From assembly GCA_039111635.1 (NCBI GenBank), contig JBCAQO010000007.1, forward strand, positions 1,736,001 to 1,800,000: a stretch of 64,000 bases of DNA, read 5' to 3'. Source of the DNA: Heterobasidion occidentale (taxonomy: Eukaryota; Basidiomycota; Agaricomycetes; Russulales; Bondarzewiaceae). The notes beneath the pieces are model-generated. The model had not been told where the DNA came from, did not search any database, and was given only the letters and a program-made list of their open reading frames with translations. Shown here piece after piece: positions 1 through 64,000 of this stretch (the stretch's first letter is position 1; each line of letters opens with the position of its first letter). A program made the position numbers and the translations under genes.

Positions 1-54
1 CTTTCATGGTGCGTGCTAAGTTCGTTGAAAAGGGAGCTCTGAATTGCTCACCAG

Positions 55-1961
55 TTTCGAAGGCGCCAAGCATTGCCTGCCATAGCGGTCGGCCACATCA
101 TCATCGCAGTTATCATGGTCTTAAATGGAACGATTGGCGCCCGCTTGCATGTTCCATTTCCGGTTCTGAATCGCTCTTCTTTTGGTTTCTGGTTGAGCTA
201 CTTCAGCGTCATCAGTCGCGTGATTCTGTCTACTTTCTGGTTTGCGATCCAGTTCGTGTTTTACCATCTGCTACGGTGATGTCTTCACAAACCTTCTATT
301 GGCAGGACATATACAGGAGCGGAATGCGTTTATCAGGTACGTTGTTCGCGCGTTATTATGACTCCTGCCGCTTTCCTTTTATGCTTTATCATAGATGTTG
401 AAAGCGATATGGCCTTCGTTGGCTCACCTACATAATGACCTCGCCGATGGTGCACATATCACCACTGCTAGTGAGCATTACGCTTCATTACAGTCGATTT
501 TGATGCTCATCTGAGCCTCAGTGATGATGTGCTACTTCCTCTACTGGCTCATCCAGTTCCCCTTCATGTTGATTTCACCTCAGAAAATCCGGTGGTTGTT
601 CTTGGCGAAAGCTATCATTGTTCCTCCGACCTGGTTAGCCATGCTCATATGGGCATTCGTGAAGGTTCCATCCTCAGAAGGACTACTCACAGAACACGCA
701 AAACTGAGCGGGAGTAAGTTATCGTGGGCATGGCTTAGTGCATTGAATAGTGCGCTCGGGATTTACTCCACTCTTGCCGTCAACATACCGGATTTTACTG
801 TGCGTACGAATAATTCGTAAGTTCGTCATCAACGCAGTCACTCAATATGAATGTTTCGCAGAGATATGCGAAGAATGAGCGAGCGTAAGCTTTTTTGGTG
901 TATCGTGCTTCAGCGACTTTTCTGACAATGCTCGAAACGCAGTCAATATATCCAGATGATCATCATACCCGTCGCTTTTACGCTGTGTAGTTTCGTGGGC
1001 TTGGCGGTGACAAGTGCAGGCGTGAGCTTGTATGGTCAAGTTCTCTGGGACCCACTGCGCCTCATTGATAAGTGGGATAATCGGGCAGCGGCGTTTTTTG
1101 CTTCGTTCTCTTTTGTTCTCACCACCCTTGGCACCAACATTTCCGCAAACTCGCTCAGTGCGGGAAATGACATGGCAGCGTTGTGCCCGAAGTATATAAA
1201 TATTCGCCGTGGACAAGTCATCTGTGCATTGGTGGGAGGTTGGGCTTTATGTCCATGGGAAATACTTGCTAGGTATGTGTGAACTTATTTCGACCTCTGC
1301 AGGGAATCCGACTCAAAATTTTCTAGCGCGACTGGTTTCTTGAGTTTTATGAACGGGTATACAGTGTTTTTAGGACCTATTGCCGGCATCATGGTAACGG
1401 ATGTAAGAGCAATCATCCTCGTTTCATACAATGACTCATAAGTCTACAGTATTGGATTGTTCACCGGACTCACGTCGACGTGCCGTCTATGTATCGCCCA
1501 CATGGCCGGTATCGATACAATTACGGAGTAGTGAGTACGCTGGTCGGAACGCTGCTAACCGTCACCTGACAGCCTTTTCGGCATAGAACTGGCGCGCTCT
1601 CGCTGCCCTCGTCGTTTCCGTGCCACCAAACCTTCCTGGGCTCATTAACAGTATCAATCCAAGCATCCCAGTGGGGGGGGCGGTCTATCTTTTCGACATT
1701 GCTTATATTCTAGGCGTAAGTCCTTATCGGAAGTGGCAACATCATCGTAGTCTAACCTATTCGAACAAGTTCACCCTGGCGTCGTCAGTGTATTATGTGC
1801 TGTCAACGCTATTCCCCGCCAAGGAGACGATGCTGGACAGAGCTATTATTGAGGACGAAACCCCTGCTGATCGCGAAGGCAGCGTGAGCGTGGACGATGA
1901 CAAACAAACTGATCCAGCGGATATCAGTAAGACAGGGGTGTCCACCATACATGAGGTTTAG
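55..1961 (+). CDS. NCS1-family nucleobase/allantoin permease, 5' end outside window
   Basis: Plasma-membrane nucleobase:cation symporter-1 family (uracil, allantoin, uridine or thiamine permeases such as Fur4 and Dal4). The first visible exon starts near 55 after an acceptor. Spliced exons read through family hallmarks in order: LPAIAVGHIII, NGTIGARLHVPFPVLNRSS, then across an intron at about 252-305 TYTGAECVYQ, then AIWPSLAHLHNDL, the membrane block CYFLYWLIQFPFMLISP, RYAKNERAQYIQ, GVSLYGQVLWDP, LGTNISANSLSAGNDM, FLSFMNGYTVFLGPIAG, HVDVPSMYRPHGRYRY, NLPGLINSINPSIPVGGAVY and FPAKETMLD. About nine GT-AG introns of 40-60 bp interrupt the part seen. The acidic C-terminal tail after FPAKE is presumably cytosolic. 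Family assignment is strong. The substrate cannot be read from the sequence. The N-terminal region lies upstream of base 1. Confidence 0.9.
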
Positions 1962-2303
1962 AATTCGAGACGATAAAATCTGATCATTATGACTTGCTCT
2001 TGCTCACCGACCTATTTTCACTCATTACCAGAGGCGAAGCATACTCTGCCTTTTGTGCACTCTGGCAGTGGTACCATCGCTGCTGTTATACATTTCCAGG
2101 AGAAGTTGAACATGACAACCTATACGAAAGGCCAATGGTACAAACACCTCGATGAATCAAATCGAGATGCTGGTGCTACCAGGATATATGTAAAAATGTA
2201 CAAGGAAGAATGGTCGCCCCAGGGCGAGAAACGACCTGCGCCAGAACGATAAGAGTTCACAGGGCTATGATATCAAGTGCCAAGTGTTCATCTGATACTT
2301 AGC
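1962..2303. other. Convergent intergenic region
   Basis: This lies between the stop of the permease (+) and the stop of the membrane-protein gene (-), so it holds the two 3' UTRs. A short plus-strand open frame at 1989-2252 has no family features and is treated as chance. No terminator or RNA gene was recognised. Confidence 0.5.
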
Positions 2304-4489
2304 TCACACGATGCTACCATGTTTTTCTGACGCGCTAGCAAACGACGCCAAGTCTGAAAGGAGAATGGGAACAGTGAACCTATTGACGGGTGTCTCACGT
2401 TCTTCCTTCCATTCCTTGCTAGTGCTGTGAGTGAAGACCTGTGGGTCGAAATCAGAACGAGCCATCGTCTTTTCGACGTCGACTATGATGCAAGTCAATC
2501 ATCGCAAACTAAAAGAGGGCAAGCCAAGTCTCACGATATTGTTTCAAGCCATGCTCGAAGTGCAGCTGATTGATGATGCCGAAGACGATGCTGAGAATCA
2601 TGACGACGAAAGACGAGACTGTCATGCACCCGAAGAATGGCCAGTCGACGAATGTGAAACGGTAGACCCTAGAGTAGAACATGATGGCCCAGCACGATAT
2701 GAATATGAACCCGACGGCTGAAAAGGCAAACATGAAGCGTTTCTTCTCGCGGCGGACGGAGTACCAGCCCTACAATCTGGGATCAGTATGGATAATGTCA
2801 AGGTGTCATTTGACGCGTACCATCGTGATCCATGGTAAGAGCAACTGCCAAAATGATCGTGAGCATCGTCCACTGCCAAGTCAAGGAGATACATACGACA
2901 GTCGTAGTAGTGAACAATGCGATGTAAATATTCGTGTGCGCGGAAATTTCCTTGATGGCACTGTTCAGGAGTTGATCGACCCAGAGGCTCATGGCGACAA
3001 TGAGGAAAAAGACAGAGAGCTGCAGGGAAACAAGGCTAGCCAAGTAATACTACAAAGTGAATTGAATTAGAGATGATACCCCACAATGAAAGTGAACGTA
3101 CTCTGTACACCCGTATGATGGTCGTGGGTGGACCTACCCGCTTGAATGTCTGCGCATTGTACACCTACATCCATAATGGAGTGAGCATTCCTATGTGGAT
3201 GAAGGAAGGAGGTAAAACCTTGAGTAACCTCCAAGACAGGAAGAGTGAGAACGCTAGAGCTGTGCAGTGCAACACAAGGTCAGGAATCTGAAAACTAATC
3301 AGAACTTGATTCTGTTCGGGTGAAATCAGAATCGAGATACCTGGAATGACATTCGCATCCTGAAATATGGCGAGAATACATCAAGGTGGCACGGAGTATC
3401 CTGCTGTTCGATGAGATGGTGAATGCGATCTTCGATGTTCCCTGTGCGCCAGAGGGTATAGGCTGACCACCCTGTCCCGAGGAACCGAGCACAGAGCAGC
3501 GCTAATCTGAGCGAGGATCAGACGACACTCTGGCTCAGACTGTTAGTACTTACAAGTGGGGGACAGATTCTCGGAGAATCTAGCACAATCGGTGTTGGGA
3601 ATCTGAGTGGGCCTTGAGTTTGTGGAATATACTCACTGCAAAGACGGAGAGCCCAAACAACCAGAACTGAGAAGCGATCAGAGCTAGTACTTCTCTTCTA
3701 AACTCCTGTAGTCTATATGACAGATGAGATGACATGTCCTATCATTCGGGTGTATATTTGCGACTGACTTTTGATCGGGATACAGAAGGGTTCGGATGCA
3801 TTGTGGGCTCAACGTAACGGCATTGGTGGAGTTACGGACTTCCGACACCCGGACATTCACTCCGTTAGAATCATGAACACTTTGTATCACGATATCATTG
3901 GCGGGAATGCCTTGCGGAGAGATCCATCTATCCCAGGTCTGAGAAAGATTATCGTCATCATGTTGTTCAAGAGGATAAAAGTCAAACGTACAGTCTGCGA
4001 GGGAAGGCGACCGTCGTACTCCTTTCGACACAACATTAGCAAGAATCAATGGATGATATCATGATATTTGCCACCTCGCGTTTGAAACCGTACGGGATGG
4101 ATACATTCATCTGGCCACTCGTATAGTACGGTACACAGGCGTTTTCCAACATAGGGCTATCATTGCACAAGGCCAGGCTGTATTGACCATGACGTCCGGT
4201 GTATTGGACAAAGAGGCTCTTGTTGAGGTGGCCATGATCGACGACATTGGATACAAGCCCTCTCCACTCGTCGTCCAGAGAGAAAAGGAAGGATTGTGTA
4301 ATACTTTGAGCAAAGCAGAAGATGAACGAGAGAATAAAAAACGCCTGCGTGAAACGATTCAGGGAAATTCTCAGATACTGTCGAGACGACGTGAACACTC
4401 GTTAGATGGCTTCCGGCTGTAACGTAACATTTCGGACTCACCACAGACTTGGCCCAGATCCAAAACTTATCAGCAAGAGTCAACATCAT
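2304..4489 (-). CDS. Uncharacterised basidiomycete multi-pass membrane protein
   Basis: Function unknown. A minus-strand gene can be assembled from about ten exons, starting MMLTLADKFWIWAKS at 4489. A first hydrophobic segment, AFFILSFIFCFAQSI, is followed by an extracellular-type stretch rich in Cys, Asn and Tyr (QYSLALCNDSPMLENACV). Four or five further membrane helices follow: VLALIASQFWLFGLSVFA, HCTALAFSLFLSW, LASLVSLQLSVFFLIVAMSL, TMLTIILAVALTM and FAFSAVGFIFISCWAIMFYS. The C-terminus is short and acidic and ends at 2304. Introns have good GT-AG ends, for example a 67-bp intron near 4026-4092 with a TGCTAAT branch point. I recall similar architecture in other mushroom-forming fungi as hypothetical proteins, but cannot name a Pfam family. 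Exon edges are inferred by hand and some may be off by a few codons. Confidence 0.7.
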
Positions 4490-5538
4490 GCAGTCGGAAT
4501 AAAAGAAAGGACAGCCCAGCTGGATAGCGGAAGGAAAAAGAGAGGGTACCCTTGCGCTGGCGGTGGGAGACGCGAGGGAAGGGGGTAGAGGGGGTGAGGC
4601 CGCCTCACGTTATAAAGGGACATCCAGGAAGGGTTCCATGACGGAAGGCGTGAGTACAAAGCGCTGGGCTTTCTCCCCATTGGCCTGAGACATCAAATCG
4701 GCTTGCGCCATTGAGAAGGAGAAGAAAGACTGTTTTCGGATCGAGCCGCGCTAATGCGCTCCCACCCATTTCTCACCACACTCATCAGCGTTTCATCTCG
4801 TATGAGTCGCGCCTCACCGACTATCCTTGCTCCAGATATGGTGAGGCCCGGGACACAGAGGACGACATTCAAGCTAGGTCACCATTCTTCACAAGTATAG
4901 CTGGCGCACAGGGCATGGGGCCATGGACAAACGCAAGTACTTAAGCGCGCGGCAAGAGCGCTGAGCGTGTAACCTGTAACGTTGGTGACAGGAATCTGTT
5001 TGGATCCGCGGAGAAATCTGTATATTGAGTTGGGGCCACCTGTGCACTCACTCACTTACTTACCGAGAACGCCGTCAATGACGTTGATGGTAGAACGGGA
5101 AAAGCATGACCTGCTGGACATTCGAGGTCGTCCGTGGGCTGTGCCTCATATTAGCAACATCCTATCATGACATTTCATTACGTGGCAGGTATAAAGGACT
5201 ACAGCATCGAGGTCACAGACTTTATGGCAACCTATGCAAATCATCTCGGTATCGAGGGTGAGACCAGTTCCCGTATGTTCGCTGCTCATGACTGTGGCCA
5301 CTGGCCACACGGTGCCCCGCTGAATGGCGGGGGATGGGCGGTGGAGATTGATGCGCGGACTGCGCACATATTACTCATTCAGCATTGAGACGCTGTATCT
5401 TTCGTGTAGAGCAGGTGTCATCGGTTACATAGGCATAAAACAAGTGAGCTGTCAGGTTCCACACCCCCTTGAGAAGGTCATTGCATCTGTATTACGCTAG
5501 CCGTCGTCCGCACATCAACGATCAACGTCATACGACCA
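4490..5538. other. Unresolved inter-gene region with gene-like splice signals
   Basis: About 1 kb between two minus-strand genes. It includes the promoter of the membrane-protein gene. On the minus strand a strong donor (GTAAGTAAGTGAG near 5060) and acceptors allow a short tail ending VTGYTLSALAARLKLYL with a stop near 4895. On the plus strand three neighbouring short frames (4711-4944, 4982-5170, 5167-5388) are linked by possible introns. Neither reading gave a family I recognise. It could be a small orphan gene, a decayed gene, or chance. Confidence 0.3.
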
Positions 5539-7560
5539 TCATGAAGACCCAGGGAGGTCGAACCCAGCGACGTGAAGGACTGTTGCAAACTGTTTTACGC
5601 GACAGTTATAGAAGGACAAGCGAGTCATGCTTCAGAATGATGAGTGAGAGTGTGCAGCTTGAAGGACGCACCTGGACCTTCGCGATACTCTTGATCTGCT
5701 CGAAATCATAACCTTCGCGGTCGCTGAGATCGCCTGTAGAAAGAATTATAAGATACACAACGTGGACAGAAGACAAAGAACGCACCGCTGTTGTGGTACA
5801 TAGGATCGGCAATCGGCCCCGCACGTTCGAAGACTTGCGTCGCGGGGAAGCCCTGAAAGTGGAAAGACTATGGCGTGTATGAGTTCCTCAATGAGGATGC
5901 TAAATGCTGCCCTTCTGCGTACCTGGTGATCACTGCAACACGCCTGTTTCGATAAAATACAAAGGATTAGCACTCGTTACATGAAAAGAAGAGAGGGGTA
6001 GGGCGGACATACAGGCGTGAAGCCGACGCGGAGCTCCGGGCTATAGATAGCGGAGAGGTTCGCAACGAGCTGGGTCACTTCTGCGGTACCAATCCTGCAT
6101 GAATGCGCGCGGGACGGAGATTGCGTCGGTAAGCACATTTGAGGGCCACGAAGAGAATCAGCTCACTTGTCTGGGAGGCCGAGCTGCAGAGGCTCACCGG
6201 GGGCACGGTAGGCGGTCATGTCGGCTTGGACCATGAGCGTGAGGTTCTTGTCTTCGGCGCGGAGGTCCTCTGCCGATACATAAGTTGATAAGGCGGCAGC
6301 AGTCGAACAGGTGAGAAGGCGCGCCACGTACGTGCGTAATATCGTGAACCGTACAGACCCTGCTCCTCGCCTGCGAACGCGACGAGTTCAACGTTGGAGC
6401 GGAATGTGACACCAGTGCGCTGAATGGTTCGCGCAATGGATAAGAGGCCAGTGATGCCGGAGCCGTCATCGTCGCCGCCCGGAGCGCGGGTCGAGCCAAA
6501 GGAACCGCGCGAGTCATAGTGCCCGCTGATAAGCACGGTTGCAGTGGTATTGATCGTCGAGGGATAGCGACTGCGTGACAGAGGTGAGGTGAGTCTGGGA
6601 TAGGAGTAGAGACGAAAGAGCGCACCAGATAACGTTAGGCGCAAAGCCAGACAAGAAAGTACGGAGCTCGCATGCAGCCCCGGTCTCTTCGAACCTATGC
6701 TGCAGCCAAGACGCAGCAACGCGGGCACCGGAAGAGAAGGAATGGCGTGAGAGGATGCCCGAGGTGGAATCCTCGCCGGTGAGCCAGCGTATATCGTTGC
6801 GCATCTGGGGGACGGAGATGTTGGAAACGACCTTGGCGACGAGTGGGTTGAATTTGAGGTCTGAGAGGATGGTGCGAACGCGATCCACGGAAGGAGTGGG
6901 GACGGGAAGGAGGGGGAGCGGCGTGGAGGGGAGAGCGTAGGGGCGCCAGTAGGGGGGAATGACAAGGGAGAGGCGGTAGGCATTGGCAGGGGAGAGGGCG
7001 AGCAAGGCGAATGTCGGGGTGGTGTGGAGAACATGGTGGTAGTTTCCCACTTGTGAGGGAGCAGAAAGTGGTTCTTGGGCGGGGGCAAGTGAAGCGTCGA
7101 ACAGGGTGAGATCATCAAGAGAGGCGATAAGGGCGTGGATTTGCTCGAAGGACGCAGCCGGCTGGAGATGCGATTCGAGCGCGGCTTGCTGCACCCATAC
7201 TAGCTGCGCGTTAGGAGGATATGACGGGGCATCGAAGGTCGCGATCGGCGGCGAGAGAGCGCTATCAGCGTAGCACGAGAGCGGAGGGAGGAAGACACTA
7301 TGGTCGCCGTATGTCCCGTAATAATTTGTAGCGAGACAGTTGTTGGCGGCAATGTCGCGGTGGTCGTGCGGGTAGATTGCCAGCAGGGCGAGTGCGCTGC
7401 CTAGCTGGGCGAACGACGGTGACATGTCGCTGCTGCAGTCGTTCTCGTCCTTCTCTCGACGATAACTGCTTTCCGACGCGCACGTGATTTGCTGCACCTG
7501 ATCGCGTCTCGTCGCGTTCGTCTCAGTCACGGCCAGCTCAGGCATCCATTGAATATTCAA
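5539..7560 (-). CDS. M28-family zinc aminopeptidase
   Basis: Metallopeptidase of the M28 (leucine aminopeptidase-like) family, which removes N-terminal residues from peptides using two zinc ions. Exons joined across about six short introns give a variable N-terminal half and then the catalytic core. The visible zinc-ligand motifs are GHYDSRG (His), GGDDDGSG (bridging Asp) and FAGEEQGLYGS (catalytic Glu plus zinc-binding Glu). Further on are MVQADMTAY (Asp) and DPMYHNSGDLSDREGY (His), completing the set. The protein ends VAGFDLPGSS at 5539. The start is uncertain. The frame is open to an ATG at 7560, only 8 bp from the neighbouring divergent gene, while an internal Met near 7425 begins a weakly hydrophobic stretch (LGSALALLAI) that could be a secretion signal. 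Most fungal relatives are secreted or vacuolar, so the internal start is plausible. Confidence 0.88.
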
Positions 7561-7568
7561 GACTCACG

Positions 7569-10500
7569 ATGGGTGTTGCGGGGCTGTGGGACGTGAGTCA
7601 AATTCCATTCTCCAGACATCTTTATTCGCCTGCAACTCGCTCCTCAGGTCCTTCGTCCAGCTGCAGAGACACGCTCTCTAACACACCTCGCCGTCGTGGA
7701 CGGTTTTGAGGCGAATCCATCAGGCGTTCGCGGCCTACGCATTGGCATCGATGCCTCTATCTGGTTTTTCCACGCTGCGTACGGCCGTGAAGGTGAGAAT
7801 CCGGAGCTCCGAACGCTCTTCTTCAGGTGCACGCGCCTCATGAGCTCTCCCTTCTTGCCATTGTTCGTTTTTGATGGGCCCAAGCGGCCGAATGTGAAAA
7901 GAGGAAAGCGAATTAGCGGAAATCAGCACTGGCTGACGAACGGCATGAAGAATATCATTGAAGCTTTTGGGTTCGAGTGGAGAATGGTGAGCTTGTCGTG
8001 TCTGCTTTTATTGTGGTCTGTTTCACATGCCGTTTCGTGGCAACCTCTCATTTTGAGGAATAACAAGCTTTCATTCAGTCTTTCTCTCTTGTGTATCCTG
8101 TCGTATAGTGCTAACTGCTGTCTCTAGGCCCCAGGAGAAGCTGAAGCTGAGCTTGCATACATGAACAGCATCGGCATCATAGACGCTATCCTCTCCGACG
8201 ATGTTGACAACTTCCTCTTCGGCGCGATTACGGTTATTCGAAAGTCTGTCCCTGATTCAAAGGCAATTTCGCATCTACTGTCGAACTAACCGTACCGTTC
8301 TTTCTACAGCCCAAGTTCCACGCTCACTGGCAACCGCGCACACAGCAACAAGAACGCAGACGGACGCGAAGACGGGAATCACTCCGCCGTATACACCGCT
8401 CGCGCGATCCGTGAGCACCCCGCCATCAAGCTCACCCGCGGTGGGCTCATCCTCATCGGCCTCCTCAGTGGAGGAGATTATCACCAAGCGGGTCTCCCAC
8501 GCTGCGGCACCAGCATCGCGCATGGGCTGGCCAAGTGTGGATTCGGCGACCAGCTACTCGAGGCGGCGCGCACGCTCCCACGGTCCGCGCTTGAGGAATT
8601 TCTCGTGAAGTGGCGTGAGGCCGTCCGCGCTGAGTTGCGCACAAATGCACGCGGCCATCTCGGGAAGCGGCAGCCGGCGCTATCGAAGGCGGTGCCAGAG
8701 GATTTCCCGGACGTCGATGTGCTGCTGTCCTATACGAACCCGATCACGAGCGAGACAGATGCAGGGGCACGACGGACGCATGTGCGGCCGACATGGGCGC
8801 GCGAGCCGGATTTAGGGAAAATCGCGCATTTGTGCGAGGTGCACTTTGAGTGGGGTATAAAAGAGGTGATCGTGAAGCGGTTCAGGACCGTATTGTGGCC
8901 AAGTGCGGTGCTTCGGATACTGAGGCGCGCTGTACTGGAGAAGGACGAGAAGGAGGGCGGGGACGAGATGCCGAGAACGCCGAGGAAGAAGGGGAAAGAG
9001 CCCGTAGTGGGGACGCCGTCGAAAATGCTCGCAAGGCATCTTTCATCCCTGCAATTGGAAAAATCTACTGGGGATGACGACGACGAGGAGGACGATGGGA
9101 AGAAATTGATTGTCAAGATTCACTCTTCGCGCACCCATGCATCCACCGATGGTATACTCGAATATCGACTTGAGATCGCGCCGGAACAGCTCGTGTGTAT
9201 GTCCGAGGCCGGCATTCAGGGGATTCGGAGGGCTGCCGATACGACTTACGATGTGGAGCGGTCAGAGCCCGAGTCAGATGGAGACGGTGAAGAGGGCGAT
9301 GAGAAGAGGAAGAAATCCAAGTCTGCACCGGTGGACCCCAATACTCATCTCAGAATGTGGCTGCCGGCGTGCATGATCGTGATCGTCAGGCCGGATCTGG
9401 TTGATCAGTTTGAAACTCTCGAGGAGAAGAAGCGAGCAAAGAGGGCGCACAAGGGCACACGTGCTGTTGCAAGGTCTAAAGGCGGGGCAAGTGGATCGAA
9501 GGCAAGCCGGGGTGGCAAGCAGCGTGCTCGCCTTCCTCCCGTTGAAAGTGATGGAGGAGAAACTTTCGATCTGGACGCAGAGATAGCATCGGGTGACTCC
9601 GAAGATGGCGCTCCTGCCGTGGTGAAGAAGACCACAACTAAGGCAACTCTCAATCCTGACGAGCATTTCACCATCAAGGATCTGCCTCGCGTTCGGAATA
9701 GGGCGAGCAAACTTGGAACTTGGGTCCCCGGCACACCTACGGCATCTGCACCGTCCAGCCCAACGAAAGGCAAAGGCAAAATAAGTGCTATGGTACGAGT
9801 AAATTTTGAATTTTTTCCACTTGCAGAGCTCGATCCTGACCTTGTTCTTGTTGATGCATTTGCACAAAGCCTTACCATGGTAGCGCCATTATATCTCTCT
9901 TAGAAGCTGGAAAGGATCGCCCGCGTAGACCCTTGACCTACAGAGAGCCATCGCCACCAGCCACCTCATCTATCATCAGACCTTTCCCCATGGCTTTCGA
10001 AGAGGAGGAAGAGTCCAGCTCTGGTGACTCCGACTCCGACATGCTACCTCTCCTGCTCCAACCACACACCTCTATAACACGTCAGCCACCACAACCCCGT
10101 CGACGCCAGGGCCATTCCCGGCCCTCGGACTCTGACTGCGTTGACCGTTTCACGAAGTCTCCTAGAAAGCATGCTAAGCATACATCACCCCACAAACTTG
10201 ATCCCCATCGTGGCCGGACGTCAGGAACCTTGCCAATGGTCACAACAAAAGCGACACCCACCAGCAGACGGTCCATCTCTCCGGCACTATCTTCTTGCAG
10301 AAGCCACCACCCCATTCCGCGTTCTCCTTCCCGTGCGCTTGCACATTCATTTCCAAGGGCAGATACAATCGTACACTATGCGGCGACCACGAGCGACACT
10401 ATTATCGAGGTATCAAGCGACAGCGATTCAGAGAACCGCTTCGCTTCGCCTCCTCGACCTCAACCGGCAACAAGAATGGGCGGCGCGAATGTGACCGTCT

Positions 10501-10592
10501 TTGAAATATCGAGTAGCGACTCTGATTCTACCGTGCCTCTACCGAAGACACGTAGTCCCTTTCTCCCCTCTTGGCTGCGCGAAGGAGGATGA
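7569..10592 (+). CDS. GEN1: XPG/GEN1-type structure-specific nuclease (PIN-like fold)
   Basis: Predicted 5'-flap/Holliday-junction nuclease of the Rad2/XPG superfamily, nuclear, acting in recombination repair. The start MGVAGLWD is the conserved N-terminus, where Gly2 packs in the active site, and is followed at once by an intron. The XPG-N part has GLRIGIDASIWFFHA (catalytic Asp) and LPLFVFDGPKRPNVKRGKR. The XPG-I part has APGEAEAELAYMNSIG and AILSDDVDNFLFGA (acidic catalytic residues). LIGLLSGGDYHQAGL is the helix-hairpin-helix entry. After that comes a chromodomain-like middle region and a long charged tail. The last exons are ambiguous. One open frame runs to 9903, but splicing near 9784-9903 would join the Ser/Asp-rich frame that ends at 10592 and contains IIEVSSDSDSEN and VFEISSSDSDS. 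The GEN1 symbol reflects the family; Yen1-like roles are inferred. Confidence 0.85.
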
Positions 10593-10956
10593 AAATTAGA
10601 GATGCGTCATGACACCAGCTGCGACAACACCATCTAACATTGCTTTCAAAGTCACCCCAATTTGAATTTGAAACTATGTATACTTTGTTGATAAATAACA
10701 TCTTGTTTGGAGTTACATTCAGGTCTCAAAACGCCAGTGTCAGAGTTCAAGCGCTCAAGAGGTCATACGATGTCAGCGTAAGACACCGTAGTGGAGAATA
10801 AAGTTAATAAAAAGGGATAGAGAACAACGTTACACCAACAAATATCCTGGATACAGCAGGAGTTCACGGAATGCATTGTCACATCTCGTACACTTCAGCA
10901 ATAACCGTCCATTGCTTGATTGCATATGTCCCCGCAACTCTCTGTTCCCTAGAAGA
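10593..10956. other. Convergent intergenic region
   Basis: This lies between the 3' end of the GEN1-like gene and the stop of TSC2. It is AT-rich with AATAAA-like stretches around 10795-10815 that could serve as poly(A) signals. No gene was seen. Confidence 0.45.
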
Positions 10957-13900
10957 TTAAAAGGCCATTGTGAAATCCCGATACGACTCTTGCTGCAAAA
11001 TACCATCAACAGGGTCGGTCGGCGCGGCTGCTGGCATCTGATCTCGGAAGCGCTTGATGGACTCTAGACGTTCCTGCCAGTTCGTCCGCTTTTCCACGCG
11101 AACGGTATCGTTGCTTGTATATTGAAAGACTGAGGCGAACCAATCGGCCAGCAGACTGAGCTGCCGCACAAGCAAGGGAAGATTTTCGGCGGAGATGAGC
11201 TTGAAATTTCCGACAGGGGTAAATTCTGTCATGCCTGCCGCACGTTGAATCGTCACCCGGAAATATTCATTCTCATGCAGGTTGTTGGAGAATGCTGCAA
11301 TGGCTCCTAATGAATGCGGCTCTATGACGATGTTAACAAACTGGAACTGAGTGGTCAGTGTATCGAATCTGTATGGGAGTCCAGAGTCGTTCCAGACGAT
11401 GCGAACAAAGTCATTCCCGATATGTCGTTTCTTGAAGTTGCATTGAGGGTCGTCAGGGTGATTGGGCATCAGCGTCGCTGTGTGATACAAGATTTGGCCG
11501 ATATCGTCCCACCAGGCATACGCATACTCGCCATCTTCATCGGGATCAAGGCCACCTGCATAAACGTCCTTCTGACCACGTAAATTGATCAACCGGCCAA
11601 GTCTTTCCAGAAAACGTGCATATGCGGGAGATCCATGAGTATTGGCCAGAATATCGGTTTCATGGCTTTGTCCGGGGGCGACATACATGATCCCGACTTT
11701 GTGTGTATCGATCACGGGTATTCTATCAAGGTTGCGGATAAAGGCTGGAAGAGTTGTGGTATCAACCACTTTGCTACGTCTTTTCCCATAATTATTTGGA
11801 TATGGGGAGAGCTGTAGTGCGAAGTAAGCAGGGTCTATGGCAACCTCTTTGCGGCGCTGAGAAGGAGCAGTGCCCTGCCAAACATAGCCAGTGATAGGAT
11901 CTGGACGAGGAGGCTCTTCCGTGGAATCTTCGTACGATGAGGAATAAAAAGTCTCTATCACTTCCTGAACAATACCCGTGATACACAACTTGAGATTATT
12001 CAGTAATAGCGTCAACTCACCTGATAAACAGGATCGTCCCCAGATGTCAGATCTCGGCTCATGGCAAGGATGGCAGGAATTGAGATCAAGTCGGGATCGA
12101 CCTCGCCTGGACCGACCATCGGTACATTTTCGATACGTGCTAAGATTTTGGTCAGACCGGAGGGTCGACGTGCCACAACTTCGAGCCAGCCAATTTTGGC
12201 CAGGGCTCGGATGCTGACCAGCGAGTTCCCAACAACCCAAGTCTTCTCGCTAATCACTTCAGAAGCGGGGCGTTGAATGTCAGAAGTCATAACGACCTCA
12301 CTCAGCATCGAATTAGCGGGGCGGGGATCACCACTACCGTATGTGTAACGAGCAAGCCAATCGAAGCAGACTTCTGCAGATCCATCGATTTCATCTCGAC
12401 CTTCGTTGGCCAAAAGCAATTGCCGAGTTATATACTTGATGTGCCGAGGTCGATCAGGGAGCCTGACAGCCAAGAACCACAGATAAAGAATGTAGTAGGA
12501 CATGATGCGAACGTGCTGAGAGAGCGCCCAGGATGTATCTGCTGATGCCTCGGGTCGATTATGCAGGCGTAGGTACTGTAGTGCAACGCCGAAGACCAAC
12601 CGGAAGTCACCTTCGATGAAATTGGAGTAAAGAGGGGGCAATGAGCCTACGATGGCCAAGAAACTGATGATGTGCACAGCAATAGTAGCATTCGTCCTAA
12701 TTTGAGACAATTTCTCCAAGATTTGAGTGAGAAACCGGCGAATGGAGTTGGGCAGTTCAAAGGCTGACAACGACAGAGCGTGTAAGCAGCACTTGATCGT
12801 AGATTGTTGGCCACTAAGCCCTCTGAGTAGGACTTCGACAAGAACGTGCTGCAAAGGAGGTCCAAAACATTTGCGGTAGCTGATGAGAACTGAAAGCGTG
12901 TGATATGCTAAGCCTTCTGCGTCCCGGGCCTTTAAGCCAGGCGGCCACAGTGCAATCGAGGATGCAAAAGTCTCGGAGGAAATACCATTACAGATTACAG
13001 CAAGCAAGTTCTGAATCTCGACTCTGGATTTCGGACCACAGAAGAGGTGTTTGTTAGCCAACAAGGTCGGGAGGCGGCAGAGAACGTAGGACAAAATGTC
13101 CCAATCTCTCTCTGATTCGACGATGGAGATGATTGCTTTGAGGAAGCAAGAGACTGGTAGGACGACCCGATTTCCAGGCCCTTCAGGATCGTACGAGATA
13201 AGGCCATCACTAGGCGTGTCGGACTCCGGGATGGAGAATGGTAGTAATTCGGGAACTCGCCATATAGGTGCCTTGGTCTTTTTCTCAGGCAAAACTCCTG
13301 CCGGTAGTTTGATTCGACCGGCTGCGCGAGAGCGGCTTCGGCTGGAGCCTGAATGCGAAGGCATAGTGTCATGCCCTCTTGACCATCTTCTACCACCTCT
13401 CTCTGGTGCCCTTGCGCGTGATTTCAACAACTCCTGTATGTCACTGGGATCGTCGCCGGTTATATCGTCACCATCACCACCGACATGAGGTTGTATCTCT
13501 GCTCTTCCGATGAGTCCCGCTAGAGCCATAATATGTCCGAGTCGGTCGTACCGAGTAAACAACGAAAACAAGCGATGATCACGGTCAACTCTCAGACGGA
13601 AGAAGAACTGGAGGACAGCAAGTCGTGCATGTGGACTTTTGGACTTCGATATTAGATCAATGAGGATACGAAAAACGCGTACAGCAAGCTCGCGGTTGGC
13701 TTCCTTGAGCGCGTAGGGTGTGAATGACAATTGGCTGAAAACGTGAAGGAGTGCTACGACAGCGCCTACCGAACCTGGGGGCGCTGTCAGCTCGAGACTA
13801 GGAGGCGAAACCATGGCCGGTGATGGGGTGTCCTCGGTGGACAATTGTGGCGGTTGCATTGCAGGACGAATGGTGCTGGAGGTGAAAGTGAGATTCGAAT

Positions 13901-16357
13901 AAGGCGGATTGGAGTCACGCTCCTTGTGTGTTGTCACGACTTCAAATTGATTGGAAAGGTTGTGATTAATGGAGGGTGAGATGACTGCGGAAGGAAGGGG
14001 TGTGGGGACATGCGCACTAAAGTTCATCATTGTTGGTTCGTTATCTTCCCCGACATCACTTCCGAGAGCACAGTTTATCATGATTTCCAGTGCCTGATCC
14101 ACGAACGAGGTTCCAGGAGCGAAAACATCTTCCACACTCTGTTCATCGCCCTCTGTCGTTCGTAAAACAACCTCATCAGCAAGAAGATTCCACACAATAA
14201 CACTTCCTCCCATCGCACCACTATCGACCTCGAGTCTCCGCCAGCTGGAAAGCACGAGATCTACGAATGGATGTCGATGTTTAGGAACATCTTTAACAAA
14301 GACGGCGACGGATTGCAGAGCATCGAGCACCACGGATCTTGTCAGGGGCCTGGATGGCATGAACAGGGTGAGGTTATTCAGGATTCTCTCCCAATTTGTG
14401 ATCCATTCCAGGTTGATAGGATACAGGTCTCCGCGGTCGGACATTACCCCAATAAGCTTTGCCGTATCGGCATCATTGAGGTGATCAGAGATGCTGAGGA
14501 GGATCGTGGAGAGAAGCGGGTTGGAAGGGGTCTTTTCATGATCGCGGTCAAGAAGGTATGTCAAACTTTGAAGAAACGGTGTAGGCGCTTCGCTTGAGCG
14601 AGAGAGCGGGATTATCAAGGGCTGTCCATGATGGTTGCTAGAAGTGGGGTCATAAGTTGTCATTGACGATGTCGAAGTTCAAGAGAGACGACCTACGTGA
14701 GCGGACGAACATAGTTCGTGAGTGCATGTAATATTTCACCTACTGCATTCGTCTCCTCCTGTTGGATGTCGTTCAGATCTTCCCGCTCATCATACTCTTG
14801 GAACACATCCTTGAGCACGCCGGCTAATTCCAGCAAAACATCTTCCCTTTCGTGTCCATTACCGGAGACAAGCTCATTTGACGGTAGTTCTACCCAAGCA
14901 TCCGCTGCTCTGCGCAAGATCCGACCTACTTTGCCTAGATCGCCGCGCGTGACTTCATCTTTCGCCCAAGCAAGTTCCATCATCTCCTGGTCTAAATTGA
15001 TGTTACCAGGTGCGCCTGACGGAGTATATGTATCACTGCTGGCACGAGCGATGAAGGCACGAGCAAGGCGGGAGCACAAGGTCCGCCTAATATATATTCG
15101 AAGTGCACGGCAGGCTCCCGTTGAGATTTGTGCTGAAGCATGCAGTGTTAATGAATTGTCGGATATGGGAAGCAGGTGCCGTTTGAGAATTAGAAAGCAT
15201 GACGTCGAGTAGGTCCCATTGAGCAAGGGATCGAGAGTATTGATGATGCGTCGTTCCAAGGGTTCTGCAGATGCTTCAAATGGGTTGCTGGTCAGAGAGA
15301 GGCGAGGAAGGGATGAGGAATATGAGGCCAAGCAGCGAAAGAGAATCAGCAAGATGGAAGGAAGATGTTCATGTGAGAGATATCTGAGTTGAGTTGAGAG
15401 GTGATTGAGATAGATGTTCAGAGCGATGTCAAGAGCACGTCGGCTGATTGATGTTGAGTGAACACTAGGAGAGGACGCTGAGGGAACAGATATGGAAGAG
15501 GGATGTCGACGGTGTGTCATGCGAGTTGGAGTGATCGAAGGACTTTGTGTCTCGCCAGTTGTGGGAACAGAACCAAAGCTATCGCTAGGAAGGAGTAGAC
15601 AATGCTCGATGAGCTGGGCAAAACCCTTCAGGAAGCTGGTGATGTCGTCTTTTTGTAGACGAGAGATAACCTCTACCCTCGAAGCTGTTCTCGAGAAAAG
15701 TTCGCTCAGGGTATCGATGCAACGTTCCCGCTCTGTACGCTCTGTCACTAGAAGGCCGCTGCGGGCCATGATCCCTTGAAATGTGACATTGATCCAGCGT
15801 TCGAGCAGACGCAAAAGATGAACCTCAATGGCCACCACTTCTGTACCCTGTTTTGTAAGTGCTTCAAGAGCTTTGAATCGCGGTTCCCAGAGGTCTTGAA
15901 TCCATGCATCTGCACTAGCCTGGAATAAAGAAAAAAAGGCGACTCGGTCGGATTGACTAAGAGGGCTCGAATGATTAGATCCCAATAGTGAAGAAAGGAT
16001 GTCGAAGCCAGCAGCTTGGCAACTCGAAGGGGCATTCTGTGTACATAACGAGCTCAGAATAGGAAGGAGAACTTGTAGGCGGATGGCGGACGGGGGTGTT
16101 TGTTCAGAGGCAAGGGCACCAGCTAAAGCTCGAGCATGAGATAATGACGGGACGGCGGGAGGTGAAAGCAAGGAGATGAGTGTCTCTACGGTCTGCGAAG
16201 GCTGCGCCGGTGATGCTGTTGCTGGAGGTAGGACACTTTGGGGAGGATCTGGACGCTTTCGCCAGGGAAAGGGGGTGTACGAAGTTGTGTTGGATCGTTG
16301 GCGACCCTTGTGCCCATCTGCATCCTGTGGTGGCATCCAGCTGCAGTTGGTCCTCAC
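10957..16357 (-). CDS. TSC2: Tuberin (TSC2), Rap-GAP domain protein
   Basis: GTPase-activating subunit of the tuberous sclerosis complex, which inactivates Rheb and so restrains TORC1 at the endolysosome/vacuole. Three exons give about 1,760 residues, typical for fungal tuberin. Introns are 14638-14696 (59 bp) and 11965-12020 (56 bp), both in frame. Exons 1 and 2 hold the long helical repeat region (DUF3384/tuberin domain) with Ser/Pro-rich inserts. Exon 3 holds the GAP domain: VGIMYVAPGQ, ILANTHGSPAYARFLERLG, and KRHIGNDFVRIVWND, which contains the Asn expected to be the catalytic thumb. The tail after the GAP domain is short. The reading frame opens at 16357, but the second Met at 16336 (MPPQDADGHKGR) is an equally good start. 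No break or missing key residue was seen, so the gene looks functional. Confidence 0.9.
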
Positions 16358-16629
16358 AAGTCAGAGCTTTCGAAACTACAGGTACAGTGACTTGCATATC
16401 ATTCTGCAGGTCGAGTCTCCTAGTTTTTGTTTGCAGTAGCCAAACAGTCACGGCCAGTCACATACGACATCAGTAACATAAGCTACGGGAGCCCGACCTG
16501 CAGATTGATAGCATGCAAGTCACTGTAAAGTGTCGGATGTAGACGTTATCAGATATGAGTCAGATGGAGCATCGGACGCTTCTCTCTGATATTGATCAGT
16601 AATTAATCTGGTATATTATACCTAATTGA
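16358..16629. promoter_or_regulatory. Upstream region of TSC2
   Basis: About 270 bp between the TSC2 start (-) and the stop of the next minus-strand gene. It must contain the TSC2 promoter and the 3' UTR of its neighbour. No specific box could be assigned. Confidence 0.4.
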
Positions 16630-17779
16630 TTACAGTACAGCTGATTGGAATCGGGAGCATAATAACACTCTGTGAGAGGGCATACAAAACTCATCAAAAA
16701 AGCTGCACAAGGAGTCGGAGAGAAGCAATGTCTTCCAGGGCTTCCATACACGCACGTCGTCACCCACAGAGCCAATCTCCATGAGGCGCCTCAGCTCAGC
16801 ACCAGATCCACGCGGCGGCGAAAACACGACAAGAATCTCTTGGTTTTCCTCGTCAAAGCGGCTCACCATGCGACAGACGGCCAGGTAGCAATGCATACTC
16901 TCCTTGAGAGGACTGGCGTGGTTGATATGATTGATCACACGGCATATACGCAGTTTGAGGTCGGGCGGGGTTTGGCGACCAACATAACTGCCATTGTCCT
17001 TGTGCCACAGATGAAGTGAGGTTTGGCTGCGTTGCAATGTTCGGGAAACTCGATCGGCAAGTCCTCCACTATGAGCCGATCAGTCCTGAACAGAAGTACA
17101 TGTTCATATTGACGCACCGAATATATTTGGGTTTCCTTCGAGCAGCTGCAACATTCTTGTGCGGGCTGAAATCTAACCCACGCGCCAATTCGCGATCATC
17201 AATAGAGACATAGCCGGTGCCGTGCTGCTGTACGAACAAACCCAAAACCTCCGCTGCGCCTCCTTCGCTCCTTATATCAGTTGCAAGCGCAATGCGAGTA
17301 GCGGATATCGGTTTTAATGGTTTCGTTGTTGGATGGGTGACTAAAGAAGAGTTTGGGAACGGAGGTGGAGAAATTCGACGTCTTGGTTTGGAGGACGAAG
17401 GTAGCGGCTGGAGGATGTCTTTGGTCAAGTTTTGCACAGCTGCCATTGGCAATGCGTGTGGTTGGCATCCTTGATGAGCTCTTGTTGACACACCCGATCG
17501 AACTGGGACAAGCGTGCGCTTAGTTTCAGATGAGAAATCTGACTGAAACTGGGGAGTAGATATTCGTATATGGGGCGTCGGTGTGACTTTCGTTGGGATG
17601 AATCCGTCTGGATTTAGGAGATTTCGTTGCCGTTTGGCATGGGAAAGTATCTGGAAAATGTGTGAGGGAATCCATGTGAAGACAGCAGTGGATGAGAGAG
17701 CATACAGAAATCTCATTCCTCTTGCGTTTGTCCATTCCAGATTCCGAAGCTCTATTCCTGGTCCCGTTCTAGTCTGCAT
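16630..17779 (-). CDS. Uncharacterised protein, two exons
   Basis: Not recognised. Exon 1 opens at 17779 (a second Met, MRFLYALSST, is at about 17713) and is basic and Ser/Pro-rich, with QPLPSSSKPRRRISPPPF followed by a more ordered stretch ATDIRSEGGAAEVLGLFVQQ. A 91-bp GT-AG intron near 17019-17109 restores the frame, giving PKYIRQTSLHLWHKDNGSYV. Exon 2 then runs through INHINHASPLKESMHCYLAV and VVFSPPRGSGAELRRLMEIG to a stop at 16630. The total is about 325 residues with no signal peptide or clear membrane helix. The splice is inferred because both flanking frames look coding and the join keeps the frame. It may be a fungal-specific nuclear protein, but nothing proves that. Confidence 0.5.
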
Positions 17780-18178
17780 TTCCCTCTCTCTAGGAGAGGG
17801 TTCACTGTTGCACTCAATTCGTCACGTGAATTTTTTATTTTTTCTCACGATGCTCGTGAATGATCCGATTCGGAACTCTTGTCCGGCCCGAGCAACCACT
17901 GACTGAACTTCTAAGGTTAGAAGGTACAACCTAACCTTGGAATAAGGTCTATGACCAACTATATGCCTGAACCATAGTCTCTGTCCCAGCCAACACTGTC
18001 AGAAAAGGGCTAAGTGCTAGGGTTATAATAGAACCCATGTGAGATCTATGTGTTAATCATGCAAATGCATTGTTAAAGCTCCAAACTTTAAGCCCTTTTC
18101 CCTTCTGTGATGGCTGGCACAAAACATTTGAACAAACAAATATCATAGTGGTATCTGGAGAAGTAAGACAAACACTGC
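17780..18178. other. Boundary between gene island and repeat region
   Basis: Upstream region of the preceding minus-strand gene, turning AT-rich after about 17900. No gene is seen. From here to the window end the sequence is repeats. Confidence 0.5.
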
Positions 18179-19252
18179 TGATGAGCATACCACCTCTCTA
18201 AGTGTTGAGGCCCCCATTTTCATATCCTTTTCACAGTTGATTGCTCAAGTTCGCAGAACTTTACACTGGACTTTTCTAATGTTTAGTAGCTCACTGCTAG
18301 GTTTAAGACAACTTGCAGCCTCACGCAATATTTCCAAGCCTGCTTGTGCAAAGATATTTATAGCAGTGGGCCAACACAGTCTTTAGCATGGCACAATCCA
18401 TAGCATCTTGCAGTATACATAATTTTGTATATGTAGCACAATTATTCAGAAGAGTGCTTTTGATGATGTTGACATTGCTAAGCCCTAATACTACACATTA
18501 TGTGCCATCCTATGTAGGTACTTCAAAGTTTATCTCTACAATGCCCTATCTGTAGTGAGCTTTATTACATGCACTTATTGGACACTGTAGGTCTCGTAAT
18601 TTATTTCTCTTTATACCTCATATAAACTGTATCACCTGCTCCCTATATTCCTTTACTAAACATTATTTACTTTTTCAACTGTAGCATGACAGAACTTTGT
18701 GGTTTATGAGCAACTCTGCATATGGTTCTCTTTATCTTATGATTTTCCAGGCTTGGCATAATGTCACTCACATTTTATCTTATAAGTTCACATTTGCTCT
18801 ACCTACTTTGTGTTACTATAAATACCTACCTTTGACTTTGCAACACACTAGTTTCAAACATCCCTCTATTTTAAGCTTAACTTCACAAGAAGATCTTGCT
18901 TATATTACTCATCTTTGCTTTATTTGCCTTGTCTTTATACCATCATTGTATCTTTTGCCAAGACCTTTGTCACTGCTCTTGAAGTTGCCTAGGTCAATCA
19001 TGACTTGGGTTTGTGTAGTTCTCATTGCTCTGTGCCAGTAGCATATCTTGCATTTTTGCATCACTACAAACTACTTCGTTAGTCTTCATACAGATCTCAC
19101 ACAACTTTGCATAGCTTCACGTACATATGTTACGTCCTGTCTCGCTACTAACAAGGTCCTTCAGTTTATAGGCAAGTCAGCTCCAAGCCTACCCATATTT
19201 AGTGGTGGTTTTGTTGCATGTATTTACACTCAGAGCCATCACTAGTATATTA
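18179..19252 (+). mobile_element. LTR family D, copy 1 (diverged)
   Basis: Long-terminal-repeat-like unit of about 1.07 kb. It starts TGATGAGCATACCACCTC and ends AGAGCCATCACTAGTAT with a decayed TATTA end (TATATCA in other copies). It contains a TATA-type box ACTATAAATACC near 18817 followed by AACACACTAGTTTCAAAC, shared with the other D copies. No internal coding region is attached, so it is best read as a solo or orphan LTR. The open frames inside it are not conserved between copies. Confidence 0.65.
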
Positions 19253-19375
19253 CCATGCAATATCTGTATGACAAACAGACACTTAGACTTATGCATAGTA
19301 GGCAATAACAGTCTCTAATATTCACCTGTATGACAAACAAACACTACATCTCAGAGTAAGTACAGGTAATACTAG

Positions 19376-20459
19376 TGATGAGCATGTGACCTCTCTAAGT
19401 ACCAAGGCCCCTGTTTTTGCATTCTTTTTGCAGTTGATTGCTTAAGTTTGCAGGACTTTGCACTAACCACCACTGGTGGTCAGTGGCCCTCAGCTAGGTT
19501 TGGGATGACTTGTAGCCCTACACAATATTTTCCAAGACACTTTATGCAAAGACAGTCATAACAGTGGGCCAACATTGCCCTTTCTGCAGTACAATTCTGC
19601 AGCACCTTGCGATATGCACAATTGCTTGAGTGTCATGCAGCCACTCAGAGAAGCGCCTTTGACAATGCTGATGCAGCCAAGCCCTGATGTTATGCACCGT
19701 GTGCCCTCCCATGCAGGCACTTTGAAGTGTAGCTCTGTGACGCTCTGTCTATAGCAGGCTTTATTGCACGCCCTTATTAGACATTGCAGGTCTTGTGACT
19801 TTTTTTTCTACATACCTTGCACAGACCACCTTGCCCGCCCATACATTTCTTTACTAAATACTGTTTACTTTTTTGACTGCAACGCAACAGAACCTGCAGT
19901 CTGCAAGCCACCCTACATATGGGTTTCTTTATCTTTTAATTTTCTAGGCTTGGTGCAACCTCGCTCATATTTTATTGTACAAGTTTGTATTTGCTCTACC
20001 TACTTTGCTGTACTATAAATACCTACATTTAGCTCTATAATACACCAGTTTCAAACGCTCCTCTATTCAGAGCTTAACTTCACAAGAAGATCTCGCTTGT
20101 GTCGCTTGTCTTTGCCATCACCTTTGTTACTTTTGTCTCGCCTTTATACCACTATTGTACCTATCACTAGGGCCTTTGTCACTGCCCTTGAAGTCACCTA
20201 AGTCAAATGTGACTTAGGTTTGCGCATCTTGCATTGCCTTGTGCCCATCACGCACAGTTGTGCCTTCATACTCCTACCACTACTTTGCTAGTCTTAGCAT
20301 TGACTTTGTGCCAGTTTTCCTAGCTTTGTGTATGCCTATTACACACTGTCTCACTACTAACAAGGTTTCAGTCAACAAATAAGTTAGCTCCAAGCCTACT
20401 TGTGTTTAGTGGTGGTTTTGTTGTGTGTGTTTTCACTCAGAGCTATTGCTAGCACATCA
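19376..20459 (+). mobile_element. LTR family D, copy 2
   Basis: Second copy in direct orientation, collinear with copy 1 along its length (start TGATGAGCATGTGACCTC, TATA region near 20010, end GCTATTGCTAGCACATCA). Only about 120 bp separates it from copy 1, and that spacer contains diverged tandem text (two similar 'CTGTATGACAAACA' stretches). Divergence between copies shows these are old insertions. Confidence 0.65.
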
Positions 20460-20643
20460 CTAGAAGAAGTCCCAGGATATGTATCTTACCTCAGACTTGT
20501 GCATGATAGCAATAATAGTCTAAGGAAAAAATCCAAATATATATTTAAATGAATATACAATAACAAAGGGACAGGAACACAAGTGTGCATGTGGACACGT
20601 CAGAATATTAGGACTGTGAGTGATAAGAATAAATAGACTCTGC
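20460..20643. other. Spacer, nothing recognised
   Basis: AT-rich spacer between LTR copies. No gene or known repeat was seen. Confidence 0.4.
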
Positions 20644-21609
20644 TGATAAGCATACCTCTATGCTGTGTACCAAGCCCTCAGATTTTGTAGCTTTTATAGC
20701 ATAGATCTCAGTTATAGTGTGACCTCAGACCTATTAGTGCAACCTCACAAGCTTCTGTGCAGTCTCGCATATTATTGCAACCTCTAATATCCCCACACAA
20801 CCTCTCCAATGTCTGCACAACCTCACAGCACCTGTGTAATTTCTACAGGCTTCCACACAATCTTTTATAACTTTGGCATTGTTTCTTCTCATCACAGTGA
20901 CAATGTGCACCTCCAAATGTCCTCGGCGGTCCTTGTGTGACACCTGCAATACTTTTCTTGACATTATTGGTCTCAGAGACCTCCACACCCTCATGGTATT
21001 GCCCATGTGACCTTGTAATCATGCTGACAGTTCTTGGACTCTATATCTCTATTCTCATTATCTCTCCAAGCCCTTTGCCACTCATGCCGAGGCTTTCTGA
21101 TTTAGTGCAAGATGAATAGAGCAATGCCAAGAGAGCAACCATATATAGCCTAGAGCAGTTCACATGTTTCCAAGATTTTTGAGTTTTATTGTAGTTCTTC
21201 TCTCCTTCATACTTACTATTCTATTCTTACTATAAAACCTACCTATCCTCTCTGCAATACACCAGATTTGGTTCCCCACTATTAAGATCTCACCTTGTCT
21301 GAAATGCCCTTGTATCACTGATTATTACAGCCTTGCAACATCACAACCTTGACCTTAACCTCTCAGAACCCTCATAGTCTAGAGTTTTGTTATTATCTCC
21401 TCATTGCTTCAAACCACCTAGCATTGCTCCAAATTATGTTGTGCCCCATAGTGTCTTGTATTCTTTTTTATCTCCTAGTACCACTTCCTCCACTTTTCCA
21501 AACATCTCCATCTCACCTTATCTCACCTTATTGCATTGGACCTTACAACATTGCAACCTTGACCTTATAACATTGTAACCTTGACATTGCAATATTGCAT
21601 CAAACCTTG

Positions 21610-21727
21610 TAATCTTGAGTATCATAGAACATTGTAGGACATTGTTGAACATTGCAGGAACATTGCAGAGCATCATAGGGCATCATAGAGCACCACTGGA
21701 AATTACAGAGCATTGCAAAGCATTACA
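21610..21727. repeat. 10-bp tandem repeat inside family E LTR
   Basis: About ten imperfect units of the form CATTGCAGRR repeated at a 10-bp period. The same array is seen in the other E copy at 37262-37362. Confidence 0.6.
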
Positions 21728-21747
21728 CTCCTAGCTCCAGACTACGC

Positions 21748-22452
21748 TGATGAGCGCACCACCTCTTAAGTGCCAAGGCCCCCATTTTCGCATTTCTACA
21801 AACGCTAGCATACTAACTTCATGGAGTACCCTAGAGACCACCAGGTGATTCCGCAGCCTAGCTTGAGTCCCTCCAATATCTGTTATGAGCTCAAGATTGT
21901 GGTTGCAGGCCAACGTGGTCTTTATCGTGCCCCATAGTCATTACCTTGCATCATCTCGCTCACCCCCCACGCGTATCACACGACATCCTTGAGCCCGCTG
22001 CACCTGCAGAGACCTCACCAAGCTCTCACCATATACCTCGTGAGCATTGACCACAAGGACAGCATTGCAAGCAGCTTTGTGGCGCGATATTGTAGCGAGC
22101 TTTATCGCATACACTTATTGGTCTTGTGATCCACTTCTCCTCATCCTCCTAGAGTTTACCTCGTCTTGCCACTACACCTCTTTACTAAATATTGCTTGGT
22201 CTCTCAACTGTGGCACAATAGAACCTCGTGGTTGGCGAGCACCTCTGTGTGTGGTTTTGCTTTATCTTTCTATATTACAATCTTGGTGTAATATCAACCT
22301 GCTTTACCTTACAATCTCATGTTTACTATACTCACTTTGACTTACTATAAATACCTACCCACAATGCTGCAATACACTAGTTTTGAATACCCTGTGTTTA
22401 GTGGTGTATTTTGTTGTGTGTTTTTGCACATAGAGCCATCACTAGTATATCA
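21748..22452 (+). mobile_element. LTR family D, copy 3, nested in E copy 1
   Basis: Starts TGATGAGCGCACCACCTC and ends CATCACTAGTATATCA. It is about 370 bp shorter than copies 1 and 2, mainly because the stretch after the TATA/leader region is deleted. It is flanked by a 4-bp target duplication ACGC (21744-21747 and 22453-22456), showing it jumped into the older E unit. Confidence 0.65.
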
Positions 22453-22592
22453 ACGCACCACCAGTTCTTTGGTTGTTTCCCCTAGGCTGACTATTTCTTG
22501 TACTGCAGAGCCAGCTCCTGACTACTCTGTGTCTAGTGGTGTGTTTTGTTGTGTGTTTTTACATGCCATGTAGAGCCATCACTAGTGCATCA

Positions 22593-22857
22593 GTGTTGTT
22601 AATGCAATAAGAAGGAACAATGCCAAAGTTGAAGGAGATTGCTCAGAAGCCTGCAAAGATTGCATAGGTTCTGTAAGGTTGTGCAGACATTGGAGATGTT
22701 GTGTGGGGACATTAGAGGTTGTGAAGATGCATGTGAGACTGCATAAAAGCTTATAAGATTGCACTGATAGTTTTAAGGTTGTACCATAGCTAAGATCTAT
22801 GCTGTAAGAGCTACAAAATCTAGAGGCTCAGTACATAGTGTGGAGGTGTGCTCATCA
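22593..22857 (-). mobile_element. LTR family E 5' fragment, inverted
   Basis: Read on the minus strand this matches the first 250-270 bp of E copy 1 (starting TGATGAGCACACCTCCACAC). It directly abuts the 3' end of E copy 1, so the two E sequences sit tail-to-tail. It is truncated and has no coding content. Confidence 0.55.
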
Positions 22858-23090
22858 GTGCCTTTTTACTTACTTTATTTTTACTATAAATACCTATCTA
22901 CAACTCTAAAATACACTAGTTTTGCACATCTCTTTGTTTAGAGCTCAACTTTGCCAGAAGATCTCACTTGTATTGCTCCTCACCAACATTGCCCTTGTCT
23001 TGCTTAACTTATTTCTTCCCCCTTTGTTGCCTCTATTGTCAGGACACTTATCATTGCCCTTGAAGTTGCCTTGGTCAAAGCTCTTCATCT
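22858..23090 (+). mobile_element. LTR family D fragment
   Basis: Matches the TATA/leader part of D copies (ACTATAAATACC, then ACACTAGTTTTGCACATC, then GTCAGGACACTTATCATTGC). Both ends are truncated. Confidence 0.5.
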
Positions 23091-23807
23091 TAATAGCAAA
23101 TTTTGCGTTAAACACTAGAGCTAATGAATGAATTATAGTCATCTGATCTTGCCAACTCTTTAAAAATTATCAGCAGGGTTATCAGCACTGCAAAGGCCTA
23201 ACATATCTAAGTAGACATTAGAGCTAATTAGTGAGTTAAAGCCTTATAGAGACTCGTCCCTGATTACAGGTGACAACATGCTTGTCTATGGCCTACTTAT
23301 TGCACAAAGCAGGTAAAATATCTTCTACCTCTTTTATCTACTTTTGCTAACAAGTTTTTTTGCAATGATACTACAAATTCTGTTAGCCTACTTTTGTCCA
23401 CTTCTCGTAGCAATATCTAAGCAAATTGGGAGAGTGCAAGCAGTGCAGCGCTTGCAACCTTGACATCCCAATGGTTGACCACTCACTTCTAATGTGAAGG
23501 GAAGTCTGTGAGATAGTAAACAAGAGCTCAGTCACCTGTTTAGATGATAGGAAAATGACTGAGATAGGCTGTACCTGCGAGACAGTAAATGAGAGCTATA
23601 GTATGGCATAAGTACAAGATCTACTCAGTAAGTAAGGGGGAAGTTCACCTCAGTTACCCATCTAGATGATGGGAAAATAACTAAGAGGAGCAGCCGCCTG
23701 CAAACCATAAAATAACACTACTGGTCTCATAGCCTGACTAGAAAGGTAGTTGAAAGTTATGTAATATCTATTGTAAGAGACCATAGGGGATCAGGATAAC
23801 CTCAACA
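23091..23807 (-). mobile_element. Ty1/copia 3' LTR and flanking repeat (left end unclear)
   Basis: On the minus strand the LTR begins TGTTGAGGTTATCCTGATCC right after a polypurine tract (AAGGGGGAG) and the stop of the copia RNase H remnant. Two related 30-bp blocks (GATGATAGGAAAATGACTGAG-like) occur near 23543 and 23670. The distal end could not be fixed, so 23091 is only a limit. Confidence 0.5.
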
Positions 23808-24304
23808 CTCCCCCTTGATTCCCAAAATCCCCAACCGCGATACTAAATCTTTGTGGTGATCACGAGGGATCCCTTTTGTAAGTAAATTAGCAAGATTGTC
23901 AGCAGAACAAACATGCTTGGCCTCCAGCTCGCCCCACTCTATGCGCTCCCAGACAAAATGATACCAGACATTAATATGCTTCACACGAGAATGATTAATG
24001 TACTCATGAGCAAGGATATTAGCCCTCTAGTTGTTGCCGGACATGAGGCTAGGTTGCTGAATGGGGGCACAGAGCTCCTTGAAGAGCATGTGGAGCCAGA
24101 CGGCCATCTGTGTGGCGCTGGCGGCAGTGACGTACTTGGCTTCTAGTGGAAATGGCATTGGACTGTTGCTTTTTGGAATTCCATGCAATAGGCATACCGG
24201 TAAGGAGAAAAACCTAACCCATCAATGAGTTGTGGCTAGGTTCAATGCTATAGTTTGCGTTGAAGTACCTGACTGGGAATAAGTCTGTGCCCTCATTGCT
24301 ATAG
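23808..24304 (-). pseudogene. Ty1/copia pol remnant, RNase H C-terminus
   Basis: C-terminal part of a copia-type polyprotein. Read on the minus strand it gives PIAWNSKKQQSNAIST, EAKYVTAASATQMAVWLHML (RNase H Glu region), YINHSRVKHINVWYHFVWE, SADNLANLLTKGIPRD and the end LGILGIKGEC, all hallmarks of this family. A TAG interrupts the frame after the SLMSGNN stretch, and a frame change lies before EAKYV. The upstream part (integrase, RT) is missing because a family A LTR begins at 24305. Non-functional. Confidence 0.85.
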
Positions 24305-25148
24305 TGTTAGGACCACGTCCTAACACGTGCTTCGCACGTGAATGGATGGGCTGGTCAAGTGCTTCGGACGTGCTACAGACTTGGACCGTTCCCCATGACT
24401 CATTACTATTTACATGTTCGCTGCATGAACACTTACTTACGGTTCCTGGTTCTTGATGCGGACAGACTTTAGTTCCTGGCCCGGTTCCTGGTTCCTGATC
24501 GATCGTGATGTGCCTCGGTATTTGATATGGATGTGGACAGACATTAGTGATCCGGTACTATACTTAGATCAATGACACATCTTAGCTTATGGATCTCGAT
24601 TGTTGACTTTGGTACCTGAGAAGCGCACAGACCAGATCGCGATCCTGCCCTAGATACTTCTTTGTATATTTAGCTGAGATGAGCTTCTAAGAAGCTCAGC
24701 TCATTCACCTGTAATATATTTGATCTCTGCACTGCACCCGGTGTCTGGCTACCTTCCTAGCCCACACTTCGTAATCTCTGTTAGATCTGAAAACTCCTTT
24801 ACACGGTCTGACGAAGCACTGGCCTCGTCTCCCTTCTCTTCTTATGCCTCTTCACCCACTACTACACTGGACTTGCCGCCTTCTGCGTTCTCAGTTGGAC
24901 ACCTCCTCGTGTCATCTGTTGGACAGGAGAAGATCATCTAGTTCCCCTCATCATCGAGAAGACCTCGAATATCATCTCCTTAACCTCTTTGAGGACAAGG
25001 CAGAGAACGACTCCGAGTTCCTTGAAAGAGCCCAAAGACGATCGGTCGTCTTCATTCATTGGAGCCTCCGACTCTATGACGCTGTGGACGTATTAGCCTA
25101 GAGATCCCCTTCGTGCATCGGTGCACGTGATAGGTCTCCGACCTAACA
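24305..25148 (+). mobile_element. Family A LTR (5' LTR of truncated element)
   Basis: 844 bp, TGTTAGGAC...CGACCTAACA. It has a TATA box (TATATTTAG) about 33 nt before the predicted transcript start AGCTCATTCA, and terminal inverted hairpins. It is followed directly by a PBS and Gag-extension sequence, so it is a 5' LTR. The frames within it (around 24720-25100) are LTR sequence, not genes. Confidence 0.85.
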
Positions 25149-25161
25149 CTTGAACAAGCTC
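25149..25161 (+). other. Primer-binding site, self-priming type
   Basis: CTTGAACAAGCTC immediately follows the LTR. TGAACAAGCT is complementary to AGCTTGTTCA, the predicted 5' end of the mRNA in most family A LTRs. It is not the TGG-start of a tRNA-primed site. Confidence 0.65.
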
Positions 25162-26366
25162 ATCCATCCCTACCCTATTCAAACTGGATTCCCAGCAGCG
25201 ACAGCTCTTTCTCCAATCAGTAAACCACATTCTAGCAACCGCCGCAAGGGTGAACCAAGCAGGAACCCTTCAAGGAAGAATTAACAACCCAGGAACTATA
25301 GAAGTCGCAAGACACCGAAACCCAGGAAAGGTTTATTCAGAATAGCCACACTTAGGCTACAGCAATCACCCGAGATCTTCATCAACCTCAGTAAAACTGG
25401 ATATCAGTTTTCCGGGATTTGCTTCATCAACAAACCAAAGACACCGTTCACCCTCACAGACAATGGAGAGCCCGACGTCATCAGAACGAAGAACACCGTT
25501 GAGATACACGACGGAAGACCAGACAATTTCCTCAGCGCCGTTATCACCGATCTCAGAAGAACCATCGCAAGGAATATCGACGCAGACGGAATCAGGGCAG
25601 AACTCGTCAAGACTCAGGAGAACAGAGACCACGTCTCAGTCCTTATCCACTGGACCTTCTCCTCCACTTAGGAAGACACACTGGAAGCCCCTAACTCTCT
25701 GCCAGTCCGAACAGAAATTGAAGGGATCGTTTTTATTGTCAAAAGAGGAGAGTTCGCCCACAAAACTTATTATCTCTGAACCCTCATCTCGGGACACACA
25801 TTCTCCGAGATCATCCAACTCATCGACCAGATTGATATTTCCATCAACGAAATTATCAAAAGGGACCCAGACCTACAAGAAGCATTACAAGCTGGAAGAA
25901 GACAGGCAGTACCCTTCTTCTTCAAAGAATAAACAACGGATGAAATCACCTCGGGATATCCTCCCGGCTACAGAACAGATCCAGCAGAAGTCTACGGAGA
26001 CTTACCCAAAGACTTCGACGAGGACCAACTTTATTACGACGAGAACAAGAGACACTTCTACTACGCAGGAACTCTCACCGGATTCTTCCGCAAACGAGGA
26101 GAGAGCAGATACGAATACCCTACCTGGGGAGAGAAGACCGTCCACGCAGGACCCCACCTACACCTGGTCAAGGTCACGGACTACGTCGCAAGAAAGACCT
26201 TCGACAAGCCTGAATCACCGACAAATAGGTATTGTGACTCGCCAAGACCGCACATACATACTCTACCAGAGAAACAGCCAGTGGAAGTAGAATCTCTAGA
26301 AGAAACACTCCCGCTACATCCCCCTTACAGGAAACCTCTCCCAAAGAGGACTTCAGAGCCTCAACA
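25162..26366 (+). pseudogene. Gag N-terminal extension, plus-strand copy, cut by gap
   Basis: Reading frame from after the PBS through TLRLQQSPEIFINLSKTGY, NTVEIHDGRPDNF, SVLIHWTFSST, a stop TAG at 25669-25671, then FAHKTYYL, TGA, GHTFSEIIQLIDQIDISI, VPFFFKE, TAA, SGYPPGYRTDPAEVYGDLP, FYYAGTLTGFF and RPHIHTLPEKQPVEVESLEE. It stops at the N gap before the capsid-like Gag domain. The same domain order is seen in four other copies in this window. The frame matches no Gag domain I know. Confidence 0.7.
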
Positions 26367-26466
26367 NNNNNNNNNNNNNNNNNNNNNNNNNNNNNNNNNN
26401 NNNNNNNNNNNNNNNNNNNNNNNNNNNNNNNNNNNNNNNNNNNNNNNNNNNNNNNNNNNNNNNNNN
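26367..26466. other. Assembly gap, 100 N
   Basis: Exactly 100 unknown bases, a usual placeholder for a gap of unknown size. It separates two oppositely oriented family A element halves. Confidence 0.99.
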
Positions 26467-27449
26467 TGGATGTACTTCCCTTTCCAGGTAAGGAATTTGT
26501 ATTTGCTTTCTCCTCGTTTATGAAAGAACCCTGTGAGAGTTCCTGTATAGTAGAAGTGTCTCTTGTTCTCGTCGTAATAAAGTTGGTCCTCGTCGAGGTC
26601 TTCAAGTAAGTCTCCGTAGATTTCTGCTGAGTCTGTTCTATAGGCGGGAGGATATCCCACGGTGATTTCGTCTGTTGTTTCTTCTTTGAAGAAGAAGGGT
26701 ACTGCTTGTCTTCTTCTAGCTTGTAATGCTTCTTGTAGGTCTGGGTCTCTTTTGATAATTTTGTTATGGAAATATTAATTTGGTCGATGAGTTCAATGAT
26801 TTCAGAGAATGTGTGTCCCGAGATGAGGGTTCAGAGATGATAAGTTTTGTGGGCAAACTCTTCTCTTTTAACAATAAAAATGATCCCGTCAATTTCGATT
26901 CTAACTGGCGGAGAGTTAGGGGCTTCCAGTGTGTCTTTCTAGGTGGAGGAGAAGGTGCAGTGGATGAGGACTGAGACATTGTCTCTGTTCTCCTAATTCT
27001 TGACAAGTTCCGCCCTGAATCCATCTCTGTTGATATTTCTTGTGATGGTTCTTCTGAGATTGGCGACAACGACAAAGGGGAAGTTGTCTGATCTTCCGTT
27101 GTGTATTTTGACGATGTTCTTGGTCCTGATGACGTTGGGCTCTCCGTTGTCTGTGAGGGTAAACAGTGTCTTTGGTTTGTTGATGAAGCAAATCCCAGAA
27201 AACTGATATCCAGTTTTGCTGAGGTCGACGAAGATTTCGGGTGCTCATTGTAGCCTAAGTGTGGCTATTCCTGAATAAACTTTTCCTGGGTTTCAGTGTC
27301 TCGCAACTTCTATTGTTCCTGGGTTGTTAATTCTTCCTTGAAGGGTTCCTGAGTAGTTTACCCTTGTGGCGGTTGCTAGAATGTTGTTTACTGATTGGAG
27401 AAAGAGCTGTCGCCACTGGGGATCCAGCTTGGATAGGGTAGGGATGGAA
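26467..27449 (-). pseudogene. Gag N-terminal extension, minus-strand copy
   Basis: Minus-strand counterpart of the copy on the other side of the gap, roughly 90% alike by eye. It keeps the stop TAG after TFSST (26939-26941) and a TGA after TYHL. It uniquely reads VPFFFKEETTDEIT where the other four copies have a TAA after FFFKE. It is truncated at the gap. Confidence 0.65.
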
Positions 27450-28242
27450 GAGCTCATTCAAGACGAAGGGGATCCCTATGGTAGAGTCGTAGGCTCCAAT
27501 GAATGAAGACAACCGATCGTCTTTGAGCCCTTTTGAGAAACTTGGGGTTGGTTTCCACCTTGTCCTCAAAGAGGTTAAGGAGGTGATCTTCAAGGTCTTC
27601 TCGATGGTAGGAGGAACAGGATGATCTTCTCCTGTCCAACAAATGACACGAGGAGGTGTCCAACTGAGAACGTGGAAGAGTGAGTCCGGTGTAGTAGTGG
27701 GTGAAGAGGGCATAGGAAGAGAAGGGAGACAAGGCTAGTGCGTCGTCAGACGTGTAAAGGGGTTTCAGATCTGACAGAGATCACAAAGTGTGGGCTAGGA
27801 AGGTAGCCGGACACCGGGTGCAGTGCAGAGATCGAATATATTACAGGTGAACAGCTGAGCTTCTTAGAAGCTCATCTCGGCTATATACAAAGAAGTATCT
27901 AGGGCAGGATCGAGATCTAGTCTGTGCACTTCGTACCGAAGTAAATGATCGAGATCTGTAAGCAAAGATGTGTCATTGATCTAAGTATAGTACAAGATCA
28001 CTAATGTCTATCCACATCCATATCAAATGTCTAACCACATCATGATCAATCAGGAACCAGGAGCAGGGCCAGGAACCAATGTCTGTCCACATCAAGAACT
28101 AGGAACAGTAAGTAAGTGTTCATGCAGTTAGCGTGTCAATGTAATGAGTCATCGAGAACGGTCCAAGTCTGAATCACATCTAAAGCACTTGACCTGCCTA
28201 TTCACTCACGTGCAAAGCACATGTTAGGACGCGGTCCTAAGA
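27450..28242 (-). mobile_element. Family A LTR, minus strand, terminal 30 bp lost
   Basis: LTR of the element half to the left. The PBS (minus CTTGAATGAGCTC) is present at 27450-27462, but the LTR begins directly at the CGAAGGGGATCCC stretch, so the CTAACA end and its hairpin are deleted. The other end at about 28240 reads GGACGCGGTCCTAAGA. The predicted transcript start region has a 1-bp deletion (AGCTGTTCACC). Confidence 0.75.
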
Positions 28243-28272
28243 TTAGGCATTAGTAGCTATGCCTATAGCATC

Positions 28273-29120
28273 TGTAAGGACCGCGTCCTAACACGTGCTT
28301 TGCACGTGAGTGAATAGGGCTGGTCAAGTGCTTCGGACGTGTTATAGACTCAGACTGATTCCCATGATTCATTACGATTTACATGCTCGCTACATGAACG
28401 GTTACTTACGGTTCTACTTCTTGATGTGGACAGACTTTAGTTCCTGGCCCCTCTGTTCCTGGTTCCTGATCGATCGCAATGTGCCTCAGTATTTCATATG
28501 GATGTGGACAGACATTAGTGCCCCAGTACTATAGTTAGATCGATGACACATCTTAGCTTACGGATCTCGATCGTTGACTTCGGTACCTGAGAAGCGCACA
28601 GACCAGATCGCAATCCTGCCCTAGATACTTCTTTGTATATTTAGCCAAGATGAGCTTCTAAGAAGCTCAGCTCGTTCACCTGTAATACACTCGATCTCTG
28701 CACTGCACCCGGTGTCTGGCTAACTTCCTAGCCCACACTTCGTGATCTCTGTCAGATCTGAGAAATTCTTTACACGGTCTGACGACGCACTGGACTCGTC
28801 TCTCTTCCCTCCCCTCCCTCTACTCATCCACTTTTACACCGGGCTAGCTACCTTCCGTGTTCTCAGTTGGACACCCCCTCGTGTCATCTGTTGGACAGGA
28901 GAAGATCATCTAGGTTCCTCCTCATCATCGAGAAGACCTCGAAGATCACCTTCTTAATATCTTTAAGAACAAAGCAGACAACGACCCCGAGTTCCTTGAA
29001 AGAGCTCAAAGACGATCTATTGTCTTTATCCATTGGAGCTTACGACTGTACGAATCAGTGGAGGTTTAGCCTAGGGACCCCTTCGTGCATCGGTGCACGT
29101 GATAGGTCTCCGACCTAACA
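28273..29120 (+). mobile_element. Solo LTR, family A, with target duplication
   Basis: 848 bp, TGTAAGGACCGCGTCC...CGACCTAACA. It is flanked by the 5-bp direct repeat GCATC at 28268-28272 and 29121-29125, as expected for a Ty3-type insertion followed by LTR-LTR recombination. It keeps TATATTTAG at 28636 and the predicted start AGCTCGTTCA at 28669. Confidence 0.9.
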
Positions 29121-31925
29121 GCATCCCTGTCACTATTTTCACAGTGTTATTTTTTAAGAAACACAATGTAAATTTACTAGAAGATATTAACAGAATTATC
29201 TAACACACTAAAAAAAAAAAACTATCACTTCACAGGTCTATATAGCTATAGCAAGAGTTTTTTTTTCTCCGCTTGATGCTTAATGTATTCTTTCACATTT
29301 ATCTTCTTATGTCAAGGTTTCTACACCCACAGTCTCTAGCATTATTGTGGCCTTATGACTTATAACTAAACATAACAACAGCATTGCCATATATGCTTAA
29401 TCTTTGTTGATCACAAAAATAACAGATTGGCTTGATTTTGTAATGAATTCTTTTGTAGCTAATGAGGCTTATTGGAAAAATAAACCAGTATTATGATTCT
29501 GTGGCATTGTAATGCCAAGGTTGAGATTATAATAAAAATACCTTCAGCATCATAATGCCAATGCTCAAAATTATTGTGTGAATATTAGCTTAGATGCTAT
29601 TGCCAAGGCAAAAGATAATAATAATAGATTTTGATTAGATTGTGGAAATTTTGATTAGATTATGATTGTTAGCTTCAAAAACATACCTCAATGCTCAGCA
29701 GCTAAGCTTTTACCACTAGTACAGGTTTTTTTCAACACAAATAGCAACAAAATGTGTCTCATGTATTATATATGTCCAAATGCATGTCTTTTAGTAGTCT
29801 GCCTATTACTTCTTTTGTAGACTTGCATTTTTCATACACATTAGGTATTATAATAGATCATTATAGCCCTAGACATATTTATACAAGACATTAGTGAGCC
29901 TAGTTAGAAATGACTCTCTAGCAGAGCAGTTTTATTGTAATAGTATAATAGCTATTATTTAGGCAACTGAAGTTTGAATCCTAACTGTATCACTATAACT
30001 TTAGCTGATTACTTGTCTGCTTACTATAGAGACAATTCATAATTGATGACTATGATAGACTGAGATGTAATGTTGTACACTTCATAAGTAAGTAAATAGC
30101 TACTAGTAAATCATAGTAGTCTCATTAACTTAGTCAGTAAATAAGCATTAGTAGGTTGTAATGACCCTTCCAAGTAAGTAAGTGGGTCATAAGTAAGTAC
30201 CAGTAAAGTGTAGTGGTCCTTGAAATATAATATGTAATCACAGTAATTAGTAAGACTAGTGTTACAAACTTGCTTATCTATAAGTTTTCCCACCTTTCAA
30301 ATAAGAATACATTGGACCCTTTTCAAGTCTACATCTCATGTTTCTGCTCCATAGCTACTTGGTCTGTGTATTTGCTTGTACATATTTATAGCTTTTGTGC
30401 ATATTAAAAAGGCCCTAATTTGTTGGTCTGATCAACCTATCTAACCTTCTTATTACCTCACATACTCTTATTCTTTGTTATTGTGGCCTAGGTCTTCTTG
30501 TCACTCACAGCTGTTTATGACATTTAAACAGCCTCTCTATTCCACAAAAACCTACTCCACAAACACACTTTTCTATATCATTCTTTGAATCCTTCTTGCC
30601 CTTTTAGCAAAACATTGGCTATATACATACAATGCCAAGTAGTCTTAAAAGACAAGTGATTGTTAACCTCATTAGTTACTGTATACTTTAGAGGAACAAT
30701 TAGACTAGACCACTTCATTGTGGATCATTTTAGATTGTAAAATATCTTTGTCTGGTAATCAACCTAGCTGAGGTATAACCAACACAATTGTATTTGATAT
30801 TACATATAAATTACATACTAGTACCTATCAGAAGCTGCCATTGCCTTGACTCTTATTTCTCTTTCAAATGGCATCATGCTACCCAGCATTCTCATACAAA
30901 TTTACTTATTATCACTTGATCTTCTTGTGTGCAGACATCAACCACATTATATCTACCAAGCAACACCTTAGAGCCACATGCTGCTAGTCAACACAGACAT
31001 CACTGTCAACTGCTGACTCTTCTTCCTTAAGAGATAGTGTTGCCACCTTCAAAGTGTGGTTGTATTCACTTATACAATAATATACACTATAGTATATACA
31101 GGCCTAGTCACCATCGCCTATAAACACAGCCTGGCTAAGACCTCCTTGACAGACTCTTGGCATTCCTTCCTCCACATTCTATACAGTCAACTTCTTGATA
31201 ATGACAATACATGGTTCACACTGCCACTGCCATCTCTATGCTCGACCATGCTGTGGCCTGCAGCCTATCTAGCAATCTGCTTCTAGCCAATGTCATGATT
31301 CCCTCCCCACTCCCCTCCATGTTGCCCCCTTACTGCCACCTCCATGTCCCTGCTACCTAAACACCTACGGGCATGCATTCTGTAGGTGGTGTCAGGCCCA
31401 TCATTAATATAGAGAGTTTGTGTTTACAATAGTAGTGTCAAAAGCTAGTTGGGAAAAAGGACAGTGGTATAGAGGAGGACAAGGACAAGGTAATGTTGAG
31501 AAGCTAGAGCCAGCATAGACAAGGGTGGCAGCATTGAGAGTAAAAAAGTAATGGCAAGCTGGCAAAAGTGACAGTGTCAACAGTGTTGCCGACGTCAAAA
31601 GCTGAGGGGAAAAGGATAGTAATGTGGTACCAGTGTGAGCATGGGCAAAGAGCTGTGGACATCCACAAAAAGGTGTGGACAAGGCTGGTGTGGTGCACAA
31701 GGTAACAGCATCATTGAGACCAGCTATGGAGGTGACAGAATTGAGAGAGATAGTGGCTTTGGGCCTAGAGTTGTTGTCAGGACCAGGCATTAAGGCAGTA
31801 GTGTTGGGTTTGTAGAAGTGGGGCAGCATTGAGACAGTGGCGTGGTTGAGACCGGGCATAGTTGAGCTTGTATTGAGGTGGCAGCATTATTGTCAGAGCA
31901 TACATAATAGCCATATTGAGCCTGT
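29121..31925. other. AT-rich stretch without recognised genes
   Basis: About 2.8 kb, strongly AT-rich to about 31000, with homopolymer runs (A-run near 29210, T-run near 29260) and no long open frame. From 31400 to 31900 there are loosely repeated GTGGCAGCATTGAG-like words, and the minus-strand frame over them (31404-31859) is low-complexity. It is probably decayed transposon DNA; no family was assigned. Confidence 0.45.
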
Positions 31926-33769
31926 TGTTAGGACTATGTCCTAATACGTGCTTTGAATGTAAGCGGAGAGGTTAGTCAAGTGCTTTGACTGTGACTTAGA
32001 CTTGGACATGTTTTTATAACTCATCATCATTGACATACTAGCACATAAACACTTACATACTTACATTGACATGCTTCTACATAAATGCTTCCATGTAGTT
32101 CCAGATGACCTCGGGTCCTGACTGGAACTATGGTTCCTTAATCTTACTAACATAGATAAATTGCAGATCAATTGTGATTGTTTACTGCTGTAGAGTAATT
32201 GAGCTACTATACTTTAGCTTGTTGACACTCGTGGCTTTGCAGATTTATAGATTAGCATTTAGGCACACAGACCATATCTCAATCTGGCTCTAAATAGCTT
32301 ATACATATTTAAGGAACGAGCTAGAAGCACAGAAGGCTTCTTCAGCTTGTTCACCTATAATACACTCCATTTCTGCACTACACCCAGTGTCTAGCTACAT
32401 TCCTAGCTCATGCTTCATGATCTCTGTCAGATCTGAGATATCCTTTAGATGGTCTAATAAAGCACTGGACTTGCCTCACTGCTTTTATCATTTTGAAGTG
32501 TCTATCACATATACCAGTATTGTGCCTGGACATTGTTAGGCATCAAATAGTGATATCAGAAAGGAGGACAGAGTATCTGAATCAAAGAAAGAGAGAAAAC
32601 AACTTAGAATAGAAAGAACATTTAATTCCGATTTTTTTTACATATTTTTCGAGTATTTTACTTCTTATACCTAGTTTCCTACCCCTTTCATGCTTAGATT
32701 TCGCTTCTGGACTGATTCTAGAGCCCTGAGTATATTATTGGATGGGCTAGACTATAGGAGAACAATAAGGAATGAAAAAGAAATCAGTGGAATTTGGTGG
32801 AATGGAGAGAAAATTCATTGGAAGGATGAAGAACATCAGGGAAAGGGAAGGGTCTAGGCCACTTCAAGCTGAAAGGAGGAAAAGGTTCTGAGCAGTTCTG
32901 AAGGAAACTGAAGGAACATTCTACTAGGTTCTAACTCTTTCTCTTGCTTTCTTTGTTATTCTTCTGCATTCTTTCCTATTCTTTTTATTTCTACAGCATT
33001 CTTTGTGACTTACAATGACTCTGTACAGCCTTTATATACTAGGAAGGATATTCCCACTTGAAATAGTATGTAAGGAGGCTGATTGTCCTGCTTCAGGCAG
33101 AGACAACTTGTCCCTCAACCTTTACCATCAGTCAGTCAGTGCCTGTCCATTAAGTTCTTTGAGTGATATCAGTTGGAGACAAGCTTCAAGACTTGAAGGG
33201 TTGCTAGACAACCTAGTAATTTGCCTTCAATATGTGTAGCACCCCAGCAACTAGAATCACAAAGTACTTAAGCTTGTCTGAATATCTTCAACATTTACGG
33301 AGTATTTTCATTGTCAGTGGCCCGGCATCACTTTATAAATTCACTAAATATCTTAGGATATTCTCATCGCTGTCTACAATAATGACCAACGTCTACGTAT
33401 CGTGGCAACATCTAAAGGTATCATATCGAACGACAATCAAACAAACACTAGATACATCCAGAAAAACAGAAAACCCCAATAGTATCTAGAGTAAAACTAT
33501 TCCTCACTGCAACACTGGACTCATTGCCTATTGAGTCCTTAGTTGGGTACCTCCACAAGTTATTTGTTGAACAGCATTCCAGAAGATCATGGAGATATCT
33601 TTGAGGATCATCTACTTCACCTCTTTCAGCAAAAGGCAGACCAAGACCAGGTCTTCCTTATAAGAGCACAAAGACAATTCATCAGGTTTATTCCTTGGAT
33701 CCTTACAGTTCAGATAGCCTAGGGATACCATTCATGCATTGGTGCATATGATAGGTCTCTGACCTAATA
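31926..33769 (+). mobile_element. Family A LTR, old copy, split by a ~1 kb insertion
   Basis: Starts TGTTAGGACTATGTCC and follows the family A consensus to about 32485, then resumes at about 33505 and ends TCTCTGACCTAATA. Flanks CCTGT/CCTAT could be a decayed target duplication. Many C-to-T and G-to-A changes show age. The interruption carries CCTCACTGC at both edges (about 32475 and 33502). Confidence 0.65.
32490..33505. mobile_element. Insertion inside the family A LTR, type unknown
   Basis: About 1 kb. Near 32560 it has a TAGTGATATCAGAA-like word resembling a copia-type tRNA-iMet primer-binding site. Its GC content near 33230-33490 is higher than its surroundings. A TTTATATACTAGG TATA-like box sits near 33030. 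No coding region was recognised. It may be an orphan copia LTR plus leader. Confidence 0.35.
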
Positions 33770-34975
33770 CCTATAGAGGCAATGGCATCAAGCCTGTAGT
33801 TGTTGTGAGCAGGCACAGTTGAGCAATTGTTGGAAAAGAGTAGGCAGCCTAAAGAAGGAGGTGAGTATTAGAACCACATCTTAAGACATTGATATGCTAG
33901 AGGTGGCTCTAAGTGCCGAGCACAACACCAAAACCTCTAGTAAAGGGTAGGCAGGAGCTAGTATCTGATATACAAGGAATCATTAGCACAGACTTTAGAA
34001 AATAAGGGCATACTAAGAATCAATAGAGATAGTGAGTTTAAAGTGCCTGTGCGGTTTGGGACTACACCAAAGATTAACCAAAGATTCGGTCAGTAACTGC
34101 GTTGAGCAGTTCAAAGATAGACAAGGGCAGCGCTACGACCAACAACTATGTGCTTTAAGAGCTACATGGAGCTCTGACAATATAAGAGGGAGGATGAAAG
34201 ACAAGACCAAATGAATGAGTACAAACACAAATGAGAGCCCGAACAGTGATAGTGACAAGTTTTTGGAAGTTGATGAAGGTAACTTCGATGGTTGAGACAA
34301 GTGTAAATGAGCTCTAAACTGTGGGGTGCAAAAGTTGGTCTATTCTATAGTTATTATGTAAGCTTTTATAGTAAATAGAGCCTCTAAGTAAAATATCAAA
34401 CAAGAAATGAGAGTAAGTGCCAAACAGGCATCAAGACCTAGCAAGCAGCAAAGATAAGAAGGTAGGGAAATGTTTATATGGGTTCTGAAGGTAATAAGGT
34501 AAAAGTCTATCAAAGATGACAAAATCTTGAACATTTGGTATTCATTGTCTGAGTGTAAATAGCAAGACCGGGTGCTAGAGAGCCAATGAAAAGAAAGAAA
34601 TGATAAACATATGTTTTAGGTGGCCAAGCAATGGTGCAAGATTGTGGTTGATCAAACATGTGGAAATTGGGAAGATAAGAGATAAGCACTGACTGGGTAC
34701 AGATAATATTGGCCAACTAGCCTGTCTGATCCCGATACTATAATAGAACATAATAAGGCTCCTTTGTCTCTTGTGTGATAATGGTGAGCACATTAAGTGT
34801 GCATAAACTGACCAAACCGCTGCCAAATGTTATTTAGTGGCTCGCTATTATTCAGGTAGAGGCCAATCATCTTTGGCTTGAGTCAGTATCTTCAGTACTT
34901 GTCTAGAGCTGTTTAGCCTCTATTCCAAAGCTCTCCAAATACCTCCATTGGACCCCAGAGCAGGTGCATGCTCAT
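33770..34975. other. Repeat-derived spacer, no gene seen
   Basis: About 1.2 kb between two family A LTRs. Only short frames without family features on either strand. Confidence 0.4.
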
Positions 34976-35799
34976 CAACGTGCTTTGCATGTGAGTGGAG
35001 GAGTTGGTCAAGTGCTTCAGCTGTGACTTGGACTTGGACTTGTTTCTTGACTCATCATTATTGATATGCTAACACATGAACACTTATATATTTATGCTTA
35101 CATTTACATACTTTGGTATGATTAGTTCTTAAATCTACCTTGATGTGGACAGACATTTGATATGGTTACTATATTTGGATAGATCATAGGTCACTGCTTA
35201 CAAATCTTGATTGTTTACTCAATCACTTCTGTTTTTTGACACTCATTAGGTAGATTAGCATTTAGGCACACAGACCAAATCTCAATCCAGCCCTAAATAG
35301 CTTGTATATATAAATAGCCGAGATGAGATTCTAAGAAGCTCAGCTCATTCACCTGTAATACACTTGATTTCTGCACTATGCCCGGTGTCTAGCTACCTTC
35401 CTAGCCCACACTTTGCAAACACTGTCAGATCTGAGACATCCTTTACACAGTCTGACAAAGCACTGGACTTGCTTCAATCTTCTTATCATCCTTTTGTCAT
35501 ATTTTCTAGGACATACATAGGTGTTGCCACATTCTGAGTCCTTAGTTGGACTTCTCCTCAAGTCATTTGTTGGACAAGAGAGGACATTTCTGTCCCAGCA
35601 GAATATTGAGAGACTCTCAAGGACTATTTCCTTCATTTCTTTGAGGATAAAGCAGATCAAGACCATGAGTTTCTACAATGAGCGCAAAGGTGATCCATTG
35701 TCTTTATTCATTGGTCTTTATTGTTACAAAACGCAGTAGAAGCACAGCCTAGGGATTCCCTTTGTGCATCGGTGTACGTGATAGGTCTTTGACCTAACA
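34976..35799 (+). mobile_element. Family A LTR, 5' truncated
   Basis: Begins within the CACGTGC hairpin (AACGTGCTTTGCATGTG) and lacks the TGTTAGGAC terminus. It ends TTTGACCTAACA. The AAGAAGCTCAGCTCATTCACC start region is present near 35334. No PBS follows, so it is an orphan LTR. Confidence 0.7.
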
Positions 35800-36092
35800 A
35801 GGAGGTGCCATGATTGAGCATGCACCATTGTTCTTATCCAGGCAGCAAGGGCATTGCTGAGAAGAGGCCACCATTGATTGAGCAGTGTCTCAGCCATTGT
35901 CTTTGTTAGGATTGGAGGTCGCAGATGCAGCATCAGGGACGTAGGTGGAGGTTGTGGCAAGCAGGCAGTGCTATTCTCAAAGAGGTAGCATCTACATCAA
36001 TGAGGAGGTGGTGTAAATGAGGAGAAGGCAGTGTGGACAAGAAGGGGAGAAGGAGGCATGGATGAGGAGATGACAATAAGGCAGGGTCCCAG
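35800..36092. other. Spacer with loose repeats
   Basis: Purine-rich sequence with GAGGAGG/GGCAGTG words similar to the repeats near 31.5 and 63.5 kb. No gene. Confidence 0.4.
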
Positions 36093-36264
36093 TAATGAGC
36101 ATGCTATCTCTCTAAGTGCTGAGGCCCCTGTTTTCGCAGCTCTATGAGCACTATCACGCTGACCTCATGATGTACTCTAGAGACTACCGGGTGTTCTCAC
36201 AGCTTAGGACAATTTCCTCTGACACCCACTATAAGCTCAACATCATGACATTGGGCCAACACAG

Positions 36265-37498
36265 CAATAAGCATGCCTCCATGCTGTGCTCCAAGCCCCA
36301 AGATTTTGCAGCTTTTACAGCACAGATCTCAGCTATGGTGCAACCTTGGAATGATTAGTGCAACCTCACAGGCTTCTGTACAGTCTTGTGTATATCATCA
36401 CAAACTCCAATTCTCCCACACAACCTCTCCAATGTCCGCACAACCTGACAGCACCTGTGCAATCTTTGCAGGCTTCTGCACAATTTTCTACAACTTTTTT
36501 ATTGTTCCCTCTTATTGCATTAGTGATGTGTGCCTCTAAACGTCCTGAGTGGTCCTTGTATGGCACCTACAATCTTTCTCTCGATATTGTGGACCTCAGA
36601 GACCTTGGCGCCTTTGCAACATTGCCCGCACAACCTTGCAATCATGCTGACAATTCTTGGACTCCTTATCTCTTTTCTCATTATTTCTCCAAGCCCTTTG
36701 CCACTCATGCCAGGGCCTTCTGATTTAGTGCAAGATAGATGGAGTGATACCAAGAATGTGACCTTATGCAGCCTAGAGCAGTTCCATATGTCTCCAAGAT
36801 TTTTGAGTTTTATTGTAGTTCTCCTCCTTCATACCCACCATTCTATTCTTACTATAAAACCTACCTACCCTCTCTACAATACACTAGATTTGGTTTCCCT
36901 CACTGTTCAGATCTCATCTCGTCCAAAATGCTCTCACATTGCTGATTATTGCAAATCTTGCAACCTCGCAACCTCAATCTTGCAGAGCCCTTGTAGTATG
37001 CTTTAGAGTCTAGCTATTATCTCCCCATCACTCCAAACTGCCTAGCATTGCTTTGAATTGTGTTATATCCCAATAGTGTCTCATATCTCTTCCCATCTCC
37101 TAGCACCACTTCATTTACTCTTCCGAACATTTCTTTGCCTCTCCAAATATCTTTTCATCCCTCTAAGCATCTCTATACCTCACCTCACCTTTCCCTATTG
37201 TATCAAACCTCATAGCCTTGCAACTTTGACCTTGCAACATTGCATCAAATCTCGCAAGCTTGAGTATTGCAGGATATTACAGAGCATTGCAGGACATTGC
37301 AGAGCATTGCAGGGCATTGCAGGACACCACAGAACATTGCAGGGCCTCACAAAGCATTGCACCTCTTGATTCAGACTATGCACTGCCTATTCTTTGGCTG
37401 ACTATTCCTTGTACTGCAGAGCCAGCTCCTGCCTACCCTATGTCTAGTGGTGTGTTTTGTTGTGTGTTTTTGCACACAGAGCCATTGCTAGCATATCA
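36265..37498 (+). mobile_element. LTR family E, copy 2, nested in D copy 5
   Basis: Uninterrupted E unit, start AATAAGCATGCCTCCATGC, TATA box ACTATAAAACC near 36850, 10-bp tandem tract at 37262-37362, end GAGCCATTGCTAGCATATCA. Comparison with it shows that E copy 1 was split by a later insertion. Confidence 0.6.
37262..37362. repeat. 10-bp tandem repeat tract (CATTGCAGRR)
   Basis: Ten near-perfect to degenerate units in a row, each about one DNA helical turn long. It is shared in position with E copy 1. Confidence 0.75.
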
Positions 37499-38059
37499 GT
37501 GGTCTTTCTCATGTACCACGGTCATCACCTCACATCATCTCATCTACTCCCCTTGCATGTTGCACGTTGACCTCAAGCTTACTGCACTTCCTTAAACATT
37601 GCCAAGCACTCACCATACACATCTCAAGCGTAGACTACACGGGCAGAGCCGTAAGCAACTCCATGGCCCAATACCACAGCAAACTTTATTGCACACACTT
37701 ATTGGATAGCATAGGTCTCCTTCTCATCTTTTGCAGAGTTTACCTCATCTTGCTACTATACCATTTACTAAATATCTCTTTGTCTCTCAACTACAGCATG
37801 ATATAACCTCATGGTCTACGAGTACCTCTATGCATGGTTTTTCTTTATATTTTGATATTACAGTCTTGGTGCAATATCAACTTACTTTACCTTACAATCT
37901 TATGTTTACTTTACTCACTTCAACTTACTCTAAATACACATTTACAACACCACAATACACAAGTTTTAAACACCCTTCTGTTTAGAGCTCAACTTTGTAA
38001 GGAGATTTTGCTTGTATTGTGTCTCATTAACATTGCTCTCATCTTTGTTGTAACTTGAG

Positions 38060-38604
38060 TATTGGGGCCTTTTGGCCAGTCTATTCCAATAACAAGTACA
38101 ACAGATACTAGGTGGCTCTACCTGAAGTATACATCAAGGTATTTGGTAATTGTCCTTGAAGGCCGACAACCCAACGGATCACTCATTGTCAGAAGGAGAT
38201 ATAACAATGGGTAAAGGGCACAAGGACAATGTAGCCAATGGGCTCAGGCATACAGGGATTCACATGCCATCAATATTGGGTTGGATGACATTGATGGGCA
38301 CAAGAGTAGGCACTGACAGAGAGCGACAGCCAATGGATGACTAAGAGTGGGTACTCAGAAGATCCCTACATAGTATATAAGGCCCATAGAATAGGCTGAG
38401 GATCTTCAGTCTATTTGCTTTGTTTATCCACAGTCTTCACACTGTGGACTTCATTTACTGGTATCTTTGTATACTAGACTCTACTTGCTACCCTTCTGTA
38501 TTATCTTTTGAAATACAGTCAAGACTTCTACTACTACTCTCTCAAGTGTGTGACCTAGGGAAGAACCCATTACTCTTGAGTTATTAAACAAGCAGTTTAT
38601 AACA
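38060..38604 (+). mobile_element. Family C LTR, copy 1 (5' LTR)
   Basis: About 545 bp. It starts near TATTGGGGCCTTTTGGCC (a decayed TGTT start is likely) and ends GCAGTTTATAACA. It contains TATATAAGGCCC near 38378 and CTTCAGTCTATTTGC 34 nt later. It is over 90% alike by eye with the second copy at 62513-63056. A PBS follows, so it is a 5' LTR. Confidence 0.75.
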
Positions 38605-38620
38605 CTAGAATAGACTTGTC
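38605..38620 (+). other. Family C primer-binding site, self-priming type
   Basis: CTAGAATAGACTTGTC follows the LTR end. AGAATAGACT is complementary to AGTCTATTCT, the predicted transcript start of the other family C LTR (62860-62869). In the local LTR the match is 8 nt. Confidence 0.6.
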
Positions 38621-39213
38621 TCACCCCTACCTTGTATACCACTCTTAGCTTGTTGCCACACACTCTCTCACAACCCTCGTTGGTGAAAATAATAGACCTC
38701 TATCAAAGAGCTTTACTGCACACACACTCTAAAGCAAGACCTAGGCCTTGAATACCTGCCAGGCACTAGACAAATCAACAACCACCTCTGCCAGAACAAT
38801 TGTCCTATCCAACAGCAAGGCACTCGCTGGTTCTATATGAACACCAATTGAGTAGCCCCGCCAAACTACCCAAACTGCTCTTTTAGGAACAGATGATACT
38901 TCTTCGCAGAAGACAATGGAACAGAGACAGAGTACATTTGGAATGAACAAGCCAACTCCTAGGAACCGCCACTCTAGTACAAACCAGTAATACTGGAGGA
39001 CTTGGAACTGAAAGAAGAAGTATCTGAATCTAACTCCTTGGACATTCAAACACCAATTGACACCCAAAACACCCAAGACAACACCGACATGCCGGAAACA
39101 GACACAACCCCTATTACGACAACTGTACAACCTGGAAAAGAGAAGGTCAAACTCCCTGACAATTTCACAGGCGATTAAACAGAATCACAGAAGTTCCTTC
39201 CGCAATGCCTCTT
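38621..39213 (+). pseudogene. Family C element leader and gag start, truncated
   Basis: Remnant downstream of the family C PBS. One frame near the end reads EKVKLPDNFTGD followed by a stop and SQKFLPQCLF, typical of the start of a Ty3 capsid region. It is cut by the family B LTR at 39214. Stops interrupt it throughout. Confidence 0.45.
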
Positions 39214-40888
39214 TGTTAAGAGCTGGCTCATAACACATCTTACATGATCACATGATCATATGGCATGTGGTCTATGACCAACAGATATGACCTATACCCA
39301 GTGACCGACCCTTTGACTTCACCAACAGACATCCAGTTATCTTATCTTATCTTCTACCCCTGATTGATGATCAACGGTTCCTGGTTCTTGCCCCTGCCCC
39401 AATAGTTTGTCTGTTGATTCTTCAATCATTGATTGTTTGCTTCTATTTGATCCTTCCCCATCAGATAATCTGATTGGCTGGCATTTGCCTCTTCTGTAGA
39501 TCATGCCCTAAAGTAGACTACATATATATAAAACAAGCCAGAGACCTGTCCCACTAGCTCATTCACCTTTGTTACTGAGTAACATCCTTTGTTACCTCAC
39601 TACCTGTTCTTACTCTTGACCTTTAGTACCAGCCATACCACTGCTACATCAATAAGTCTTTGCCATTAGGCCAGACCTTTGATTATCAATAGAATAACTT
39701 TTAACATTGGTTTAACTTGCACTTGTGCTTCTCTCTATTATCATCCTCAACCGCTGTTAGGACCACGTCCTAACACATGCTTTGCACGTGAGCGGATGAG
39801 CTGGTCAAGTGCTTTGAACATGATTCAGACTTGGACTATTTGCAATGACTCATTACTATTAACATGCTAACTGCATGAACACTTACTCACTGTTCCTAGT
39901 TCTTGATGTGGATAGACATTGGTTCCTGACCCTGACCCTGGTTCTTGATTGATCATGATGTGGCTAGACATTTGATATGGATGTGGACAGACATTAGTGA
40001 TCCAGTACTATACTTAGATCAATGACGCATCTTTGCTTATGGATCTCAATCATTTACTTTGGTACCTGAGAAGCGCATAGACTAGATTGCGATCCTGCCC
40101 TAGATACTTCTTTGTATATTTAGCCGAGATGAGCTTCTAAGAAGCTCAGCTTGTTCACCTGTAATATATTCGATCTCTGCACTGCACCCGGTGCCTGGCT
40201 ACCTTCCTAGCCCACACTTCATAATCTCTGTCAGATCTGAAAACTCCTTTACACGGTCTGACAAAACACTGGCCTCGTCTCCCTTCTCTTCTTACGCTCT
40301 CTTCACCCACTACTACACCGGACTTGCCGCCTTCCACGTTCTCAGTTGGACACCTCCTCGTGTCATCTGTTGGACAGGAGAAGACCATCCAGTTCTGTCT
40401 CATCATCAAGAGGACCTTGAAGATCATCTTCTCAACCTCTTCAAGGACAAAGCAGGGAGCAACCCCGAGTTTCTTCAAAGAGCACAGAGACGATCAATTG
40501 TCTTCATTCATTGGAGCCTACAGCTCTACGGCGCTGTGGAAGTTTAGCCTAGGGACCCCCTTTGTGCATCGGTGCACATGATAGGTCTCTGACCTAATAA
40601 CCGCTCAGTCTTCATATCAATTCTACACAGGACTAGCAGTATTCTATCTTGACTTTAGTAGGCAGCACATCTACTGTCATCCAGGTCCACATCAGATTGT
40701 ACCCTCGCATCCGTGGGAAGACCTTTGTGCCTGCTTAGAGTCACAGTACTATCACAAGTCTCTTGTGCATCCCAAATTACGCACTCAGTTAGCCGCTGGT
40801 GCCTTCATCAGACGCACTTGGATTTGGAATGTCCCTCAGTGACTCAGGAGCCTCCTGACACATCACGTACGAAGACCAGGTCTTAACA
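39214..40888 (+). mobile_element. Family B LTR, copy 1, interrupted by a family A solo LTR
   Basis: Starts TGTTAAGAGCTGGCTCATAA and ends AGACCAGGTCTTAACA. About 825 bp of family B sequence remain once the nested A LTR (39755-40599) and one target duplication are removed. It lacks about 80 bp present in copy 2. A PBS and gag remnant follow, so this is a 5' LTR. Confidence 0.8.
39755..40599 (+). mobile_element. Solo LTR, family A, nested in family B LTR
   Basis: 845 bp, TGTTAGGACCACGTCC...CTGACCTAATA. It is flanked by ACCGC at 39750-39754 and 40600-40604, a perfect 5-bp target duplication. Family A was therefore active after this B copy had inserted. Confidence 0.9.
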
Positions 40889-40901
40889 CTTGAACGAGCT
40901 C
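40889..40901 (+). other. Family B primer-binding site, self-priming type
   Basis: CTTGAACGAGCTC. TGAACGAGCT (40891-40900) is the exact complement of AGCTCGTTCA at 59533-59542, which lies 33 nt after TATATATA in the other family B LTR. Confidence 0.65.
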
Positions 40902-42220
40902 ACCTGCCCTTGCCTCACTCTGAATGGCCTACCTCCCCCAAATACCAAAATCATCGGTGTCATTACCTTCCATCTACATGAAGGCAATTTACACCAAACA
41001 TACACCCTCACTATCACCCTCGTAGGAGAACCACCCAAGGTCATTAGCAGTGCGCTTAACCAGATCACCAACAGTTTGTTCAGACCACTACTTCACCAAC
41101 CCCCATACCAACATTTACTTGAAAGAGACAGATATGTTGTATTCCCCGTCTCTATCTGGATCACACCCCACTACTCCAACCTTTGCCCAGCCAGCAAAGA
41201 TGAGTACGGCCAAGACCCCGGAACTGGAACCCCTGGACAAGATCCTTCAGCTGCCCAGCGTACTAGACTAACTACTGAATATCACCCAAGGAAACAGAAA
41301 CTGGGTCTAGTACATGCAAATGTTTGAGGTGATTGCCCTCCTAGCCAGAGCAGACGATCAGCTCAAGAAAACCCACTACCTAAGAGAACTCAAGAAAGAA
41401 CTCACTGTGTGAGTCCTTCAGGAAGGAGTACCAGATTGCTTTGAAGATCTAGTAACTCAAATAGGAAGGTACACAGAGTCAATGAACAAAGAGGCCTTCC
41501 AAGAAGCCTACAGACCAATCCTATCACCATACCTAGGAAGGAAAAAAAGACACGAAGGTACTGACAATTACACTTGTTTTAATTGTAGTGAACCAGGACA
41601 CTGGGCAAGGGACTGCCTAATCCGAAGGAACAAGAAGCCAAAGAAGACCCTACTAGAAATGATACAGAGAACCCCAGAATGGAACCAATATCAGGAAAGG
41701 AAGCTTGCAGAAGCTTCGGAGATTCAGCATCTCTTGGAACAGATCCCAAATGGACGCCAGCCAACACCTATTCCGACAAGCAACCGGTTCTCGCCGATCA
41801 CCCATTTGTGTGAAAAAGTCAAAGTCAAAGAAGATCCCAAACCAGCCATCTTGATCTCTTCAATCTTCCAAATCATGAAAATGGGCACACCATTACTTCA
41901 GATCGAAATAGACCTCATTGGAGCCAACAAAACAGCAAGGACCTCTGCATTAATCGACAATGGAGCAACTGGCAATTTTATCAATCGCCGGTTTATAGAG
42001 GAACATCAAGTCGTAACTATCCTCACTTAGCCCATCCCCATCAATCATGTGGGAGGAGAACCACTGTTGTTAAAGCACAACCCAAAAGTCAACTGGCATG
42101 CCTATAAGCTGCACCTCACAAGATGCCTGCCCTCCTGCCTAATACAAGGAGGACTGGTCAAGGCCAAAAGAGCCTTTAAAAAGAAGACAATATTCCTCAC
42201 CCTTGGGGAGAACAGGGTAG
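40902..42220 (+). pseudogene. Family B element gag-protease remnant
   Basis: Ty3-type Gag/protease. Gag helices read FEVIALLARADDQLKKTHYL and CFEDLVTQIGRYTESMNKEA, then a CCHC zinc knuckle CFNCSEPGHWARDC and the aspartic-protease motif ALIDNGATGNFI (the usual DSG is DNG here). After a stop the text LKHNPKVNWHAYKLHLTRC follows, with about 45 residues missing compared with the family A element. It ends at the family A LTR at 42221. Several stops make it dead. Confidence 0.8.
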
Positions 42221-43064
42221 TGTTAGGTCAGAGACCTATCACGTGCACCAATGCACGAAGGGGATCCCTAGGCTAATACGTCCACAGCGTCGTAGAGTTG
42301 GAGGCTCCAATGAATGAAGACGACCAATTGTCTTTGGGCTCTTTGAAGGAACTCGGAGTCATTCTCTGCCTTGTCCTCAAAGAGGTTAAGGAGATGATCT
42401 TCAAGGTCTTCTCGATGATGAGGAGGAATGGGCTGATCTTTTCCTGTCCAACAGATGACACGAGGAGGTGTCCAACTGAGAACGTGGAAGGCAGTGAGTC
42501 CAGTGTAGTAGTGTGTGAAGAGGGCGTAAGAAGAGAAGGGAGACGAGGCCAGTGTTTTGTCAGACCGTGTAAAGGAGTTTTCAGATCTGATAGAGATTAT
42601 GAAGTGTGGGCTAGGAAGGTAGCCAGACACCGGGTGCAGTGCAGAGATCGAATATATTACAGGTGAACAAGCTGAGCTTCTTAGAAGCTCATCTCGGCTA
42701 AATATACAAAGAAGTATCTAGGGCAGGATCGCAATCTGGTCTATGCGCTTCTCAGGTACCGAAGTAAATGATTGAGATCCATAAGCAAAGATGCGTCATT
42801 GATCTAAGTATAGTACTGGATCACTAATGTCTGTCCACATCCATATCAAATGTCTAGCCACATCATGATCAATCAGAACCAGGGTCAGGGTCAGGAACCA
42901 ATGTCTATCCACATCAAGAACTAGGAACAGTGAGTAAGTGTTCATGCAGTTAGCATGTCAATAGTAATGAGTCATGGGGAATGGTCCGAGTCTGTAGCAC
43001 ATCCGAAGCACTTGACCAGCCTATCCATTCACATGCAAAGCACGTGTTAGGACGTGGTCCTAAC
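42221..43064 (-). repeat. 3' LTR of the full-length element
   Basis: 844 bp, matching the 5' LTR at 51797-52642. Predicted start region AGCTTGTTCACC on the minus strand near 42669. Confidence 0.92.
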
Positions 43065-43079
43065 ACTACCCCCTCTCTA
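43065..43079 (-). other. Polypurine tract
   Basis: Minus strand ATAGAGAGGGGGTAG, directly abutting the TGTTAGG start of the 3' LTR, the expected plus-strand primer site. Confidence 0.8.
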
Positions 43080-44761
43080 TACAAGTCTTCGGTGTTTGGC
43101 GGGTGCACCGATGATAGGGGGGTTTCCTTGTGTGGGCCTCGTCGAAGGTGGGGATGTTGCGAGCGGGGTACCTGGTCCAGTTGGCAGTGTCGATCAGGTG
43201 GTCCAATGCCTGCTTGTGGTAACTGTATTCTTCAGCCGTCCGATCCATCTGCAGACAAAGTTGACGGGACTGCATGCGATGCCTGTCATAATCCTGAAGA
43301 AAGCCACGCGCCATAACGTCCGTTCTCTGTCTAATGCCCGTAATTGGACATCCCACGACGAGATGGCCGGCGCGTCCACATTCCCAGCAGGTACGAGTAG
43401 TGGGGTCGGCAGGTGGAGAAGGTGGGAGAGTTGGCGGGTTGGGCCAGACATTTTTGGAGTCCATTGCGTCCGCAGGCCATCCCTCGTCAGTTGCGACAGG
43501 AACGTCCGGCGACTGGGTGGAGGTTTTGTCGACAACGATAGGATGGGTGAGGTCGTCGCCGAGTAGGGGAGGGGATGGGGACACAGCAGGGGGTGACGGG
43601 GGTGGTACCGGTAGTGGCTGAAGTACCTGGCGATCCCGGACGGCCTGTTCGGGGTCGTAAGGGGGACTGGTGGGCCGCATGAACTGAGCGGTCTCTTCGT
43701 CGGTGGGTCGAAAAGTAAAAGGCTGGGCAGCCGGGAGGTTGGGAGTGGGAGCGGGTTCCGTGACGGCAGGGGGATTGATGACCATGGGTTCTTCAACGTC
43801 GATTGGGTGAAAACCTTGTTCCTGTATGTCTGGTTTGGTCATAACCCAGGGCCTAACGTTATCTTCCGGGTTACATCCGCCGGGCCAGTAGTTTGCGATG
43901 GGGTGAACTCCGTGACTATTGAGGGGGAAAGAGCGAGTCGGTAGCAATCCTTTAGGGACGTACTCCTTGATCTCCAAACGTGCTCCATTGAGTCCTATGA
44001 AACGGAACCAACGGATCGTGTTTTCCTTGTAGCGGATGCGGGTGAGCGTTTCAAGCCAAGCCAGGATGGTGTGTTGTTGGAGGAGGACAGAGCTGCTACT
44101 AAAGATCCCGCCTAGTCGGAAATTGATCATGTCGTTGTGGATAGCGGGGAGATAGATCAGCCCTTTCATGCGGTAGGAGGTGACGGTGATGTTGGCGAGG
44201 AGGATGGCCTGGTTCTGAGTGAGAGGTCCCGAGAATACTTGATAACATTGCGCCAGGACCGCGTGCTGTAAATAAAAAAGGAAGGTGCGGGGGTCTTTTA
44301 GACCCGGTTGGTTCAAGATAATGGGGGCCTCGTCCTCGGCGAGCATGAGGTGATAAATGCTGTTGTTGGTAGACAGATCTTGATAAAGGCGGAGGTCGTG
44401 GAGTGGGCTGGGTAGTGCGGGATGCGGAAGCGGGGTTCTCGTTGTGCACTACAAAAGTCAGCTGGGGGACGACAAGGTGGGGGTTCGGCATTTGAGCTGG
44501 GAAGCGGGGGATGACGAATTCTGTGAGTGGGTTGGCGACGTGGACGCCTTCTGAGGGGATGTCATCTTCGCTATCGAAATCCGAATCTGAGTCATCTACA
44601 AGCGTGGGGGTGGTAGTGGGAGGGGTGATAGTGCGGAGGATGAAGGGGTTGGGGGGGGTGTTGGAAGCATGAGGGGAGGTCGTGGTGGAAGTCATTCTGA
44701 TATTGCTGAGAATATAGCGTGGGAAGTGAGCTAAGAGGAGGTGTGCAGGAGCGAGGGACAT
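43066..44761 (-). CDS. Extra CCHC zinc-knuckle ORF downstream of pol, frameshifted
   Basis: Located between the chromodomain stop and the 3' LTR, same strand as pol. Two frames overlap. The first opens upstream (MTSTTTSPHASNTPP near 44695, then acidic DDSDSDFDSEDDIP). The second continues from about 44420 with LSTNNSIYHLMLAEDEAPI, FLFYLQHAVLAQCYQVFSG, SYRMKGLIYLPAIHNDMI, a Pro-rich linker and CWECGRAGHLVVGC, ending at 43066. A 1-nt indel near 44400-44440 would join them into a protein of about 540 residues. CCHC knuckles bind nucleic acid. The patch is GC-rich compared with the rest of the element and a TATAAAA box lies about 120 bp before the ATG. It resembles a Gag-like accessory protein; the function is unknown. 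Confidence 0.6.
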
Positions 44762-44810
44762 TCAATTGTAGCTGGGATGCTGAGGAACGTCTCTGCCTGA
44801 TGCAGGGTGT

Positions 44811-44822
44811 CTTTTATACAGC
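44811..44822 (-). promoter_or_regulatory. TATA box upstream of the extra ORF
   Basis: TGTATAAAAGAC on the minus strand, about 120 bp before the first ATG of the downstream ORF (about 44695). It suggests a separate transcript, though a chance match cannot be excluded. Confidence 0.45.
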
Positions 44823-44955
44823 GGAGGAGATGCCAATGGTGGCAGCGGCATGGAGGGATCCGAGGACTAGGGCGATGGCGATGGAGACAGTGGTGAGAGC
44901 CAGAGTTGTGACAATGGTGTAAATGGCCACTGTGGATAAAGTGGGGTCGAAAGGG

Positions 44956-45819
44956 TCATAGTTGTTTGCCTGGCCATGCCAATCCTCGGTTGGTCTGCTT
45001 TTGTAGCTCCTGGTATGCTTGAGTCCGCCAATTAGAGTTGTCCAATCGTTTCTGCTGTGGCTTTGATCGAGATGAGTCTATATTGGGCTTCTTTGGTTGT
45101 GCTTCTCGATTGTTGATCGCCGGTGGTGGCACTTTTGATTGAGGAACCAGGGGCGGCTTCTTTAGCTGCGTCATTCGCTTGTTGATCTCTTCCATGATCT
45201 GGGGGATAGCCAATCCTGTAGTGAGAAGCTTCTTTCCGATTGGATGCTTCTCGAGCTTCTTTTTAATTTGATCTTCTTCAGCTACTCTGTTGAGTTCTAA
45301 TTTGATCACCAGGGCCAGAATGGAGGCTTCCATTCCTTTGACTGTCTGAGGATGCCGGTGGTAGAAGTCGTTTATGGCTTCTTGTGCGTTAGTGACGTTT
45401 GTTGCGGCTTCCCAAGAGTTGTCCAATTCTGGGTAGCCCTTCCATTTGATCAGGTACTGCAGTATCTTCCATCGCCCGAAGCGTCGAGCTCCAATGATGG
45501 CTTTGACTTCGAATTCTTCTTCTCCCTTGATCAGGTCCAGGGCCGGTTTAGGGTAGTTAGGGCCGTAGACCTTGTTCTCCTTGTAGGGCGTGAGTTGACT
45601 AGCATGGAAGACATCGTGAATGTGCTTCCAGCTGTTGGGCAGTTTCAACCTGAAGTTGACATTTCCTATGGTGTTAGTGATTTCAAATGGCCCAAAGCGT
45701 TTGGGTCTCAGTTTCTCTGATGGGTGATCGGTGTGGATGTTCTTCCCATTGAGCCATACTTGATCTCCTTTCTTGAAAGGCGGCAGGTCCGTTCCAAAAC
45801 GGTCATGCTGTATCTTCAT
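44956..45819 (-). CDS. Integrase C-terminus with chromodomain
   Basis: 288-codon frame continuing integrase. It holds the GPY/F-type module (FKKGDQVWLNGKNI, RFGPFEITNTIGNVNFRLKL, HDVFHASQLTPY) and then a chromodomain (EFEVKAIIGARRFGRW, LQYLIKWKGYPELDNSWE). Chromodomains steer chromovirus integration towards methylated-histone chromatin. A basic, Pro/Lys/Gln-rich tail ends PGKQL. The domain's aromatic and acidic positions look intact. Confidence 0.88.
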   Translation of the reverse strand: MKIQHDRFGTDLPPFKKGDQVWLNGKNIHTDHPSEKLRPKRFGPFEITNTIGNVNFRLKLPNSWKHIHDVFHASQLTPYKENKVYGPNYPKPALDLIKGEEEFEVKAIIGARRFGRWKILQYLIKWKGYPELDNSWEAATNVTNAQEAINDFYHRHPQTVKGMEASILALVIKLELNRVAEEDQIKKKLEKHPIGKKLLTTGLAIPQIMEEINKRMTQLKKPPLVPQSKVPPPAINNREAQPKKPNIDSSRSKPQQKRLDNSNWRTQAYQELQKQTNRGLAWPGKQL

Positions 45820-46500
45820 GGCTTCGGCTGCAATTTCGAGGCTGGCTTGTGCTTCCTTCCTAGCATGCTGCAGAGCTTCGAGGCGAGCATCAGCGGTGGG
45901 GACATTTGTGTTTCCGATGATGGCTGGGTAAGCCCGTGGTTGATATCCATGGAGAAGTTCAAATGGTGACTTCTGCGTGGCCGAGTGCTGATGGGTGTTG
46001 TGGGCATATTTCGCATAGGGGATTAATCCGGCCCAATCGTCTTGTGAAGAGCTGCAGAAGGCTCTGGTATTGTTCCAGTTCCTGATTCATTCGTTCAGTA
46101 GCACCGTCTGTCTGTGGATGATAAGCTGTGCTTAGAGCAGATTTGATTCCTAATTCTTTAAGCAAGGCTTGCACTACTTTTGAAGCAAATTGGGTTCCTC
46201 TGTCCGATATGATTTTATCTGGCAGTCCGTAGCGTCTCTAGGTGTTTTCTAGCAGGATCTTGGCGGTTCCGTCAGAGTCGATGGATTTCTGGCATAGGAT
46301 TATTACTGTCGTTTTGGTAAATCAGTTGGTTACTACATGTAGCGAGTCGTATCCATTTGATTCCGGTAGATCTGTAATAAAGTCCATGGTTATTGTTCCA
46401 AAAGGTCGATCTGGGATCTCTGTTAGTTGTAGGGGTACCATGGTAGGATATGTGTCATTCTTGGTGGATTGACAAATGGCGCATCCTTTTACATATTAGT
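45820..46500 (-). pseudogene. Integrase core, broken
   Basis: DDE integrase read in several pieces: YVKGCAICQSTKND (zinc-finger Cys pair), FGTITMDFITDLP (first Asp), [14 protein letters not shown] (second Asp) and [15 protein letters not shown] (Glu). Stops replace expected sense codons: TAA near 46497 (CAA expected), TGA near 46320 (CGA expected) and TAG near 46238 (TGG expected). A frame change lies near 46050. It cannot make active integrase as it stands. Confidence 0.85.
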
Positions 46501-47755
46501 GAACTGTGTTTGATATTCCTGGCCAAGTGAATTCTTGTCCTACCAAGGCTAGAGTTCCTCTTTGTCCTGGATGACCTACTGCTAGATTATCATGGTTTAA
46601 CTTGATGATATCTTGACGAAGTTGTTCGTTTCGGGAAACATATATCTTTCCTCTGTGAAGGACCAATCCTTCTTCTTCGTTCCATTCTTGTAAACCTTTC
46701 TTCATGTTTTGAGGTCCTAAGGTTTTGATCTTGGCTAGGGTTTCTAGTAGCCATTCGTCTTTCCTGTTTTCTTCAATGATTCGTTTCTGGAGGTCGTCGT
46801 CTATTATGGTAACGCCTCCTTGTCCAGTTGCCCTGATGTGCAGCATTCGGTGAGGGTCCCAACTGTCGTCTATATTGATTGCATTGATTTCTACAAAGGG
46901 TCTTCGGATCTTTTCTGTGTTATTGAAAAGTTTGGGTTCCAAGAGTGTTTTACCTGAATTGTCAAATTCCACCCCCTTTTTATAGTTTGGAGGCTGTGAC
47001 AGACCGTCGGATTTATTAGTGACTCCTGCCTTGTGCGTCAATTTGTAGTCGAAACGCGAGAGGTAAAGTGACCATTGTGCTTGCCGACGGTTTAATTTCT
47101 GGCTTGACCGGAACCATTCAAGGTTCTTGTAGTCCGTCCAGACATCTACCGGGTGGTCGGCGCCCTCCAAATAGTGTCGCCAAGCTTCAAAGGCTCGAAC
47201 AACAGCCAGCAACTCTTTATTGTAGATTGGGTAGTTGCGTTCTGTAGGTGAGAGCGACTTGGAAATATAAGCACATGGGTGCCATTTTCCATCTTCGGCG
47301 ACTTGTGATAAAACTGCTCCAGTGGCAAAGTCGGAGGCATTGCATTCGATACGGAAGGGGTTCCTTGTATCCGGCATGACAAGCACCGGAGATTCTGTAA
47401 ATATTTGTTTTAGCGTTTGAAACACTTCTTTGCATGCTGGTGTCCAATCCCAGGTGCGTTCCTTCTGTGTCAACTCAAATGGCGGTCGTGCTATTTTTGA
47501 GTAATCCTTGATAAACCTGCGATAAAAGTTGCAAAAACCTAAAAATGATTGCATTTCCTTGACTTTTCCAGGGGTTGGCCAGTCCATAATACCGGCCACT
47601 TTGATTGGGTCCATTTCCAGATGTCCATGTGATATAACATATCCAAGGTAGTCAATTTTCTTTTTATGGAAGTGGCATTTCGAGGGTTGTAGGTATAGAT
47701 CGTTGTCTTGTAAGATCCGTAAAACCTTTCGGACCGTCTTGATATGGTCATCCAT
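46496..47755 (-). CDS. RT C-terminus, RNase H and integrase zinc domain
   Basis: Open frame from just after the RT catalytic motif. RT thumb/connection: KCHFHKKKIDYLGYVISHGH, FLGFCNFYRRFIKDYS. RNase H: FRIECNASDFATGAVLSQ, YPIYNKELLAVVRAFEAWRH, VWTDYKNLEWF. Integrase zinc-binding start: LNHDNLAVGHPGQRGT. In the first RNase H motif CNASDFA stands where relatives have CDASDFA (Asp to Asn), which would remove a catalytic acid. Confidence 0.85.
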   Translation of the reverse strand: MDDHIKTVRKVLRILQDNDLYLQPSKCHFHKKKIDYLGYVISHGHLEMDPIKVAGIMDWPTPGKVKEMQSFLGFCNFYRRFIKDYSKIARPPFELTQKERTWDWTPACKEVFQTLKQIFTESPVLVMPDTRNPFRIECNASDFATGAVLSQVAEDGKWHPCAYISKSLSPTERNYPIYNKELLAVVRAFEAWRHYLEGADHPVDVWTDYKNLEWFRSSQKLNRRQAQWSLYLSRFDYKLTHKAGVTNKSDGLSQPPNYKKGVEFDNSGKTLLEPKLFNNTEKIRRPFVEINAINIDDSWDPHRMLHIRATGQGGVTIIDDDLQKRIIEENRKDEWLLETLAKIKTLGPQNMKKGLQEWNEEEGLVLHRGKIYVSRNEQLRQDIIKLNHDNLAVGHPGQRGTLALVGQEFTWPGISNTVH

Positions 47756-48359
47756 CGTTTTGGAGAACTAGGATGTCGTCCATATAGATTGCTACCAATC
47801 CGGCATAAATGAGGTCTTTGAAGAGTGCGTTCATCATAGTTTGGAATGTTGCCGGCGAGTTGGTTAATCCAAAGAACATGACCAGTAGTTCGTACATTCC
47901 TAGATTAGTGATGAACATGGCCAGTTTCTCGCTTCCTTCTTTCATGCGTATGTTGTTATATCCTGTATCGACATCCATTAGTGAAAAGTATATGGCTTTG
48001 GCTAGAAGGTCCAGTAATTCTTGAATAATCGGCAAAGGGTATTTGTTCTTGGTTGTTATTTCATTGAGTTTGCGATAATCCATTACTGGTCGTAGTTTCC
48101 CATTCTTTTTCTTGATGAAGAAGAATGGGGATGCCATGTGCGACTTGGATTCTCTGATGAATCCTTTCTGGAGGTTTTTGTCTATGAATTTCTTGAGTTC
48201 CACTTGCTCACCAGGGCTGAGACTGTATAGCTTGGGTTTGAGCGAGTGATCCATTCCTTCCTTGATTTCTATTTTGTGATCCCAAGGTCGAGAGAGCGGT
48301 AGCTGTCCTTTTGGTCGGCCTTCGAAAGCCTTCCTATAATTCCAGTATTCCCTCGGCAC
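47748..48359 (-). CDS. Reverse transcriptase N-terminal half
   Basis: RT fingers and palm: ESKSHMASPFFFIKKKNGKL, VMDYRKLNEIT, YFSLMDVDTGYNNIRM (catalytic Asp), MFFGLTNSPATFQTMMNALF, and YMDDILV (catalytic Asp pair). Right after YMDDILV two bases are missing relative to the expected text, so the frame shifts into the following ORF. This alone would prevent a full polyprotein. Confidence 0.88.
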   Translation of the reverse strand: MPREYWNYRKAFEGRPKGQLPLSRPWDHKIEIKEGMDHSLKPKLYSLSPGEQVELKKFIDKNLQKGFIRESKSHMASPFFFIKKKNGKLRPVMDYRKLNEITTKNKYPLPIIQELLDLLAKAIYFSLMDVDTGYNNIRMKEGSEKLAMFITNLGMYELLVMFFGLTNSPATFQTMMNALFKDLIYAGLVAIYMDDILVLQNDG

Positions 48360-49471
48360 TATCTCCTCGAAGGATAGTTCGGGTTTCCCTTTGGCGGCTT
48401 CTTCCGCAAGTCTTTGCGAGTTGGTGTGCTTCGTTTGTTTCCCTATCTGTGCTTTGGCAGGCTTGCTTCCTTGAGCCGGTATATTGGCATATAGAAGTTC
48501 CGTGGTTTCGGCGCGATGTATATCAACACCTTCTTCAGAGTCGTTGTATAATTCCAGTGCCTGTAATGTTCCCGTATCAAGGCATCTAATGAGATAGACT
48601 CCATCTTCTTCAAGATCCTTGGAGGAAAGTGCCGGAAGTCCATCACCGTCCTCCGGAACGTCTTCTTCAGCCCATGTCAGAACCTTGTAATTTCTGGTTC
48701 AGGCCTTCAGACGTTCGGCATTCAACCTTTGAGTTGTGAACTCCGGACTTGTAGGTATTGTCCGCAAATGTGGTACTGTGGTGTTTCCCACTTTCCGGCC
48801 TGGTACTGCTTTTCCTGGCTTTTGCACTGGTATTGAGTAGTCGCCCATTTGCGGTACTGTTTCCATGCGACATATGCTTGGTTTAGGATGTCCTGGTTTT
48901 CTTGTAGCTCTTTTGGCTTTTACCGGTCCTCCTTTTATTTGGCAGGAGGGCGGACATCTGGTAAAGTGCAGCCCGTAGGCATGCCAGTCAACTTCTGGAT
49001 TATGTTCCAATAACCAGTTGGTTCCTAAAATGACGTCCTCTTTTCCTATTTCCGCAATGTAGAATCTTGCTGATTCTGTATGCGACCCCCCCTTTTCGCC
49101 TAGAACCTGTAATTGCAGGTTGGCAAATCTTGTAATGGGTCCTCCTTTAAACTCAGTGTTTTGGACCATACTGACTGGGATAGGGGCAGGGGTTTTATGC
49201 GTGGTGATTTGATGTGCTTCTATGAAGCGAGGGTGCATGAAGATTCCGGTGGCTCCACTGTCCACCAGTGCCTGTGTAGCAGCTTTTCTATTCTTGCCTA
49301 TGAGCATTGTCTCGAGTTGGAGTGATGGTGCACCATGTGATTTCATTTCCAAAAGATACAATACATCTGGATGTCCATGCTCTTGGTCAGCGTCTTTACT
49401 GGCCAGAGGAGCGTACCAATTTCCTGCAAGAATCCTACTCTCCGCATCCGCTGCCAATGGGAGAGGCTTTA
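48360..49471 (-). pseudogene. Aspartic protease and linker of the full-length element
   Basis: Pol starts in the -1 frame relative to Gag. Protease core: LETMLIGKNRKAATQALVDS with the catalytic triad continuing SGATGIF, then FYIAEIGKEDVILGTNWLL and NPEVDWHAYGLHFTRC. A TGA at 48699-48701 interrupts the linker; the second copy has CAA at this codon (53450-53452), so a CGA was probably ancestral. The linker has acidic repeats (VPEDGDGLPALSSKDLEED) leading into RT. Confidence 0.8.
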
Positions 49472-50407
49472 AAAATTCTTCGAGTCGCTAAAGGCTCGAA
49501 CTTCCTCAATTTCTTCCATGCTGAGACCCATCATCATTTGGCGGATGTGGTTGACTCTGTTCTTTCCTTCCTCAACGTCTTCATCATCTAATTGTACTTC
49601 GTCCATTTCTCCTTTGCGCACTCCCCTGCGACAAGGAGGCTGGAATCTTCTTTTGGGTCGAGAAGGACAGTTGCGCGCCATGTGCCTGGGCTTCTTGCAA
49701 AAGAAGCACTTGCCTTCTTTGGCAAGTCGATCTCTTTCCGCCGGGGTCAGCTTCTTGAAGCGAGTGCGAATGGCATTGGCCTCCATTTCTGCTGCATCTA
49801 CATCCATAGGTTCGTATTGGGGTTCCCTATCGTGCCACGGGGGTGCCCTTTTGTCGTAAAAGGTATGCGGAGTGTAGATTTGGAATTTGCCTTTTTGGAG
49901 TTTGTATGCTCAGTCCCTTGCGATGCACATCTTTTCATGTTTCTTGGCCTTCTCAACCAGTTCCTCCCATGTTCCGTCTTTGGAAGGATCTTCATAAATT
50001 CCCTTTGCTAGCTCTCATTTGAGTCCTCGCAGGAAGTGGGTCTTCTTGGTTTCTTCATCTACGCTGGCGAGTGCCGCGAGCTGTTCAAATAGCTGAAGGT
50101 AGGTGTTGAAGGATTCTTTCCCTTGATTGACCCTGGCTAATTTGTTGCGAGCGTCCACTTCTTTATTGAACTCCTTGAAATTGGTGGCTATCTTTTTGCG
50201 AACGGATGTGAAGCCAGCCATGTCTGCCCAAGTGTAGTGGTTCCAGTCCTTTAATGTGTTCCTGGCCTGAGTAAAGTTTCTTGCCCATATCCCCGCTGAT
50301 CCTTCCTTCATATATGACAGAGCGTAGGCGATCTTGGCGAATTCGTTTGCATAATCTTTTTTCCTGGCCAGGAACATCAGGTCGATTTTGTGGAGGAACT
50401 GCTCTGT
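49472..50407 (-). pseudogene. Gag capsid/nucleocapsid of the full-length element
   Basis: Retrotransposon-gag domain with the usual helical text: TEQFLHKIDLMFLARKKDY, SAGIWARNFTQARNTLKDW, KLARVNQGKESFNTYLQLFE, ASVDEETKKTHFLRGLK. It is followed by a basic linker and the CCHC knuckle CFFCKKPRHMARNC (Lys-Pro-Arg-His in place of the more usual Gly-His). TGA stops at 50408-50410, 50015-50017 and near 49914 interrupt it. It ends FSDSKNF then TAA at 49469-49471. Confidence 0.85.
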
Positions 50408-51783
50408 TCATTTCCGGTTTCCACTAAAGGTGGTGGGTTTGGCCATAGCTGGTCCCTTGGACTCATTACCTCCAGTATCTGTCAACATTGTATCGGGCGG
50501 GGGCTCTGGATCGTTAGGTGGTTCCGGATTTCCACTTGGTGCTTCAAAATACTCCGGTTTGGGGACAAACTCCGGTGTTGGGGCTCGGAAGTCTTCTTTG
50601 GGAGTGGTTTCTTGTAAGGGGAATGTAGCGGGAGTGTTTCTTCTAGAGATTCTACTTCCACTGGCTGTTTCTCTGGGTAGAGTATGTATGTGCGGTCTTG
50701 GCAAGTCACGATGCCTATCTGCCGGTGATTCAGGCTTGTCGAAGGTCTTGCTTGCGACGTAGTCCGCGACCTTGACCAGGTGTAGTTGGGGTCCTACGTG
50801 GACGGTCTTCTCTCCCTAGGTAGGGTATTCGTATCTGCTCTCTCCTCGTTTGCGGAAGAATCCGGTGAGAGTTCCTGCATAGTAGAAGTGTCTCTTGTTC
50901 TCATCGTAATAAAGTTGGTCCTCGTCGAAGTCTTCGGGTAAGTCTCCGTAGACTTCTGCTGGGTCTGTTCTGTAGCCGGGAGGATATCCCGAGGTGATTT
51001 CATCCATTGTTTATTCTTTGAAGAAGAAGGGTACTGCCTGTCTTCTTCCAGCTTGTAATGCTTCTTGTAGGTCTGGGTCCCTTTTGATAATTTTGTTGAT
51101 GGAAATATCAATCTGGTCGAGGAGTTGGATGATTTTGGAGAATGTGTGTCCCGAGATGAAGGTTCAGAGATGATAAGTTTTGTGGGCAAACTCTCCTCTT
51201 CTGACAATAAAAATGATCCCATCAATTTCGGTTCTGACTGGCGGAGAGCTAGGGGCTTCCAGTGTGTCTTTCTAAGTGGAGGAGAAGGTCCAGTGGATGA
51301 GGACTGAGACGTGGTCTCTGTTCTCCTGAGTCTTGATGAGTTCTGCCCTGATTCCGTTTGCGTCGATATTCCTTGCGATGGTTCTTCTGAGATCAGTGAT
51401 AACGGCACTGGGGAAATCGTCTGGTCTTCCGTCGTGTATCTCAACGGTGTTCTTCGTTCTGATGACGCCGGGCTCTCCGTTGTCTGTGAGGGTGAACGGT
51501 GTCTTTGGTTCGTTGATGAAGCAAATCCCAGAAAACTGATATCCAGTTTTACTGAGGTCGATGAAGATTTTGGGTGATTGCTGCAACCTGAGTGTGGCTA
51601 CTCCTAAATAAACCTTTCCTGGGTTTCGGTGTCTTGCGACTTCTATAGTTCCTGGGTTGTTAATTCTTCCTTGAAGGGTTCCTGCTTGGTTTACCCTGGC
51701 GGCAGTTGCTAGAATGTGGTTTACTGATTGGAGAAAGAGCTGTCGCTGCTGGGGATCCAGCTTGGAATATGGTAGGGATGGAA
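50408..51783 (-). pseudogene. Gag N-terminal extension of the full-length element
   Basis: About 440 codons between the PBS and the capsid domain. Pieces: QQSPKIFIDLSKTGYQFSG, TVEIHDGRPDDFPSAVITDL, DHVSVLIHWTFSST, stop TAG at 51272-51274, IDGIIFIVRRGEFAHKTYHL, TGA, FSKIIQLLDQIDISI, VPFFFKE, TAA, GYRTDPAEVYGDLPEDFDED, FYYAGTLTGFFRKRGE, TAG, then a Pro-rich stretch (PEPPNDPEPPPDTML). No known domain. It is conserved at protein level in diverged copies, so it was coding in the ancestor. Confidence 0.7.
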
Positions 51784-51796
51784 GAGCTCGTTCAAG
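51784..51796 (-). other. Primer-binding site of the full-length element
   Basis: Minus strand CTTGAACGAGCTC next to the 5' LTR. It pairs with the predicted transcript start AGCTTGTTCA (plus coordinates 52240-52249) over 10 nt, with one G-U wobble. Confidence 0.65.
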
Positions 51797-52642
51797 TGTT
51801 AGGTCGAAGACCTATCATGTGCACTGATGCACGAAGGGGATCCCTAGGCTAATACGTCCACAGTGTCGTAGAGTCGGAGGCTCCAATGAATGAAGACGAC
51901 CAATCGTCTTTGGGCTCTTTCAAGGAACTCGGAGTCATTCTCTGCCTTGTCCTCGAGGAGGTTAAGGAGATGATCTTCGAGGTCTTCTCAATGATGAGGA
52001 GGAACGGGATGATCTTCTCCTGTCCAACAGATGACACGAGGAGGTGTCCAACTGAGAACGCGGAAGGCGGCAAGTCCAGTGTAGTAGTGGGTGAAGAGGG
52101 CGTAAGAAGAGAAGGGAGACGAGGCCAGTGTTTTGTCAGACCGTGTAAAGGAGTTTTCAGATCTGACAGAGATCACAAAGTGTGGGCTAGGAAGATAGCC
52201 AGACACCGGGTGCAGTGCAGAGATCAAATATATTACAGGTGAACAAGCTGAGCTTCTTAGAAGCTCATCTCGGCTAAATATACAAAGAATTATCTAGGGC
52301 AGGATCGCGATCTGGTCTATGCGCTTCTCAGGTACCGAAGTCAATGATTGAGATCCGTAAGCTAAGATGCGTCATCGATCTAAGTATAGTACCGGGTCAC
52401 TAATGTCTGTCCACATCCATATCAAATACCGAGGCACATCATGATCAATCAGGAACCAGGAACCGGGCCAGGAACCAAGGTCTGTCCGCATCAAGAACCA
52501 AGAATCGTAAGTAAGCGTTCATGCAGCTAGCATGTAAATAGTAATGAGTCATGGGGAACCGTCCAAGTCTGTAGCACGTCCAAAGCACTTGACCAGCCCA
52601 TCCATTCACGTGCGAAGCACATGTTAGGACGCGGTCTTAACA
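51797..52642 (-). repeat. 5' LTR of the full-length element
   Basis: 846 bp. Minus-strand TATATTTA starts at 52282 and the predicted transcript start is 33 nt downstream at 52249. Outer end GTTAGGACGCGGTCTTAACA. Confidence 0.92.
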
Positions 52643-53050
52643 GGGGCTCATACATTTCTAGGTTGGTGACGAATGCGGCTAGTATCTCGCTTCCTTCTTT
52701 CATGTGTACATTGTTATCCTATGTCAACATCTATTAGTGAGAAGTATATGGCTTTGGCTAACAGGTCCAGTAGCTCCTGAATAATCAGTAAGGGTACTTG
52801 TTCTTCATTGTTATTTCATTGAGTTTGCAATAATCCATTACTGTCATAGCTTTCCATTTTTTTTCTTGATGAAAAGAAGGAGAGACTATGTGTAATTTTG
52901 GATTCCTGGATGAAACCCTTCTTCAGGTTTTGTCAATGAATTTCTTGAGTTCTACTTGCTCTGCCAGGCTGAGGCTATATAGCTTGGTTTAAGCGAGTGA
53001 TTCATCCCTTCTTTTGATTTCTATTTTGTGATCCCAAGGTTAATTAGGTG
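52643..53050 (-). pseudogene. RT fragment of a second family A-type element
   Basis: Minus-strand text matching the RT fingers/palm of the full-length element (for example the region around 47890-48240), with many indels. It is cut at 52643, where the full-length element's LTR ends. Confidence 0.7.
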
Positions 53051-54240
53051 GTAGTTGTCCTTTTGGTCAACCTTCAAAAACCTTCTTATAATCCCAGTAG
53101 TCCTTTGGTACTATTTCCTCGAAGGATAGTTGTGGGTTTCCCTTTTGCGGCTTCTTCCGCAAGTCTTTTTGAGTTGGTGTGCTTCGTTTGTTTTCCCTGT
53201 TTTTTCTTTGGCAGGTTTGCTACCTTGGGACAGTGTAATGGTATATGGAAGTTCCGTGGTTTTGGCACGGTGTATGTCAACACCTTTGGAGTCATTGTAT
53301 AATTCAAGGGCCTGCAAAGTTCCTGTATCAAGGCACCTAACAAGATAGACTTCATCTTCTTCAAAATCCTTGGAGGGGAGTGCTGGAAGTCTGTCACCAT
53401 CCTCCGGAACATCTCTTTTCAGCCATGTCGGAGCTTTGTAATTTCTGGCTTGGGCTTTCAAACATTTAGCATTCAACCTTCCAGTTGCAAACTCCAGACC
53501 TTTAGGTACCACCTGTGGACATGGTACTGTAGTGTTTCCCATGTTATGGCTGGTACTGATTTTCCTGGCTTTTGCAATGGTATTAAGTAGTCACTCACTT
53601 GTGGTACTGTCTCTATGCACCGTATACTTGGTTTTGGATGTCCTGGTTTCCTTGTAGCCCTTTGGTTTTACCAGTCCTCCTTTTATTTGGCAGGAGGGCA
53701 GGCATCGGGTAAAGTGCAGCCCATAGGCATGCCAGTCAACTTCTGGGTTATATTCTAGTAACCAGTCAGTTCCTAGAATGACATCTTCTTTTCCTATTTC
53801 TGCTATTTAGAATCTTGCTAATTATGTATGTGACCCTCCCTTTTTGCCTAGAACCTGTAATTGCAGGTTGGCAAATCTTGTAATGGGTCCTCTTTTAAAC
53901 TCAGTATTTTGGACCGTACTAACTGGAATAAGGGTAGGGGTTTTATGAGTGATGATTTAATGTGCTTCCATGAAGCAAGGGTGCATGAAGATTCTGGTGG
54001 CTCCACTGTCCACCAGCGCCTGAGTAGCAGCTTTTCAATTCTTGCCTATAAGCATTGTCTCAATTTGGAGTAATGGTGCACCATGTGATTTCATTTCCAA
54101 AAGATACAATACATCTGGATGTCCAGGCTCTTGGTCAGTGTCTTTACTGGCCAGAGGAGTGTACCAATTTCCTGCAAGAATCATACTCTCCGTATCTGCT
54201 GCCGATGGGAGAGGCCTTAAAAATTCTTCAAGTTACTAAA
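53051..54240 (-). pseudogene. Protease and linker of the second family A-type element
   Basis: Linker piece FATGRLNAKCLKAQARNYKA with CAA at the codon that is TGA in the other copy, then VPEDGDRLPALPSKDFEEDE. The protease part survives as scattered frames. Frameshifts throughout. Confidence 0.65.
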
Positions 54241-55960
54241 AGCTTGAACTTCTTCGATTTCTTCCATGCTGAGACCCATCATCATTTGGTGGATGTGGTT
54301 GACTCTGTTCTTTCCTTCTTTGATGTCTTCATTGTTGAATTGTCCTTTGTCCATTTTTCCTTCACACACCGCCCTGCATTGAGGAGGTTGGAATCTTTTT
54401 TTGGGTTAAGAAGGACAATTGCACGCCATGTGCCTGGGCTTCTTGCAGAAGAATCACTTGCCTTCTTTGGCAAGTTGATCTCTCTCTGCCGGTGTAAGCT
54501 TCTTGAATTGAGTACAAACAGTGTTGGCCTCCATCTCCACAGCATTCACATCCATAGGTTTGTATTGAGGTTCCCTATCTTGATGTGGGAGTGCCCTTTT
54601 GTCATAAAATGTACGCAGAGTGTAGAGTTGGAATTTGCCTTTTCTAAGGTCATATGCTCAATCCCTTGCAATGTACATCCCTTTGTGTTTTTTTGTCTTC
54701 TCAACCAGTTCCATCCATGTGTCGTCTTTGGAGGGATCTTCATAAATTCCTCTAGCTAACTCCCACTTTAGTCCCCTTAGGAAATGGGATTTCTTGGTTT
54801 CTTGGTTAACTCTGGCCAGTGCCACTAGTTGTTCAAATAACTGCAGATAGGTATTGAAGGGTTCTTTTCCTTGGTTCACCCTAGCTAATTTGTTGTGGGC
54901 ATCTGCTGTTTTTTTGAACTCCTTAAAGTTGGTGGCTATCTTTTTCTGGACAGAGGTAAAGCCAGCTGTTTCCTTCCATGCATATTTTGCCCAATCATTT
55001 GATGTGTTCCTGGCTTGTGTAAAGTTTCTTGACCATATTGGATTGAGCAGGTAGAAGGGGTAAGTTGCTTGGGGTCAATAGGACCCTTTTCTCACAAAGT
55101 GCCACGTCTTAATCAGGGTGTTGCTAGCCTTGTCCACCACCCTGCCTTGTCTGCCGCCTTGTTTGTTCATCTCTCGCTTTGTCCAAGTCACCCCAAGCTT
55201 GGTCCCTTTCTAGTATATATACCTCGCGAGCGCAAAGGCAATTCCTCATTCCAAACTCACTGCCGCACTTGCAGGTAGGTTCTCATTTCTCAGTACATAT
55301 ATTCCAAAATCACTGCTATGCTCACAGCATGCATTACATACATTTAGTTTTTTGCCCCACCCACTATCTCTCTCTACCTAGGTCTCTCTATGCTACACTA
55401 GTCTAGTCTTCTGTATCTACATAAGCCCTCCTAGAGTTGGCTTGAGGTCAGCCCCAGGACCTAGTCCCGAGGCTTGCCTTGAGTTCTCAGGGGCCACAAA
55501 TGACATACATTTGTCATGCCTGTTGAGCCTGGAGAATTCTGCTTTCTTCTCAATTTAGTTGCTTCTTTCTCAATTTAGATAACACTTTTTCTTTGTCACT
55601 CAGTCACATTGATCCAACGGACCCTCCCTTCATATATGACAGAGCATAAGCAATTTTGGCGAATTCATCTGCAAAATCTTTTTTTCTGGCAAGGATCATC
55701 AGGTCAATTTCGTGGAGGAATTGCTCCATTCATTTTCTGTTTTCATCAAAGGGGGTGGGCTTGGCCTTAGCTGGTCCCTTGGAGTCAGTACCTCCAGGAT
55801 TTGTCGACATTGTATTGGGCGGGGGCTCTGGATCTTCAGGCGGTTCTGGATTACCACTTGGTTTTTCAATATGCTCTGGCTCAGGAATTTGGTATGATGT
55901 TGGGGTTCGGAAGTCTGCTTGGAGAGTGGTTTCTTGTAAGGGGGATGTAGCGGGAGTGTT
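54241..55960 (-). pseudogene. Gag of the second family A-type element, with insertion
   Basis: CCHC knuckle region near 54440 (one Cys lost), helical Gag text NQGKEPFNTYLQLFEQLVAL and ETKKSHFLRGLKWELARGIY (TGG where the other copy has TGA), then a foreign insertion at 55041-55620. The first part of the capsid domain lies beyond it, with TGA at 55730-55732. The same TAA-ended Gag/-1 Pol junction is kept near 54230. Confidence 0.75.
55041..55620. mobile_element. Insertion in gag, probable solo LTR of another family
   Basis: About 580 bp with no match to the rest of the element. Ends are TTGGATTGAGCAGG and TTGATCCAA (short inverted ends). It has a TATATATA box near 55216 followed by GCGAGCGCAAAGGC, and a TGACATACATTTGTCA hairpin near 55500. 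No target duplication could be fixed. LTR-like by promoter and size. Confidence 0.5.
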
Positions 55961-57107
55961 TTGTCTAGATTGTCTACTTCCACTGGCTGTCTCTTTAGAT
56001 AGAGTATAAATGTGCGGTCTTGGTGAGTGACAATACTGATCTATTGGTGATCTAGGCTTGTCGTAGCTTTTCCTTGCAACATAGTCTGTGAGTTTAACTG
56101 AGCATAGGCTTGGTCCTGCTTGGACTGTCTTGTTGTAATAGGTGAGGATATCGGCCTTCTCCTTTCCATCTTCTGTGTAGAATCCTGTGAGGAGTCCTGC
56201 ATAGTAGAGGTGTTGGTTTTCTTTGTTGTACTGTAATTGGTCTGGGTCAATGTCTTCTGGTAGTTCTGCGAAGACTTGGGCAGGGTCTATTTTGTACTTA
56301 GATGGATATCCTTTAGAGATTGGTTCCGTAATGATTTATTCTTTGAAGAAGAAGGGTACCGCCTGTCTTCTTCCAGCTTGTAGTCCTTCTTGTAGGTCTA
56401 GGTCCCTTTTAATAATTTTGTTGATAGAAATATCATTCTGGTTAATGAGTTTGGTGATCTCAGAGAAGGTATGTCCTGAGATGAGGGTCTGGAGGTGATA
56501 AGTTTTGTCAGTGAACTCTCCTTTTTGAATGATAAAAACAATGCTGTCAATTTTAGTTCTAGTCAGTAGAGGTTCAGGTGCTTCTAGTTTGTCTTTTTAG
56601 GTAGAGGAAAATGTCCAGTGGATGAGGACTGAGTAGTGGTCTCTGTTTTCCTGGTTCTTAAAAAGATCTGCTCTGATTCCATCTCCATCAATGTTTCTTG
56701 TGATTGTTCTTCTGAGATTGGTGACAATGGCAAAGAGGGGATTGTCTGGTCTTCTGTCGTGTATCTTGATGGTGTTCTTTATTTGGATGACATTGGGCTC
56801 TCCGCTATTTATGAAAGAGAACAGTGTCTTTGGTTTGTTGACGAAGCAAATCCTGGAAAACTGGTATCCAGTTTTGTAAAGTCAATAAAGATCTCGGGAG
56901 ATCATTGTAGCCTAAATATAGCTATTCCTGAATAGATCTTTCCTGGGTTTTGGTGTCTTGCAACTTCTATTGTTCCTGGGTCACTAATTCTTCTTTAAAG
57001 GGCATCTGCTTGGTTTACCCTTACAGTGGTTGCCAAGATGTTGTTTACTGATTGGAGGAAGAGGATTCACTGCTGGGGATCCAGCTTTGAATAGGGTAGA
57101 GATGAAA
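55961..57107 (-). pseudogene. Gag N-terminal extension, second element
   Basis: Diverged copy of the extension domain with stop TAA at 56597-56599 at the same place as in the other copies, CAG in place of the TGA after TYHL, and TAA after FFFKE. Protein-level similarity is kept where the DNA has diverged. Confidence 0.65.
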
Positions 57108-57946
57108 GAGCTCATTAAAGTGTTAGGCTGGAGACCTATCACGTGCACCGCTGCATAAGGGGATCCCTAGGCTAGACCTCTACAGTGTCATAGAGCTGTA
57201 GACTCCAATAGATGAAGACAATTGATCATCTCTGAGCTCTTTGAAGGAACTTGGGGTCACTGTCCGCTTTGTCCTTGAAGAGGTTAAGGAGATGATCCTT
57301 AAGGTCTTCTTGATGATGAGAAGGAATGGGACAATCTTCTCTTGTCTAACAGATAACACAAGGGGATGTCCAACTGAGAATGCAAAAGGCAGCAAGGCCG
57401 GTATAGGAGCAGGTGAATAGAGAGAGGAGAGGGCAGGGAGATAAGTTCAGTGTGTTATCAAACCATGTAAGGAAGTCTCAGATCTGACAGAGATCATGAA
57501 GTATGGGCTAAGAAGGTAGCCAGACACTGGGTGCAGTGCAGAGATTGAGTAGTATTACAGGTGAATGAGCTAAGCTTCTTAGAAGCTCATCTTGCCTATT
57601 TATACAAAGAAGTATTTAGGGCCAGATCTGGATCTGGTCTATGCGCTTCTAAGGTACTGAAGTAAACAATCAAGATTTATCAGCAATGATGTGTCATTGA
57701 TCTGCAATGTAACTAAGTATAGTAACTGATCACTAATGTCTATCCACATCTATATCAAATGTCTAGCCACATCTTTGATCGATCAGAAACCAGGAACAGG
57801 GTCAGGAACCATAAGTAAGTGTTCATGCTTTTAGCATATCAATGGTAACAAGTCAGCAATCAGAATCTGAGTCCAAGTCATGTCCAAAGCACTTGACCAA
57901 CCCGTCAGTTCATGTGCTTTGCACGTGCTAGGATGTGGTCCTAACA
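57108..57946 (-). mobile_element. Family A LTR with PBS, second element (5' LTR)
   Basis: LTR 57121-57946 (826 bp). PBS region on the minus strand reads CTTTAATGAGCTC. The predicted transcript start here is AGCTCATTCA, so both sides have changed together at the central pair (A with T) relative to AGCTCG/CGAGCT copies. Confidence 0.8.
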
Positions 57947-59076
57947 TTCCTTCACACCAATAGAACAAATGCCCCCTACGCCATACACACCATATGGAAG
58001 TGGCGCTTGGCACGTCTCAGCAAAAGACATCAACTCAGACAATGGGACACACCCCCTTGCACCCCTGACACTCCTGATTCAAATGGAGATATACAGATCC
58101 CCTCTAACAAGGAAGAACACAAATCTGACATGGCTAAAGAATTAGGAGACCTATCAATTAAAGACACCCTGGACGGCTACCAGGTGCTATAGATATTGGC
58201 AGTCTAAACTCACACACAGAGCGGCCAGTGCTATCTATCAAGATACCACAGAAAATGGATTACCCACCCCTCACTCCAGCACTGCAAGCAGCACTTCAAT
58301 AGATGAAGCCCTCTAGAGAAGAACCACCCCAACTTGCTATAGAAGGACTCCAACACAATGGACATTGAAGATGACCTTGGCCGATCACCTATTGACAATG
58401 ACCCCATGGACACCAAAGACAATCTTGGCTGATTGCCTATCGTGGAGTTGGAAACAGAAATATCCAGAGAGGAACAACGGTGGCAAGAGATTCAAACCCA
58501 GCAGATTGGCCAATCAGGACCAAACGAGGCAAAGCCTATAATAAATGGCCAGAATCTAGGAATCTCCCCACTCCCCTTTGACCACCCTCTACTCATACCC
58601 CCTCCCCTGCAAAGCAGCAAGTGGTACAGCAACCCCCTAGTCTATCGGCCTATAGACCTCAGCTATAAGCCCCCAACAACAAATCATGCCTAACAAATGG
58701 GACCCACGCATTGCCATATATAACACAGTTAAAGTCATGGTTGAGCTTACACTCTGCGCTCTACACAATATTGACATATATGCACACACCGTCATCTGAG
58801 CCATCCCCTCAAATCTTCTCCACCAGTCCTGACTCCTTGTCATCACCGTCTTTACCCTCACTCCCCATTCCACTCATGCCATGCCCTCTGACACTAGCTA
58901 GATGCTAGTCAAACCAATGTCCTGGACCATACATCATTATGCTTCCTCTTTGCCTGACTCACACCTAGTCAATCCCCACTCTATCATTGCACAGCACTAC
59001 CCGACTTCTGCCTTGGCCTACATGTTGCACAACCCAATCGACCATTACCCATTGTGCTGCATGCAAGGCCAAGGTT
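57947..59076 (+). pseudogene. 3' internal region of a family B element, decayed
   Basis: Lies upstream of a polypurine tract and family B LTR, so it is the 3' end of a B element. Several open pieces with stops, including a frame at 58433-58693 that is Pro-rich. No chromodomain or integrase motif is left. It may correspond to the downstream extra-ORF region of the family A element, but similarity is too weak to claim. Confidence 0.45.
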
Positions 59077-59089
59077 AAAAAGGGGGTGG
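59077..59089 (+). other. Polypurine tract of family B
   Basis: AAAAAGGGGGTGG immediately before the TGTTAAGAGC start of the LTR. Confidence 0.7.
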
Positions 59090-60002
59090 TGTTAAGAGCT
59101 AGCTTATAACACATGATATATGATCACATGATCATATGACATGTGGCCTATGACCAATGGATATGACCTGTACCCGACGACCAACCCTTTGACTTTACTA
59201 ACAGACATTTGGTTATCTTATCTCATCTTTTACCCCTGATTGATGATTAACGGTTCCTGGTTCTTGCCCCTGTCCCAACGGTTTGTCCATTGATTCTTCA
59301 ATCATTGATTGTTTACTTTTATTTGATCCTTCCCCATCAGATATTCTAATTGGCTAGCCTTCACCTCTTCACCTTCTTATTGGCCAGACACCTTGTTCCT
59401 TGTCCCTGTTCCTAGTACCTCGCTTACCAATCTCAATTGTTTACCTTGGTACCTTAGAAGCATGGACCTTCTGTAAATCATACCCTAAAGTAGACTATGT
59501 ATATATAGAATGAGCCAGAGACCTGTCTCACCAGCTCGTTCACCTTTGTTACCTTGCTACCTATTCTTACTCTTGACCTTTGGTACTAGCCATACCTCTG
59601 CTACATCTAGGCCTTTGCCATTAGGCCAGACCTTTGATTGTCAATAGAACAACTATTAACATTGGTTTAACTTGCACTTGTGCCCCCCTCTATTATCATC
59701 CTCAACCACTCAGTTGTTGTATCAATACTGGCTACGTTCTACACAGGACTAGCAGTATTCTATCTTGACTTTAGTGGGCAGCATATCAACTGTTGCCCAG
59801 GTCTGCATCAGGTCATACCCTCACATCTGTGGGAAGACCTTTGTGCCTATTTGGAGTCATGGTACTATCACAAGTCTCTTGTGCATCCCAAATTACATGC
59901 TCAGTTAGCCGCTGGTGTCTTCATTGGACACACTTAGATTTGGCACCCCTCAGTGACTTAGAAGCCTCCTGACATATCACATGCAAAGACCAGGTCTTAA
60001 CA
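59090..60002 (+). mobile_element. Family B LTR, copy 2 (3' LTR)
   Basis: 913 bp, TGTTAAGAGCTAGC...CCAGGTCTTAACA. TATATATA at 59500-59507; predicted start AGCTCGTTCA at 59533-59542, 33 nt on. It is collinear with copy 1 apart from the nested A LTR and an 80-bp indel. The flanks of the two B LTRs do not match, so they may not be ends of one element. Confidence 0.8.
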
Positions 60003-61399
60003 GCAAGGATCATCAGGTCGATTTTGTAGAGGAATTGCTCTGTTTGTTTTCTGTTTCCATTGAAGGGGGTGGGCTTGGCCATAGCTGGTCCCTTAGAGTT
60101 AGTACCTCTAGGATTTGTCAACATTGTAGCGGATGGGGGCTCTGGATCTCTAGGTGGTTCTTGATTACCACTTGGTTCTTTAATATGCTTCAACTCGGGG
60201 CCTTAGTCCAATGTTGGGGTTCAGAAGTCTGCTTGGAGAGTGGTTTCTTGTAAGGGGGATGTAGCAGAAGTGTTTCTTCTAGATTGTCTACTTCCACTGG
60301 CTGTCTCTCTAGGTAGAGTATGTAGGTGCAGTCTTGGCAAGTTACAATACCAATTTGTCAGTAATTTAGGTTTGTTGTAGATGTTTCTTGTGACGTATTC
60401 TGCAAGTTTAACCATGCATAGGCTTGGTCCTGCTTCAATTGTCTTGTTGTGATAGGTAAGGATGGTGTATTTTTCCTCTCCGTGTTCCTTGTAGAATCCT
60501 ACAATAAACCCCCTGTAGTAGAAGTGCCATTTTCTTTGTCGTATTGTAACTGGTCTGTGTCAATGTCTTCTGGTAGTTCTGCAAAGATCTGGGCTGGGTC
60601 TGTTTTGTACCTGGGTGGATATCCATTAGAGAGTGAGTCTGTAGTGACTTATTCTTTGAAAAAGAAGAGTACCACCTGTCTTCTTCCTGCTTGTAGTCCT
60701 CTTTATAGGTCTGGGTCCCTTTTGATAATTTTGTTGATGATCTCAGAGAAGGTGTGTCCTGAGATGAGGGTCTGGAGATGATAAGTTTTGTTGGCAAACT
60801 CTCCTTTTCTAACAATAAAAACGATGCCATCAATTTTGGTTCTAGTCAGTGAAGGTTCAGGTGCTTCTAGTTTGTCTTTTTATGTGGAGGAAAATGTCCA
60901 GTGAATGAGGATTAAGTAGTGGTCTCTGTTCTCCTAATTCTTGGCAAGCTCTACTCTAATTCTGTCTCTGTCAATGTCTCTTGCAATTCTTCTTTTGAGA
61001 TCAGTGATAAGGGCAAGGGAGAAATTGTCTGGTCTTCCGTTGTGGATCTCAACGGTGTCATTTGTTCTGATGGTGTGGAGTCCTCCATTGTCTGTGATCT
61101 CGAATGGTGCCTTTGGTTTGTTGACATAGCAAATTCTGGGAAACTGGTATCCAGTTTTGCTGGTGTCAAAGAAATATTTGGGGGATAGCTGCAGCCTAAA
61201 TGTGGCTACTCCTGAATATATCTTTTCTGGGTTTTGGTGTCTTGCAACTTCTATCATTCCAAAAACAGTTGGGTTATTTATTCTTCCTTGAAGAGTGCCT
61301 GCTTGATTTACTCTTGCAGTGGTTGCTAGGATCTGGTTTACTGATTGGAGGAAAAGGAGTTGCTATTGGGGGTCCAGCTCAAATAGGGTAGGGATGGAA
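60003..61399 (-). pseudogene. Third family A-type element, gag start and extension
   Basis: Truncated at the family B LTR. The capsid start reads ENRKQTEQF-type text with CAA at 60044-60046 (TGA in two other copies). Upstream is the extension domain (TGYQFPRICYVNKPKAPFE, NTVEIHNGRPDNF, LIHWTFSST, stop TAA at 60881-60883, TYHLQTLISGHTFSEI, FFFKE, TAA). Some 25 codons around the DQIDIS region are missing. Confidence 0.7.
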
Positions 61400-62246
61400 G
61401 AGCTGGTTCAAGTGTTAGGTCGGAGACCTATCACATGCACCAATGCACGAAGGGGATCCCTAGGCTATTCTGCTACAGTGTCGTGAAGCTGTAGACTCCA
61501 ATGGATAAGACAGTGGATTGTCTTTGGGCTCTTTGAAGGAACTCAGGATTGCTGTCGGCTTTGGCCTCGAAGAGTTGGAGGAGATGGTCTTCAAGTTCTT
61601 CTCGATGATGTGAGGGAACGGGATGATCTTCTCCAGTCCAACAGATGATACTGGGAGGTGTCTAGCTGAGAACTCGGAAGGCAGCAAGTCTAGTATACAT
61701 GAGGGTGAATAGAGGGAGGATAGAGAAGGGAGATGGGTCCAGTGCATTGTCAGACCATGTAAGAGATTTCTCAGATCTGACAGAGTTTGTGAAGTGTGAG
61801 CTAGGAAGGTAGCCAGACACTGGGCGCAGTGCAAAGATTGAGTGTTATTACAGGTGAACAAGCTGAGCTTCTTAGAAGCTCATCTTGCCTATTTATACCA
61901 AGAAGTATCTAGGGCCGGATCTGGATCTGGTCCATGCACTTCTAAGGTACAAAAGTGATTGAGTAAATGATCAAGATCTATAAGCGATGATGCATCATCA
62001 ATCTGCAATGTAACTAAGTATAGTAACCAATCACTAATGTCTGTCCACATTCATATCAAATGTTCAGCCACATCTTTGATTGATCAGGAACCAGGAACAG
62101 GGTCAGGAACCATAAGTAAGTGTTCATGCATTAGCATGTCAATAGTAACAAGTCAGCAATCAGAGTCCAAGTCCAAGTTATGTCCTAAGCACTTGACCGA
62201 CCTGTCAGCTCACTTTTAAAGCACGTGTTAGGACTGTGTCCTAACA
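61400..62246 (-). mobile_element. Family A LTR with PBS, third element (5' LTR)
   Basis: LTR 61413-62246 (834 bp). PBS CTTGAACCAGCTC on the minus strand; transcript start AGCTTGTTCA, one mismatch in ten. Confidence 0.8.
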
Positions 62247-62512
62247 CAATGTAGCTAAGTATAGTACAGGGTCACTAATATCTGTCCACATCATGTCAAA
62301 TGTCTAGCCACATCTGATTGGTCAAGAACAGGAACAGGAACCAGGAACTGTTCATGCCAAGGCATGTAGATGTAAGTAGGTAAGCATTCATGTGTTAGCA
62401 TGTCAATAGTAATGAGTCAGCAATCACAGTCTGAGTCCAAGTCATGTCCAAAGCACTTGACTGACCCTCTAGCTCACATCCAAAGCACGTGTTAGGATGT
62501 GGTCCTAATATT
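62247..62512 (-). mobile_element. Family A LTR fragment (U3 part)
   Basis: Repeats the outer 265 bp of a family A LTR directly next to a complete one. The junction with the family C LTR at 62512 is abrupt. Confidence 0.7.
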
Positions 62513-63056
62513 TGGCCAGTATATTCCGATAACAAGTACAACAGATACTAGGCGGCTCCACCTGGAGCATACATCAAGGTATTTGGTAATTGTCCTTGAA
62601 GGCCAACAACCAAACAGATCACTCATCGTCAGAAGGAGATATACCAATAGGTAAAGGACATAAGGACAATGTAGCCAATGGGCTCAGGCATACAGAGATT
62701 CACATGCCATCAATATTGGGTTGGATAACATTGATGGGCACAAGAGTAGGCACTGACAGAGAGTGGTGGCCAATGGATGACTAAGAGCGGGTACTCAGAA
62801 GATTCCAGAACATATCCCTACATAGTATATAAGGCCCATAGAATAGGCTAAGGATCTTCAGTCTATTCTCTTTGTTCATCCACAGTCTTTACACTATGCA
62901 CTTTGTTTACTGGTATCTTTGTATACCAGACTCTACACGCTACCCTCGTGTATTATCTTCTGAAATACAGTTAAGACTTCTACCATTACACTCTCTAATG
63001 TGCGACCTAGGGAAGAACCCATTACTCTTGAGTTATTGAACAAGCAGTTCATAACA
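62513..63056 (+). mobile_element. Family C LTR, copy 2
   Basis: Matches 38060-38604 over its length except the first few bases. TATATAAGG at 62826; AGTCTATTCT at 62860-62869, 34 nt on; end CAGTTCATAACA. No family C internal region follows, so it is a solo or orphan LTR. Confidence 0.8.
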
Positions 63057-63400
63057 ATCTCACTCAACTTATTCTTGCCACCTCCATTGCCTCTATTGTC
63101 AGGGCCTTTGTCACTGCCCTTAAAGTTGCCTTGGTCGCTTATGACCTTGGTCTATAGTTCAGCACCTCACATTACACAAGAGTAATCTCGCATAACCTCA
63201 ATACCTCTCACATGCATCTTACACAATCTTGCATCACCTCACACAATATCTTGATATCTCACAGTATGTATCTCTCCCCTGCCTTGCAACTCACAAAGGT
63301 CCTTTGATATTCTAGTAATGTCAGCTCTCTGCCTACCCCATGTTTAATGGTGTGTTTTTGTGTTGTGTTTTTACACATAGAGCCATTGCAAGTGCATCAC
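63057..63400 (+). mobile_element. LTR family D 3' fragment
   Basis: From the GTCAGGGCCTTTGTCACTGC block to the end AGAGCCATTGCAAGTGCATCA-like terminus at about 63400. Matches the 3' halves of the D copies at 18-20 kb. Confidence 0.5.
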
Positions 63401-64000
63401 CGAACAGGAGGTGTAGTTGGCAAGGAGAAGGCATCCTGTCAAGGTGGCGTCATGAGAGAGCTATTGTCTTTAAGGCAATATGATACAGGAGCTGGTGTGG
63501 TTAAGGCAGTATTAAGGAGGTGTAGACAAGAGGGCTATATGAAGGTTATGGAGGGCTTGACAAGAGGGCAGTATGGAAGAAGGTAGTATAAAGAGGAGCC
63601 ATGGAGGAAGCACTAGTAGAATTATATTAAGGCCATATGGTAGAGATACGGCCACTCTAATTATCTCAGTAGTTGTGTTTCCTCAATTATATGTTAAGTT
63701 GTATAAGGTGTCTTCATGAGGTTGGTGTTCAATTCTCCACCTCTGCTAAATTTTTCCACATGTGTAGTATATGACTTCTTGGATAATAGATGTTTCCAAG
63801 GGGTGTGACATCTATTTACTCATTATTAATCATTATTTCCCTCAGATATATCTGATGACACACACAAGCCATATCCAAGGCCTGTATAGCACACACTTGG
63901 ATGTACCTGCTGAACTAAAAAAAATTCCTTTAATAACAGTGGATGCTTTTACTATATACCAGAATAACAACAGTGCATAACACTCTTTAGTTAAGATTGT
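63401..64000. other. Repeat-derived tail of window
   Basis: Purine-rich loose repeats (AGGAGGTGTAG, AGAGGGC words) to about 63620, then AT-rich sequence. No gene recognised. Confidence 0.4.

Follow-up and report, generated by a model that had tools for sequence, protein, structure and literature searches.

Four families of LTR retrotransposons, A, B and C in a 64,000-nucleotide window (the whole stretch of DNA analyzed) and E elsewhere in the genome, reached through P0074, are very probably chromovirus-type Ty3/gypsy elements that start reverse transcription by self-priming; we put the probability of this reading at roughly 0.86. It builds on features legible directly in the sequence: a 10-nt start word, a complementary site, a short spacer, the distance to the TATA box, the domain content and complementary changes across families. 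Transcription would begin at the A of the word, and the 5' end of the RNA would fold back such that its first 10 nt pair with a site lying 2 nt beyond the 5' LTR. RNase H would then cut after nucleotide 10, and the RNA end thus freed could prime the minus strand, whose synthesis would cross the 2-nt spacer into U5. The initial annotation had proposed such a Tf1-like mechanism, which is supported by the position of the word, the complement at the LTR end + 2, the domains, and the failure of tRNA 3' ends to fit the A/B and C sites (40 of 59 loci).

The annotation had also placed 10-nt words 33-34 nt past the TATA boxes of the A, B and C LTRs, and both coordinates and spacing were borne out. The word AGCTCGTTCA occurs at 28669-28678 (family A) and 59533-59542 (family B), while family C carries AGTCTATTCT at 62860-62869. 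Counted by eye from the first T of TATATTTA, TATATATA and TATATAAG, the distance to the word is 33, 33 and 34 nt in A, B and C, respectively, and a pyrimidine precedes the A at the predicted start (also by eye). This is the position at which a TATA-driven RNA should begin. The LTRs, predicted start words and putative primer-binding sites in the window are as follows.

24305..25148, + strand: A 5' LTR
24698-24707, + strand: start word AGCTCATTCA in that LTR
25151..25160, + strand: A primer-binding site TGAACAAGCT, one base off
28273..29120, + strand: solo A LTR, word at 28669-28678
38071..38604, + strand: C 5' LTR, as aligned to the other copy
38408..38417, + strand: own 5' LTR start word of the C element, decayed AGTCTATTTG
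38607..38616, + strand: C primer-binding site AGAATAGACT, spacer CT after the LTR end at 38604
39214..40888, + strand: B 5' LTR, split by a solo A LTR (39754-40597)
39556..39565, + strand: own 5' LTR start word of the B element, decayed AGCTCATTCA
40148..40157, + strand: start word AGCTTGTTCA of the solo A LTR interrupting B
40891..40900, + strand: B primer-binding site TGAACGAGCT, spacer CT after the LTR end at 40888
42219..43065, - strand: A 3' LTR of the 10.4-kb A element
51785..51794, - strand: A primer-binding site TGAACGAGCT of the 10.4-kb A element, spacer CT
51797..52642, - strand: A 5' LTR of the 10.4-kb A element
52240..52249, - strand: own start word AGCTTGTTCA of the 10.4-kb A element
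57109..57118, - strand: A-like primer-binding site TTAATGAGCT of the 57.1-kb copy
57571-57562, - strand: own word AGCTCATTCA of the A-like 57.1-kb copy
59090..60002, + strand: B 3' LTR
59533..59542, + strand: B start word AGCTCGTTCA inside the 3' LTR
61401..61410, - strand: A-like primer-binding site TGAACCAGCT of the 61.4-kb copy
61864-61855, - strand: own word AGCTTGTTCA of the A-like 61.4-kb copy
62511..63056, + strand: C 3' LTR, 90% identical to 38071-38604
62860..62869, + strand: C start word AGTCTATTCT inside the 3' LTR

A complement 2 nt past the LTR end, behind a CT spacer, had been claimed for four sites. It is present at 40891-40900 (B), 38607-38616 (C) and minus 51794-51785 (A), but 25151-25160 reads TGAACAAGCT. 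Although the words and most of the sites exist, the pairs as originally stated join different copies. For example, the word at 28669 proposed as the A partner belongs to the solo LTR at 28273-29120, behind which no primer site was found. When each element was instead compared with the word of its own 5' LTR, none of the six matched window elements retained 10/10 Watson-Crick pairs (counted by eye). The A element at 24305 pairs AGCTCATTCA with TGAACAAGCT at 8 of 10 positions, and the full A element pairs AGCTTGTTCA with TGAACGAGCT through nine pairs and one G-U. Nine pairs form in the B element (AGCTCATTCA at 39556 with TGAACGAGCT), the 57.1-kb copy (AGCTCATTCA with TTAATGAGCT) and the 61.4-kb copy (AGCTTGTTCA with TGAACCAGCT), and the C element forms eight plus one G-U (AGTCTATTTG at 38408 with AGAATAGACT). 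Searching the window by exact match for signatures within single copies recovered no true site because the window copies have decayed. No target-site duplication of the 10.4-kb A element was seen by eye.

Genome-wide, the junction pattern was counted 213 times for A/B, 255 times for C and 18 times for E, with reversed controls giving 0, 0 and 0. The self-priming signature is real and far above chance. Within copies, 56 of 83 distinct word-site pairs were 10/10 Watson-Crick, rising to 72 of 83 with G-U allowed (junctions lacking a word in range were dropped from this set, uncounted). The duplex stops at 10 bp, as position 11 is judged by eye to be mismatched in A/B, C and E. Of 100 listed C-type junctions, 99 have the spacer CT and a single one has CC; all 18 E junctions have TC. 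The E pair was found without a prior word: when inverted 10-mers separated by 150 nt or more were sought, two loci (L184 and L185) each gave this pair alone, and a third (L183) gave none since its pair fell just within the excluded distance. The LTR-end pattern used to scan the window was too narrow to catch E.

Changes between families support the pairing. Across the 83 distinct copies, word positions 3, 4, 5, 6, 8 and 10 vary between families, each together with its partner base in the site. The E word AGGCTATCCA differs from the C word AGTCTATTCT at positions 3, 8 and 10, and the site matches every change. This six-position co-change supports pairing across three lineages and bears out the earlier proposal that pairing is retained though the sequence differs, with E versus C as an added case. 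Comparison of genomic copies gave covariation between families (83 pairs), but not within A/B. There, the 51 distinct copies (8 junctions without a word in range having been dropped) showed CG changed to TG or CA on either side, and one site with CC. Both sides had changed as TG/TG in three copies (G-U pairing only) and as CA/CA, TG/CC and CA/TG in one each; from these counts, compensated doubles are not in excess. CpG decay likewise accounts for the change in the A copy at 57.1 kb, for which covariation had been claimed, and within-family covariation was rejected as evidence. As the copy searches fixed part of the site and the word, within-family variation is seen only in part.

The annotation had further concluded that selection kept the pairing. 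In retroviruses, tRNA primers get copied into plus-strand DNA. If the self-primer were copied in the same way, the site would be rewritten from the word in every round, and selection on pairing would not be needed.

The families had been described as three unrelated ones. The reverse transcriptase (RT) of the group containing B is 78-80% identical to that of A, making A and B sisters, and the window therefore holds two lineages rather than three; treating A, B and C as three independent cases is not supported. The C pol sequence is 49-51% identical to A/B. The order RT-RNase H-integrase, that of Ty3/gypsy elements, is present in the A pieces, B and C, and the SH3_Tf2-1 domain was found in all three. 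The protease match is above the cut-off in A and weak in B. The chromodomain (PF00385) was found in A and C; the B stretch scanned ends upstream of the chromodomain position. An Rfam search of the window gave 0 hits. The A domains are located as follows.

44956..49487, - strand: A pol pieces (protease, RT, RNase H, integrase zinc finger, SH3_Tf2-1, chromodomain)

Priming by a tRNA, a half-tRNA or another small RNA, with the LTR match secondary, is the stronger of two alternatives and in our view quite improbable. ARAGORN predicted 0 tRNAs in the window; of the 59 tRNA loci listed, 40 were examined, and the typed ones included no Met tRNA. Neither the A/B nor the C site starts with TGG, and no tRNA 3' end at these 40 of 59 loci fits them, the best reaching 7/10. 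For these families, the initial statement that no site resembles a TGG-started tRNA primer site holds, as does, at the 40 of 59 loci, the expectation that no tRNA 3' end is a better complement. E may be an exception: its site TGGATAGCCT starts with TGG and matches the 3' end of the tRNA-like locus L179 at 10/10, though only if that end, plus CCA, is taken one base past its prediction. Among randomly drawn sites starting with TGG, 0.5-0.9% reach such a fit at one or another end of the 40 loci. At the predicted 3' end the match is lost, and L179 may be a decayed repeat rather than a working tRNA because it has two other copies at 87-88% identity. A half-tRNA primer would find some encouragement in tRNA-Gln(ttg) L180, which contains AGCTCGTT, equal to 8/10 nt of the A/B word, and in the half-tRNA primers known in other elements, as described in the part of PMC6317226 available to us. 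The best internal tRNA match to the C word is also 8/10 (40 of 59 loci). In comparison, the LTR holds 10/10 matches where the RNA is predicted to start, and it does so in three lineages with three different words. The comparison of the E site with L179 lowered our estimate for self-priming from 0.88 to 0.86 and slightly raised that for tRNA priming. Still harder to credit is that DNA- or protein-level needs, such as an initiator motif and an unrelated packaging or splicing motif, maintain the complementarity: the word does overlap the core promoter, and in C the block from -30 to +13 is 0.956 identical against 0.750 for the LTR part, but two unrelated motifs would not co-change complementarily at six positions, nor fix the site at the LTR end + 2.

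All four families show the primer duplex predicted under self-priming in their consensus folds. In those of B and E (3 sequences each), the part of R just past the word also pairs with the LTR end (TGTTA/TAACA and TGTC/GACA), resembling one of the side duplexes of the Tf1 'pretzel'. Such a side duplex could span 4 nt in C, where it is absent from the consensus fold, and 3 nt in A; a second side duplex was not seen in the leader folds of A, B, C or E. Leader pairing probabilities of 0.92-0.97 (27 copies) were given no weight, being biased by a folded stretch that runs from word to site.

A second complement of the word lies between the TATA box and the start, and the U3/R junction can fold into a hairpin, predicted to be strong in B and C and weaker in A and E. 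This U3 complement beside the start site is a new observation here, while the RNA self-priming signature itself is known in kind. The portions of the literature available to us contain no mention of it, which is not proof that it is unpublished. The two stronger hairpins are located as follows.

59508..59541, + strand: B U3/R hairpin, with arm GAATGAGC, inner GAGA-CCTG-TCTC stem and word part GCTCGTTC; -13.7 kcal/mol, 0/300 shuffles as low
62840..62869, + strand: C U3/R inverted repeat (5' arm, loop, start word); -11.1 kcal/mol, 7/300 shuffles as low

The commonest genomic form of the C inverted repeat has a 13-bp stem. The three linked sequences (word, primer site and U3 complement) might form a self-lock that separates the 5' primer copy of the word from the 3' copy, a reading we consider unlikely. 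RNA from the 5' LTR would start at the word and lack the U3 arm, leaving the 5' word free for the primer site, whereas the 3' copy would adjoin its arm and fold shut. The position of the transcription start would then distinguish the word used as primer from its identical 3' counterpart.

Two other readings of the U3/R repeat are each possible, and we hold both tentatively. The repeat could be a dyad for a promoter factor, or a Ty3-like U3 primer-binding half that pairs with the 5' word and joins the RNA ends. Ty3 has such a half (PMC5371799, in the part available to us), the hairpin lies inside the core promoter, and the B inner stem is itself a dyad, GAGACCTGTCTC or GATACCTGTATC. A promoter-factor dyad need not track the primer word, yet in 4/4 families the region upstream matches the family's own word more closely than it does the other words. 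Nothing observed here counts against the Ty3-like half.

Alternatively, the repeat may have arisen by chance or as a functionless by-product of template switching. Complement scores were 14 in A and E, 16 in B and 19 in C; among 620 TATA-spaced control placements in the window, 14 was reached by 3.9%, 16 by 1.1% and 19 by 0. Shuffled words reached the score of A in 468, E in 173, B in 39 and C in 24 of 20,000 trials, and shuffled upstream stretches reached that of A in 431 and E in 549 of 20,000. The values for A and E speak for chance, and identity in the E arm block barely exceeds that in the E LTR part (0.829 vs 0.806). The values for B and C point the other way. In C, identity is 0.966 in the block preceding the word and 0.750 elsewhere in the LTR parts. 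In B, a paired change from G-C to T-A in the inner stem divides 25 from 8 distinct cores with the mixed state absent, although this may be a single event.

Because six of the ten primer positions show naturally occurring compensatory changes, the pairing rule can be tested by sequence alone. If the third complement acts as a lock, it would also solve the two-copies problem inherent in self-priming, explaining how an element avoids using the identical word at its 3' end.

Among known systems, Ty3 of Saccharomyces cerevisiae uses the U3 primer-binding half noted above (PMC5371799), and its structure 7q5b is the best PDB sequence match of C pol. Unlike Ty3, which is tRNA-primed, A, B and C appear not to be. 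By score, the closest named relatives of C pol, compared by pol alone, are tf2-like elements from Lyophyllum shimeji, with 55% identity across the region searched; named matches in Dentipellis fragilis (59%) and Psilocybe (57%) have higher identity. Tf1/Tf2 of Schizosaccharomyces pombe are alike in the post-5'-LTR site complementary to the first RNA nucleotides, the chromodomain and SH3_Tf2-1, with the RNA 5' end here predicted. The Tf1 duplex is 11 nt, according to the accessible part of PMC7175516, in contrast to 10 nt here. Its three-duplex 'pretzel' was seen here in part only. Tj1, Tosmo1-3 and Tcry1 belong to other fission yeasts, whose phylum differs from that of the basidiomycete host here. 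They likewise have a predicted self-primer at the RNA start and a site past the 5' LTR, as far as the available text of PMC4600332 and PMC10085805 goes. In a Selaginella Tcn1 element, no primer site was found, per the section of PMC2864245 at hand. Tcn1 of Cryptococcus neoformans and the plant Tcn1 clade are chromoviruses proposed to self-prime (available parts of PMC7175516 and PMC6317226), and Tcn1 provides a basidiomycete precedent for proposed self-priming. To these systems, the present analysis adds several hundred candidate self-priming junctions, in three lineages, from one basidiomycete genome.

Three families of LTR retrotransposons in the window (A, B and C) had been proposed in the initial annotation to carry a 10-nt word at the predicted RNA start in the LTR and its complementary site 2 nt past the LTR end. 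All three words and most complements were present at the positions claimed, but the site at 25151 differed by one base. The quoted word/site pairs were also found to mix separate copies, and own-copy pairing of 10/10 was seen in none of the six window elements matched. We searched the genome in which the window lies (45 Mb in 159 contigs) for junctions of LTR end, spacer and site. The search returned 213 junctions of the A/B type, 255 of the C type and 18 of a further family, E, while reversed control patterns gave none genome-wide for any of the three types. Judged from sequence, the self-priming signature holds across the genome despite the imperfect window pairs.

To assess A/B pairing copy by copy, 40 junctions were sampled from the 213 counted, 100 of which were listed. 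The sample comprised 11 of the 12 CpG-free sites listed (window 25151 being the twelfth) and 29 hand-picked CpG sites. Of these 40 junctions, 37 had a start word at the distance expected (the exceptions were L106, L118 and L129; at L106, a C-type LTR is inserted inside the A LTR). Pooling all fetched loci with the window and removing duplicates gave 83 own-copy pairs (50 A/B, 16 C and 17 E). Pairing was 10/10 Watson-Crick in 28 of 50 A/B, 11 of 16 C and 17 of 17 E pairs, and permitting G-U raised the A/B count to 44 of 50 with C and E unchanged; these rates lean high because the copy-finding patterns partly fixed site and word and because wordless junctions (8 in the A/B set) were left out. 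L200 was the sole case among the 18 E junctions in which no word was found.

The RT group containing B shares 78-80% identity with A (78% for B locus L181), and identity between the C polymerase and A/B is 49-51%. For the C polymerase, the relatives that carry a name included proteins of Lyophyllum shimeji, Dentipellis fragilis and Psilocybe, which suggests a basidiomycete host; plant, animal and unnamed proteins were also among the matches. Family E, located by searching with the tf2-like Lyophyllum protein P0074, has a Gag region 31% identical to that of C. The word is AGCTCGTTCA in A and B, AGTCTATTCT in C and AGGCTATCCA in E, with differences at positions 3, 4, 5, 6, 8 and 10, each matched by a change in the site. 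The expected covariation was therefore seen between families, at these six positions, but not inside families. The A/B word and its site each contain one CpG, which decays to TG or CA. Of six A/B copies changed on both sides, one was compensated (CA/TG) and five lacked full Watson-Crick pairing (TG/TG 3, CA/CA 1, TG/CC 1). The A copy at 57.1 kb, cited earlier for its altered pair, is indeed compensated and falls outside the CpG pattern, but leaves the balance against within-family covariation unaltered.

Counted by eye, the word starts 33-34 nt past the TATA box in families A, B and C; in E it starts 34 nt past TATTTATA. A pyrimidine precedes its first A. This spacing and this pyrimidine make the word a likely start site for the RNA. 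The word/site duplex stops at nucleotide 10 in every family. The 2-nt spacer would presumably equal the bases trimmed by integrase, following the retroviral rule.

A tRNA with a better 3' complement would be the alternative primer. Comparison covered 40 fetched loci of 59 listed, with an ARAGORN gene call in 32 of the 40 (four without amino acid, none typed Met). At these 3' ends, the A/B and C sites found at most a 7/10 complement. Within the same 40 loci, an 8-nt run of the A/B word occurs inside a tRNA-Gln gene. The best internal tRNA-gene match to the C word is 8/10, and a 9-nt tRNA run is confined to the A site's end and flank. The E site begins with TGG, unlike those of A/B and C, and is complementary 10/10 to one locus end plus CCA:

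G000:C15:60847-60922, minus strand, tRNA-like locus L179; its 3' end, read one base long and completed by CCA, is identical to the E start word AGGCTATCCA

This fit requires an end one base past that predicted by ARAGORN and is lost at the predicted end; random TGG-started sites equal it in 0.5-0.9% of draws. L179 may be a decayed repeat: its score is low (46.2 bits), and two other copies, 87-88% identical, lie on contigs C14 and C13. A tRNA could prime E, or could formerly have done so, with the identical word also present at the predicted start of the E RNA; the E primer may imitate the end of a tRNA or be descended from one.

In all four families, a further word-complementary stretch lies in U3 between TATA and word, where it could fold with the word as a U3/R hairpin. 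The stretch is AGAATAGGCTGAG in C (a 13-bp stem), GAACGAGC plus an inner stem in B, CGAG flanking a strong inner stem in A, and in E either GGAAGCC or GGAGAGCC, where a bulge or a mismatch interrupts the pairing. In favor of this hairpin, which was spotted post hoc, the own word was the best fit for the upstream region in 4 of 4 families, and 620 TATA-spaced control placements reached the A and E score in 3.9%, B in 1.1% and C in none. Of 300 shuffles, the number folding at least as well was 0 (A), 1 and 1 (B) and 6 (C) for the common forms, and 15 (A), 0 (B) and 7 (C) for those in the window. The B inner stem carries a paired G-C to T-A change (25 and 8 of 33 distinct cores; mixed state 0), which perhaps arose once. 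Against the hairpin, A and E are weak, E locus L183 folds poorly, and B arm changes are largely CpG decay, some disrupting the pair. Moreover, the -30..+13 block around the word was outdone in identity by 14 of 161 A LTR windows, 2 of 51 C and 12 of 50 E. Mean word-U3 pairing in short context was 0.35-0.39 for A (8 copies), 0.80 for B (2), 0.99-1.00 for C (8) and 0.25-0.77 for E (9). An RNA starting at the word would have a 5' end without U3, so that the hairpin would be possible at the 3' end only. It could lock the 3' copy of the word, a bold and rather unlikely reading, or be a Ty3-like bridge or a promoter dyad.

In the right part of the window, LTR retrotransposons are nested in one another. 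The C 5' LTR (38071-38604) recurs on contigs C24, C18 and C9 at 99% identity. C24 carries both C LTRs and one B LTR at 96% (38071-38604 and 59090-63056 compared), an arrangement resembling a segmental copy or second haplotype. At 24305-28240, a 100-N gap (26367-26466) separates an A-family LTR and internal sequence from a copy in inverted orientation, and may be a scaffolding join of the two. A near-palindrome opens the LTRs at 24305 and 59090, echoing the own LTR end (TGTTAGGACCACGTCCTAACA in A, TGTTAAGAGCTAGCTTATAACA in B). An LTR-like fragment at 32344-32353 (+) carries AGCTTGTTCA; its upstream sequence differs and contains GAACGAGCT, a near-complement of the word. Elsewhere, three adjoining ORFs at 10957-16360 (-) match Rap_GAP, Tuberin and DUF3384 and taken together look like an intron-containing TSC2 (tuberin) gene, and an ORF at 8290-9903 (+) has a GEN1_C domain, as in Holliday junction resolvase.

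Downstream of the A pol, a 460-aa ORF (43066-44448, -) extends as far as the A element 3' LTR and contains, judged by eye, a CCHC-like motif. Pfam searches gave no match for this ORF or for the A-family ORFs repeated near the 5' LTR (25346-26290, +; 50794-51597, -; 55730-56335, -). SH3_Tf2-1, a chromodomain and the RT-RH-IN order were present wherever examined; the pretzel RNA structure was seen only in part. On balance, the elements appear Tf1/sushi-like in mechanism and are probable members of the Tf1/sushi group.
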